Assembly: GCA_000310025.1 (NCBI GenBank)
Contig: FN648905.1
Location: 552,317-616,316 of the forward strand
DNA length: 64,000 nucleotides
DNA from: Ectocarpus siliculosus
Taxonomy: Eukaryota; Sar; Phaeophyceae; Ectocarpales; Ectocarpaceae
Reading direction: 5' to 3'
Part shown: positions 1 to 64,000 of the stretch, piece after piece
Numbering within the stretch: position 1 is the first letter of the stretch
Layout of the letters: the number at the start of each line of letters is the position of its first letter
Translations under genes and position numbers: made by a program
The notes under the pieces: generated by a model
What the model saw: only the letters and a program-made list of their open reading frames with translations
Told to the model about the DNA's origin: nothing
The model's database searches: none

Positions 1-894
1 CCAAAATGAAGATTGAAAATCATCCTTTGTCCGTCGGGAAAGGCGCAACAACACTTGCATTTTGCGCTGGTACAGTAGTAGTGCGAATGCCAAATCAACC
101 CTCTTCGCATCATGTGGAACGCGACGACAAACAAACGCCGCGACTTCTCATTACTACTACTGCGCGAGTACTCGCTCTCCCACGTCTGTGACGGGCCCGC
201 GTGCGGTATTCTTGCGCATGTGCCGTACGAGGCGCAAGAGGAGAGGGAGGTGGCGTGGGAAAAGGGTTGATGTGAACTGCTGTGGTGCTGCGAGTGGGGT
301 CGTGCGCACACAAGAGCCGGAACCCGGGAACCCGGGAGGATTTCATACTCTATTTGTCCGATCTGTTGACGGATAGCTACGTTTTATATCGGACAAATAG
401 TAACATATCCTCCCGCGGGTCCCGGCTGTTGTCGGCAGGACGACGACCCCACTGGACCCCACGCACGTACTCGTGCTGCGAACAATCGCCGGGACCCGCG
501 GGAGGATTTCACTTCTTCTTCTGCTTATTGTCCGATCTGTTTTTTTGTCGGATGGCTGTCTTGTCTAGACTTACGTTTGAAGTTGGACCCATTTCCTCCG
601 ATGTCGGGCATCAACAACGAGGATGGAACCTCCTGCGTGGCATCTACCACGAACGTTCCTCGTGAACTTTCCTCCTGATTCACGGGACTATATAAAAGTT
701 CCAATCATCCAAACATCCAATCATGTAGGCGAAAGGGGACACTACTGATTACTGATGATGAGCAGCCCGCACGTGATGATCGTCGATCGTCTCCGCTGCG
801 CACTGCAGCTTTGTCGCCACGGCGGCGTATTTTGCCTTTGTGAACGAGCTGACTGAGTCGTTCTTCGGTGCAATACTGTAGGATACATCTGAAG
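1..894. repeat. upstream flank with duplicated GC-rich palindromic motif
   Basis: At 305-420 the motif GGGAGGATTTCATAC and its imperfect complement ATCCTCCCGCGGG face each other, around TTTGTCCGATCTG and TCGGACAAATAG. A second copy of the left part, CCGCGGGAGGATTTCA with TTGTCCGATCTGTT, lies at about 490-545. A TATA-like CTATATAAAAG is at 688-698 but no gene follows. No coding region is recognised here. Confidence 0.5.
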
Positions 895-1270
895 GCTGAG
901 TAAAATATTCGAGTACCTGAGTACGCGGGAAGTAGGTTTGAAATACTTACTCAACCTCCTGAGTATCGATGAGTATTCTTGAACTACTTGCTCAACAATC
1001 CGAGTACGGATGAGTATTTTTGAAATACATACTCAAGGATATTGAAGGTTGAGTAAAATACTCAAGTCTGGGTACGCATGAGTAGGTTTCAAAAACTTAC
1101 TGAACCTCCGGAGTATCGATGAGTATTTTTGAAACACTTACTCAACCTCCTGAGTATGGTTGTATCCCTGAAGTACTTACACCTCCTCAGCATGGTTGGG
1201 TATCCCTGGAGTACTTGCTCAACCTCTCAGTGTGGTATCCCTGAACCACTTACTCAATGTTCTACGTGTA
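895..1270. repeat. minisatellite, ~40-50-bp units of GAGTA/TACTC
   Basis: Imperfect repeats of TTTTGAAATACTTACTCAA, CCTCCTGAGTATCGATGAG and CCGAGTACGGATGAGTA. Each unit is internally palindromic because TACTC and GAGTA alternate. A diverged second block lies at 6185-6400 with the same unit order, so this is a dispersed family and not only a local expansion. Confidence 0.8.
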
Positions 1271-3360
1271 TGGTTGATTACTGCCGTACCCCCGGAAAAT
1301 ATTCATCACGTCCAGTGCATACCCCCGGAGCCTAAAATATGACTAAACTGACGTCAGATATGCGGCGCATTTTCTGCGGGCCTTGCGTGCACCACCGCCA
1401 CACACTGCTGCTGCACATCATCACTCGCTACTCGCGACTAAGTAAAGCGTACTCAATACTCGAGTACTACTCCTCGTCGGGTAGGGGTAGCACACGTGAG
1501 TTGTCGACCGGTTGCCAACGGGAAGGGGGGGGGGCAACGACAGTTACAGTTGTGTAGTATTTTTTTTTTCCTCACCACCCCCTGAAGTCTGAGCAATGTG
1601 CACGGGCGGTGGTCGAAGCAGTAAGTGATTGCACCTGCATTTTAGGTCTTCTTTATCCAATAGTAGGAGCACCGCATAGCCGAGGGAACTTTCGCGTCGC
1701 ACATAGCAGTAGCTGCTGACTGTTGATTCATTCGTCGGTCAGCGATATGAACATGAATGCTTCATGATGGGTTTTACAAGGGCGCTTCGCGGCGTACCGC
1801 TTCGCGGTCGCCGCTACGCTCGTAGGGTGAATGGCGATGGCAAGTATGTGCGGGTGGAGTTTTGAAATGAGAGATACGAAGAAGAAATGCTGCGAAGAGG
1901 GAAAGTCGTTTGTTTGTTCGAAGAGACGCAAATCACACAGAATAAAATCATACCATATTATGTTATGCGACGGCCGGAGGACAGAGTAAATAAGTAGTCG
2001 GAGTAAGGCATTTTCGGAGAAAATAGGAAAATAGGGTTAAGTAACATAATAGCTCAACCTGTGGGCCACACAATATAACGAACGTCTCAATAAAAAAACA
2101 GAGGAGCGACCCCTAAAATACTCTACTATTCGTAAGACACGAGGGGTTACTGCGGGTGTGTGTGTGTCGAATAACAAAACTAAGAAAGATACACCAAGCA
2201 AACAGCTTTTCTCTCTCTCTTTCTCTCTCCCCCCTCTCCCATGTGCTACCCACCCCCGCAGCGAGACGTCGTAGCTGAATAAAGTTCGCTTCATCTTCTA
2301 GGGTGTGTTTCTTCGTATGTAATCTGATGTACAGCCGTCGTGGAAAGAATCAGGGTGAAGTACGGGAGGCGAGGAAAAGCAGCGCAAATCATTCCGTACG
2401 GAAGTTTTTGCAGCACGTTGTGCGTAAACAACAAAAGCAGAGAAAATTAGACTACTATGGCCGATTGATGACAATATGGCAACCCACAGCAGCAGCAGTA
2501 TTGCAATGTGCTCTGCCAGAGGGTTTTGGGAGTCAGATGACTGTAGAAGTTCGTGTGTTGGTGTGTGTTAGTGGGATGCGGAGCATGTCCATGTAGCCGT
2601 TCTACAAGAAACTGTGGCCATTGTAGTGCGGTTGGTACATAGCCAGGAGATATTTCCGCAAAAAAAAAAAGCACTTCCATGAAACGGAGGAACAACCAAC
2701 GTATGTCATGTTTTTTTTTTGCATCTCGGGCGGGTGTAGTTTTTCAGACAGTTGTGCGCACGACGCCGGCCGCTAGCCCCCCCGCTTTTCGCAGGGATCG
2801 AAAGGGAGATGCACGGCAGCACCAGAGTACTTTGTCTCGTGTCATGCGGATACTTAGTGGCTTGGTTGGCGTGTGTGGTAAAAAGGGTGTGTAGCGTGTA
2901 GCCAGCGCACACGCACCATCCACGTCAGCCGCCTGCCGAATGTATGCATGGCCTGCACTGTCAAGAAATCGGGGCGTGATTGGTGGATCCATGGTAGATG
3001 TCGGAGACGCCACTTCCTGCCCTCGCTAGTGCTGCACGCAGTCCGCCCCGAGAGCGCGCGGCACGCCGGGAGAGCCCTCGCAACACAGGGCGATCGGGAG
3101 CTGCGAGTCTCCGCGAAAAAAAGGCTCTAGGCGCACGAGAATATCACGATTGCATTTCCTGCAATCTCGTGAGCCCTCAGCCTGTAGGAAATCCATCTAT
3201 AGGTGTATTAGGCGTCGACCGGGAACGCGCTCTTGTGCTTGCGCGAGTAGAGGAAGCGGCACACGTTCGTTGTTCTTTGTTCAACGTAAGAAACGGTTCG
3301 ATTCAACCACTCTGAAATCCATCCAAGACCCCTTCATACACTGCAACGCAGCAAAACAAA
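1271..3360. other. no gene recognised
   Basis: Contains a CT-rich tract around 2208-2240, poly-A/T runs near 1560 and 2665-2720, and many short open frames on both strands, none with a recognisable domain or convincing coding character. Confidence 0.5.
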
Positions 3361-3370
3361 CATACTGCAA

Positions 3371-3418
3371 GGTTCCCCTTCGGGACGTGGGCGTCAGGCC
3401 CCCAGGGGGTGACGCAAG
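3371..3418 (+). repeat. hairpin motif of the hairpin-tailed repeat family (copy 1)
   Basis: GGTTCCCCTTCGGGACGTGG continuing to CCCCAGGGGGTGACGCAAG. It is the most diverged of eight same-strand copies of a GC-rich hairpin ending in GACGCAAG. It lies immediately beside the OTU pseudogene, in the same relative position as at 45738-45789. Confidence 0.75.
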
Positions 3419-3429
3419 TAGTAAAGCAA

Positions 3430-4085
3430 GCGAGAAGCCATGGACTATTCTATATCTTAATGTTCGGTAGTGGTCGCCCCCGTACAGAACATCGCATGTA
3501 CCATGGGACGGAGGAGGTGGAAAGGGTTGGCCGACGAGGGTAATTCTTACGTTAAGGTTGTACAAATGTTGGGCAGCAGCAATCTCGGCATGGGTAGCAT
3601 AGGCAGTTGGAACAGACATGAGATGGAGGTATTCCAGGACACTTTGGCAGGGTTGTTCAGGTTGACCAGCTATATAAATATTCTCGGAATTGATTGCAGC
3701 AAAGATGAAGTCGCAAAAGGTGTTTTGTCCAGAGCCTGGTAAGGGGTTACTGTATGGAGGTTGTTGATGTGGTCGATGAGTTAGTTGCGTTCTGACCAGT
3801 TGGTGCATGTTGGGCTTGAATCTCGACGGGCAATGCATCTTAGTAGGCATGCCCCATCACCGATTTCATTGACAATTTGCCAAGATCCTTGGATAGTGTC
3901 GTTCCCGTTGTCGGCGTTGCTGCCTTTGTTGTTGCCCGCACCACCGCCGTCGCCATCATTGGGCGATGTGCTGTTGCCATTGCTGCATCCTTCGCCTTGG
4001 CCATGGTGCCGAGGTAGTTGATGTCAAGAGTAGGGGGGGGGTTGACCAATGGCTGCAACAGTAAACTCAGTGAAGACGACATTGT
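3430..4085 (-). pseudogene. OTU-type cysteine protease domain, broken (Helitron-like element copy 1)
   Basis: Read on the minus strand. An Asn/Gly-rich linker leads to the OTU nucleophile block [16 protein letters not shown] (Asp-Gly-x-Cys), then LIDHINN, the helical part EYLHLMSVPTAYATHAEIAA, and the histidine block YGGDHYRTLRY. The pieces lie in different frames with at least one in-frame stop after the nucleophile block, so the gene is dead. OTU proteases cleave ubiquitin-type linkages; OTU domains occur in some Helitron-like transposons. A second, better-preserved copy of this domain is at 45875-46370. This is transposon-borne and is unrelated in family to the UCH gene, although both are deubiquitinase folds. 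Confidence 0.8.
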
Positions 4086-4089
4086 GCAC

Positions 4090-4775
4090 GTGGGGGACGT
4101 CGTTAACGAGATGATCGATGTTCAACGAGGCATAGGATAGTGTCCCTGAATGTTGTACGGCTAACGGCAACGTACAACTGACCGTGGCAGAAGACCAATC
4201 CGCTGAGGCCAAGCCCGACTTTCTTTTAAGTTTGTCCTTGAGACTTGTTGGTGGTAATACACATAGCGTAACACAATTTGACAGGGAATTGGTAACGGTG
4301 AGAGGTAATACCGCGCGCTCCCACTTTGACGTTGAAGCAACTGCGTGGTATTTTAACGACGACAAGGGGATTCATTGGAGAGAACTTAAACTTCAATAAC
4401 GCGCCTGCCTTGAAATATACCTCGAATAACTCCGACACCCCGTTTGCCATTCACGGGACCGCAATCAAAGTAAATGTTCCTGATGAAGAAGATCAATGCT
4501 CCAACTTTGAGGTTGAGATTGTGCGGTGGCGTGCCGGGTACATAAATGCTATTGAGATATTCGATGGAAACAACATCTGGCATGATTTCCTCGTCTTTGA
4601 TGATCTTGTTGCGTGAACCAAGTTGTTCGTGAACACTTCCTGGTATTTTACGAAGGATGAAGTCATTGATCTGGTCAATGTTATCATTCGTGGATAGTTT
4701 TTAAGTCGGGGTAGACTTTTTCAATGAGTTCTTCAAATTCCGTTGTTCCGGCACCGCTCGCGGGCGGCGGGGTAG
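4090..4775 (-). pseudogene. C-terminal half of a Pif1/Helitron-type helicase, broken
   Basis: Minus-strand reading gives, in order, FEELIEKVYPDL, DQINDFILRKIPG, EYLNSIYVPGTPPHNLNLKV (the conserved 'EFLNS...GLPPH.L.LKVG' of Pif1-like helicases), IRNIYFDCGPVNGKR, RYQFPVKLCYAM, TNKSQGQT, and HGQLYVAVSRTTFRD (motif VI). In-frame stops follow LKTIHE, RRVIEV and SQGQT, and a frameshift separates RRVIEV from the FPVKL block, so it is a pseudogene. It lies upstream of the OTU remnant on the same strand, consistent with one Helitron-like (Helentron-class) element. Rep and the N-terminal helicase motifs were not found. Confidence 0.85.
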
Positions 4776-5049
4776 ATGGGGCGGCTCCCCTCGCGGGCGG
4801 TGGGTGTAGAGGCAGCCGGTGGAGACCTCCGCGAAGAGAGGATTCAGCGGTGGAGGACGATGACTTGTCAGCGGAGCTGGCGGCGTCGGCGCGGGTTTGG
4901 CGAGCTAGATAAAAGAGGGAGAGAAAGAGGGTGCAGGCTGCTCTGGCGGTGAGAGCTAGCTGGGGTTTGTGGGGTGGGGGGGAGGAACAGATTTTTGGCA
5001 CGCGGCAGTACGGCAGGAAGTAGAAAGCGTATGATGAGAAGAGCCAGCG

Positions 5050-5740
5050 TGAGAGCGAGTTTGGGCAGATTTAGTTGTTTTTTGGTTTGGTGCAGATTTT
5101 GGGCTTAGACGTCGTTTTTTTTTCTTTTAAAGATGACACAACGAATCCATCTCTATCCACAGAAAAAAGTCTCAAACAAAATCGGACTTGCACATATTAT
5201 ACATCAGCTGATGCACATAATTGTACACATGGTGACTAGCCCCGAGAAGGAGTACTGATTATGAAGATGCATACATACGTCGCGTAGTACGTTGTTGATG
5301 CTGCTGTGGATTCCATGTAGTGGCCCACAGCCATTCGGAAAAAATCGGAGTTCGTTGTTGATGGTGCTATGGTATCCGTGTCATGGCCCGCAACCATTCG
5401 ATAATATCGGAGTACGTAAGTACGTACGTTGTTGATGGTGCTGTGGTAACCATGTCATGGCTCGCAGTCATTCGGAAAATTTATTTGTTTTTTGGGTTTG
5501 GTGCAGATTTTGGCTTTTGACGTTGTTTTAAACAGGACTTGCCTATGTTATAGGCACATCACCTGAGGCACACAGTTTTACACATGATGACCAGCCCCGA
5601 GAAGGAATACTGATGCAGATGCGTACGTCGGGTAATCAAGTACGTTGTTCATGCTGCTTTGGTATCCGTGTCATGGCCCACAGCCATTCGGAAAAAATCG
5701 GAGAACGTTGGTGATGGTGCTGTGGTATCCATGTCAAAAC
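5050..5740. repeat. two-level tandem repeat
   Basis: A unit of about 80 bp (ACGTTGTTGATGGTGCTGTG, then ATGTCATGGCCCACAGCCAT and TCGGAAAAAATCGGAG) recurs five or six times. Superimposed on it, a longer block beginning TTGGTGCAGATTTTGG at about 5090 recurs at about 5500, offset by roughly 410 bp, including CAGCCCCGAGAAGGA(A/G)TACTGAT. No coding frame is supported. Confidence 0.8.
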
Positions 5741-6030
5741 CTACGGGGGAAATATCTCCCAGCGCGGGTGGTATTTAGCAGAGGTCTCAGAATTGGTTCG
5801 GCAGGCTTTATCGTCGCGGAACGCGTCCCCTGGGTATTGCGCCAGTTTTCGCGACTTTGAGTGTCAACCACATGCGCCACGGTGGCCTGCCGAGCTCCGG
5901 GCACGAGCGTTTATCTATCGACGAGCCTTCTGCGTGCCCCTGAGAAGAAATCGCGAGAAAAGACTAGTTGCCGCGAGAGAAAGAAATGCCCAGGCATGAA
6001 AAGAGACCAAATCTTAGATGTACATGTGGA
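5735..6030 (+). repeat. hairpin-tailed repeat unit, copy without the hairpin
   Basis: Contains GCGGAACGCGTCCCC, CCAGTTTTCGCGACTTTG, CCGAGCTCCGGGC, CGTGCCCCTGAGAAG and a GCGAGAGAAAGAAA run in the same order as 45495-45740. The copy stops before the hairpin. Confidence 0.75.
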
Positions 6031-6184
6031 TGTGTTTTTTTGTGCTACCCAAGTACGGGATCTCCGAATGCCACGTGTAAAATACCCGCGGACGTCGCGT
6101 ATTCTTGGGCACGCTGAGTGAGTGTGCTCGGGGTAACTTAAGTACTACCAACATGCCTCGGAGTACGGCCGGGCATTGTTGGGG

Positions 6185-6460
6185 AAAAGGTGAGTACTTA
6201 CTCAAACGCCTGGGTACGCAGAAGTAGATATAAAATACTTACTCAACAATCCGAGTACGGGTGAGTATTTCTGGAATACTTACTCAAGGATTCTGAAGGT
6301 TGAGTAAAATATTCAGCATCTGAGTATGCATGAGTACTACTGAACCTCCGGAGTATCGATGAGATCATTGAAATAGTTACTAAAGGGCCATACTCGAGTC
6401 TTTTCTCAAAAATACTTGAGTAGGAGTATACATCGCCAAACACACCCTTGGAAAGTTGCG
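6185..6460. repeat. second block of the GAGTA/TACTC minisatellite
   Basis: Same units and order as 895-1270, including GAAGGTTGAGTAAAATATTC and ACCTCCGGAGTATCGATGAG. Its right edge is AACACACCCTTGG, which also borders the palindromic blocks at 48678 and 53490. Confidence 0.75.
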
Positions 6461-7620
6461 AGAAAAGTGTAAAACTATAACGTTGCAAAACTAACTGTTC
6501 TTGTAGCATTCTGCAGCCATCAAAAGCGGTGTTACCCCCTCCTGTACGGGATGGTTGTACAACGCGGATTAGCACCCCTAGCTGTTTCCAGGAGGGGTAT
6601 AAAACAAAAGAAAAAGCAGCCGATACGGCAGGTGCTCAATAAGGATCTTTGTGTTGCATGAGTCCCACGCTTGAATACTCTTTATCTGTAGAGGAGGGGC
6701 ATCAATATAATATATGGGGGCGTTTGATGTAATCAATTGTTTTTGGGTTTGGGGAGTACATATCGTGTGGTTGGCCGATCAGACAACTAATTCGAGGTCC
6801 TTGTTCCGTTTTCCCTGTTTTGGGAAGTTTGTTAGTACACTCCCGTAAGCAGGGGGTGGGGAAGTGTCACGCGTGCTCTCGGGAAAATACATCCCCTCTT
6901 GGTATCACCGTCATGCATTTTCCCAAGATGTTGAGAAGCATTTATACGTCATACATGCGTGGTGCTGATGTTGTCTGGTAGGATGGGTATTTCAGAAAGG
7001 CAAAGCTGCACACCGGGGAGCCCGCAGTGCTCCATTTATATATATATATGATACGTGGTTTCGCTGTACAGTAGCACGTTCCAGAAGCGTCCATTGAACC
7101 GGTTCTCGGAAGTTGCCTTTGAAATCAATCATCGTAGACCGAAGGAAAGCATTGATTATTGATCTGTGCGAAAGCCTTTGAGAAAAGCATCACCGGGTGT
7201 TGTTCTGTGGGGTGTGTGCTATCTCGTGTAACCCGGGTGAAAAAGTGCAGGTCGCGGGAACCATGATTAAGGTGTGGTAACCAGGGTGTGTGATACCGCA
7301 CACTTACAGGGACTGAAGTTGTTTGGAACTGCGTTACATATAAATATGCACCACCGCCTGTAAATAATTACCTACCGTACCCGCGGCCACACGTACGCGG
7401 GGCTTGGTGTTTGAGGGTGATACTACTGTACTGCTTGCCACACTCAGAGGATGTGTGATACTAAACACAGGAGTGATATTCCTGCCGAGCGTTCTTGGCA
7501 GTCGTGCGCAAGTGAGGAGGTAGGTGTTACGCACACAAACCCCTGCAGAACGTCAACAGCGCTCTCTCGAAAAAGCGAAAAAAGATAATTGCGTACCATG
7601 AGGCAAATTTACGAATCAAA
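6461..7620. other. no gene recognised
   Basis: Contains an AT dinucleotide run near 7036-7050 and the three-times-repeated theme GGTGTGTGATAC near 7260-7460, but no open frame with recognisable content. Confidence 0.45.
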
Positions 7621-7629
7621 AGGCGTTTT

Positions 7630-8880
7630 GTCTGTAAGGCTTACGGCTTGATTTTTTCCGCATTGGATTCGGGGGGCGGGTCCTTTTCTGAGCCCAAATA
7701 ATCAATTGGGCGTCTTACGGGTAGGAATTTGGCCAATTCCAACAGCCCAAAATCCAACAGCGCAAATTCCAACAGCGATTCCGGCCGGCCTGTTAAAAAT
7801 TGGCCCATTTTCCAACAGCGATCCTGTTGGAATATCGCTTTTAGAAATAGGGGGGGGTACTCCCTGGTCACACCCCGATCGTGCCAGAACGAGGAATTAC
7901 CGTCTACTGGCGAAACAGAGGCCAGTATCATGAGGTCATGCACAACCCCTCTGCACGTTTCTAAAATTCAGGGCGTTCTGCGTCGCGTTGGCCGCACATG
8001 AGCCGAAAACATCAACCCTGCTACTGCTCTGCTGACGTTCTTGCCTTTCGGCCGAAAAGAGCCGTTTTTGCGCCTGCTGCATGTGTGACCAGTTGAAAAC
8101 GCACGCCAGAGAGAGGCCTTAGGCCGTCGACATCCACAAACTGCAGCCAATGGCGTGTGGTCATACTCATACCCTCTGCTCGCGTACCAGAAACAGAGCG
8201 TACTGTCCAGTTTTGATTGCACACGGCCTGCAAACGTGAACCAAAGTGTGTTTCGGTGTTGACTTTTTGGACTTGTTTCTTGTTCCGCCGCGTGTCTGCT
8301 CCGCATGTCACCCGCGACCAGTCCACAACGCATGCCAGAGGGAGGCTTTAGGCCGACGACATCCACAAACTACAGCCAATGGCGTGTGATCATGCACATA
8401 CCCTCTGCTCGCGTCCCAGAAGCAGAGCGTATTGTCAAGTTTTGATTGGACACGGCCTGTAAACGTGGGCCGTGTGTTGCCTTGTTGACTTTTTTGAACG
8501 TTGCCTTTTTGTTTCTGGCTGCTCCGAGCGTGATCAGTTTACAACGCATGCCTGAGAGAGGCCTTTGGCCGACGACATCCCAAACTGCAGTCACTGGCGT
8601 GCCATTATACACATGCCCTCTGGAGGCGACCCAAAAACAGGGCACTCGGTGTCTTGCTGGTCGCACACGAGCCAAAACCGTGAACTGAAGCATGTTGTGA
8701 CCCACCAAGACTTGAATCTGCCCTTTTTCCCCTGAGAAAAAAATCTGTCCCGAGGATCCGTAAGAAGGTCGCTTGGATCCAGATATTTTTCCCTTGCAGA
8801 CCACCCCCCCTCGACCGAGAGCTAAAATAATTCTCCGAAATAATCCCGACGTGCGACTTGGCCAAATAATATCAATACTG
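7630..8880 (+). mobile_element. non-autonomous TIR element with internal ~220-bp tandem repeats (copy A)
   Basis: Starts AAGGCTTACGGCTTGATTTT and ends near TCCGAAATAATCCCGACGTG, diverged forms of the better inverted ends seen at 50212-51442. Inside are at least three tandem units carrying CGCATGCCAGAGAGAGG, GACATCCACAAACTGCAGCC, CCTCTGCTCGCGTCCCAGAA and TTGATTGCACACGGCCTGC. No transposase is encoded. Other copies are at 16385-16870, 50212-51442 and, inverted, 60960-62690. Confidence 0.8.
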
Positions 8881-8884
8881 ACTG

Positions 8885-10118
8885 GCACCACGGAAATACT
8901 CCCGATGCAAGTAAGGCGGGGGCGAAAAATAAGGTTGGGTGGTTTGCATTGAAGGACCGCTTACGCGGAGGTGTATGTTCCCTACTGGGCCATCTGCATA
9001 TCATCAGGAACCACTGCGGAGTCATGACCAGGGTGTAGAAGCTGGGCGCCGTGATTTACACGAGTCCGTGCACGAGTCCTAACCCCAGGAGGTGTGATAC
9101 CTTATGTAACCCGCGGATGGTTTTCGGCTACTTGTTTGCGATCCATATGGATGGTACGTGGGTGGGTTACGCAACCCCGCGGGCAAAACACAACAAAGGT
9201 AGCCCCCCCACACACTTTACCTGCAGCATTGGGTAGAGTGGTACGTTAACGCGAGGAACAATCGAGCAACTCTTGCTCTTGTAGATTTGAATAACGATAT
9301 ATGTATGCATATCAGGTGCTACCCTACAAGACCTACTGCCGTAGAGTGACACCTGTGGCTGAAAGGGCAACAGCGCCGTATGCATACAACGCATTGCATG
9401 ACACCTGCTGTGTGTTCAATCAAGTCTGTGCACGCCCACGAAACTGGAGAAAAATCCACAAAAGGACACGAAACCCTGCCCAAACACATTGAAAGCCACT
9501 CACACTCTCAAGTTCCCAACCATGTGAGAGTGGACAGCGAGGCTGTGCACCGAATACTCTATGTTGGGTGCGGTGGGCAAGTTGATGAGAGGATGAGAGC
9601 GCCATGCGCCATGAAAACAGGTTGCGCAAACCCAATCAGTTCCAAAGCTAGCACGACAATAGCACCCCCACACTTTCCCCTACCTTGAATCCCTCACAGA
9701 CTACTCCGGTTTCCACTCGTATAGTGGTTATGTCCCGTGCAGGTAGTGGACGCTGCTGTGGCAGAAGCGGTGGTGCGCTGTCGGAGGAGCCGGCTGTCTG
9801 CAAGTTGGTGCTGACGTGCTCTCAGAGTGATTGTGGGGGGTCCGTGTCATCATGAGTGTTTGATAGAGACCAGTCGGAACCTCTAATTTTTTTTTTACGT
9901 GGGTATGTGGGTTCGTTTTGGCAACACACCAGCCGACCCCACAGCTGCAAACACACCCACGCAATCAAGGCTCTCCTTTGGGCATTTATCATGTAAGACC
10001 TCCAAGTTGACTCTCCATATTGCTTTCGTTCGCGAACACCCAATTCTCGCCGCACGTACATGCGCATACGCATTCCACCAATATTGTTTACACTCGTCTG
10101 TTGGCCTCCTTCCTAGAC
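8885..10118. other. no gene recognised
   Basis: Short open frames on both strands show no family resemblance; there is a T/A-rich run near 9885-9897. Confidence 0.45.
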
Positions 10119-10120
10119 TA

Positions 10121-10337
10121 CCGTATATGACACAAGATAACACACCCCCTGGACCGATTTTCAAAGCTCGATTACTCCACGACGAAGAGGATGCATAAAT
10201 GAAACAATACGTTTTCGAACAGCTCTCGACGAGACGGTTCCAACGCCGCCGTTTTCGGCGCTGTGACTCTTCCTGCTGTTGAGAAATCGAGCTTTGAAAA
10301 TCGGCCAAGGGGGTGTGTTATCTTGTGTCATATACGG
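10121..10337. mobile_element. 217-bp MITE with 52-bp terminal inverted repeats and TA target duplication
   Basis: The left end CCGTATATGACACAAGATAA (10121 onward) is matched over 52 bases by the inverted right end finishing TTATCTTGTGTCATATACGG at 10337. TA dinucleotides flank both sides (10119-10120, 10338-10339), which fits Tc1/mariner-type insertion. The ends resemble the tandem block at 20815-21235 (ATAAGATACCACCCCCCTG, CGATTTGTAAAGCT), so the two belong to one family. Confidence 0.88.
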
Positions 10338-10784
10338 TAAGCACATTCGAGCGCATGGTCCAATACATCTGGTATCGGTTGGTGCCTCAGCGGCCCGAAA
10401 GGTGAGCGTTACGGACACTTGTCCCATGGGACTTACCTGTGGGTAATGGTAGAGTGTGTGTGCTTGTTTTTGCATTTTGCCCTGGCAGGTCCCCTCGTCC
10501 CTCCCACCGGGGTACGCAGCGCACCCAGCGTTAGATACCTACAGCAGTATGCAACACTCATGTTTCAGACGGGTTAGATACCCATCTCCCACCAATCACG
10601 TCGATTTTGGAAGAAATTTTGGAAGACAGAGACCGATGATTGGGCGATGGGCACGACGCTCGGAGAGAATCCCCGAAGTCCTCTTGGAAGACGCAGCACG
10701 CAACACCGCACACACCATGTAGACAAAATACGAGACAACCAGCACAGCAGCATACGAGACTACTGTAGGCAAGGTTAGCCAAAG

Positions 10785-11260
10785 GCACACATCATTGGAG
10801 GCGTTGGGTGTGACTGTAACAGCCCGTTGCCTGCTGTCGGCAGCACAAGCGAATGACGACACCAGTCAATCTGCGGTCCGTCAGCATCATCCTCTATCTA
10901 CCGATCTTTTGGAGCTTCCCACACAGACGCATTTTTACCACAACAGAGACACGAGACGTACACATTGCTTTAGGCCAAGGATCATGGCTGGCGTCGGGAG
11001 CTATGTTTAGAGCCCGAGGCCTGCTTCTAGCAGCGTAAGCGAGGGAACATACGAGTGCACACAAGTCAATTCTGTCTGCGCTCTGTCTTCATCTGCAGGC
11101 CGATCTTTGCTCCACAACAGACGCACCCCCGAAACAGAAAGACGTACACAACGCTGTTGGCCAACGGCGGCCACATACACACATCGTAGGAGACGCCGGG
11201 AGCGAGTTTTTAGAGCCCGTTACCCGCTGCTAGCAGCGAAAACGAGGAAAGCAAGTGCAC
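10785..11260. repeat. three tandem units of ~200 bp
   Basis: The series CACACATC, GGAGGCGTTGGG, TTTAGAGCCCG, GCCTGCTGCTAGCAGC and AAGCGAGGAA-like blocks recurs near 10785, 10983 and 11180, each followed by GATCTTT..., CACAACAGA and GACGTACACA. Most open frames here are by-products of the repeat. A (CAG)n tract follows at 11273-11310. The rest of 10340-10784 and 11311-11860 shows nothing recognisable. Confidence 0.7.
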
Positions 11261-11861
11261 ACCCATGCACACCAGCAGCAGCAGCAGCATAGGAGCAACA
11301 ACAGCAGCAAAAGTTGCAGCTACTGATTAGAGCTAACAGCTCTCTCATTCATCCCTTGACTGACTGGTGGTGTCGGGTGAGATGTGAGCATGTGCACTGG
11401 TGACCTCTGTAGCGGCGTAGGCTCATCCATATCTATCTACGCTTGCCTTTATGTCTCTCTCCGCCCCTTCCTTTCGCCCTTCGCGCGAAATAATGGAGCA
11501 ATTTTTTTTGTTAGACCCCTTACGGGAGCGGGAGGTGAGCCTAAAAAGATCCAGGAAACGCCTGCATGTCTGAGTTATCCAAAGTCTAACTCCAGTTTGA
11601 AACTTCCCGCTGACCCCCCTTCGCATATATTTTTAGTATCGGAGATTGTAGTCCTTGTGTGATAAAAAATCAGTTGCAAATGTGTATTACTTTCCTAAGA
11701 AGCTGAAGAATTTTCTTTGGGCAGTAAGGAGACTTCGCACAGATTCTCTCCCGCTGTCGGGCCAGTTGTAGCCTGTCGTGCGCAACAGCCCGGACAGAAG
11801 ACGTCAGCTTTCAACCAAAAACGAACGCGGTGAACAGCTGTTTCTGGTCTGATATTGAACG

Positions 11862-12702
11862 TGTCACACGTGTTGCCGCCTATGGGAAATTAGAAAAAAG
11901 TGCGGACAAAAAATCACGCCGCCGGTTTCAGCGGGGTCAATTTTGTTTCATCCCCTTCCCAGATTGACATGGCTGAGCCCAGTTCTTTCACCACCTCGTG
12001 CTCCTCACACAGACCTCGGCATACCACCAAAGTACACGGGCGCCTCACGCAGGTCATACCCTCCATCGGAAAGCTGGTTTTACCCCTTGATTTTGCTTTG
12101 GACGCAAGAAATGCCTCACGATCAAATCTGAGTTGAACCAGCTCTCTGTTGCTGCGCGCAACCTTTTCAGCTCTTGTCAGGCAACTTTCACCTGCGGTGG
12201 CCTGGGCACTACGGTCTCCCAATTCAGCCGATACCTGGCCATGGTAGAGATAAAACACCGTAGAACGAATACAAAACGTGCACGATTAGGGATCGCCAAA
12301 ACAGCGATTGCAGTGGGCCTGCGAAAGTCGGCCCAAGTTCAAGTCTAAACTCCAGTAGTCAGCAGAGAGGCTTCCAGAACGATCGTGAGCCTACCTCCAA
12401 AATTTTCATCGTAATCCAAGCCATGGAAGCACACAACGGACCCAAGACGCCGTTGGCCTAGTACCTAACCCTAACCAAACCTGACAAAAATTGGTGTGTG
12501 CGCGTGTCTATATGTGGGCAACGCATAGAGGATGTGCACGATTTGGGATCAGCACTACAGCGAGAGTTGTAGCAGAGTAACTAAAAGTCCCTCGCGGAAA
12601 GACTGCCTCCGGATGTGATTCCAGGATTTGTCATGTCTGCATCCTTAAAAAAATATATGGCAATTTTTTCATAATTTAGGCGGCAACACATGTGCCGTGA
12701 CC
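11862..12702. mobile_element. ~0.84-kb element with ~40-bp inverted ends
   Basis: The left end contains CACACGTGTTGCCGCCTATG followed by an A-rich stretch. The right end is its imperfect complement: a T-rich stretch, TAATTTAGGCGGCAACACA and TGTGCCGTGACC. A minus-strand open frame lies inside near the left end, and a 40-60-bp motif (GTGCACGATTAGGGATCGCC and GTGCACGATTTGGGATCAGC) is repeated near 12278 and 12533. Confidence 0.6.
11914..12258 (-). pseudogene. unrecognised ORF inside the 11.9-12.7-kb TIR element, probably partial
   Basis: An open minus-strand frame of about 110 codons with a balanced composition: TRAEKVARSNRELVQLRFD looks like an amphipathic helix, followed by a basic patch (SKAKSRGK), a cluster of three cysteines (CVRRPCTLVVC) and an acidic end. 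There is no ATG at its upstream edge; it starts near a CCATGGCCAG that could be a splice acceptor. I do not recognise a family. Its position within inverted ends suggests it belongs to a DNA transposon remnant. Confidence 0.3.
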
Positions 12703-13430
12703 GTGGGTGTCAGCATGGCAAGAACAGCTGAGCGTTGGCCCCGCAGCTGTCACAGAGCGGCTGTGGAGCGAGCGTGTGCGTGTGGGCGGGGCACGAGAGG
12801 GGGAAAGAGCGTACAGTAGCGTTCCCAGCGTATAGACAGCAAGGCGGTGACCCAAGCATCACGGTGTTGAGATTGCGTCCCAAGCAGATTGTGACAATCA
12901 ACATGACATGGACAGGAGAAGAGATGGATTTTTGAACAGTCCGCCGCAAAACGTCAATACCACACCGCTCGCTGTTGTGCACAGCTGCAACCAAATATGT
13001 AAGCGGTGACTGCTGTTTCTGGCGAGATACCTGATTCTGTTCACACGCTGGAAACGCACATATATACATGGTGCATGCGTAGTTTGTTCTTCGCTGCTGT
13101 TTAGAGGGCAAGTGTGTGTGCGTTTGCTTCGAGAAAAACACCGCTTGATGACCGACGCCGCTCAAGTCGTTCTGCTGGCGGCCATGATTCCGACACTGCT
13201 GAGTGAACCATTTATTGTACTTAGGGTAAGCAGCACCATATAGTTTCCAGCAGCAGTCGAGCCAAGTATGCATGTCGTGTGGCGGTGTCAGCAGAGATGC
13301 AGAGCAATGCACACCGCTCCGTGCGGATCGCTGAGCCTAAGGTCGGGACGTCGGCACGCACGTTTACTTTACACATGCGCGCGGCATGCGGGCTTTCACC
13401 CAACAAACATCCAGAAAATTGAATTGGTAA
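12703..13430. other. no gene recognised
   Basis: A 200-codon open frame exists on the minus strand at 12710-13312 but its sequence is low in conserved-looking segments and rich in rare Cys/His mixtures; I do not call it. Confidence 0.4.
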
Positions 13431-13431
13431 T

Positions 13432-14097
13432 AGACAAGTGGGTCGAAAAATTGCTTTGCGGAGACCGCTCGTGACAGGGCACAACCACTCAAAATCTCAA
13501 CATACCATTCTGATGCATGCAAACATGGGCAAGGCCCATCCATGCACAGCATGAACATCAGCGTTTCTTTACTTTCGGGCACGTCTTCACCCTGCACACA
13601 GCCGCGGCGCACAAGGCCTCAACAGGTTGCCCGATTTTGTCCGAAATTCCGGTGGGTATACACACCGGAATCTACGATTTTTTTCATGTACGCACCATTG
13701 TCTGCTGTGTGAACGACTTTTTTCCAAAATGTACCCACCTCTGTCCGATTTTTTTATTCGATAAGTTCCCCCATGCGGTGACGTGGAGGTCGATTTTAGA
13801 ATGAAAAACCGGACAAAAGTGGGTCACACAGCAGACAAAGGTGGGTACATGAAAAAAATAGAAGATTCCGGTGGGTATTCCCACCGGAGGTTCGGACAGA
13901 TCGGGCAACCTGTTGAGGCCTTGTGCGCCGCGGCTGTGTGTAGGGTGAACACGTGCCCGAAAGTACAAAAAAAGTTGATGTTCATTCTGTGCACGGGCCC
14001 TGCCCATGTTTTCCATGCATCAGAATGATATTTTGAGCTGTTGTGGCCTGTCACGAGCGGTCTCCGCAAAGCAATTTTTCGAGTATCCACTTTTGTC
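13432..14097. mobile_element. foldback element: ~300-bp inverted arms around a ~40-bp loop
   Basis: The left arm runs AGACAAGTGGGTCGAAAAAT ... CTCTGTCCGATTTTTTTATTC (to about 13757). The right arm runs back from GAATGAAAAACCGGACAAAA (about 13799) to AAATTTTTCGAG-type sequence and GTCTGA at about 14097. Shared inverted blocks include TGCTTTGCGGAGACCGCTCG, CATACCATTCTGATGCATG, CACAGCCGCGGCGCACAAGG, CCGGTGGGTAT and ATTGTCTGCTGTGTG. All open frames here are shadows of the arms. It could form a long hairpin as DNA or RNA. Confidence 0.9.
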
Positions 14098-14109
14098 TGA
14101 GAAAGGGGT

Positions 14110-15530
14110 GGGTATACCCACTTTCGTTTGTTTCCCAAAATTGATTTTTCGTCTTAACTCGGTGGCCGATTAATATTTTCTTCGATTGAGACCAGTGTTA
14201 AGAGCACGAAATGCTGGTTCCCGTTGAAGATTAGGGGCTGCGTACAACACCTGTCTGCAGATCACACTCTATCAAATCACACGGTTGCGATTTCCGCACT
14301 CGGAAGACCGAGCACATATCCTGGTAGTTGTTCAGTTTAACCAATTGCTCGTTTTTGCTCCAGTGAACTCGAAAAACTGAACCATGCCATCGCTTCCATT
14401 GGGTTTTGTGCACACAACGCAACAGACGGCATCCCGGTCCAAGCTGTTGCCGTCGTGAGGCCGGTCACGTCGTGTCAGCACTTTTGATCAGCTTTTGAAT
14501 TGCAAACAGAATGTCATCACCACAACAACAAGTGCGGCGCGTGGAAAGAAAGAATAAGATGTTCACACAAAGGCACACACAACGCACGCAGCCGCCGCTG
14601 TGCCTGGCACATATTCCATCCATGCATTATCCGCCAGCACGGACACAACCACGGCGGTGAATCAGAGTGCCGGCCCGGTTAGTGGCGGGCCGGATCTCTG
14701 ACAGAGAGAACAGCAGACCCGAGCAGCGGAACATCAGCAACCAACAATGCATATGTGTGCCTTTTGTACGGTACACAAGCAATTTGAGTCCTGCGGTGCT
14801 GCTGTAGCGCCACCACCTGCAATGCGGGCAAGCGGGGAAACATGTCGTGCTAAAAATGGGAAGAGAGGGCAGCTTGCCGCATTCCAAGGCTCCCTCCGAA
14901 CGCATGTCTTATGTTGCTGCTACTGTAGTCCCTCAGCGATAACACCAGCAAAATTTACACACGGAACAGACACTCTTTGGTACACACATACACGCAGAGT
15001 CGCCATTCGTGTGGATGTGTGCCTGGGGATTCAGCGTTGCAATTCAATAACGAAGTACAATTTCCCAGCATCTCAGCGCACCACAAGACCCATGTTTACG
15101 GTCTCAAAATCTTGGAAATTTATCTTCAAATGTTGTCAAACATTTTCGCGCGAATATCTGCCAGAGGAACATTTGGGTATCGCTTTTATGCGTAAGACAT
15201 CTTATCTTGTGGTTTTGTCGGAATGCATCGCACGTGCGGCGGGAATCGTGGTCTACTGCTACCAAACGATTTGTGGCAGACAAACCACAACTGCGTCATG
15301 GAAACCGAATGTAACGAGCTTGCAAAGGGCTCCCGACAACCCTTGATGCACTGAGCTGATGCTGTGCTCGCCAATATGTGGCGATAGCGCTTCGGGCGTG
15401 CGAGAAAACATGTTTTCGGTGTCGAAAAGAGACCAAAACGTGCGTCAGCGCTTCCCAACGGCAAAAAGTCGGCCGCTTGAGAAGAGACGTGAGTACAAAA
15501 CTATCGAGCTCTCACCCGTTAGACCATCGA
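14110..15530. other. no gene recognised
   Basis: A 199-codon ATG frame at 14747-15346 (plus) is open but its translation shows no recognisable domain and no conserved-looking motif; treated as chance. Confidence 0.4.
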
Positions 15531-15532
15531 TT

Positions 15533-15850
15533 CATGTTTTGTCTTATTGGGTGTCTTCTCCATGAACGACTCTCATCTGGTTGCGCGTGGGTTGGCAGTG
15601 GCCGTGCTCAGTCGGCAGGGAGGTACATCGTTGTGCGCACAAAGTTGTGGACACAACGTCATTTCCGGTCTATTTTTTCACTTGAATATAGAGGGCTTGT
15701 TCCTCCGCCCTCAAAAAGACTTTTTCAACATATCGAGTTCACAGCGACGCACCTCCCTGCCTATTGAGTACGTCCACTGCTGAACCACGCACACCCGGAT
15801 GAGAGCCGTTGATGGAGAAGACACCCACGAAGACAACACGCACCGTCCCA
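15533..15850. repeat. inverted repeat, ~105-bp arms
   Basis: GGGTGTCTTCTCCATGAACG, CTCTCATC, CGTGGGTTGGCAGTGG, CAGGGAGGTACATCG at 15546-15635 is mirrored by CGACGCACCTCCCTGCC, CCACTGCTGAACCACGC, GATGAGAG and TTGATGGAGAAGACACCC at 15748-15836. The ~100-bp spacer is unique. Nearby, a CACCAGCAC-rich block with GTTGTCCTTCG(A/T)AGATCTGCACT is directly duplicated at about 15970-16040 and 16220-16305. Confidence 0.75.
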
Positions 15851-16384
15851 CACCCGCGGCGGATGTGCAAACAGACTCGAACAGTAGGCAGACCCATCAT
15901 TCGCATGCTCGCTAAGTCTCGTGGACACTCGCCATGTCCTCGTTCCGTGCTTAAGACATACCACGAATCGCACCAGCACCACCAGCACCACCAGCGGTTT
16001 GGTCGGTTAATCGTTGTCCTTCGAAGATCTGCACTCAGTCGGAAAACTGCTGAGTGATGTCTCCCCGATATTTGTGCGAAAAAGCGAGCGCGACCACAGC
16101 TCCACACCCTGCGAAGTAAGAGGCCACGGGAGGCAGCCGCCAACAAACACGAACACCAAGCACAGCAGCAGCAGTCGTTGCAGCCAAGTGTAGTAGGCCA
16201 TGCGGCGACCCTCTGTCCATCGCACCAGCCATCGCACCAGCAGCAACAGCAGCGGCAGCAGCGATTCGGCCGGTTAGTGGTTGTCCTTCGTAGATCTGCA
16301 CTTTCGAAGCCCGAATAACGAATAACTAAAAGGTTCCAGCTGGCGAGTAACAAGATGGGCCCATTTCTTACTGGATCGGCTGAT

Positions 16385-16870
16385 GTTTTCTCGTTCGGAA
16401 AATAGGGGGGTTCACACCCCAATCGTGCCAGAAAGAGGAACTACATCGTCTGTTGCCGAACGACAGGCCAATAGCGTGAGGTCACTCACAAACCTCTGCC
16501 GGTATCGAAAACTCAGGACGTCATGCATATTTTTGGCCGACCACGAGCCGAAAATGCCAACTTGCAACGTTGCTGTGCTGACGGTCTGGGGTTGCGGCCA
16601 ACAAGAACCGTTTTTATGACTGCTGCACGTGTGACCAACGGAAAACGCATGCCAGAGAGAGGGAGAGGCTTTAGCCCCCACATCCACAATTAGCAGCCCA
16701 TGGTGTGCGGTCATACACATATCCTCTGCAAGCGTCCTAAAACATGGAATTTTTGTCCTGTTTTTATTGCGCACGGCCTGCAAACGTGAACCGAAGTCTG
16801 TTCCGTGTTGATGTTTTAACTTTTTCCTGGTCCACGTGTTCACTCCATCTCCATGTGTTGACTACGAATC
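16385..16870 (+). mobile_element. truncated copy of the tandem-repeat TIR element (copy B)
   Basis: Matches the first third of 7860-8300 and 50430-50880: CACCCCAATCGTGCCAGAAA, GAACCGTTTTTATGACTGCT, AACGCATGCCAGAGAGAGG and GCACGGCCTGCAAACGTGAA. Both inverted ends are missing. It ends about 490 bp upstream of the UCHL5 start; 16871-17190 shows nothing recognisable. Confidence 0.75.
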
Positions 16871-17191
16871 CACGGTCGACCAGGGAAAGGGAAGGCTGAA
16901 CCCTTCTCGCGATAAACAGTAAGGCGAGCACCGCAGGGGGAAAACCATTAAAAAGCTTCCTGTGTGACCTTCCTCTTACATGACCCCGGCTAATGCGTCA
17001 GGTACATCCGCCGAAAGGCCTGTGAACCGGCGTCAGAGTAGATGGGACGAACGCACACGTAAGCATATTTTTTTATCGGTACATGTTTAGGTCTAAACTC
17101 CTCACTTCGCCTGGAGCGCTCGAGCTAAGCAAGCTGAGCACTCTAGTTTGAGCGTTCAAAGATTCATAAAAGCATAGTTGCCTCTTCCTCT

Positions 17192-17344
17192 ATGGCCGCG
17201 ACGTCCGCTGGGACTGTTGTTTACTTGACCCTGTTTTGTCTTGAACAATCCGCTACAGCGGGGATGACCTCATCCGTACAATCCGCGCTTTATGCTATGT
17301 CCTTCACTGACTTCCGCAATTTTTCCCACCTCGCCCCCCCGTGA
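17192..17344 (+). other. upstream ORF of 50 codons before the UCHL5 start
   Basis: An ATG at 17192 opens a 50-codon frame starting MAATSAGT and ending in TGA 15 bases before the UCHL5 ATG. It has no recognisable domain. It is in the same strand and would act as a uORF if the mRNA leader starts upstream of it. Whether it is in the transcript is not visible from sequence. The leader between 17100 and 17190 has no clear TATA box. Confidence 0.3.
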
Positions 17345-17359
17345 AAGCAGCGTTGTAGC

Positions 17360-17443
17360 ATGAGTGGGACGTGGTGCACGATCGAGAGTGACCCTGGCGT
17401 ATTCACGGAGTTGATTGAAAGCATCGGGGTCCATGGAGTACAG
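17360..17443 (+). CDS. UCHL5: UCHL5 exon 1 (start codon, residues 1-28)
   Basis: Starts at ATG 17360 and encodes [15 protein letters not shown] then [13 protein letters not shown], the highly conserved N terminus of UCH37 proteins. The ATG sits only five residues before the family-typical WC-x-IESDPG block, so it is the natural start. The exon ends after CAG (Gln28) at a GTGCGC donor, a weaker form than the usual GTAAGT/GTGAGT. The codon after the splice is Val, giving the expected GVQ-VEELY junction. Confidence 0.93.
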
Positions 17444-20400
17444 GTGCGCAGTATTACAACTTGCAAGCTGGTGGAGTGGGGGGCTCGGCGATGGAATCGC
17501 ACTTATACGCTCTGCTCTTTCTTTCCAGAGACGCGGCGATCAAGAGACTGCTGTTTCATCTTGTGTAGTCCACGTAGCTGCACTCTGTTCTGTGTCACGA
17601 AAGCTTGGGAGTGCGTGCTGCGATCGATACAGGGAGTCCTACTTAATGCGGAGTTTCTTGATTCTGTTCCTTGAGGTTCGATGTGCGGGTGTGTGCATGC
17701 GCTGGCCGTGCAGGCGCTATTAATAGCATCATAACGCGATAGCAGACCTATCTTAGAAGCCAGCTTAGACCAAGCAATAGATTGGGTTGCTGCCATGCTA
17801 CTGCTTGTGTTCCTCTGTTGTCCCAGCAGAAGCATGGCGCTTTGGGCGCGTCCCAATCACTGCATGCCAACGGGCCGTCAGCGTACCATCTTCAGGAGAG
17901 ACTCGGCCGAAACTACCCGATCTGTCGTTTCAACTTGAACATCAGGAAGCATGACACTTGTGCGCATTATTTCATGGCTCGCGCAAAAGAACACAACGCA
18001 TGCGTGTCCAGTGGTCAGCAACCTCGTGACCACGGATTGCGTTTCTATATCGATGACCCATGGTCAAGACCACTACGCAATTTGCGGACGTTGGTAAACC
18101 TATCGACTTAGTTTTGGACTTGGCCGATTTCCTGCTCGTTCGCTAAGATCACATACTGTAATACGTTCGTTCGATAGGTATTCGCGACATTCCTATGTTC
18201 GATTTTCGAGAAGGGTGAATACAGGCGTAGCTGCTGCATTCCCTTTCAGCAGTTGTATACCACTGTCAGGAACGGATCGTGAGAATTCGGCGTCTCCTCT
18301 ACATTCCACGTGGTAAGCAAGTGACTTCTCCTTCGATCTCGTGACCCCCTCGATGGCAAATAGATCCTCCGAATCACGATTTGTCGAGCCGCCCTCCCCA
18401 CAGCCGAAGCAGCCATCCAGCTCGCGTCGCCCGTTTCACAACGATAGGACGCGCCCCAAAGTATCCGTTTGTATGTGGATGCTTATGCGGAGCGGACGCG
18501 CCCAAAACGCAAAACATGATGCATGACATGCAACCAGAAGCATTTCACCGTTAAGGAGAACGATCTCGCACGGGTGTTGAGCAAATTACGTGGAGGAAGG
18601 GCAAAGTAGAGAGCTTCCGAGAACCAACGTGAAGGGGGAAGCCGCACGTCTGCTCGGAATCGTCATTGGCAGTTTGTGATTGGCATCAGAGTATGTCTTG
18701 CAGAAAAGGTCGATCCCAACAAGATACGTGCGATTGGTCATTCGTATCGTGGACGCAGTCAAGCGATATGCTGCGGTGCTTGTGGCCACCGTTTTTGCAG
18801 TGCCTTAACCACTGTCTATATTTTAATGTGAAGACAACAACAATATCCGGACATCGGGTGGCGTTCGAACGTATGCAGGCTTCTGTGGATTCGCGACTCT
18901 TGTTGGGCTTTTGTTCTCTGTCCCGCAACACACACGCCGCACGTTTCTGTGAACAGCAGGCGGTGACCCAAATAGGATACGAACAGTGGGGTCACACGCA
19001 CTCATTTTGCGTAGACCCGTTTGCCGTTAACCCTTCTAGTACTGGACGCCCAAATGGTGACACTTTGGGGACACAGCACTCAAATGTCTGTTTACCGCAC
19101 CATAGTCGCCCTGAAGCTCCGCTGTGTGAAACAGACGTGAGAACCCTAGGTCTATCATGCTTGGGTGAGGTGGTACGCTGTGTGATATGCTGTGTGATGC
19201 CTCTCGTCGGCCTCTAACATGCTGTACACAATCTCCCAAGCCGCGTGTCCCCTGGGTGGTAACACTGTACATAGCCTGGAACTGGAAACATTTGCTGACT
19301 TGGAAACTTATCCCCACGTGTTTTGGGGACACTTTTCATGCTGAAGCCATGTCACCCTTTTTCTCGCGAGTAGCTCGGCCCTCTCCGCATTGTTTTGGAG
19401 GGACTGTAGCCCCTCGGCCAGTAACTGACAAATAATTTGCGATATAGACATATTTTTGCGGAGAGACCGCGTGCTCGGAGGGTTAAGTGTAGCCTGGGAT
19501 GACCAAGAGATGTGTTTGGATCATGTGTTGCGGTGGCTGGCAGAGAGGGCAAGGTGAAAGGAGAACTAGCACCGGAGAGTCGAAACCAATTGACAACGGC
19601 TGGCGGCACATCTGCTCAGGGTGGCAGTTTGTTGTACACTTCTGTGTGTCGTGCTTGGACAACAGACCGTGAATTTTAGAGCCGAGCCCCCGAGGCGCGA
19701 GGAATCATCCCATCGGCCGACTTGCACTACTTTACAAGCTATCAGCAATCATAAGCTCCATCGGTGCCTCTGCTTTGACGTTTGGCCCAGTCGGAATTCG
19801 GCCGTCCACCCTCGGAACACGCGGGTTCTCTCGGCACCTTATTGCTCCGATCTCGATCAAATTGGGCGTAAACGTCACTTATCTGCCACCAAACGGAAGC
19901 TCCGTCCAATCTCCAAAACGACGGATAGCTCCTTCGAGGCCGGGATGGCTGTGTGTCTACTTATTTCTCCTGCCAACGACAGATCCAGGGCACACCTCGG
20001 CCACCTGTCCCGGCGATGCAATCTTGTTCTTGTTGCACACGTGCGCATGCAAGTCGCTGACTCTCGTCTCCGGGCACATTAAGGGGACCCAGACAAGCCC
20101 GGTAATCAGAGGCCTCTGAACCGTAACAAAAAAATGCCTGAAACCGTCGAAAATTGTGCATGTTTGGGGGGGGGACATATAAGCCCACAAAACCTATACG
20201 AACTGGGGACGGCCCTATCGACAGCAGTGCACAGCCCCGACAGCCGCGGTAGGGAGCACAAGACGCCACCCACTAGCACAGGATCTAGCCAGATGGAAGG
20301 CTCAACCAGCCCCCTAGCGAAACAGGCCCGCAGGTCAACGGACGCCATGCAGACGCCCAACCAAGAGGAGGCTGCCCCTGCGGGAATTCATCCTCCGCAG

Positions 20401-23400
20401 CAGTAGCAGCAGCAACAACAGCAGCAGCAGCAGGGACAGCAGCAGCAGCAGCGGGAACGGCATCAGCAGCCGCAAACTGGGTCCCAACAGGACACTGGCC
20501 CAGCACGAGGAGCCGCTGGTCACTTGGCAGGAGGACCCCGAAGGAGCCAGGACGTGCGGGCGATTCCACGCTCAAGTGGTCAGTCGCGTCAACCTGCAGG
20601 CGAGTACCTACGCCGCAGCGGTTACTGCTGTGGCAGTAGCAGAGAGGAGGGGGAATGCCGTACATCCTGCCGTAACTACTTAGGGCTAACGAATCGCGGG
20701 GCTTACAAGGGGTCCCTGGGCGAAATGCTTTGAACGATAATGCAAACCGCGTGGGCGTCGTACTGAAATCCCAGTGCTTGACCATCTCTTCTTTTTTTCG
20801 GTGAACACAGCAGACGTGACATAAGATACCACCCCCCTGCCCCTTGATCGATTTGTAAAGCTACAATCTACATCATCGCGAGGAGGAGGCATTGTTCGGA
20901 GGACAATTATTTTGAGGTTCTCGACAGGTAGCGGATGCAGGGCGTGCACTATTACCACCGCCTAGCTTGTTGCCGCTTCGAAATAATTCGATATTTACAC
21001 TTGGGCCCAGTGTTACATAATATCCCCCCCCCCCCCCCCCCCATCCCGCGGGGATCGATTTGTAAAGCACGATTACACCATCACTGTGAGGAGGCATTCC
21101 CCAAACGACATTTTTTCGTAACTTGTAGGCAGGTAGCGGATGGGCATGCATTTTTAGCGCCACCACACTTGTTGCCGCTTCGAAAGAATTCGATATTTAC
21201 ACATCGGCCCGGTGTTACATGATATACCACCCCGCGCTCCCGCCCCGATGTTTGCCATCGGGGTTGGGTTTTCGTCGCTTGGCAACGACGTTGTAAAACA
21301 AGCCGCCCACCCTGGTGTTTGCCATCGGGATTGGGTTTTCGTCGCTTGGCAACGACGTTGTAAAACAAGCCAATTCACTTCGTGAACTCGGCAACCAGGT
21401 TGTTACCGCTTTTTTTTTTTCCTCTGTTTTTTTTGGGCGGTAACCATGAATGGTGGTCGAGTAGATCATGTTGTGCGGGGTGGAGAACCTCACTCCGCGC
21501 AAGGGGGATAATCGCACCACGTTGTGTTAAATTGATCAAGTACCCTCAAGGCAGATACACGGTGCTTACAACTGTCTCACAAGAAAACAAATTAAGTCAT
21601 ACGCAGCCGTCATCCGAAGGCAAGGAAGTAAGCACAAGATGCCGAACACCCTTAGCAGGATGCAGCGCACCCTTCATGCGACTCGCCGAATACCTCACGG
21701 CGCTTCGCGCTTGGTGATGTGAGAGCCTGGTCCGGTGAGAACCCGGCGTGCTCCGTCCCGGCTTTGTAGGGATGCGAGGTCAATGGTCTAACGACTACGG
21801 CATGCACGACTATGAGTACACCCCCCCCCCCCCCCCCTCCCGTATCGATTTGTAAAGTTCCATACAGCCATTACGAGGAGAAGGCATTACCCAAACGACA
21901 TTTTTTCGTAGGTTGTCAACAGGTAGCGGATCCAGCTCCTCCTTTCTCGGAGCTGCCACACTTGCTGCCGCTATGAAATAATTCGGCCCAAATGTGCTGT
22001 ATATGGTAGCCTACGGTACATTCCATCGTAGCACACCTCGCGCGAGGCGGTAGTACGCAGCACCTGGCAGAACCGAATACAGATAACCACACCGATGTCC
22101 GCCATCTTTTCCGTGCAAACTTTCCGTGCAGAAAGTTCTGGACCGCGAGGTGTCAAGAGACGGCGACGCCGGATATTGCTTGGCCAAGAGGGTCCGCCAT
22201 CAGGTCTACTACGGGGCCTCCGCGGATCTCCTTTGCAAAGGCATGGGCAACCAGTGTACCGCGGGTGCCTGCATGAGAGCTGCCGCACAGGTCTACGCCG
22301 GAGACGGAACTGACGGGGTCCCGGCGGAGACTGTGCGCGCCATGTGCAAGTCCTAGGCCGTGAAACAAGTTGTTAGCATTGGGGACACGACTTGTTCTCA
22401 ACTGCTGCTGTCTGTAACACAAACCGTGCGAAAGGCCACCTTCGACACGGGTGTTGTTCAACGTAGAACCCGATTGGACGGGCCATTCAGCTCCAGGTTT
22501 CTCTGGTTTCATTTGACTTGCTTTTTAATGTAAAGCGTGTCTTGGCAGTAGGGGTGGAAATGGAAGATGGGGTCATTAAGGGCTGTTCTGTAGCGACCAC
22601 GGTGAGCGTCCCCGGGAATTTCAGAGGCGATAATACCTTGCACTTGTACCAGGACCGTGGTCTAGATGGACTGTCTAGAGAGTTGTACCCGTTTTTATGG
22701 TTCGGCTTGTGATCACGGAAGGCGTCCGCGCCGGGACCACTACAGATGTTAGAGTAGAAGGTGTTGGGCGGAGACCGGCCTGGATTTTGTTGTGAAGAAA
22801 ATAATATTGCGATACATGTGCACTAGTGTTTTCTTCAGCTTACCCCTTATGATTCGGGGTCATTGTTGTTTCGCTTCTTCTTTTTTTTTCGATATATTTT
22901 CGTACACCGCGATGTACCGCCTCCTCCATTACCCAGGAATCCCACCCTTGGGGTACAGCTGTGCCCGCTGCCCAATGGCCTATTTTCAATCCACTCAATC
23001 CGCCTGTCGATGGGGCCACAAAGGGGGTGGTAACACCGTGCCCTCAGGCATGTGTTCTTGAAGCTTGAGGTCTAAGATTAAGATTTGTACAGCTCACCAA
23101 CTGCCGATGTGGTGTCAACACGAATTATCGCACGTGCTTTCCACATTCTAGGACGGCCCGGTCATACTCGCGACAAACCGGATACCGTAAGTTACGGAGT
23201 TTTCCTTCGGGGAGGGGATCGTTTTTTTTTCTGAAACCAAACCCCCTAGGGGGGAAATTGACGTTCTGCGGGGGTTCGTTTTTTTTTTCCAAAGCTACCC
23301 CGGCGGGACGAACCCCCCCCCCCGGGGCGTTGTGCAAAATAATGATGGTCCACACATCACCTATGTTCCGGACAACACAGAGAGAGGTGAAAGTGAGATG

Positions 23401-26400
23401 GATAAGGTTTATGACCAAGTGACAAACGGTGCCTAAATGTCGCTCGAAGCGCAGACCTGCGAGTGAATTTTCTGTCCCATATCATGCTTTTTGTGCTCTG
23501 CGATGCAACAAAATCGACTCAAAAAAGATGGGAAATACATCCCCCCAGAGGGGGACTCGTGGCAAAAATGGTACCCCGGGGAGAAATGGACATACCCGGG
23601 GGGATTATTGACATACCCGGGGGGATTATTTTTTGGGTCGAAAACGATCTACCCCGGGGCTAAATCAACGAACTCATGCTTCCAGGCCGAAAAGAAAGGT
23701 GATGGGGGGAGGGGGAAACTCTAAGCCAGGGGGAAAACTCCGTAAGTTACGGTATGCCGCTGGCACGAGCCGATTGAACACAATTTCCTCCCGAGACACA
23801 AACACCAAAAACCAAGATTGCGACAAACGAAACTCACTCGCAAACAAATCCGTATTGTGTCACTACTCTCTTTATCTACGGTCACGTATCCTGCTGGCAG
23901 GCGCCTACTTGACCCCTTGCGAGACGCAAACACTTCGTCCGTCGCCGAAAGCGCAAAGAAACAAATCGTACTCGTAGCTCCCTTCTGTGCTACGACTTAG
24001 CCATTGGACTTTTGAACCTCCCACTTTTTCCGGACCTCGAACCAAATCTTCGGCCCCTTCCTCGCGGGTTTGTGTGCCACCAGAAACTGGTGGCTAACGA
24101 GTGCTTCTAGACAAGAGACACACACGCCGCCGGTCTTGCGTCCTCCCATCCGGACCTCCTCTAACAGCTTGTCATTGTTTTCGTGTTGCTCCCTCCAGAG
24201 TTGTACTCTGGAGTCGCTGTGCCACCCGCCCCCTTCCTCGTCCTCGGATTTCCTGTCGGACGTCCTGTAGGCGGCGGTCCTCCTCCGCCATTTGACTCGC
24301 GGTCACCTTCGGCATCTTTGCCCTGGGCGGCAGTCTGTTCCCTGAGCACTGCTTTCGTTTTATAGACTCACCGAAGGCTTCGATGGTATTATAACTCAGC
24401 GCCAGCACATGCTCTACGCGACGCACTTTGAGCCAACACCCGCTGGGTCGGACCTGTCGAAGGTGTTTTCTAATGTCGTCAGCGCCGATCGATTGGCGCC
24501 TATCCTCCATGATACCACCTGCAGCAGACCAGCGACCATTCACGAAGCATGAGGATAACACTGAGGGGCATGTGGGGCCCAAAATACCGCTACAAGTCAT
24601 CCGGCAAGGGCGTTCGAGCACACTCCAACAGACGCTTGTATCCAGGTTTTGTACATATATTCAACACAAATTATATATCGTAATGCCGAGAACACGCTTG
24701 ACATTCTCAAAAGAGCGTGTGGCATTACTTACTTGGTTGGTCTCCGTCGCCGAGGACCAGCGAAGTACCGCAAAAGGTACCGTACAACAACCGCGACACC
24801 CGTTCATACGCGCACAGAGAGGACACCAGCAAACCGCGACAAGCTGTACTTTTTCTATACTAAATCCCTATTAATAAGGGTTTCACCATAGTAGTACGGA
24901 AAACGCCGTAACTCGACCAATTTAAAGAGGAACCTGGTCCGTTGTATATCATATGAAAGGTATTTCTCCTGAGCATCGTTTGAGCCATCTCTGACACAGA
25001 TCTGTAAGGTTGGTGGTGGTGAAAACGCCTATATAGATACAAATACCGAGGACTGCTGTACAGGACTTATATCGCCACCCATAACTTTTTCGTCCGGGCC
25101 TCTTTCAGTTCCAAACTCGGCGAAAGTGCTGAGAATGTCAAGTACGACTATATGCGATAAGTTAGACTAACCTCTACCGCTTGTGCCGGCACCCATGTGT
25201 GCGTTTCTACACCTTACGGTCCAGTTTGGGGCGATCACGGAGCCCCCTTTCCACCGCAGCAGAACGTATACATGGCAACACGTATTCGAGAATCTGACGC
25301 TACCAGACGACCCTCCACATCCAGGGCTGCTCGTAGATATACATCCGACCAGGTTCCTCTCTCTGTAAGCGAAGCTAGGGCAAGAGCGCCGTCCTGTGCT
25401 GCTGCTCTGGTCCGCAAAAATACACATGCACAAGAACCAATCTTGCCACCAGCAACGATTTCTTACGAACTGGTTGCTCTTGTTCATCACAGTCGGCAGT
25501 CAGCAGTGCTGTGAGTGTGTGCAACGGGGTGTACCTGCTGTTTCATCCAGCACCTTGTCCTCGTCTCCCGGTGGCCCACCAAAGTAGCGGGTGCTGGTCT
25601 CTGCTGTGGCTGATTTTCGAACCAAAAGGGGGGTTTCCAGCCGTTCTAAAGGCTAGATGTGTGGTTTTTCCGAACCGGAACATAGGTTGTCTGGGTCCCC
25701 TTAATCTCTTTTCCTTGCACCCGCGGATGAACTGTTGATCTCATGGCAGCGAACGCTGTATAGCGCGCATGAGTTCACTCCTTTGATTGAGTGTGGATCT
25801 CCATCTCGTCTGTGCTACCTACATCGGTTGGGATCGCTGTCCGTCGGCACTCATCGCGTTCATGCAAACACGGTTGTAACGCACCATCCGGTAGTGTGAC
25901 GACGACACGGTCTTACAATTATTATGCAACCCACGAAAATCTCTTACTAAAGTATCTGCACGCTTGACTATGGCAAGCTGTGTTGCCAATAAGATATACT
26001 TCTACAATTGTATAAGGGTTGTGGACCCGGAGATCTATCGCCTCCCCGTCCTCCGTTGAGGGTGGGCGTCACACATTGTAGTAGATGGGCCTAGAGGCTT
26101 AAACTGCACACCACGTGCTGAAGACGGCAACACCATAGCTGGAATACGGGAGTCGTAGATTTCTGAAGCTTAAGCTTCAGTCTCATCTTTAGATATCCGT
26201 GGGTGGGTGGAACTTTCATTCGCATCGCCCACCCCTTGTCCGACCCTGTCTCAAATGCTGATCTCGAGCTACAGTGCAAATCTCGTGGCTCCTCAAGTAT
26301 TGTTCGGTAGGGAATCGCAACCCATGACCTCTCCCCGAGTTTGAGCAGCCTCCACCTCCTGTGGCCGACACGACTCGGCCTTGACTGTTCATTGTCTGTT

Positions 26401-29400
26401 TCGCCACGGGCACGGCCGGTTGAACAACGAACGAGGGTCCTGCGTGCTGTGCGCCATCTTTTTTTTTTTGTTGCGTTTGTGATTTTGAGCGTTGTACACA
26501 TGCGGCTGCTGTATTGCTCGGTATGTGCTGCAAAGCTCGTTGGTAAGGTACATTGTTTCTGTCGCTTTGCACGCGTTGCTCATCACGTAGTAGGTAGCGA
26601 TGCACGTCTCTTGCGTTTTTCTCTGGGTCGTCATCCATGAACAGCATCAGTTGAGAAGAGACAAACAACACGGTCCGCCGCATGCTACACAATGCATGGA
26701 TGGTACAAAACGTTGAGCGACAAAGTTGATGGCAGCACAATCTCATGTAACATACATGTAGTGAGCTATGAGAAAGGTCGACACCTTGCTCACGTAACGG
26801 TGCGCATCTAACACGGACGGCAAGCGTATTGAGGTATAGTTCATCCGTAGTGCTTACAGTAGTCATTTTCTTTTTTGTTTGTTGTCCCTACGCCACGGGG
26901 AGGAAAGAGGGTCGTACGCATACATACATATGTAGTTCGCGAACGACGACTACATATACTATGTTTCTTGCTCAGTGAGACTATAGCAAGAGTACAGTAG
27001 TGCTATTAATACTACGCATCTCATCAGTGTATCCGATATCGCCGTTTGCCATGTTGCATTACATTGCCGACAGCTTCCGGTGGGTCAGAGGGACAAGAGG
27101 GAGTGTGTTCTCGAGAGTGAATGCCTTGTCTTCTCTCCGCTCTCTTCGTCTACCTCTCTCTCTCTCGCCTTTCGCCGGTGGGGTCCCCACAACAACGCGA
27201 GCCGGGATTGGTTTAGTAATGTTTTGGGGTCCCCCACACACCCACCTATTTTCAGCTGTTTTCTGTTTTTCTTGCCATGTCCATGACGTGGTGCCCCGCG
27301 TGAGTATATTTCGGTAGGGAATCCAAACCATAACCCCTACCTGAGTTTAGCATCAGCTTCCTCCTTCTGTGGCGGACAAGAAGACCGGAACTTGTCTCGC
27401 TGTCGAAACAACAGTTTTCGCACAGTTGAAACAAAGAGGGTGGTCCGGTCTTCCGATTCTGTGTTTTTCTTGCCGACTAACATTCTCGGCTACAGCAATG
27501 CAAATCTCATGGCGCGTCAAGCACGGTTCCGTAGGGAATTGGAAATTACGACCCTTCCCCAAGTTTGGGTAGCCCCCGCCTCCTGCGGTGGATAAGACCG
27601 GCGTCAAACCCTACATAGAATTTGTCTTTGTCTATGTCGCCGTGTCGCCATCCATTTGCGAACAGCAGTTGGAGAGCCACCAAAAAGACGGTCCGCTTCG
27701 CCACCACGAAAACAGACTTTTTTCGCGATTCTTGCTGGGTGAGAGATGATGCTATACGAATGTATCGGGGTTATAGCTAGCTGTGTTTCAGCTTGAAGGA
27801 TGTAGGGTCGACGGCATCACATTTTATGCGAGGGGTTAACGCCTTCCTCGCGTAGCGATGCGCATCTCCCACTGCAAGCATTATGAAGTACGTCATCATG
27901 ATGCTTTTTCTTGTGACTACAAATGCAAGTTCGCCCGGGCGTTTTTGTTCGTCTTCCTGGAGTGAGAGGGACTAAACTACCCGTGCATGTATCCGGCTGC
28001 TGCATGTGAGGTAGTGCGTGCTGCCCCTGCTGTTTGCTGCAGTACATAGAAAGCTTCCGGTGGGTCAGAGCCGCAAGGGTGTCTTGTTTCCTGTCGCTGG
28101 CGGTCCCGCTTTTTGCGTTGCCCGTCGCTATTGCTTGCAAGAAACTGTGAGGATGTACATTTTTCTGAGAAAATGACTGACTGTTTCTTGGGGTCCCCCC
28201 ACCCACCCACAACCCACCTGTCGGTATGATTCGTGGTCTCTATTGTATACAGTAATAGTAGTGGTCTACTACAGGACATACATGCGCTACTGCTGCGTCC
28301 ATGGGTGCAACAGGAGGGTCTTCTACTGAGAGGCTCCTGCTACCACCACAATACGACTCTATGCCATGCCCATGACGGGGAACGCGTACCACACCTCCGC
28401 TTGTTTTTCCCGTCTCTCCTGTCCGGTTCTTTCGCTTCGGAGAGGAAACCGACAATCTGAAAATTACATCTTCTGGGGTCTGCATTTATTTTTTTTGTCC
28501 CGGTTTCTTTCCGAGCGTGCGGAGAGCGCGTTCTGGTGGTCTCCTTCATTCGGGTGTGATCGTGCGTACTATGTAGACAGATCAGCGACATGATTCGCGG
28601 CATTCTTGACCGCATGGAGCCCCTCGCCACACAAACGTGCATACGCACGCATGGATGGGCGTTGTGAGAAGTAAGTGCCCTCTTCTTTCTCTCCTCTCAG
28701 GGTCGGTCGAAGACTGACTGTTTTTTTCGGGTGCGCGTGAGGTCGCCGCTATCTAACTTTGCGCGAAGACCAGAACCAATCATGGTCTCTAACAACTTCT
28801 GCTGTATTTAATCAATCTTCTAGCAGCGTACTGAACCATTGCACCATCCTTTTTGGGGTACGTTAGCCTGTGACGACGGGAGGAATCGACCGCGTCAATG
28901 TTAGATTATTTTAGTACCAGAAGAGGTACTGGGTAGAGAGAACGGAACGGTGTTAGTGTGAAGATAACAAAACAAACAACAACATGGCACAGCTGGGTTC
29001 GTTCGTCCATGGATGGATAGTATTGCAGAACTTACTGGATAATGAGAGGTTTCAACTACAAGAATATACTACCTGGAGTCTGGAGGGTGCTCCTTATTCT
29101 TGTTATGCATCTACCGTAGTAGGTGACAAAATATATCACGTCCCCTCCATCAATATATACTTATAAAAATGTTAGTCCTTGACGACGAGGATGCCAAACG
29201 ATGCGTTTAGTTTATTTCGGCAAGCTATCGGTCGTGCTCGGTGAGGGAGCGTGTAGCTGTGTGCGCTCTCGACTTTACTAACCGCTAAAAACTTGAAAGC
29301 TTCAGACAGGCAACGCTACGATACTCGTCGAGTTGCTATCACAATTGAGATCCAACGTCGATTGGAGTTCGGGCACGGGTGAACGGGATTGTAGAAGAAA

Positions 29401-32400
29401 CCATCTTGAGTTGAAGAGGATGTGAAATCGCCCTGCTGTGCTCCCAGCGCTCCGGTTCTGCCCTCAGCGCTCCAAAATTGGCAGAATCATATTTATCTCA
29501 TGTGGCGCACCTTGCAGTAGTTCGGCGGTTGTTTTTTCCCCCGTCACATGCAGCCACTCGTTTCCTCTTTCGCAAATTTCAGCACGAGGCGCAAATGGGA
29601 CTCAGGCACATTGACCCTTGTCTGGAACACAGTTGTCACACACATTCGCACGCTCGAGAGTGTACGTGAGAGGTGTTGCTATCGCTATCGTCTTCGCCTT
29701 GTCTTGGACTGTATCAATGCTGACAAAAATACAGGCAGAGCCCCTCCCCCCCAACAAACACGCGTTGAAAACAAAACCACAAGCACCTTCTTCGCGTCTG
29801 CAGCCTTCCAGCATGAACCCTTGCCATGGATGAGTCCCTCTTTTGCTGTGTGGCGCCGTGCCGCTTTCGCAGCGACGATAGTGATACTTGACGTATATGT
29901 TTTCGCGTTCCCGCCGCTTCAAGCTCCCAGCGGCACTTATCATGTACACCAACCACCATTACCTCGTTTTGGCCTAAACTCACATGTTGTTGTATCGTTC
30001 ATTGCGTAGGCCGGCAAGACAGAACCTGTGTTGCAATAGGTCAACTTTAGTACGCGTTGTCTGCTGCTTCACACTTCAGTTCCATTGAAAAAACAAAACG
30101 GGCTTCAGAGTGTGACCGGGGGCAAACTTTGCTGTATGCATGTAAAATAATTTGAGAGACCCAGACAAAGCATGACCACCCGTATGACGCCTTATCGGCT
30201 GTTTCGTTTCTTGGTTTTTCTCCCAGCCGGACTGTCGCGTTCGTTGGGGTGATCGAGATGCCACCACCCGAAAACAGGAACGCAGCACTCTTCAATTGGT
30301 TCTCGGTGGTGTTCTATTCCTTCCACAAGGCGCATCCTGCCGGTGACACCGGTAGCGAGCTGTAACATGACCCGAAATTTAGGCCGCACTTTGTTTTACC
30401 CCAGTTAGCCGCATTCCCGTGTTTGTACTTGGTGTTAGAGTTGGCAGTGTCTGGTTTCTGCTCTAAAATGATTTTTTTTTTGGGTCGATGTTTTCGAGAT
30501 TGCAACAACAGATATTCCGCCGACATTACCCCCACCGGGCATCCCCTTACGCGTTTAGCTGCCGCAAGAAATTCCACGAAGGTTTTCTAGTCAATCCAAT
30601 GCGTGAAGGACGCAGAAACTGCACAGCTCTCCCGAGAACCTGCGTGACAAGGGCCGGCAGTGCATCAGCAACTTGCATGCTTCTAGTTGCCTCATTTGCG
30701 AGAAGATGCGCATCGAAAAGGAGATCTATCAGCAACCATTGGTACTGCCGAGTCCGTATTGGTTCCTCTTCTCGTGCCCACACACACTGTGGCATAGTCA
30801 ATGTAAACTACAACAACACAGGCATCGATAGTCTCCCTCTCTCAGACCCCGCGCGTGCGTGCGTCATGTACCACAACAAAAAACTAGAAGTGGCTGAACG
30901 TTTGTCTCGGTTCTGGCACACGCGCCGATGTAGTCCGATGCGCGGATAACATGATTGCTGACCACGCTCAGAAATACATAGGCTCGACGTTCACATTGGT
31001 ACTGCCGACTCCGTATTCATGAAGTGTTTATGTGTGCCCCGTCCTTGCTCACACATGTGAATGCACCGGCGCAGAGAATCTCCCTCTCTCAGACTGGCTA
31101 CACCCCGACCTCCGTGTCGCGGAATCGAGGGTCGACGCTCGAGGCCACCGCGCAGCAACCGTTAACCACGACCCAAACCTGGCACATTTGGTGTTTTTGT
31201 GCTACTGCTATCGGCAACATATTTTCTTGCTTCTACAAATTTGTTTAGTCCGCAGTATTCCGCGTGTGCGCACGCAGCACACGCATGGACGGTTGATAAC
31301 TAATGTTCACCACGCAGACTGCATCGTACGCAGGGTTGACCGACTGCGAACCACGGTAGGACACTCAATTTGCAGAGATTTGCACAGTCCGCAGTATTTT
31401 GCGTGTGCATATATGTTGTTGTTGTCTTCACATTAAAAAACCGTGCCGTTCTCTCTACCCACTACCTTTTTTTGTCCGCAATAGGCCAACACTTGACACG
31501 GTCCATTCGCGTGGTCAAAGCCTTACTTACCCAAAAATATGGTATACCAAAATAATATGCACCCAAAGCGTACATAGAAATCAACGGCAGAGTGTCCAGC
31601 ACACTCCGCTCGCCTCTACACGCCAGGCGAGGTAACCATAGACTGGAACAAAGAAAGAACAAGAAAAAAAAGAAAGGTAAGGGAGAAAAGAAAGACACAG
31701 AGAGAGAAAGAAACACGCCAGAGCCACTACCGTAGCGACAAACATATGCATGGTTGATAATGGTCACCCGGAGTTCATCGTGCGCATGGTTTACTGCGAA
31801 CTATACCGGGGACCCTTGTGTGTGTATTTGTGATAAAGTCAAAATAGGTGAAAAACTGGCGCACGTGAGTGAGTATACTACACACACCGGACGGGTGATC
31901 ATGTCGCATAGTCATGGATTGGGTCAACTGCGAGGATTGTTTGTGCATGCCTTCCTTGCGCGTGGCAACAACTATTACAGCAACATATCTTGCGCGCGGG
32001 GTTGACTGCGACTTCGTTGCACGCAGGTTGGTGACCAAGTAGACTACTATCAACAATGCGTGCACACGCGGATTGCGGACTGTATTTTCGGCACAATCAG
32101 GGGGGGGAGCGCAAAAGTGGTACCTCGACGTGCCAGGGAGACAGGACAGGGCCCACACGTGACAGAAGTTGCACGCGCGTGGATAGTCATTCGGTGTTTT
32201 GACTGGTGGTGGTGCGAAACAGAGAACACCACACACGACACCTGGCTGGAGGGTGATGACGGCGCATAAATGTGGGATCCGGTCGGTTGGGTCGTACGTA
32301 TGGAAGATATATCAAATCCTGATATTGCCCACTCAGGTTTGAGTCCATTCAACCTTTTGCTTGAAGTTTGGCCTCCGAGAGAAGTAGGGTAACAATCCTA

Positions 32401-35400
32401 GCATGGGCAAGGGGCTGGCCGGACATCTTCTATTTTCTAGTCTCCCGCTCCCACATAGACTGCAACACACGAACGGGTGTGCGTGCCTTATCCTCATTTT
32501 CATCACGGCTGTCCTTGGTAGTTCCTTCGCAGTATTTTTCCCGCGGTGAATCCGAATTAATTGTCATTCTCCCAGTCGTTCGCCTTACCATTCAACCCCC
32601 AAATCGCTTCCAACAAAATTGGGGGTAGCACGCAAACGTAGGGTGAGTACCGTCCGGCGTTCGAACTCAAGCTCAACTGCCGTTTCTTCTCTTCCTTTTA
32701 TATTCGTCCTCTCACCGCTCATTCATGTCCTCTAAACACACTGAATGATGTGTTGTACACACTGATGATCACTGAGAAGGTGTTACGATTCTGGTGAACG
32801 TCAATCGACGGATACTTTTAAAGCCATTTCCTTCAACACTCTCCACCAACAGAATGTACCCTCAACTGGGAACCAATTGGGGCCAGGACGGGTAGTTCGA
32901 TAGAGGTGTCACAGAGTCTTTTGAGGATCGACTCCAACAGGTGCTCTCAGGACTGACACACATTTGTGTCCATGGTAAAATGTCGAAGCCAGTAAGCCAG
33001 GAGAACAATGTGCACGCAAGGAGATTCGAACCCATCCGTGTCGCAGATGACGCCAAGTGCGAAGATGTACCGATTCTGGTAAACGTCAAGGATACCTTGG
33101 GAATCGGGTCCTCCCATGATACTGTACGAGCAATGTTTTTTCTGTCTTTCTGTCTCTTCCACATGCGTATGCGAGAGGACTACTATCCTATGCCTGGACG
33201 CCACTACATGTCACGGAGAAAGTTCGTGAACGCCCAAGCGGCAAAGAACCTTGTGCTGCTAGTGGCTTCATTCTGCTAGTCGCGTGTACCGATCATGCTT
33301 AACTAAACATACCTCTGATATCTGTCTGTCGCACTGGTTTCGCAGCGTGTGCTTCGATGAACAGCATCTTTCCCTTGCGAAGATGGTACGCTGCCTCGCT
33401 TATCCCACACGACCCCGCGCATTCTTGTAACGATTCCAAAATGCGACGAAAGCTCCGAGTAGGGCGGCGGCGCCATCACTTCTCCACCCCCCGCACTGCC
33501 AACGTCTCCCGATGGTCGCTATTGCTCGCCGAAAACAGCTCATCAGTCGTTGTTGTGGGGTCGACCAGTCGCATGGTCGCTAAACCGGGGCGTAGCGGTG
33601 TGTCGAGATTGTGGGGTCGCTAAACAGGGCTGTCGCCAAAAAACGCGTCGCTAAACCGGCGCCCCTACTGTAATGAAGTCTACTTGGTCACCAACCATGC
33701 GTGCAACGAATTATCCAACCCCGCGCGCCAGATGTGTATGCTGTATGTAGTAGTTGCCACGCGCAAGCAAGTAAGGAATGTACAATCATCCCTGACTATG
33801 CGACATAATCACCCGTCCGTCAGGTGTGTGGGGTGTACTCCCTCGCGCGCGCCAGTTTTTCATCTATTTTGTGTTGACACTCTCACGAACACACACAAAA
33901 CATACACACACAGAGGATCCCGGTACAGTTCGGAGTCAACTATGCGCACAATGAAGACCGTGCGTGACCATTATCACACATGCATGTGCAAACTAGCGCG
34001 AATGCTGCGGACCTGTGGAAATCTCTGCAAAATATTATGTTGCCGAAGCAATATGTTGCCGACTATTGAGCGACATACTGCTGCTGTAGTTCGCAGTCAA
34101 CCATGTGTATGCATACGATGAAGTCTGCGTGGTGATTGTTATCAACCATATCTATGCTTGTGCACACGCGGAATACTGCGGACTGCGCAAATTTGCCGAT
34201 AGTGGCAGGAACACCAAAATTTGTAAATTAATGCATTTCATCGAAGTCCCGACTTTTGACTGTGCAGCACATGCACGTAGGTGCGTGCGTGACTTTCGAT
34301 TCAAGCTACTGTACATCATTTTCGTCACGACTGTCCTTCGTAGTTTCTTCGCAGTATTTTTCCCATTGTGTTAATCGAATTTCCGTTCCCACCCCAATCG
34401 TCTTACCGCTTCCAACAATTTTGCGGGTTTCATGCGAACGTCGGGCGGGTAAAACCGTCAGGGATTCCAACCCCAGCTCAACTGTCATTCCTCTGATTGC
34501 TCTTCATGACCTCTACATTCGGACTGATGATATTGTTTATGGCGTTTTTTTTTTCTGTCTCTATGTCTCTCCTTCCACACGCGTCTGTGAGAACACTCAA
34601 ATGCTTCATTAATAGATTCGTTGTCCTGACACGCCTATTTTTTCGGGACTATTCACTTGAGATGACCATTCCTTTTGTGATATCCAAACTTTCGGTAGTG
34701 CCGGTTTTCGTACAACTGCAGAATTTGCCTCGAACTCGCCCCATGTACGGGGTATTTTGTTTCTCACCGCTACCGCTATTCGCGTGTACGTGGGCGTGTT
34801 GTGCTTTAGCGGCGTCTTTGCTGCAGGTCCTACTGCTGTTGTAGTCGGCTGCGTTGCATTAGTCGCTCTTGTGTATTCGTTCCGTGTTGCCCATGGTCTG
34901 TGGGACTTGTGTGCGTTGCGCAGGAATCACAAGTCTTCTTTTTTCAAGCACTTTTTTTTTATTTCTTGCTGAAGCTTTCTTCGTATGGAACACGTCCCCG
35001 GGGTATAGAGCCAGTTTTTCAACTCTGGGCGTCAAGCGCACACGCCACGGGTGCCTGTTGGTCCTCGGGCGTGCGTGGTAGTGCACCGACGGGCCTCCTA
35101 CGTGCCCCTGAGAAGGAATTGTATTAAAAATCTCACCGCGAGAGAGAGCAACCCTGAAGCACGTATGATACATATACATAAGTCAACTGATTTCGATCCG
35201 AGGAGTGAGGTAGCTTCCTTTTACAGCCCCATCGCGACAGTGAATAGCAGTCGATGACCGCATGGAAGGAAACATCGCCGATCAGATATTGTAATTGGTG
35301 CAGGTTGAGGAGCTGTACAGCCTCGATGAGTCCAACTTCAAGGATATTCGACCGGTGTATGGCCTCGTGTTCCTGTTCAAATGGACGGGAGATGACGAGC

Positions 35401-38400
35401 GACACACCACCGAATCACAAGACGAGCCCGGTCTTTTTTTTGCACGTCAGGTAAATCGTTAGCACATGTGTACCGGTGTTTAGTCACGTGTGTGCCGTCA
35501 AGAGTATCGCACAGTTTCTTGGCCCTGAAATGGTTTTATTGCTTGCGCGTTGAGGGCATTCGCTGTGCTTGTGTTGTGCCGAGCGTGAGATGCATTCCTA
35601 TTTCCCAAAGCGTTTTGAGCAACCAAAACGGAAACGTCATTGACTTCACTGTTGCAGTGAAGGTTGAATTTGCCGAATGACTTTTGTTGTTAGGAAAGCT
35701 CTGCCAGTTTGTTAATATTGCTGTCCAGAATCTCACGAGCTAATGAAATGGTACGGTTTTGCCCCCGCACTTGTGTCGTTGGCAGGTTATCCAAAACGCA
35801 TGCGCTACCCAAGCGATACTCAGTGTACTTCTCAACTGCGCAAACAAGGTAGGATGAGTGTGTGCGCTGTGGGGTGGTTCTTGCGACCGTCGGCGTCGTT
35901 TTGCCGTTGACCATTCCAAAATGTCAGCCCGTTCCAAACGCGCAATTACCCTACCCGTGTCTCTCGCCGGCATTGGTCTACTTGGTCAACGTCCACTGCT
36001 GTGTAGATGCCGCCGAAGGTTGTCCCCTGCCTCTTGGTCACCCGACAGGCGGACCTTGCTTTGCAAAATGCTCGTTGTGCTCTCCGGCAAGTTCTTGAGG
36101 ATATTTGTTGCGAAATATGGTCCATGCACGACGATAACTCCATAACTTTCGCCTGCTCACATGTGCGATTTTCTCGGGGTAGGGGTGGTTTTTGAAAAAA
36201 ACTAAAAACACCGATCAACGCTTTGTCTCAAGGCGCATGTTACCACGGAGAGTATTTTTTTCTTGTGTTGTCTTCGCCTTTCTATCTGAAGGCGACTCTC
36301 CACGAGCCACGGTGATACCGGCAGCAGCCCAACGGCAGGAAAAGAGTGGTCGGCTCCGGGCCGACTGTTTGGATTAGTTAGTCTTGGACCTTTTGTTTTT
36401 GCCTGGGGCGTACCTCCCGCCTCCCAGGCCTAAACGGAGTGAGATACATCCCTGGATTGTCCCCCCCCTCCGACGAAGAATTTCTTGTGTGTCTCTACGT
36501 GTGGTTGTTCGTGTTTTTCGATGACTTTGATGTACACTCGCTACAGCGACCGCTCGTTTGCTGTTAGTTCGGTTTTGACAGAAGTTGTCTCCTTGTGGTG
36601 TCGATGACCTCACAATCGCACAGCAGTGCATGCGGGGTAACAGTAACAGTGCGTCGTGTGTTCCTGCAACAGCGGCAGTGCTGGGTCACAGCTCAGTCAG
36701 TAGCCATGTATGCTGAGTCAGTGCACGCGTGCCGTTCCCCTCCCCAGACCCCCAATCGAAGAGCATGGTTGCACTAGGTCACAAACGTGTTTACTCATTT
36801 TTACGTCGTTGAAACGAACGGATGAAGTGAAAGTCTGAAATTAAACGCAAGCAAGGCAGGGAGGTTGAAGAGACAGGCATTGGCTGAAGGGCGAGAAACA
36901 CCAGGACTAACACGGAGCGCGAGAGGAGGAAGAGATCTGTAGTCTTGGAGTTGGGTGATTAATGAGATACACAGCTTGCTCGTTGGGTCTGTATGGTTAG
37001 TACTGTGTAGATGATTGAGCGAAAACTTAGTTCACAGGCTTTCCCACAGTTTGCCGCGTATGGCTTCTGGATTGTCTTGGCGTCGCTCATCGGCCATGGC
37101 TACCTTGTTCATTTTTGGCCAGATCGACATTGGCGAGACGCTGTCGGACTTCATGACTTTCACACGAGACTTTCCACCGGAAATGAAGGTGCGTTGCATG
37201 TCTTGCGCGGTTTTTGGTTTTGCATTGTGCTGGTTGTGAATGTTCACAGCACCTGTGAACGTTGCGATATGCGTAGCGTGACAGATCTGTGCCAGGCTTC
37301 CGGTTGCGTGTTCTTTGTAGCGTACTGTTCCCCTAACGTATGTATTGTGGCATTCCCCTCAACGGTCCGGCGGCATTGGTTCTATATGCGCAGGGTTTGG
37401 CGATCAGCAACAGTGAGACCATCCGGTCGGTGCACAACGGATTTTCTCGTCAAGAACCTTTTGTGACTGAGGGAAAGGACGATGGGGGCGAGAACCAAGA
37501 CGCGTTCCATTTCGTGGCTTTCGTTCCGTTTAACGGCAAGGTAAGTTTTTTTTTTGTGTCCGCCGTGCTCCATACAGATTTTTGCGTACCTGTGTGCGGC
37601 ACACTCCCGTTGTTTTGTCAAGTGTCATGCGTGTGTCTCCACCTGTCTCCAGTCTCAGCACTTGGGACACAAAGAACTTGTTGAGCAGCAGTGTATTGTT
37701 GTTGCTGTTATTTGGCTAGGCAGGACAACACATCTATGCATATCTCATGTTGTTGCCCGCCAGCTGTCCACAACCGACCGTATTGTGATACATACAGCAG
37801 TCCTCCGTGCGTGTCCTTCGTAAAATACGTGTCGGGCGTGCTGGTGGAGTGTTTTGTGGAGCCCGGCCCTACAGCAGTAGAAGACTCGACTGGAGAGGAC
37901 GTGCACTCTACTTTATTTTCAGGAAAGCAATATAACGATAGTCTACATTTGTTTGTGTGTTTTAGAGGGAAACGACTCAAGTTACCCCAAGTTGCACTGA
38001 GAAAAGCACGGATAGATCTCATTTCAGCACCGCCTCTCTCTCCTTCATATACACATGCTGTGCTCCAATCATCCCTGATCTATCTCTGTATCCTGAGATC
38101 AGCAGCAGTATTATTGTCTTTCTCTCTTGAAGCCGTCGTTCAACATGCATACCAAGACTACATACATGCATACGGTAGCCGATAGTTGACATGCAGGCAA
38201 TAGCCGACGCTGCAGTAGACAATCAAGTGGGTGGATGGGTGTGTAACGTGTTGAGAAGCACGGTGACCACCACTATTAAGTCTCGGCAAATCTCCCAAGT
38301 ACTGTAATTCGGCAAAAGCCCTCGGCAATAAAAAACCGCGTGCCGACTGTTCGCGCAACGCAAGTCTTCTGCTGTTTGGTTTCGAGTCGATCGTTCGTCT

Positions 38401-41400
38401 TAACCAACCACCACGCACCCACGTTCAAAGGACAGTGGTTCTTTCCAGGGAAAGCGGACCTAGGATTGGAGACAGCCCTTCTTTAACAGGGCAATTTATA
38501 TTGAGACAGAGAGAGAGGGAATATGAGATAGGGAATATGGAGAGCAGAAAGACAGAGAGAGATACAGCGGGAGAGGGAGAGAGACAGAGACAGATCAGTG
38601 CCAGGCGAAACCGCTGTTGGTTGCTGTGCAATCACCTTCTGTTTTTCGTGTCTCTTGAACGCGCACCATCTTGCTCGGGCTGTGGCACACACACATTTCT
38701 TTTTTGTTACAGTTTGTTTTTCTGTTTCTCTGCCTGCACGAAAAGAAACTAAGAGCCAAAATTAATTAGTTCCTACATGGTCACGTTAACAAGCAATTTC
38801 CAGCATCGGGTACACGATATATATGAGAATCGATATAAACCTTTAACATGCAAACACCCCCTGGTGGCACATCCCAAAACAATTTGGAGATAAAGAGTCA
38901 CCCCTACACTCCGAGGGAATATCAATATGATAACGGCCCCCCGGTGAGACATTTACCCGAACCATGCAAATTCTGTACCTGCCTCCTCTACCTGATATCA
39001 CTCAAGACATGATACCAATATCGATTATCAATACGCAACAGCCCCCAGCTGAGACATTTCCCCGAAAAATGCATGCAGATGTGCCTGCGCGTTTTTCCTC
39101 TTCTCATTCGACAGGAAATGTCTAAACGTCAATGTCTACGAAACAACCCTCCAAGCCCGAACATTTCCTGCAAACATATGCAACGTGCAAACATTCGCTG
39201 GTGCTGCGTCTGGAATCTTATCAACACATTCCCTCCCCCTGATTATCGACGCAAAGCACAGCAGAATACCAGACCCAAACAATATTCAGCATCAACACAC
39301 TCCATCAAAGCACTCTGATCAGCTGGTACAGCGGCGAGAAACGTGTCACAACCCCCCGCCCGTGGTTTGCTTGACAGCATTAAAACCAGCAGATTATTTT
39401 ACACAATGTTTTGGTCCAAAACAAAACAAGTTAAACCCCAGGAAAATATTCCAATCCGTTTAGGATTGGTTTCAGCTACGGAAAAAAAAAAAAACTGTTG
39501 TATTTGATTCCGCGGCATCACTTTTTTGACCGCGGCCAATTTCTCTCGGCTGGCGAAAGCTACGAGTGCGAGATCGTGGCGGTGCCTTCGCGCGACCTAC
39601 ACCTCGAGGGTCCAGTCGAAGGAGTTTCAATCAAAGCGACACCGGTGCCAAACCCAAGCATTTTGTCTCGCTCAGAATCCCTTTAACCCCTTTGGGTCTA
39701 GGCTGGATTGTCAGTTTTTTGTTTTTGCGCCAATAAAAAGTATGAGAGCGAGAGCGAGCGGAGAGAAGTGCAGAGAAAGACACCAGTGTACTTCTGCGCA
39801 CGCAACAGCTATCTCCACCTGTAGGCCATGAGGGAAGCCGGCGACAGGGTGGTGGCCACAGACAGGGTCGTAGAAGGGTTGATGGGTGGTCACGCTGCGG
39901 TCAGTACGGCAGGTTAGCTGTGTAGACTTTGAAAAGATCAGTTGTCTAGCTGCCTCAACTAAATAGTCTATTTTCGGTATATTGTAAATGATCAGTCCAG
40001 AGAGGGTAAAATGATCAGTGAAGACCCATAGCTGGTATTTCAAGGTATTTGTACTTCGGTACTTCTCTGTTCTCTGTCCCCCCCCGATATGTGCCCTGCG
40101 AGCTCTATAGAGCTCCTGTGTTTTTCAAACAACAAGCACATCCACCAGCACACACCTGTACCTCGTGGTTTCCTAGGTTCGGGCGAGGGTGGTATGTGTG
40201 GCGCTACGAGTGTGGATGTGTTGCTGATATGTGTTACTCGCCTACAGCAGTAGTGGTAGTGTTGTTGCAGCGTTCGTGGTAGCTGCTGACACATTGACTG
40301 CTGGATCTTGGGAACGATTTTCAAATTGTTGGGAGATGCAGCAACCACGATATCCTCGATATCTGGGCTTCGGCAGGGCTTGCAATACCCCTCCCTTTTG
40401 CTGCTCTCTGCTCTTTGCAGCAGTGGCTTCCTACGGTCGGGCGAGTGTATGTGTGGTGCTGCGAAAGAACACATATGTATGCATGTATGTATGCACACAC
40501 ACGTTCATGTACATACGTTGAGAGATTCATGATTTGGCATTGATTGCCCCATTCCCGAGACCTTGATGTTTCTCGGCCGTCACTGACGTCTCTTCATTGG
40601 TCAACCGGTTAGCGCGGGTGCTAATAATCTAGACACACCTACCTATGGACTTGCCAATACACGGCGCGAAGGGCTACAGAGCGGCAACTCCACGACTTGC
40701 CACTACACCAGCATTTGCAAATGATCAATCAATGATCAGTCAGAACGCCTGAAGACTCAAAAGGGTTAACACCTGTTTGCTCTGCTTCTCCGCAGCTGAA
40801 TTCTTTGAGCTCAACAACGCCACAAAACCGCCACGACGACGACGTTCGCGGCCATGCCTGCCCACACCGCAGCCCTCGCCAGCACGGCGAGGGTTTCAAC
40901 TCGCGTCGCACGCAGCGCAGCGAAAAGTACAATACCCCCCCAAATCACAGGCGCTGAGGTGCCTTTTGGGCAACCCCTTGCATTTTTTCGCCACGGCGTA
41001 CTCCACAACCGAGCAAGATACAGCCCCATGCTGGCCACGGCTCGATGCGCTAGGACGAAATAGGCGTGCTGCTTAAGTCTCGGCAAGGACGGTGGCGAGG
41101 CGAGCGAACAGGGCAACGAACATCGTTTCGGCTGGTTTTCGGATCCAGTTGCGCTGCGCTGCCCAGCACACGAAATTTTTGCCGCGTCGACAACTCTGCA
41201 TCCTGCTTTCGGGAGTCCACAAAACTCGGACAGCCAACGCAAACACGGTCTACACATGTGTGTGCCAATTTTCAACGCCATCCGACCTGCACGCCGCCCG
41301 CGACAGCATTTCGTCATCCCAACGCTGACCTCTCGCGGCACAAAACAATCACCCCGCAAGAATTCGCAATTTCTCAACACACACTCAGCCCCTCGACACA

Positions 41401-44400
41401 AACGTGACATCTATGTGAAGCTAGAACTACACCGTGTTCGATGCTCACCCCTTGGTATACCCTGTAGGTCGGGTCACGACGTACAAGCGAGGTTTGCACC
41501 AAGGGGAGATGCAAAATGCAACGCATGGACCACGGGAGCACACATTTCCCGTCACATGCCCCATCAGGCCCGGTGCTGCTGGTCCATCTGCTGCAACCCT
41601 GCATAGCTCCATCGCAAAACGCTGCAACGGGCCTTTCGGCATCATTCGCTGCCAATTTGCAAAGTAAGCATCTCCCGACAACGAGCATCGAAGGGCTGCC
41701 TGTGTATCTCTTCAAGCAGGGCAGTTGGTGCTTGTAGCCGACGAAACCATATGCGCCAACCTACACCTGATGACCAAGCTTGATTTTTTATTTTTTGGTG
41801 ACTTTCTCTCTTTTCTGCCGCGTGTGCACCTTGAAAGAAACGTGATGTCCGGCTAGGCAGCCTCCCACAAGCTATCACATTGAGATACAGCAGTCCTCCC
41901 TGTATTTAATTTGTACATACAGTGTCCGGCGTGCTTTATAAAGCCCTAGCGAACCTGTGTGGGGCACACTTGTTTTTTTGTGCGCGTCGGATAGTCTCCA
42001 ATTGACTGTATACTGAGAATAAGTTACTCTTTCCTAGCACGCCAGTAGTTGGTGCTGATGCCATGTACTGGACACTGCCGGTCGCCTTCCTTCCATTTGT
42101 TTGCGATATCCAACAGGACGACCCCACAACTATAGTACATAGTCTAAGGAACTTACTGTGCGTCTCTCGCCAACCTCCATAGGGAAAACGCGGCGGTCAT
42201 TACTACTACAGCAGCAACAGCAGTGTGTATAGTGTTTTGAAGTGCAGACCAAATAATTCTGCTTGCTGCAGCAGCGGGTAAGACCATCTTCCTTATCTCG
42301 CTCTACCTCTCAAACATCGCAGTCTGCGAAACCCCTGCACAGCAGTAAACATTTGTTCTCGTCATAAACAATAAAGCAGACACACACTCACCTAGAGCGT
42401 TCCCTCGCCAGACAATGGAGGCCTTGGCGGGCGTGCAGAAGAAAAAGAGCAGCCAGCCGGTCACGTATGTATCAGTCAACGGATCGCTCGCTCCGAAACG
42501 CACGGTTTTTCGTCATCCACGACCACCACCAGACTTCGTCCTATGCATCATGTATGCACATATTTATGGATGGACGTCAATATCTCAGTTCAGCACCGCC
42601 TCTCTCTGCATAGATGCACAACTACATACACGCCAAACAAGAAGACCCCACCAGAGCACGAGGCAGCAACCGTTTTTTTCGGCATCATCTCCGCCAAATA
42701 AATCCAGTTCCGGAAACAAACGTATTCGCTTGAGCCCCTCGGGTGCGCGACGACACGTCCACCTATTATGTCCACTTAGGCGAATGATCGACAACAAACT
42801 CATTCAGTCGTTTTCCGATATCCGCGCGGAACGAGTCCTACGTATGCGTTGCACCAATGACACCGCCCATTTTTTCCTACACTCACTCACGCCGACCCCG
42901 ATCTCTGCAACAAAAAGCACCGACAACGATCTCGTCCTCGTCAAACCAAACTTGGGCGACCGTCACACCACGAAGAGATGCGTAAGCTGCTTTGATCGAA
43001 ATACGATCCTCCGCGCCGCCGAGACTACCTACGCCGAAAAGCGCAATAGGAAAAGGCCAACACCGTCACTCCGACCGTTTCCCCAACGAAGCCACGCGCG
43101 GCTCAAAGCCCCAAGTCCAATAAAACCCCGGCCCCCACAGAGGACAACCAGCAGCAGCAGCCCAACCAGCAGCAACCCCGGAAGCAACACGTAACAACAT
43201 CCTTGTCTTGCCCACGAAACGTCGATAGCAGCAGCTAGCTGTGTTTAGCCGGTCCATAAGTACGTGTAGTCGGTTGCGGCGAATGTAGGGCAAATACAGA
43301 CTGCTGCTGTATCTTTTCGGCAGGTACTTGTGTATTTGTTCGGCCGGGAGGTTTCTGCGCAGATTCTTTGTGATCAGTCCGGTTGAGACATTTCCTGTTG
43401 CGAAATACCCTGGCGGTAATCGGGAATAAATTGGTGCCGGTGTCGTTGCCTATTTGACCATGGTGGGTGAAGACTGTGCACAGCACATCAAGGGCACGAA
43501 GCTGGAAAAGACGTTCACCTGTACATGGTACTGTAGTGTAGAGGCTACAGCAGCACCTTCACTACCACAGCATGTCGTTGGCAGTATTACAGAAGAAGAC
43601 AAAAACAAACTTGCAGTTCACGATGTGCATGCAATGCATGTGATGTTCGAAAACTTAAAGCACAAGCGAAATTATTTTAGATATAAAAGCTGTGGCGTAC
43701 AACAACAAAAAATAAAAAAACAGCCCCAACATCCTACAGCAGCAGACCTACCTGTAGTATTGCAACCTCGCCTCAGACTATGTATTACGCAGACCAACAA
43801 AGAACTCCACGAAGAGGTCACGCTTTCACGCTCTATACCAACTAACTTCTGACTACTCCAGGAAATATTCCACTAAATGCTTGTGGTATCCACGAAATGT
43901 GCATACATAGTGGTATGACGACTATAACTTGATCTTTTTGTGTTCACCTGTGAAAGACAGGCAGGGGTATTATGTATACTTGTAGTGGCACACTGCACAA
44001 CAAACGTACGTAAACTCTCTACCGTTCACCTGTATACGGTAAGGTGTATAGGCTACGGCAGCATCTTCAATACTACTGTACAGCGTCGTTGACAGTATTG
44101 CAGAAGACAAACAAACTTGCAGTTTTCCGTGAGATGTGCATGCATGTTCGAGAACTCAAAGCACAAGCTAGCTTTGGCGTACCACAACAACAATAAAATT
44201 AACTAACCCTGTTCAATTCCTTCCTGCAGCAGCAGCAGTAGACCTGTACTCGCCACTTGGCGGGTGTGTGTGTATTTCAGGCATGTATACGTTGCCGTGT
44301 GCACGTGCGTCAAGATACACGATGCACGTAGGGACTTAGAAGGAATTACTTCAGTTAGCGTTGCTATCGCTAGAGAAGGTGACGACAGCAGTCTGTCGAT

Positions 44401-47400
44401 ATCTAGTTGACACCAAGCGGCACAACTACAATAAAATCCGCCGTCGGTGCTACATGTAACAACGACGTGCGTGGTGCTCGGTCATGGTTTATGAGTTGAC
44501 GTTCTCCCAAATCTCGTCCAATGAGCTTCGTGATTCTTTGAGGTGACAGTCCCTACCGTAGACGCCCCCGGGTGCAGGAGCTTTAGTCGTACTTCACGGT
44601 GCTGAAACTCGGCTCGCCCTGGGAGTCTAGAGCTCGCGACAGGGGCGCTGTGATCGTGAGAGTGGCACGCCCACGTCGGCAAAGACGGCCGAAAAAAATG
44701 TTTAAATCCCATTCAAAAACAATTAAAACCGATTTACCGAACCGCAACGTCTAACACAATGACTGAAATAGTGGTTGCGGGCATTCACCGTGCTGTAACT
44801 CTACTGGTCTTTGGAGTTTCGAGCTCGCGACAAGGGCGCTGTGATCCAGAGACTGGCCCGCTGCAGCGAGCAACAGCCGGCGCCAAAAAAAGTCGAAAGG
44901 CGACCGCGAACTGATGCACCGAAAAATAACGTCTTGCTTTTAGAGTGCAACAACGGTTGAACTCTTGCGTCTCAGGCTTCCGACATATTTGTAGTAAAGT
45001 CTATACAAGGTCTCCCTTCGGGACGTGGGTGTCTACCCTCCCTCAGGTGACGCAAGACTACATACGCATTGCCCGAAGACGGACTGCGTCTTACAACGCT
45101 TGTATTTCCGCACAAAACATCGCGCACCTTGTTATATTCTACATTGATTGGAGCCAGCTCGAGCGGACAATATTTTGGCACCGAAAACTCAGACTTCCAT
45201 GATGTCTTTGATTGATGATGGCAGATTTCCGATGGGAACCGAATTTGAAGCCGAAACAACACCACAAATGGGACATGTTCAACACTGTGGCTGGATGCAT
45301 GCTCTCAGACTTGTCTACATTTGGCCCGATGCGAAGTGTAGTAAACGTAGGTACTGCTGTTGGACAAAATGCGATGACACGAAGAGTCACAGCCATGAAT
45401 CATCGAATGAATGAATGAATGGATGTATTGTACGAGTGAAAGTGGAGAAGCAAGAGGAAAATATTTCAAACCGTCGTATTTGATGGGTTTGATATTTTTC
45501 AGAGTTGGTTCGCCAGGCTTTGTCAGCGCGGAACGCGTCCCCGCGGTTTGAGCCAGTTTTCGCAACTTTGGCCGTCAACCACACGCGCCACGGAGGCCTA
45601 CCGAGCTCCGGGCGCGGGCGTTAATGTACCGACGAGCCTCCTGCGTGCCCCTGAGAAGGAATTGCGATAAAAGGCTCGCTGCCGCGAGAGAAAGAAACGC
45701 CGAAGCATGAAAAGTGACCAAATCTTATATGTACATACAAGGCTCCCCTTCGCGATGTAGGTGCAATGGCCTCCCGGGGGCGACGCAAGAGGAAATGGAA
45801 ATGAATTATGGGGTTGTATCGGAGCGTGCGGTAGTGCTGGTGGCCGTATACTAAATCGCACGTATCATCGGACGGTTGAGGCGGGTACGGTTGACCAACG
45901 AGTGTAACTGTTGGGCAGCTACCAATCTCTATTGCCGTTCCGTAGGTGGTTGGGCCATGAGTTGAAGGTAGTGTGCGACACTTTAATAGGTTTGCTGAGG
46001 ATGACCGGCTATTTGAACGTGTTCTGAATTTATTCCCGCTGAGATGCTCTGGAAGAAGGTATTTTGACCTGAGCCTGGAATGGGGATATGAAGGTTGTTC
46101 GTTCTGTGGTCGATGAGTTGCCCTCGGACCGAAGAGTGCATGCTAGGATCATGGAAGACGCGACGGGCGATACATCGCAGTAGGCATGCACCATCACCAA
46201 TTTCGTCGACAATATGCCAGGACTCGTTGCTGCCAGAGCCACTGGAAGGGTTATTGCCGTTGTAATTCCCGTTGTTGTTGCCGTTGTCTTGGTCATCTGG
46301 GTCGCCTTGGTTATTGTTATTGTGGCTGTCGTTGGTGCAACCGTAACCAGGTAGTTGAATGCCGAACACTGGTGGACGTTGCGCACTCTTCTGAGCAGCT
46401 ACCTACTATACCTATTCTGTTACCCGGGACTGGCTGCATTAGAACTTCATTTCAGCCGCGGCCCTGGCGGCTAATCGGCAATAGCAATTCACCCAAAACG
46501 AACAGAGTTAAAGATTCAACGAATTCCAATAATAGTTAAAGATTCAAAGAATTCCAATAATAGGACTAAAGCTCAAATGTGATTTTGGATGGGAGCGGCA
46601 TCCACTTTTTTGAACGTATTACACACATCGCTATGTATTTTATTATGCCTTCCTGTATTCCTGACTGACTGCTATTACTACCACCGCTGACTGCATCATC
46701 GGTGATCGGACAAATGGGGACCAACCTCCTGCCTGCAAAGACACGGCAGTAGATCCTCGGCATTTAACAAATGGTGTCACGATCTATTTCTCTAGAAAGT
46801 AAAGATTCAACGATTTCCAGGACTTCCAGCTCTCTTTAGGAAATCAATACAAACGTGCAGAATTTGCGTGGAACTTGCTCCATGGGCTGTGTATTTTTTT
46901 GTTTTCCACAGACTGCTGTTCGCCTGTACGTGAGTTCGTGTGTGCTGCAGCGGCGTCTCTCTTGGAAGTCCTCCTGCTGTCGTCCTGCTGCTGATGCGAC
47001 CGCTGTTCGCGTGTACGTTAATTCGTGTGTGTTTTAGCGACATCTTTGATGCAGGTCCTACTGCTGCTGCTGTAATCCGCTACGTTGACCCACTTGCTCT
47101 CGTGTATTACGGTGGTACCGTCGTGCTGCCCATGCTCTGTGGGACTTTTGTGCTCTAATTCTTCTGTTTTTTCGAAAGCAGTGAATGTTTTTGTATTTCT
47201 TTGGAAGGCTTTCTTCCCGCGGAACACGTCCCCGGGGTATAGAGCCAGTTTTTTCAACTTTGGGCGTCAAGCACACGCGCCACAGGTGGGTTGCGGTCCT
47301 TGGGCGTGCGCGGTAATGTACCGACGACCCTCGTGCGTGCCCATGAGAAAGAACTGTGAGAAAAGATTGACTTACGCCGGCGAAATATGTCCTGACGCAC

Positions 47401-50400
47401 AAAAACAGGCGAAATGATACATATACATATACAAGGCTTCGGGAGTTAGGTGGTTTTCCTCCCGGGGGCAACGCAAGAGGACATGGCCAATGTCGTCGCG
47501 GTCGCATGGTAGCATCTCAATGTCATGAGCTTCGGTAGTGCCGATTTTAAGACAACCTGCATACTTTGCATGGAACTTGCATCATGTGCAATGTGCTTCT
47601 TTTTTTTATCGCCGTGACTTTTCTCGTGTGCTTGAGCGTGTTATTTTAGGCTAGTGGCGTCCCTGCTGCAGTTCCTCCTGCTGCGGTATTCCCCTGCGTT
47701 TGATCACTCACTCTAACGCATCCATGTTGCCATGGTCTGTGGGACATGTGTGCGTTGCGCAGGCACCAAAAGTCTTTTATCCGAAGCAGTTTTTTCGTCT
47801 TTCTTGTGAAGGCTTTCTTCGTGGGGAACACGTCCCCGGGGTGTAGAGCCAGTTGTTCAACTTTGGGCGTCAAGCATACGCGCCACGGGTGGCTGGCGAT
47901 ATTCGAGCGTGCGCGGTTGTGTACCGATGACCCCCGTGCGTGCCAGTGAGAAGGAACCGTGAGAAAAGACTCGCTTCCGCCATCGAAATATGCCCCGAAG
48001 CACGAAAACAGGCGAAAGTATGCATTCACATACAAGGCTCCCCTTCCGGGAGGTAGGTGCGCTTGCCTCCCGGGGGCGACGCAAGAGGACATGGCCACTG
48101 CTGTCATGGTTGCATTGTTGTATATCTCACCCTTCGGTGGTGCCACGGTTTTGGTTCGGTGCAACATAACTGCAGAAGAAAACCTCGCATCTATTTGCCG
48201 GGAAAATTGTTTTTCACCGCGACTCTTCGCGTGCGCTCTCGCGGTGTCGTTGTCGTAGATCCTATTCCTGCTGAAACACAGACTGTTGTGTTTTCAACTA
48301 CATTCTCTTTGGCGGGTATTTGTACGGTTATCGCTCGGAGGTTTCTGCGCGGAATCTCTGTGGTCAGTCCGCGGGCAATAACATTTCCTCTTGCGAAATT
48401 CCCCGGCGGGTATTCGGGAATAAATCGGATCCGGTGTTGTTTCCTATTTGTCCGTGTTGTCCCCTGTGCAGCAGTGGGCGTGGTGAGTCCCAAGCACACA
48501 TTCGATAGGATGGCGGCGTCTTTACCGCAGATCGTACCGCTGTAACCCGCTGCTCTTGCTCTCCCTCTCCCTCTTGTGTTGTGTACCGCGTTGCTCATGG
48601 TGTGTGGAACATGTGTGGCTTGGGCAGGCGACAAAATGTCAACATTTATTCCCTCTTTTGTGCGCATGAATGAAATTTTCAAGGGTGTGTTCGGTAAGGT
48701 ACTACCGAGGCATACCGACGGTAAATACCCTCGGTATTTGCCATATCGAGCGTCTCTATTTGAACGCTTCAGTAATATTTCAATACCTTACCGAAAATAT
48801 CGGTATGCTTCGGTGTTATTTCAACACCTACCGAAAATATCGGTATGCGTCGGTAGGATTTCATTACCTTACCGAAATTCTCGGTATACCCTTGACAAAT
48901 ATCGAGGGTGCCGGTACCGTAATTCCAATCCGTTTAGGATTGGTTTCAGCTACGGAAAAAAAAAACTAAATGATTCCGCGGCATCAGTTTATTTACCGCG
49001 GTTTTCTTGACCGCGGCCGATTTCTCTCTACTCGCGAAAGCTACGAGCGCGAGATCGCGGCGGTGCCTTCGCGCGACCTACGCCTCGAGTGCCCCATCGA
49101 AAGAATTTCAATCAAAGCGACACCGGCGCCATACGCAAGCATTTTGCCTCCACCAGAGTCAGTTTAGTGTCTTTTTTGTGTGGCTGCCAAATGCCCACAA
49201 GTCAGAGGCGCATAGGCGCCTCTCGGGTCACCCCTTACATTTTTTCGCCACGGCATTCTCCGCAACCAAGCACGATACAGCCCTATGCTAGACACGGTTC
49301 GATGCGCTAGGAGAGAATAGGGATGCCCCGCGAGTCTCGGCAAGTACGGAGACGAGGCGAGTGAACAAGGCAACGAACACCGTTTCGGCTGGTTTTCTGG
49401 TCCATTCGCCCTGCACAGCCCAGCACACGAAATGTTTGGCGCATCGATAACTGCCCATCCTGCTTACGAACGTCCACGAAACTCGGACAGACAAACCCTA
49501 ACAATGTCCGCACAGCTGGGTTTCAGTTCTCAACGCCATCCGACCTGCACGCTGCCCACGACAGGATTTCGTCATCCATACGCTGACCTCTCCTGCCACA
49601 AAACAATCATACCGCATAATTTCGCACTTTCTCAACACATACTAATCTCCTCGACACAAATGTTGCATCGATGTGGAGCTAACAATAACCCTAACCCTTC
49701 GATGCCGATGTCTTAAGTGCATCTCCCTGGTCGGATCACGTACAAGCAACGGCTGCGGTAGGGGGTGCCGCAAAATGCAAGTTATGGATCAAGGCGGTGC
49801 AAATATCCCGTCACGCACCCCCGTTCAGCGGCTGTCGCTTGGTTGCCTCTTGCCCCATAAACAACTCCCTGGTCGGATCACGTACAAGCAACGGGTGCGG
49901 TAGGGGGTGACGCAAAATGCAAGGTATGGAGAAAGGTGGTGTAAATATCCCGTCACACCCCACCGTTCAGCGGCTGTCGCTTGGTTGCCTTTTGCCCCAT
50001 GCACAACTCGTCCCCAAAACGCTGCAACTGGCGTGTCGGCATCATTTCGCTGTCAATTGGCAAAATAAGCAGCTCCCGAAAACGAGCATCAAAAGGGCTA
50101 CGTGCGCATCCCTTTACATTGGCCTCTTCACCCTTGTAGGCGACGAAACGATATGCACCAACGTGCATCACAGCAACCTCGATTTTTCGTTTTTTTTATT
50201 TTCTGAACACGAGGCTGAGTCTTACGGCTTGACTTTTTCCGGATTGGATTAGGGGGGGGGGTCCTTTTCTGAGCCCAAAAAAATATCTGGGCATTCTACG
50301 GGTAGGAAAATGGCAAAATCCAAGAGCCCAGAATCCAACAGCCCAAATGTTTCCAAGGATTCCGGCCGGCCTGTTAGAAAATTGGCCCATTTTCCAACAG

Positions 50401-53400
50401 CGATCGGGTTGGAATATCGCTGTTAGAAATAGGCGGGGGTACTCCCTGGTCACACCCCGATCGTGCCAGAACGAGGAACTGCACCGTCTGCTGGCGAAAC
50501 AGAGGCCAGTATCATGAGGTCATGCACAAACCCTCTGCAGGTATCTAAACTTCAGGGCGTTCTACGTCGTGTTGGCCGCACACCAGCCGAAAACATCAAC
50601 CCTGCTACTGCTCTGCTGACATTCTTGCCTTTCGGCCGAAAAGAGCCGTTTTTGCGCCTGCTGATGTGTGACCAGTTGAAAACGCACGCCAGAGACAGGC
50701 TTTAGACCGTCGACATTCACAAACTGCAGCCAGTGGCGTGTGGTCATACATATACCCTCTGCTCGCGTCCCAGAAACAGAGCGTATTGTCCAGTTTTGAG
50801 TGCACATGGCCTGCAAACGTGAACTAAAGTGTGTTTCGTTGTTGACTTTTTGGACTTTTTTTCTTGTTCCGCCGCGTGTGTGCTCCGTGTGTCACCCGCT
50901 ACCAGTGAACAACGCATACCGAGAGAGGTCTTTGGCCGACGACATCCACAAACAGCAGCCAATGACGTGTGGCCATACACATATGCTCTGCTCGTGTCAA
51001 CAGAGCGTATTGTCCAGTTTTGATTGCACACTGCCTGCAAACGTGAACCGAAGAGTGCGTTTGGTGTTGACGTTTTTTGAATGTTGCCTTTTTTTTCTGG
51101 ATGCTCTGAGCGTGATCAGTCCACAACACATACCAGAGAGAGGGCTTTGGCCGATGACATCCACAAACTGCAGCCGATAGCGTGCAATGATACATATGCC
51201 CTCTGCAGGCGACCCATGAACTGGGCGCTCGGTGTCTTGTTGGTCGCACACGAGCCAAAACCGTGAACTGAAGCATGTTGTGAACCCCCAAAACCTTGAA
51301 TCGGCCCGAAAAAAATATGCCTCGAGGAACCGTAAGAAGGTCGTTTTGGGTCTGGATAATTTTTCCCTCGCAGACCACCCCCCCCCCCCCCGAACGAGAG
51401 AAAAACAAATCTCCGAAATAATCAAGCCATAAGACTCGGCCTGACCCAGCGAATCCATCTGGGCTTTTTCCAAGGTGTTTTGCTATTTTCCACCGCATCT
51501 CTCGACTGGAGATGCAGTCACACCTCCCAGAAGCTACCACATTGCGATACAGCAGTCCTACCTGCATCTAATTTGCACATAAGAGTGTCAGCCGTGCTTT
51601 TTGCAGCTCGAGCGTACCTGTATTCGGACACACTGCTGGTTTTTGTCAGTGCTTGATTGTGACTCATCTGTCGACACTCTGTACTCGCGTAGTATTTTTG
51701 TTGTTGTGAATATACACCCCTGCATACCTGTTTTTGGGCGATCTTCCAGCTCCGACGCGGATATGGGAGTTGCACGCAGATATGCGTATGTACAGCAGTA
51801 GATCCACCGTATATACTACGATACAGCAGTCCTACCTGCGTCTGTTGTTGTTGTTGTTGTTGTTGCCTTCACATTAAGAACCGTTCCGTCCTCTCTGCCC
51901 AGTACCGTCTTCTGTCCGTACTAGCTAACACTTGACGGGGTCGATTCCCGTGGTCACAGGCTGACTTACCCAAAAAAGGTATACGAAAATAGAATGTACC
52001 CGAAGGGTCCGCAAGCCAATAAAAGTCATCGGCAGATAGTCTGGGTCACTCCGCTCGCCTCGGCACGCTATGCGAGGCAACCCTAGATTGGAAAAAGAAA
52101 GAAAAAAAGAAAAAGAAACAGAAGGGAGCAGATGTGTGAAGGAAAAGAGAAGGAGAAAGACACAGACAGAGAGAGACACATGCCGTAGCGACAGACAACA
52201 AACAAACACACAGAATAACACAAGACAACACGGGCCACCCGAGCCAGCAAATGCACGTCATCGCCAAGAGGGCACGTGGATTCAAATACGTGATGCACAC
52301 ACACACACCCCTCCCCCCCCCCCCCCCATTTTTCAGGCGCTCAATCCAGTTTGGTCAAGGAGTTTATTGTGTAGGACTTAGAATGGTTATAATAAAGCCT
52401 ATATATTCCCATAATGTATACCATGGTAGGCTTTAGTGTGACATTATAAAGCCTATGCAGTGGAGAGGTGAATATGACCACACCAAATGTAGCCCCTTTT
52501 AGCAGCAGCAATCAATGTGGTCCTCCTGCAACAGCAAGGAAGGGTATCAGCAAGCAAGCACCCTGTCTGCTGTTCCATATAGAGAAGACGGGGTTCACAT
52601 TATTCTACTACATGCAATGTACCCACAACACACAGCAGCGGTCTAAACCTAACTTCAAGAAGTAAGTAAGAGAGGTGTAAGGTTTCGAATAGCCATATGC
52701 ATGCATACTAAATGCTATACAATAGAACATGTATAGGTTATACTATACCACACTATTTCCTGCATATATCTATGTATACGGTATATAACAGACCCCCCCC
52801 TCCCCCTACACTACACTACACTACAAGGGTGTGTTTAGTGTTCCTGCCGTAACTCTGTTTGTTGTCGGTAGACACTGACTGACTGACTGCTGTGCTGTTT
52901 GTTAGGAAAAATAGATACACACACAAACAGAAGATAGAAGACTGTTGCACTGTTGGTCTGCTGTATTATTATAGGGGTCAACAAGCAGCCACTCACTGCT
53001 GCTTAAGAACAGATCGTTCCGAAACGCACCTTCATTCGTCATCCACGACCTCGAGACAGACGCTAACCAACGAACAACAAGCAAGCGTATGCATGTAGAG
53101 GACTCCGCGCAAAGAGAAAGAGATGTATGCGCTTTTGCGTCTTTTTTTTGTTTGCAGTTCAATGCGCCCCTACTCGGGCTCCCGTCGTTGGATTGTACTG
53201 TTGTATAGTACCGGGACCCTCAACCGAAGCCCATGTTTCGCGGAAGCTGCCACTTGTTTCGTCAAGCCGTCACACACAAACCAAATTTCAATCCGTCCAA
53301 AGGATCAAAGGAAGGCAACCTCGGATTGGAGGCAGCCCTGCATGAACAAGGCAATTCATATTTCAGTACCTCACCGATATTCTCGGTACGCTTCGGTAAG

Positions 53401-56400
53401 ATTTCAATACCTTACCAAAAATCTCGGTACGCTTCTTTGAGATCTCAAAACCTAGCCGAGCGTTCCGGTACCTTACCGAACACACCCTTGGGAATTTTTG
53501 TAAATCCTGCTAAGGCTTTTGTGGCGCAGAATACATTGTACGTCCCCGTGGTATAGAGCCAGCGTTTTCAACTTTGAGCGTCAAGTACATGCGCCACGGG
53601 GTGCTGGCGGTGCTCGGGCGTGCGCATCAATGTACCGACGACCCCCCTGCGTGCCCCTGGGAAGGAAGCGTGAGAAAAGATTGACTTTCGCCAGCGAAAT
53701 ATGTCCCGAAGCACAAACGCAGGCGAAATGATACATATACATGCAAGGTTCCCCTGCGGGAGGTAGGTGATTTGCCGCCCGGGGGCGACGCAAGAGAACA
53801 TGGCCAATAATGCCATCGCGGTCGCATGGTTGGTCGTCATAACGTTCGGTAGTGCCGGCTTGCGTTCAACCTGAATACGAATAATTTGCCTGGAATTTGC
53901 ATCACATGTGCGGGGTATTTTTAGAAAGTATACATAACTTCACAGAAAGACTACCCGTTCGAGATATAACCTCAGTCGAAAGGGATGTGGTGAGTCTTTT
54001 CAGCAAGTGAATTGAAACCGACTGGAGACGGGTCTTGTTTTGAGTTTGTGTAAGCCTTACACTGAGTTATCAGTGATGCTAGTTGGTGCTAAGAACAAAA
54101 GCATCTGTATAGGCAGATAATTTCTAACACATCCCCTGTAGTTTTCTACTGGGTCGACGACAGAACTATCGGGGAGAAGCTCTCCGTTGTGTCATGTGTT
54201 ATAGACTGTGACCTTCACAGGGGACATGGCGCAGTGTCGTTTGAAAACTTGCTGTTTTTAGAAAGTACTTCGTCTCTTCTGTTTTAGACGATTTGAATCT
54301 AGACTACAGTATGTACAGCAGTAGGACTGTTGTACACCTATCACAACGTTTTTGAAAATTGTTTGAGTTTCAACAGTTGGAGTTGTACTGTAGATTTGAG
54401 TAGTAGCTGTTTCCCACTCATTTTGAAATCTACAATGTTTTGTTGTTCATCGTGTAGGTGAAACGCGCTGAAAGGGAGGGCGATACATAGAATAGTAGGT
54501 TAGGAGTGATAATTATTTGCAGAAATGTGGAGTTTAGTCCTTCTTGTGTGTAATGTATCAACGAGGCAAATTAACAGGCGGCGGTCAGCACAGCATTAGA
54601 GTAGGTAGAACTTCCCTGTTTTTCTTCGACCGGTGGGTGTCGAAGAGTGTTGTCGAGACCGTTTGTAGCGTGTCTCAGCCATGTTGTAGAGCATCCTTCA
54701 CGAAGGGCAGTAGTAGCAGCAACGAGGAGTAGTCGATTGTAGTGGATCTTTTGTTTTCTCCCGCCGTGACTTTCCCTAGTGCGCGAGTGAGTGGTTTTGG
54801 CTATAGCGGTTTGCTGCAGGTCCTACTGCTGTAATCCGCTGCGTTTGATCACTTCCACTTTTTGTGTGATCGTGTTTCCCATGGTCTGTGGGACTTTTTC
54901 ACGCATACACCAACAACAACGGATCAAAGAGACGCTCAACGTGCCTAAGAACAGTCACAGATACAATCTAGACTGCTACCGAACCAAACTTCTATATTTG
55001 ACTTTCGATTTCTCGGAATTGAAATGTGCAAATTACCGCTGCCAGAGTTGTGCGAGAGGACTTCTGTGTCGCGTGGTGTGTTCCCACCAGCATCAAGAGT
55101 CTTGATCCCCGCTGTGGGTACGCATGCGCCAGTTGCCGTGTGGTGGTTGTGTGGACGACAATCACAGCAGCAGTTGTGTGGGCGCGTGGCGCGTGGCGCG
55201 GGGTAAAAAAAGTTCTGTTTTCAGTTTTCGTGCCGAGGAGGCTTTTATGGTTCGGATTACCAACCCCTGAAAGAAGAGCCAGTCCCAGCGACTTTAGGCG
55301 GCCCTAACGCGCACCATCGGTGTCTCGCGAGCCCCACACGTAACGGGTAGTGTACCGTCGGGTCCTCTGCGTGCCATGCAGAACAAAGTGCGACGAGAAA
55401 AAGCGCTGTCCCAGAGGAGAAAAACGACTACGAAGAGCAGAAAAGCCGAAATCCTACATATACATACAAGGTTGGTTCCCCTGCGGGAGTTAGGTGATCT
55501 GCCTCCCGGGGGCGACGCAAGAGGACATGGCCACTCAATGTCATCGCGGTCGCATGGATGGTTGGTCGTCATGACGTTCGGTAGTGCCGGTGTGCGTGCA
55601 ACCTGCATACTAATAATGCCTGGAATTTGCATCATATGTGCGGGGTATTTTGTTTTCTCCCGCCGTGACTTTTCGCTTGTGCGCGAGTGTGTGCTCTTTG
55701 GCTAGCGGCGTCCCTGCTGTAGGTCCTACTGCTGCAATCCGCTGCGTTTGATCACTTACTCTTCTTGTGTGATCGTGTTTCCCATGGTCTGTGGGGCGTT
55801 TTCACGCAAATACCAACAACGGATCAGCGCTCAACGTACCCAAGAACAGTCACACGCGTAGACTGCTCCAGTCCCACAACTTCTGCATTTGATTTTTTTT
55901 TATTTTCGGAATTGAAATTTAAGTGACCGCTTCCAGAGTTGTGCGAGAGGACTTCTGTGTCGCGTGGTGTGTTCCCAAGAGCCACATCAAGAGTCTTGGT
56001 CCCCGCTGCGGGTAAGCATGCACCAGCAGCTGTGTGGGCGCGTGGGTGCGTGGCACGTGGCGCGGGGCAAAAAAAAAGTTACGTTTTCAGTTTTCATCCC
56101 GACAGAGGAGGCTTTTATGTTTCGGATTCCCAACCCCCGAAAGAAGAGCCAGTCCCAGCGACTTTAGGCGGCCTAACGCGCACCACCGGTGTTTCGCGAG
56201 CCCCACACGTAATGGGTAATGTACCGACGGGTCCTGCTGCGTCCCATGCAGAAGAAAGTGCGAGAAAAATCGCTGTCCCAGCGGAGAAAACCGAAGGCGA
56301 CCACCCAAAAAATCGAAAAACTGCATACTGCACATGCATTCAAGGTTCCCCTGCGGGAGTTAGGTGACCTGCCTCCCGGGGGCGACGCAAGAGGACATGA

Positions 56401-59400
56401 TGGCCAATCAGTGTCATCGCGGTAGCATGGTTGCATCTCAACGTCATGACATTCGTTAGTGCCGGTTTTGCGTGCGACCTGCATAGTTTGCCTGGATTTT
56501 GCATCATGTGCGGGGTATTTTGTTTTCTCCCGCCGTGACTTTTCGCGTGTGCGCGAGTGTGTGCTTTTAGGCTAGTGGGGTCTTTGCTGCAGGTCCTACG
56601 GCTATAATCCGCTGCGTTTGATCGCTTAGTCTTGTGTGATCGTGTCCCATGTTATGTGGGACTATTTCCCGCAAACACAATCAAAGGATCAAGTAGACTG
56701 CTCACCACATGTTTGAATTGTTCGATTTTTCGGAATTGAAATTTAAATGACCGCTGCCAGAGTTGTGCGAGAGGACTTCTGTGTCGCGTGATGTGTTCCC
56801 ATGAGCAACATCAAGAGCCTTGGTCCCCTCTGCGGCCATGAGAAACCGCTGTTTACATCTGTGGTTGACAGCTGTGTTGTGTTTGCGGCACACACGGGAC
56901 TGTACAAGAACGAAAACTGCCGTGCAGTTGGCTGGTTGAAGAAAAGACGCTCCGTCGCCACTTATCGAATTCCAACGGATGCCAATGATGTTGAATGTTC
57001 GTGGGGGTATTTATTTGTTGTCCTTGATTCAGTTGCAATGTACCATGTGTGTTGAGCTCCAGCGCGTAGCTGGTCTTCTTTCAGTATCGTGTATGTTCTC
57101 AACAAACGAACAACCCGCAAAACTCATCATGGAAAAGACACGCGCAACGCAGAAGATGGTATAGACAGGCGTTGAAATCTGAGTTTTGTGAGGAGCGGAA
57201 GATGAAATACTAGCTGGCCAATCAAAGAGCAGCAGCATGGAGTCAGCGTGAAGTTTCTGAACTCTGACTGGAATGGACGTGGGTGCACTTGCTGGTCTGT
57301 CCCAAACAAGCAAGGTAGCGTGAGGCTGCTGCAGCCAAAAGGTATTTTGGAGATCTATTCCTTTCAGGTACGTCTGTGATGTTGAAGTTTACTGTTCTCT
57401 TCGTTGGGTCAGTGGAGAAACGGGGTTGTGTGGGTCTTCCATATAGATCATGGTGCTGCAGAACAGACCGCCAAAGAGGAAAACGCGAAAACACCCCCTC
57501 GGCGGCCATATATCTGTGGAAGCATTGTTGCCCTCCATTGCTTGACTGACACCGCTCGGCCCTTTGTGGTCGACAGTTGCGATCATCATGTATCCACAAC
57601 GGCAAAACGGCACTACTGTGCACAGTTTGTGTCAGTAGCTCGTAAAATTTACTTCCCGTATCTGCCCCGCTGCTCTTGGACGGCTGTGGACAGCCGAATG
57701 TAGTCAACCTTTTCGTTTATCATGGATGAATGCGACAAATGGTGTTCAGCGGGGATACCGATGGGGGGACTATTGTATTGCGCGTCGGTCACAGACCGGC
57801 AACTGCGATGGTCACGAGTGGCCTCGCAGCGGCAAATTGCACCGTGTGTATTCATAGGCGTACACGCCGGCGCTGCAATTTGAACCGGTATCTCTCTTCA
57901 TGTGTGTCTTGTTGCATCTAAACGTGGTGCTCGTCTAACGATGTAGCTGCGTACCACAATGAAAAAGAAAGCACGTGAACATGCAACGCCACAGAACGCA
58001 CATCTCATCCTCTACCAGCTACTGCCGCTCGGCCCTTGGGCCGACAGCTGTGGTCATCATTTATACCACAACGACAAGCTTGTATGTGTTTACCGTATCC
58101 ACCCCGCTGCTCTTTGGCTGCTGTCGACAGCTGAGTGGGTTTGCAAGAGCAACCACTTGGCGGAAACATTCTTCGCACATAGACGTCTATGCGAGAAATG
58201 TTGTTCAGCGGCGATACCTATCGAGGGCTACTGCGCTTCGGTCACTGACCGACAGCTGCGATGGTCACAAATGACCTCACAGCGGCAAATTGCACGCTGC
58301 AGTTCGAACCAGCGCCGCCCTTCTGTGTGTGTGGTGTCTTGTTGCGTCTCAAACGGTGGTGTGTTTCCACGATGTGGTTCGTACCACATGAGAAAGAAGA
58401 CCAAATGCCAACGGCATCAACAGCATGGCTTCGCCGTGCCATGCTATCGTTTTCAAAGAAACATGTTAGACGTACCAGTGAGTTCGGGCTGCAATCGCGT
58501 CCGATTCGGTGGCGCAGCCCCACCTCCCGCGTTCGTCGTTGATCGCGTCGGTGAAGCGCGCGTCCTATCCTCTCCAGGCCCAGACCTCTTAGCTACAACA
58601 AGCTAACGCCAAGAACACAGAAGAACACGACTTCTTGACCTCCAAACCTGACAAATCCTTAGTATCCTTCTCTCTCAGTTCACCTACTGCTGTGTAGCTC
58701 TCCTGTTCTACGCTGCCCGGTGTGCCTTCTCCTTGCACGCGAGTTCTCCCAGAGAGTAATCACTCCAAAGGGTCCTCTTCCAAATCTGGTACCCCAAATA
58801 CAGGAACAAAAACGCCTTTGGCAAATTCGATGGGAATGACAGGCATCGGCTACAACTTCCTTTTTTGTCCCACTCACCAACTGTCCGCAAGCAAATATAT
58901 TGCGATACTGCGTTTGTTCTCTCATTTGCATTGTACATAGTGTCCGTTGGGCTTAAATGTTTGACAGATAGTCCTTCCTCTACAGAACGAGAGGTTTTGC
59001 ACCGCGACCTAGATCTACCCCAAGCACCACCGACCTAGCACCTACCCAGTACCAACCTAGCAATCTCGACCCTGTCCCGGCAACACCAACCTTGAACTTA
59101 CCTCGTCAACACCAAACTAGCACCTATGCCACCTATGCTGGCACACCAACCTTGACCTTGTCCACCCAACGCCAACCAACCTGTTACGTGTGGGATGCAG
59201 TTCGGGTTAGCGTTAGAGTTCAACCGGTTTCTTCATGCTCCGGCCACCGCCTAAGAAGTTGTTACCAACGGATATGCATAAAACTACGTATAGGAATTGG
59301 TGCAAGTCAGCGGACGAACTCCATGGTTGAAAGGATAGAGAGCCAGACTGACGCAGGGTAGGACAGGAGTTCGAGATTGAACACATGTTCTCCAATTTGT

Positions 59401-60273
59401 TCGGCCGGTGTATGCATATAAAGGTCTGGGTGCATGAGTTTTCTGCGTCCCCCGGGGCGCATAAATATGGTCAGGGAGTTATCGCTGCTGTACGCATAGT
59501 TCTAGGCGTGATGTGCCACCCACAAACTGATATAGGAGCAAATTATGTTATAGCTCTTGTCACGTATTGGTTCTCGGGAGATCTCTACTCTGCCCACAAA
59601 GCACACCCGACACACTGCTGTGTACGACATCGAGCGTGTGAACACGGTAGAAGGTTTGCTTTAAACGCGTACTAGAGCGACCAACGGAGCGGATGCACAC
59701 TGCCAGTCGAAGGATCCCTGCCAATTGTATTTCGAGGTGGGAATTGTCACCGTGCGGAGTTAAGAGTCCCCTCTTTGTGCGAGCACAACAACACGCACGC
59801 AACTGTCACAGGCAATTCCAAGAAGATGTGCAGATAGCCCTTGTCACACTGGATGTCGGGAGCTTTCTACTTTGCCTGTTCTTCACCTGTTGAGCTCAAA
59901 GAGCGCCGCAGCAAGCAACCGAGAGAGTCTTCTTTGAAATGTTCTCCCTTTCTACCCGAGCTAACCTTGTGACCTGCATCTGCTTGCCCGTAAGTCTTCG
60001 GGCAGCCTAACGCTGTGCGCGTGTGTTACCTGCCACCTGACGGACCCCCGGTGATTGTTTTCGGTAGGTTTTTGAGCTGGATGGTCTGAAATCTGGGCCA
60101 GTGAATTTGGGCGACATCCCTGGGCATGGTGGAAACCTCGCTAGCACTTCTTGCTCTGGAGTCCACGGTGACGACTGGCTAAGCGTGGCGTCCCCGGCGA
60201 TCGAGGAGCGCATCGCTAGGTACTCTGCCGGAGAGATCCGGTTCAACCTCTTGGCGATCGTCAAGAACCGCAT
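17360..60273 (+). CDS. UCHL5: UCHL5/UCH37-type ubiquitin C-terminal hydrolase, six exons seen, 3' end not found
   Basis: Cysteine protease of peptidase family C12 that removes ubiquitin. In animals, UCH37 binds the 26S proteasome through Rpn13 and the INO80 complex. Coding exons are 17360-17443, 35304-35450, 35786-35848, 37123-37188, 37394-37540 and 60068-60273; together they encode 237 complete codons plus 2 nt. All internal introns are phase 0. Family landmarks appear in order: [34 protein letters not shown], the oxyanion Gln77 in FFARQ, catalytic Cys83 in NACATQAI, His159 in DAFHF, Asp174 in FELDGL, and [13 protein letters not shown] closing the UCH domain. These residues are each five positions below human Gln82, Cys88, His164 and Asp179, so spacing is fully conserved. 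The coding portion is intact. The C-terminal coil and ULD, needed in animals for Rpn13 binding, are not seen; they probably lie past the last donor and perhaps past the window. A stop codon at 60275-60277 would instead give a 238-residue catalytic-core protein. Confidence 0.93.
19027..19486. mobile_element. piggyBac-type non-autonomous element, TTAA target duplication
   Basis: TTAA at 19027-19030 is followed by CCCTTCTAGTACTGGACG, and the other edge is CGTGCTCGGAGGG followed by TTAA at 19483-19486. The ends (CCCTTC / CCCTCC inward) are short inverted repeats, and exact TTAA duplication is the mark of piggyBac transposition. About 450 bp, with no transposase frame. Confidence 0.65.
20134..20733 (+). 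pseudogene. Q-rich ORF interrupted by one stop
   Basis: An ATG frame at 20134 reads through [20 protein letters not shown] and [11 protein letters not shown] to a TAG at 20404-20406, then continues open in the same frame through a poly-Gln tract coded by CAG repeats and on to a TGA at 20731-20733, with [25 protein letters not shown] and a four-cysteine patch (YCCG...ECRTSC). A single stop inside a CAG run of an otherwise 199-codon frame suggests a recently dead gag-like or host ORF, but CAG repeats alone keep frames open, so this is weak. Confidence 0.3.
20815..21235. repeat. two tandem ~200-bp units related to the 10.1-kb MITE
   Basis: Units carry TCGATTTGTAAAGC, GAGGAGGCATT, GACAGGTAGCGGATG / GGCAGGTAGCGGATG, CTTGTTGCCGCTTCGAAA and ATTCGATATTTACAC. 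A 19-C run at 21024-21042 separates them. A third unit lies at 21821-21995. Confidence 0.8.
21245..21375. repeat. two direct ~57-bp units
   Basis: GTTTGCCATCGGG(G/A)TTGGG, TTTTCGTCGCTTGGCAACGA and CGTTGTAAAACAAGCC occur twice, at about 21249-21305 and 21316-21372, nearly identical and therefore young. Confidence 0.85.
21821..21995. repeat. third unit of the 20.8-kb tandem family
   Basis: Begins with a 17-C run (21821-21837), then CGTATCGATTTGTAAAG, ACGAGGAGAAGGCATTACCC, ACGACATTTTTTCGTAG, CAACAGGTAGCGGAT, and GCTGCCGCTATGAAATAATT. Confidence 0.75.
22129..22356 (+). CDS. exon-like cysteine-containing ORF nested in UCHL5 intron 1
   Basis: Open from a plausible acceptor (TTTCCGTGCAG ending 22131 or the frame just upstream) to a TAG at 22354-22356. 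Translation: [74 protein letters not shown]. Five cysteines, mixed helical composition, and GC-rich third positions that contrast with the surrounding repeats make it look like a genuine terminal exon. There is no ATG before it in frame, so upstream exons would be needed, or it is a captured gene fragment. I do not recognise the family. Confidence 0.4.
   Translation, partial: QKVLDREVSRDGDAGYCLAKRVRHQVYYGASADLLCKGMGNQCTAGACMRAAAQVYAGDGTDGVPAETVRAMCKS
23182..23755. mobile_element. 574-bp TIR element with 24-bp ends and G/C-run interior
   Basis: The left end ATACCGTAAGTTACGGAG (23182 on) is matched by the right end CTCCGTAAGTTACGGTAT (to 23755); the 24-bp ends differ at one palindromic centre base. 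The interior holds palindromic CCCCCTAGGGGGG, a long C-run near 23310, and two direct copies of ATACCCGGGGGGATTATT at about 23593-23632. No transposase. Frames inside are low-complexity. The flanks 22360-23181 and 23756-24170 hold nothing recognisable. Confidence 0.85.
24172..24621 (-). other. minus-strand ORF of uncertain status
   Basis: A 149-codon open frame. Its first part ([58 protein letters not shown]) looks protein-like, and a good donor GTGAGT follows EAFG at about 24375. The part after this is Arg-rich and overlaps other frames. I do not recognise a family; transposon remnant or gene fragment are both possible. The following 24622-26199 region contains only short frames. Confidence 0.25.
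26200..28460. repeat. ~1-kb tandem duplication with a thrice-repeated ~100-bp block
   Basis: The block TCGGTAGGGAATC..., CCCGAGTTTGAGCA and CCTCCTGTGGCCGACA occurs near 26310, 27310 and 27530. CTTCCGGTGGGTCAGAG plus downstream GGGGTCCCCC(A)CACACCCACC occurs at 27070-27250 and 28048-28220, and CGCATCT...CAAGCGTATTGA near 26800 matches CGCATCT...CAAGCATTATGA near 27860. The 216-codon minus-strand frame at 26216-26866 lies within this and is probably a repeat shadow. Confidence 0.7.
28984..29166 (+). pseudogene. 60-codon ORF resembling one Kelch-type blade
   Basis: ATG at 28984, TAA at 29164-29166. The end of the peptide, [16 protein letters not shown] then [11 protein letters not shown], has the spacing of a Kelch repeat (W-x-x-L-x-x-A-P, then a hydrophobic strand and VVGDKIYxxxS). 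Only one blade is present, lacking the usual GG pair, so at most this is a fragment of a Kelch gene. Flanks 28461-28983 and 29167-31400 hold no other recognisable gene. Confidence 0.3.
31415..31745. repeat. dispersed repeat, copy 1 (partner 51850-52200)
   Basis: TTGTTGTCTTCACATTAA, CGTTCTCTCTACCCACTACC, CAACACTTGACACGG, CTTACTTACCCAAAAATA, CTCCGCTCGCCTC and a purine-rich AAAGAAAGAACAAG tract follow in the same order as at 51850-52200. The partner carries CTTGACGGGGTCGATTCCCG, which looks like a tRNA T-arm, so a SINE origin is conceivable. Confidence 0.7.
31765..32050 (+). repeat. left arm of a dispersed inverted pair
   Basis: Contains ACTATACCGGGGACC, GGTGAAAAACTGGCGC, CGGACGGGTGAT, ATGTCGCATAGTCATGG, CTTGCGCGTGGCAAC and TTGGTGACCAAGTAGAC. 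The complement of the whole series lies at 33670-33963. Confidence 0.85.
32400..32690 (+). repeat. direct repeat, partner 34290-34500
   Basis: CATTTTCATCACGGCTGTCC, TTGGTAGTTCCTTCGCAGTA, TTTTTCCC, CCTTACC, CGCTTCCAACAAAATTG and CAAGCTCAACTGCC match CATTTTCGTCACGACTGTCC and following sequence at 34315-34490. Confidence 0.75.
33670..33963 (-). repeat. right arm of the inverted pair
   Basis: Reads GTCTACTTGGTCACCAA, GTTGCCACGCGCAAGCAAG, CTGACTATGCGACATAAT, CACCCGTCCG, CGCGCGCCAGTTTTTCATCT and GATCCCGGTACAGTTCGG, complementary to 31765-32050. The 1.6-kb spacer has further copies of TCCGCAGTATT-type motifs. Confidence 0.85.
34690..35165 (+). repeat. hairpin-tailed repeat unit, copy lacking the hairpin
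   Basis: Starts TTTCGGTAGTGCCGGTTTTC and runs through ACGGGGTATTTTGTTTCTC, GCTGCAGGTCCTACTGCTG, CCATGGTCTGTGGGACTTG, CCCCGGGGTATAGAGCCAGT, CGTGCCCCTGAGAAGGAA to ATGATACATATACATA. It then breaks off where the hairpin would begin, 140 bp before UCHL5 exon 2. Confidence 0.85.
35304..35450 (+). CDS. UCHL5: UCHL5 exon 2 (residues 29-77)
   Basis: Acceptor TTGGTGCAG ends at 35303. The 49 codons read [12 protein letters not shown]..., [11 protein letters not shown], an acidic variable loop ([16 protein letters not shown]) and LFFARQ. The last Gln is the oxyanion-hole residue of the UCH active site. The donor is GTAAAT at 35451. A remnant of a hairpin-tailed repeat unit ends roughly 140 bp upstream of the acceptor, so mobile DNA has come close to this exon without breaking it. 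Confidence 0.94.
35786..35848 (+). CDS. UCHL5: UCHL5 exon 3 (residues 78-98, catalytic Cys)
   Basis: A 63-base micro-exon encoding [16 protein letters not shown] then NCANK. Cys83 in NACATQ is the catalytic nucleophile of peptidase family C12. The acceptor is GTTGGCAG ending at 35785 and the donor GTAGGA at 35849. A frame-preserving 63-nt exon bearing the nucleophile could be skipped without a frameshift, which would give a catalytically dead isoform; this is inference only. Confidence 0.94.
35849..37122 (+). other. UCHL5 intron 3 (1.27 kb), no other feature seen
   Basis: The intron separates the exon ending NCANK from the exon starting IDIGETL, which are contiguous in homologues. Several short open frames are present but none resembles a known domain. 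Confidence 0.85.
37123..37188 (+). CDS. UCHL5: UCHL5 exon 4 (residues 99-120)
   Basis: A 66-base exon encoding [13 protein letters not shown] then TRDFPPEMK, the conserved IGxxLSxFxxFTxxFPPxxK segment between the nucleophile and the active-site crossover loop. Acceptor TTTTGGCCAG ends at 37122. The donor is GTGCGT, the same weak G-C-G pattern as exon 1. Confidence 0.93.
37394..37540 (+). CDS. UCHL5: UCHL5 exon 5 (residues 121-169, catalytic His)
   Basis: Encodes [17 protein letters not shown] and SRQEPF, an acidic crossover-loop stretch ([10 protein letters not shown]), then [14 protein letters not shown]. His159 in AFHF is the catalytic histidine. Acceptor ATATGCGCAG ends at 37393; the donor is a strong GTAAGT at 37541 and opens the 22.5-kb intron 5. 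Confidence 0.95.
38505..38600 (+). repeat. GA-rich low-complexity tract
   Basis: Imperfect GAGA/GACAGA repeats with interspersed ATATGAGA; purine only for long stretches. Confidence 0.8.
39440..39682 (+). repeat. family C copy 1, left part
   Basis: ATTCCAATCCGTTTAGGATT, TTTCAGCTACGGAAAAAA, GATTCCGCGGCATCA, GACCGCGGCCAATTTCTC, GTGCCTTCGCGCGACCTAC and AATCAAAGCGACACCGG match 48925-49160. The copy is cut at 39683 by a TTAA-flanked insertion and resumes at 40770. Confidence 0.85.
39687..40765. mobile_element. 1079-bp piggyBac-type element inserted in family C copy 1
   Basis: TTAA at 39683-39686 precedes CCCCTTTGGGTCTAGGC; the other end is GCCTGAAGACTCAAAAGGG followed by TTAA at 40766-40769. The ends are imperfect inverted repeats. 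The uninterrupted family C copy at 48925-50205 serves as an empty-site control. No transposase frame was found inside; a minus-strand open frame at 40040-40498 has no recognisable motif. Confidence 0.8.
40770..41800 (+). repeat. family C copy 1, right part
   Basis: Matches 49190-50205: TTTTTTCGCCACGGC, GATGCGCTAGGA, TTTCGGCTGGTTTTCGGATC, CCCAGCACACGAAAT, CGCCATCCGACCTGCACGC, TTTCGTCATCC, and the GACGAAACCATATGC end. The 199-codon minus-strand frame here is broken in the other copy, so it is not a conserved gene. Confidence 0.85.
42415..43194 (+). other. 259-codon ATG ORF, unrecognised
   Basis: The longest uninterrupted ATG frame in the window. It starts [20 protein letters not shown]; the middle is basic and Ser/Pro-rich; the end is a Pro/Ser/Arg-rich tail. 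One internal cysteine pair (CVSCFDR) is not a recognised motif. A piece (CCGAAACGCACGGTTTTTCG, CATCCACGACC) recurs near 53018-53050, hinting at repeat origin. It has no splice or promoter evidence. It could be a remnant of a gag-like frame or chance. Confidence 0.2.
43310..43455 (+). repeat. dispersed repeat, partner 48300-48460
   Basis: GGGAGGTTTCTGCGCAGATT, GTGATCAGTCCG, ACATTTCCTGTTGCGAAATA, CCCTGGCGG, TCGGGAATAAAT and CCGGTGTCGTTGCCTATTTG align with 48330-48455. Confidence 0.8.
43505..44205 (+). repeat. ~510-bp direct duplication
   Basis: GTTCACCTGTA, AGGCTACAGCAGCA, GTCGTTGGCAGTATTACAG, AAACAAACTTGCAGTT, ATGTGCATGC and ACTTAAAGCACAAGC at 43512-43720 recur in diverged form at 44025-44200. 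Confidence 0.75.
44480..44860 (+). repeat. family E, copy 1 (partner 63405-63725)
   Basis: TCTCGTCCAATG, GAGGTGACAGT, GTACTTCACGGTGCT, CTCGGCTCGCCCTGGGAGTC, GCTGTGATCG, GACTGAAATAGTGGTTGCG recur at 63405-63725. A part (GAGCTCGCGACA, GGGCGCTGTGATC) is also doubled inside this copy at 44630 and 44822. Confidence 0.8.
45007..45055 (+). repeat. hairpin motif, isolated diverged copy
   Basis: ACAAGGTCTCCCTTCGGGAC, GTGGGTGTCTACCC, TCAGGTGACGCAAGA: same order as the other hairpins, with the stem eroded. Confidence 0.65.
45495..45800 (+). repeat. hairpin-tailed repeat unit joined to an OTU remnant
   Basis: GCGCGGAACGCGTCCCCGCG, GAGCCAGTTTTCGCAACTTT, TGTACCGACGAGCCTCCTGC, GTGCCCCTGAGAAGGAATTG, then the hairpin at 45738-45789 ending GGGGGCGACGCAAGAGG. 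The OTU remnant begins directly beyond it on the opposite strand, as at 3.4 kb. Confidence 0.85.
45875..46370 (-). pseudogene. OTU-type cysteine protease domain (Helitron-like element copy 2)
   Basis: Minus strand: an Asn/Gly/Asp-rich linker ([18 protein letters not shown]), then [18 protein letters not shown] (nucleophile block), [32 protein letters not shown], a stop after HPQQTY, and further on in shifted frames [10 protein letters not shown] and the histidine block HQHYRTLRY. It is better preserved than copy 1 but still broken in its second half. No Pif1 helicase was found next to it, so this copy is truncated. The Asn-rich linker comes from AAC/GTT-type repeats. Confidence 0.8.
46840..48310 (+). 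repeat. tandem array of hairpin-tailed units (about 2.3 units)
   Basis: Units begin near 46850 (TGCAGAATTTGCGTGGAACT), 47530 (TTCGGTAGTGCCGATTTTAA) and 48125 (TTCGGTGGTGCCACGG). The first two run through GTCTGTGGGAC-type sequence, CCCCGGGGTATAGAGCCAGT / CCCCGGGGTGTAGAGCCAGT, GGGCGTCAAGCA, GAGAAGGAAC, and hairpins at 47431-47477 and 48032-48085. The first unit also has an internal duplication of CTGTTCGC(C/G)TGTACGT. 46390-46840 holds only short repeats of AATTCCAATAATAG. Confidence 0.85.
48678..48920. repeat. palindromic minisatellite with ACCGA/TCGGT units
   Basis: GGGTGTGTTCGGTAAGGTAC leads into repeated CCGAAAATATCGGTATGC and TTTCAATACCTTACCG units of ~45 bp. The same edge, complemented (CCGAACACACCCTTGG), closes the block at 53360-53495. 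Confidence 0.8.
48925..50205 (+). repeat. family C copy 2, uninterrupted
   Basis: Aligns with 39440-39682 plus 40770-41800. It contains its own ~143-bp tandem duplication: CCCTGGTCGGATCACGTACA, AGGGGGTG(C/A)CGCAAAATGCAA and TTCAGCGGCTGTCGCTTGGT occur at about 49727-49860 and 49868-50000. A CCCTAACCC motif at about 49688 is telomere-like but isolated. Confidence 0.85.
50212..51442 (+). mobile_element. complete TIR element with internal ~220-bp tandem repeats (copy C)
   Basis: The left end AGGCTGAGTCTTACGGCTTG (50212 on) is complemented by the right end CAAGCCATAAGACTCGGCCT (to 51442). The interior has three tandem units near 50660, 50895 and 51110 with the motifs given for copy A. No transposase. 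It lies directly against the end of family C copy 2. This copy defines the family borders. Confidence 0.88.
51843..52200 (+). repeat. GTT microsatellite and dispersed repeat copy 2
   Basis: Seven GTT units start near 51845, then the sequence aligned with 31415-31745. The stem-loop ACGGG-GTCGATT-CCCGT near 51935 resembles a tRNA T-arm, but no other tRNA arm is evident. The adjacent 52200-53360 segment has a 15-C run at 52313-52327 and no gene. Confidence 0.7.
53360..53495. repeat. palindromic ACCGA/TCGGT minisatellite, second block
   Basis: TTTCAGTACCTCACCGATAT, TCTCGGTACGCTTCGG(T), TTTCAATACCTTACC repeat; ends CCGAACACACCCTTGGG, complementary to the start of the 48678 block. Confidence 0.8.
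53500..53865 (+). repeat. hairpin-tailed unit, 3' part
   Basis: GTCCCCGTGGTATAGAGCCA, GAGCGTCAAGTACATGCGCC, TGTACCGACGACCCCCCTGC, GTGCCCCTGGGAAGGAAGCG and the hairpin at 53743-53794, then TTCGGTAGTGCCGGC. 53866-54730 holds no recognisable gene. Confidence 0.85.
54730..56830 (+). repeat. tandem array of hairpin-tailed units (about 2.4 units, ~880 bp each)
   Basis: Units start with CTCCCGCCGTGACTTT at about 54760, 55658 and 56528, followed by GCAGGTCCTACTGCTG, GATCGTGTTTCCCATGGTCT, AGAGTTGTGCGAGAGGACTT, GGCGCGGGGTAAAAAAAGTT or near match, AAAGAAGAGCCAGTCCCAGC, GCGACTTTAGGCGGCC, and hairpins at 55467-55521 and 56341-56391. The middle part (GTCCCAGCGACTTTAGGCGG) differs from the 47-kb array, so two subfamilies share the same hairpin tail. 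High identity between adjacent units suggests recent local duplication. Confidence 0.88.
57540..58320 (+). repeat. direct duplication, offset ~460-470 bp
   Basis: CCGCTCGGCCCTT, GACAGTTGCGATCATCAT, TGCCCCGCTGCTCTTGG, TGTTCAGCGGGGATACC, CGGTCACAGACCGGCAACTG and CGATGGTCAC at 57550-57815 recur at 58020-58270. 56831-57539 shows no recognisable gene. Confidence 0.8.
57959..58606 (+). other. 215-codon ATG ORF over the duplicated block, unrecognised
   Basis: Starts [20 protein letters not shown] and carries many Cys and His residues ([28 protein letters not shown]) without a spacing I recognise. The upstream duplicate does not keep this frame open, so it is unlikely to be a conserved gene. 58607-60067 has no recognisable gene. 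Confidence 0.15.
60068..60273 (+). CDS. UCHL5: UCHL5 exon 6 (catalytic Asp to end of UCH domain)
   Basis: Acceptor TTTTCGGTAG ends at 60067. The exon reads [16 protein letters not shown], a Gly/Ser-rich insert ([18 protein letters not shown]) that appears longer than in animal UCH37, then [18 protein letters not shown] and [16 protein letters not shown]. Asp174 in FELDGL completes the Cys-His-Asp triad. The frame stays open up to CGCAT followed by GTAAGC, a good donor in phase 2. If unspliced, the frame reads Met then TAA at 60275-60277. In the family, a coil and the ULD follow this point, so splicing onward is the more likely reading. Confidence 0.94.
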
Positions 60274-60960
60274 GTAAGCCAACATGCATTCATAGCGCTA
60301 GCATGTCAACAGCTGAAAAGCTCTTCGTCGCTACACGCAGCAGTCTCTGCGAAATGAGCACCTGCCTATGTGTTGTGAGTTGGTGGGACCGCGAACTTCA
60401 GCACACAGACAGCTCTTCCCTCAATGCTATTTGCGCACTAGTCGATTTGAACTTCCACGCAATCCCTTTCTTGACGTAAGTGAGCTAGCATCTTGAATGT
60501 TCAACTTGTGCGTTTGCCAAGCTCGTTGTTTCCCTTGCGAACCCGCTCTCCGTCTGGGAAAAAATAGGAGGGCTTGGGATAAGCTCAGGGGGCTACAGTA
60601 CCGACCCCAAGCTGTTATTAGTCAAGAGTTCCCCCAAAGACCTTCACGACAGCTCGTGTATTTACTCGCTGTGCCCGAGGCTGCACCCGAGACGCACACC
60701 CGAGTGTGCCTCATCACCATAACCGCCATTTATATTTCCTCGTGTAGCCTTCCCTACCAAACCTTGTGGTTCTCAGCAGTATGAAGTTGCAGGCTGGCAC
60801 GGCCAACACGTCCAGCAGATGGTGGCATCGTTCCCGCGAAGAGCTTGCCTGCCTCACGTAAACTGGTGTTCTCTTTCCGTGGGCCTGGGACCGCAATCTC
60901 TACTTTTCATTCCTTGGGAAAACCAAGATGAATACTTGGCGCTACGAACCCTGCGCCTTA
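60274..60960 (+). other. start of UCHL5 intron 6, no assured exon
   Basis: Two frame-compatible open intervals with decent splice borders exist (60341-60475 and 60777-60857) but neither encodes the Lys/Glu-rich coil expected after the UCH domain. See the rejected list. Confidence 0.5.
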
Positions 60961-62690
60961 TCACCCTTGAGCGGTTTCTTACGCACTTATTTTTTCGGGG
61001 ATATTTTTGTTCTCTCTGGGGGGGGGGTGGTGGTTTGCACGGGAAATATGATCCAGATCCAAGCGACCTTCTTGCGGTTCCTCGAGTCAGATTTTTTTTC
61101 TCAGGGGAAAAAGGGGCCGATGAAAGTGTTTTGTGGGTCACAACATGCTTCAGTTCACGGTTTTGGCTCGTGTGCGACCAACAAGACACCGAGCGCCCTG
61201 TTTTTGGGTCGCCTGCAGAGGGCATGTGTATGATCGCGCACGCTATCGGCTGCAGTTTGTTGATGTCATCGGCAAAAGCCCTCTCTCCGGCATGCGATGT
61301 GGGCTGATCACACTCGCAGCAACCAGAAAAAAAAGACAACGTCCAAAAAAGTCAACACCGTAGCATACACTTCGGTTCACGTTTGCAGGCAGTGTGCAAT
61401 CAAAACTGGACAATACACTGGACGATACGCTCTGTTTCTGGGACGCGAGCAGGGGGTATGTGTATGACCACACTCCATTTGCTGCAGTTTGTGGATGTCA
61501 TCGGCCTAAAGACTCCCTCTGGAATGCGTTTTTGACTGGTAGCGGGTGATACACGGAGCACACACGCGGCGGAACAAGAAAAAAGTCCAAAAGTCAACAC
61601 CGATACACACTTTAGTTCACGTTTGCAGGCCGTGTGCACTCAAAACTGGACAATACGCACTGTTTCTGGTACCCGAGCAGAGGGTATATGTATGACCACA
61701 CGCCACTGGCTGCAGTTTGTGGATGTCGACGGCCTAAGGCCTCTCTCTGGCGTGCGTTTTCAACTGGTCACACATGCAGCAGGCGCAAAAACGGCTCTTT
61801 TCGGCCGAAAGGCAAGAATGTCAGCAGAGCAGTAGCAGGGTTGATGTTTTCGGCTGGTGTGTGGCCAACACGATGCAGAACGCTCTACATTTTAGACACC
61901 TGCGGAGGGTTTGTGCATGACCTCCGGATGCTGGCCTCTGTTTGACCAGCAGACGGTGTAATTCCTCGTTCTGGCACGATCGGGGTGTGACCAGGGGGTA
62001 CCCCCCCATTTCTAACAGCGATCGGGTTGGAATATCGCTGTTGGAAAATGGGCCAATGTTCTAACAGGCCGGCCGGAATCCTTGGAAATGTTCGGGCTGT
62101 GAGCATTTGGGCTGTGATACTTTGCCATTTTCCTTCGCGTATGCAGCCCAATAATATGTTGGGAAAAGACCCATCTTTATGGGAACAAATCTTCCCTTGG
62201 TCTAATCTTGTCTTTTTCGACCTTTTGGGCAGTCTGCTTCCCGAACGAATTCAAATCAGCTGTTCGACCTTCGAGAATAGTCACAGCTTTGGTTGAGATC
62301 TCTACAGAGCACCTATTGTTTCGCCAGGGTCCACGTTTGATTTGTTTCCAGCGGAGCAAGATTTGCAAAATTAGTCCAAGATTGGGCCGAAAAGCCAACT
62401 CCGAGCAAATCTCGGGCCAAGATTTGACAAAATGCCGGTTTTGGAAGCATCTTGCTTGAAAATTGCACATGTTGAAGAAATCAAACATGGACCCTGGCGA
62501 AAGAAGTACGTGATCTGTAGATATCTCAGCCAATGCTATGACTATTCTCCAAGGTCGAACAGCTGATTCGCATTCGTTCCGGAAGTAGACAGCCCCGAAA
62601 AAGACAAGGTTTGCTCAAAAGAAGATTTTGTTCCCATAAATCGTGGTTTAAGAAAAGGACCCCTTCCCCAAATCCAAACGCCAGAAGACA
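60960..62690 (-). mobile_element. inverted copy of the tandem-repeat TIR element (copy D), split by a foldback insertion
   Basis: In complement it matches copies A and C: a G-run at 61018-61027, TGTGGGTCACAACATGCTTC, TTGGCTCGTGTGCGACCAAC, three tandem units (GGCTGCAGTTTGTTGATGTC and variants), CCTCGTTCTGGCACGATCGG, and AACAGGCCGGCCGGAATCC. The last part continues at 62650 as AAAAGGACCCCTTCCCCAAA, on the far side of the foldback element. Confidence 0.85.
62176..62640. mobile_element. foldback element with ~160-bp inverted arms
   Basis: The left arm begins TTTATGGGAACAAATCTTC and runs through TCTTGTCTTTTTCG, AATCAGCTGTTCGACCTT and GCCAGGGTCCACGTTTGATT. The right arm reverses it: AAATCAAACATGGACCCTGG, AAGGTCGAACAGCTGATT, CGAAAAAGACAAG, GAAGATTTTGTTCCCATAAA. 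It sits inside copy D of the TIR element, so it inserted later. Confidence 0.88.
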
Positions 62691-63404
62691 CGTTGCGCAT
62701 GAAACAGTCTTGACTTCTCGGATGAAATTAGAAACTAGGACTGGCGGCTTCAGAGATTGGCTGGGTGACTACCACCCCGGCCTGTTTTTATGGTACTACC
62801 ATGTCCCTCGAGGAAGACAACAGCGACAGATGGGAACATACCAGCCAACAAAAGAGCCTTGCGGCTCACAGGGGGCCGGAAGACCTCTCCCAGAGGGAAC
62901 CACATCGTATTTCGCCCTTGGTACACGCATACCCAAACTCGTGTTTGACCTGGTCAAAGCTGTCTTCCTTGTACCAGGAAGCACCTGTGTTAGTTTTGCG
63001 GTCATCGCACCGGGTTACCTGCACTCAGGGACCGTCGAAGGGTCACTGTGTGTTGTTGCGTATCGCACCCATCGGCGTCATCGCACCGGGGGTGCGTTGG
63101 AAAATCGAAAACACTCTCACCACGGTGCCGTAACACGCACAACTACGGTAGAGAGATCCCAAAAGCCGGTGACTAGAATAGGGCCGGCGGCGCATCTGCT
63201 GAGTGGGCTGGGGCAGGTTGCGGGTGGTACAACGTGAAGTTGTTGTTGGACTACGGTCTTTGGCGCTTGAGTAGCAGTTTTCTTCCTTTCGAGAGGACTG
63301 TGATCGATCACCGCCCGCAGACTGAAACCGAGTGGTGGACACGATGTACAACCTCACTCTTATCTATTTTGTGCGTAAGAACCAAAAAATAATCTGTCGG
63401 CTTC

Positions 63405-63725
63405 ACGTTCTCGAACAAAGTCTCGTCCAATGGCTGGCACGCTTATTTAGAGGTGACTGTGCTATGCGTAGATTCGCCCTGGTGTCGTTGCGAAGTCGGA
63501 GATTTATGCGTACTTCACGGTGCTCTAGCTCGGCTCGCCCTTGGAGTCTTGAGGTCGCGAAAGGGAGGGGCGTTGTGATCGAAAGATGGGCACGCTCAGG
63601 TTGGCGAAGATAGCCGTAAGAAGTTGTTTTATCGCCATTTCAAACCGATGTACCGCACCACAATGTCTAGCTGAAAGACTGAAATAACGGTTGCGTACGA
63701 CTCAGTGCCCTAACTCGACTTGGTT
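63405..63725 (+). repeat. family E, copy 2
   Basis: Aligns with 44480-44815 over the motifs named there. The 208-codon frame at 62611-63237 just before it overlaps the foldback arm and copy D and is not called. 63726-64000 shows nothing recognisable. Confidence 0.75.
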
Positions 63726-64000
63726 CACTGCACGTGGGCGGTGGTGTTGCTGAATGGTCGAGTGCGATGTGGGGACTTGGGTCATTCCAGACCCCGACGT
63801 CAAAGTCGGATTTCCCCGGCTTGGTACAGTTTTCGTGCGAGTACTGGGAGAGAAACAACTTTGAGGGGGGATCGGGCGCGAGGCTTGTGGGTTTCTAGCG
63901 CTAGTTCCTACCAACCTTCATTTCTCTCTCTTCGTCCCTGGTGATCTAGAAGCCGATAAAGGTGGAGCAATTCGAAAGAAAACAACACAGCTGTAGTCAT

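What the first reader, a model, noticed from the sequence alone, without database searches (positions are those of the whole stretch)
17360..60273. A conserved proteasome-linked protease gene stretched over ~43 kb
Six exons encoding an intact UCH37 catalytic domain total about 0.7 kb, yet introns 1 and 5 are 17.9 and 22.5 kb. Exon borders, frame and triad spacing are all preserved although the introns hold many mobile elements. A core housekeeping gene with introns this size would need long transcription time and accurate recognition of 63- and 66-nt exons.
Basis: partly seen in the sequence, partly recalled or inferred. Interest (0 to 1): 0.8.

Follow-up and report, generated by a model that had tools for sequence, protein, structure and literature searches.

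The report
Giant-intron UCH37 gene, brown-algal V chromosome
The stretched gene is real: it is a brown alga's only detected UCH37-type deubiquitinase gene, and it lies on what looks like the male sex-determining region, where mobile DNA has swollen three of its nine introns.

Summary
The six exons and five junctions are in the sequence exactly as listed. All are GT-AG, joined in frame, with no stop, and encode a UCH37/UCHL5 catalytic domain (Pfam C12 E=4.4e-62; 124/220 residues identical to human UCHL5). The gene does not end at 60273: four more exons beyond the window complete a 380-aa protein with the UCHL5-type C-terminal domain. It has 10 exons over 54,969 bp, with introns of 17,860, 22,527 and 10,131 bp and six of 205-1,274 bp. 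Such introns are outliers here: 0 of 110 control introns exceed 2.6 kb.

The genome is a brown alga's. The 683-kb scaffold also carries an HMG-box match and both Memo matches found in the genome, both core gene types of the brown-algal male (V) sex-determining region. A 'ubiquitin C-terminal hydrolase' is a published sex-linked gene there. Best reading: an intact, sex-linked UCH37 gene whose introns grew by transposon insertion in non-recombining DNA. One 5.6-kb TTAA-flanked element in intron 1 shows an insertion directly.

The parts
17360..17443 (+). UCH37 exon 1 (start ATG; 84 nt)
   Evidence: start Met aligns near the human UCHL5 N-terminus
17444..35303 (+). intron 1, 17,860 bp; at least 7,663 bp match other places in the genome
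20083..25700 (.). 5,618-bp DNA-transposon-like element inside intron 1: perfect 14-bp terminal inverted repeats (GGGGACCCAGACAA) between two TTAA copies (20079-20082, 25701-25704); long blocks of it recur at 92.9-97.0% identity on C12, C71, C22 and C25
35304..35450 (+). UCH37 exon 2 (147 nt)
35786..35848 (+). UCH37 exon 3 (63 nt; Cys83, NACATQ)
37123..37188 (+). UCH37 exon 4 (66 nt)
37394..37540 (+). UCH37 exon 5 (147 nt; His159, DAFHF)
37541..60067 (+). intron 5, 22,527 bp; at least 9,614 of the 19,968 bp searched (40100-60067) match other places in the genome
50218..51441 (.). dispersed repeat in intron 5: related copies upstream of the gene (7637-8863) and in intron 6 (60989-62152); 37 of 45 genome matches (itself included) cover 1,000 or more of its 1,224 bases; only 40 of 183 candidates were scored
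60068..60273 (+). UCH37 exon 6 (206 nt; Asp174, FELDG), phase 2, donor GTAAGC; read-through meets a stop at intron bases 2-4
60274..64000 (+). first 3.7 kb of intron 6 (10,131 bp in all); exons 7-10 lie beyond the window at scaffold C340:622721-622841, 623337-623440, 623684-623789, 624546-624641 plus stop

Best explanation
This is an intact UCHL5/UCH37 deubiquitinase gene (10 exons, 380 aa, 55 kb) in the non-recombining male (V) sex-determining region of a brown alga, most likely an Ectocarpales species. It is probably the orthologue of Ectocarpus Ec-13_001980. Shown: exon structure, full domain set, the only UCHL5-type gene found, linkage on one scaffold to an HMG-box match and the only Memo matches found, and repeats of transposon type inside the large introns. 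Inferred: the scaffold is the V-SDR; absent recombination and weaker selection let transposons accumulate, so three introns grew to 10-22 kb while six stayed ordinary; the gene is transcribed and spliced across them; and the protein works with autosomal RPN13 at the proteasome as a ubiquitin hydrolase.
For: Exons and frame; C12 plus UCH_C domains over their cut-offs; active-site motifs aligned; RPN13 Pru domain on C6. Introns: UCH37 3 of 9 over 10 kb, controls 0 of 110 over 2.6 kb (CCT 46, kinesin 64), Fisher p=3e-4. Published Ectocarpus medians: 524 bp autosomes, 765 bp sex chromosome (PMC12477816, passages). Scaffold C340 is 683,462 bp, 0.36% of the assembly, yet carries UCH37, an HMG-box match (two half-boxes read by eye in open stretches about 140 bases apart) and both Memo matches reported for the genome. 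The HMG gene MIN and a MEMO-like gene are ancestral V-SDR genes (PMC12592211, section 7 part 1). [quoted passage not shown] Longer introns in SDR genes are published (PMC8278619, passages). Intron 1 holds a TTAA-flanked element with 14/14 terminal repeats and close copies elsewhere.
Against: No RNA, no male/female read depth and no female assembly, so sex linkage in this species is inferred from gene content. Ec-13_001980 was not compared by sequence. The HMG match is modest (30.4 bits, cut-off 25.4); HMG matches at E<=0.1 occur on ten other contigs, nine with one over the cut-off; and a Pfam scan of the open stretch holding the first half-box gave no match at E<=0.01. The gap between the two Memo matches is only 439 bp (19 profile positions in between are unaccounted for) and the HMG halves are also close, so SDR location alone does not make an intron giant. 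The UCH gene is not named in the passage on the seven ancestral V-SDR genes. Published DN/DS for a 570-nt part of Ec-13_001980 is 2.077 with no polymorphism, which fits relaxed constraint as well as function.
Confidence: 0.83

Rival explanations
1. Ordinary autosomal UCH37 gene in a transposon-rich stretch; the HMG-box and MEMO genes on the scaffold are coincidental or joined by mis-scaffolding.
For: HMG matches at E<=0.1 occur on ten other contigs; the MEMO stretch L017 contains 100 N, so C340 is a scaffold, not one contig.
Against: Both reported Memo matches lie on a scaffold that is 0.36% of the assembly, together with an HMG match and a UCH gene, gene types published as sex-linked. No gap inside the gene: 0 N in window or intron 6.
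Confidence: 0.1
2. Decaying V copy (pseudogene): exons still open but no longer joined into a mature mRNA.
For: Three giant introns rich in repeats; published fast evolution and relaxed selection of SDR genes; a 2026 PLoS Biology paper (listing and abstract start only) reports elevated intron retention in algal mating-type regions. Read-through from exon 6 meets a stop at once.
Against: 380 codons without a stop or frameshift, 18 canonical splice sites, active-site motifs and C-terminal domain kept. For the Ectocarpus gene, a paper that made cDNA and amplified coding regions reports sequence and an expression ratio.
Confidence: 0.05
3. Assembly artefact: the exons belong to a compact gene and foreign repeat blocks were misassembled between them.
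For: Repeats over 5 kb can confuse assemblers (general knowledge).
Against: No N in the gene. The intron-1 element is flanked by a perfect TTAA duplication as in real insertion. Three introns in the same gene are affected.
Confidence: 0.02

Closest known systems
UCHL5/UCH37 (human; PDB 3IHR, 4UEL and others)
   Same: C12 catalytic domain 56% identical (124/220), active-site motifs, UCH_C domain; length 380 aa against 328-331 in near-complete PDB chains
   Different: about 15 extra residues before the GDDW motif; gene probably on a sex chromosome
Ectocarpus Ec-13_001980 (ubiquitin C-terminal hydrolase of the SDR)
   Same: product name, coding length 1110 against 1,143 nt, probable SDR linkage
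Long-intron genes of the brown-algal U/V sex-determining regions
   Same: long introns with many repeats (published); gene density was not measured here
   Different: here 10-22 kb, far above the published sex-chromosome median of 765 bp
TTAA-target DNA transposons (piggyBac-like; Sola3 also uses TTAA, both recalled)
   Same: TTAA duplication and terminal inverted repeats
   Different: terminal repeats start GGGG; no transposase domain in the eight open frames of the element tested (seven, one)

Membership tests
UCHL5/UCH37 | Peptidase C12 domain with Cys, His, Asp and Gln of the active site | tested here: met
   which residues are catalytic is recalled
UCHL5/UCH37 | C-terminal UCH_C/ULD-type extension absent from UCHL1/UCHL3 | tested here: met
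   PF18031 E=2.5e-14 on the 380-aa protein; genome search: one match over cut-off, C340:623676-623756; two others below it, on C33 and C2
UCHL5/UCH37 | binding to RPN13 on the proteasome | not testable with these tools
   an RPN13 Pru domain gene exists on C6; binding needs an assay
brown-algal V-SDR | carries the male-determining HMG-box gene MIN | tested here: inconclusive
   HMG_box match over cut-off on the same scaffold; identity as MIN not proven, no reference sequence, no Pfam match in the open stretch holding the first half-box
brown-algal V-SDR | carries ancestral SDR genes such as MEMO | tested here: met
   both reported Memo matches are on C340; one is over the cut-off with its neighbours in the frame, one is below
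brown-algal V-SDR | male-specific coverage and no recombination with U | not testable with these tools
   no reads or crosses
brown-algal V-SDR | STE20 kinase, casein kinase and GTPase-activating protein on the same region | not tested
   genome searches spent (12 of 12)
piggyBac-type transposon (element in intron 1) | TTAA target duplication and terminal inverted repeats | tested here: met
   14 of 14; the next best TTAA pair 0.5-12 kb apart in the window reaches 11
piggyBac-type transposon (element in intron 1) | DDE transposase gene | tested here: inconclusive
   none in the 8 open frames of the element scanned; it may be non-autonomous or another TTAA family

The most novel reading that the evidence does not exclude
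UCH37, a proteasome and chromatin deubiquitinase treated elsewhere as a general cell component, is here encoded only on the male-determining chromosome, so female gametophytes either use a strongly diverged U copy or have no UCH37 at all. The giant introns could also delay or gate its expression, making proteasome editing differ between the sexes.
Probability: 0.4. Interest if true: 0.65.

Novelty: new member of a known kind. Interest (0 to 1): 0.42.

Why it matters
It ties a single sequence oddity to the life history of a sex chromosome: one gene shows intact coding exons next to introns enlarged by recognisable insertions. It also gives the published, loosely named sex-linked 'ubiquitin C-terminal hydrolase' a likely precise identity (UCH37), which makes a clear test possible: do the two sexes of a brown alga differ in proteasome-bound deubiquitinase? 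It is also a ready gene for measuring splicing accuracy across 10-22 kb introns in a genome whose measured control introns have medians near 0.5 kb.

Tried and rejected
Coccidian parasite: no SAG/SRS match (the tool warns that nothing rang anywhere, so this alone is weak). Chromera velia: suspected from genome size and antenna proteins, and its genome paper was seen in passages; rejected because an antenna protein is 172/177 identical to chain 17 of PDB 9YGV, an entry code that occurs in a giant-kelp photosystem I paper (listing and abstract start only). Debris or pseudogene: held unlikely on the completed 10-exon gene. Nested host genes in the giant introns: Pfam scans of 30 open frames of the window that I chose (10 each; some lie outside the introns) gave one match over its cut-off, a Pif1 2B domain at 4386-4700, upstream of the gene; the window has 231 open frames of 90 aa or more, so coverage is partial. 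Nine open frames of the surrounding scaffold gave no match at E<=0.01. No tRNA and no Rfam match at gathering score in the window. The 2014 paper that I recall as first describing the Ectocarpus SDR is not held, so SDR intron length is cited from the background section of PMC8278619. A paper search for UCHL5/UCH37 with brown-alga terms returned 7,125 papers holding any two of five terms; none of the 10 listed holds UCHL5 or UCH37; that is no proof of absence.

Full report
OBSERVATION. The window is G000:C340:552317-616316, plus strand, in a 189.5-Mb assembly of 492 contigs. The six listed exons join into 713 nt with no stop, all internal borders GT-AG, exons 1-5 ending in phase 0 and exon 6 in phase 2. 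The 237-aa product matches Pfam Peptidase_C12 at 4.4e-62. Its best solved relatives are UCHL5 chains (E=6.5e-75), ahead of BAP1/calypso (4e-46 at best) and UCHL3 (3.5e-16). Over the aligned part 124 of 220 residues equal human UCHL5. The motifs FFARQ, NACATQ, DAFHF and FELDG start at residues 73, 81, 156 and 171 and align with the human ones. That these hold the catalytic Gln, Cys, His and Asp is recalled.

THE GENE IS LARGER THAN REPORTED. Exon 6 ends at 60273 before GTAAGC. A genome search with the UCH_C profile found one match over cut-off, at C340:623676-623756, 11 kb downstream on the same strand; two weaker ones on C33 and C2 were below it. Reading that locus gives four further exons with AG/GT borders and compatible phases: 622721-622841, 623337-623440, 623684-623789 and 624546-624641 followed by TAA. 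The completed protein is 380 aa and carries C12 (1.3e-61) and UCH_C (2.5e-14). The gene spans 54,969 bp; introns are 17860, 335, 1274, 205, 22527, 10131, 495, 243 and 756 bp. It therefore consists of four exon islands (1 | 2-5 | 6 | 7-10). The 63- and 66-nt exons sit inside an island, so the harder recognition problem is exon 1 and exon 6. If intron 6 is retained, translation stops one codon after the catalytic-domain exon, at intron bases 2-4.

ONLY COPY FOUND. The C12 profile gave seven matches, four on C340 and three on C17. The C17 matches span about 4 kb and no UCH_C match lies on that contig, so it looks like a UCHL1/L3-type gene (inference). The same search missed two of the six window exons, so a missing match does not prove absence. 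An RPN13 Pru-domain gene lies on C6.

ARE THE INTRONS UNUSUAL? From all 73 CCT and all 145 kinesin exon matches listed (row counts checked; 122 of 191 kinesin candidates were scored) I took neighbouring matches with query gaps of -15 to 12 positions: 46 and 64 introns, medians 554 and 415 bp, maxima 2561 and 2291 bp. Relaxing the gap rule gives 63 and 101 consecutive pairs, some of which may span more than one intron; the largest gap is 5,916 bp. UCH37 has 3 of 9 above 10 kb; Fisher p = 3e-4 against the 110, 1e-4 against all 164. Two families are a small control set, and pairs over 60 kb apart were excluded by design. Ectocarpus medians in print are 524 bp (autosomes) and 765 bp (sex chromosome), and that paper finds its longest transposon classes enriched in young genes, not ancient ones (PMC12477816, passages). 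By animal standards such introns are ordinary (recalled).

WHAT ORGANISM. The genome has 87 matches to the chlorophyll-binding family. One such protein is 172/177 identical to chain 17 of PDB 9YGV, a code that occurs in a giant-kelp photosystem I paper (listing and abstract start). So it is a brown alga; the species is not determined.

WHERE IN THE GENOME. C340 is 683,462 bp, 0.36% of the assembly. It carries an HMG-box match over cut-off at 106974-107084, and two halves of an HMG box can be read by eye in open stretches about 140 bases apart; a Pfam scan of the stretch with the first half gave nothing at E<=0.01. HMG matches at E<=0.1 also occur on ten other contigs. Both Memo matches reported for the genome are at C340:214354-215014. 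In brown algae the male-determining MIN is an HMG-box gene, and a MEMO-like gene is among the seven ancestral V-SDR genes (PMC12592211, section 7 part 1; HMG identity from PMC11057875, passages). Ec-13_001980, annotated 'Ubiquitin C-terminal hydrolase' with a CDS of 1110 nt, is an SDR gene of Ectocarpus (PMC6027523, passages). Lipinska et al. [quoted passage not shown] In the kelp S. japonica the MEMO gene sits on an autosome as a retrogene (Ec-13_001810/SJ13722; SJ13722 named Memo-like). HMG, MEMO and UCH together on one scaffold thus point to the V-SDR of an Ectocarpales-like alga. This is linkage evidence, not a demonstration of male specificity. The UCH gene is not named in the passage on the seven ancestral V-SDR genes.

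WHY THE INTRONS ARE LONG. Matches elsewhere in the genome cover at least 7,663 of 17,860 bp of intron 1 and 9,614 of the 19,968 bp searched of intron 5 (lower bounds, since only 39 of 5,504 and 39 of 3,684 first-look candidates were scored). In intron 1, a 5,618-bp element at 20083-25700 has perfect 14-bp terminal inverted repeats between two TTAA copies. Among all pairs of the 90 TTAA sites 0.5-12 kb apart, no other exceeds 11 of 14. Long blocks of it recur at 92.9-97.0% identity on C12, C71, C22 and C25; short internal sub-repeats are less alike. The insertion family is therefore fairly young (inference). A 1.2-kb repeat occurs upstream of the gene, in intron 5 and in intron 6; 45 genome matches were listed, 37 of them covering 1,000 or more of 1,224 bases. 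Longer introns in Ectocarpus SDR genes are published (PMC8278619, background), as are repeat-rich, gene-poor V chromosomes (PMC12592211, passages). The mechanism I favour is insertion plus weak removal in non-recombining DNA. The small gaps seen in the MEMO and HMG genes suggest that chance decides which introns grow.

VERDICT. A real, intact and probably expressed gene whose size is well explained by its likely place in a UV sex-determining region. The sex linkage of a ubiquitin hydrolase gene is known. Its likely identity as UCH37, its complete structure, the 55-kb extent and the recognisable insertion are what this adds.

Noticed in passing
window 4386-4700 (-), with 3281-4371 (-) and 45621-46402 (-): Pif1 helicase 2B domain fragment (PF21530, 1.5e-11), plus open frames that share 66% DNA identity between 3368-3885 and 45738-46222; the latter resemble the OTU part of Helitrons by recall only (no Pfam match for the three frames scanned).
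   Followed up: partly
window 60272-60277: The donor of exon 6 overlaps an in-frame ATG-TAA, so retention of intron 6 would yield a catalytic-domain-only UCH37.
   Followed up: partly
G000:C92, C232, C488: 18 light-harvesting matches with the same score (127.6 bits) on three contigs, 10, 3 and 5: a recent amplification or duplicated contigs.
   Followed up: no
G000:C16:100199-282213: 29 further light-harvesting matches, exon by exon, on both strands in 182 kb.
   Followed up: no
window 49723-50009: Two 142-bp tandem copies about 91% alike inside intron 5.
   Followed up: no
L014 5248-5752 (scaffold C340 about 621.56-622.07 kb, intron 6, outside the window): Long simple repeat that reads as repeated Leu-Ser on the minus strand.
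   Followed up: no
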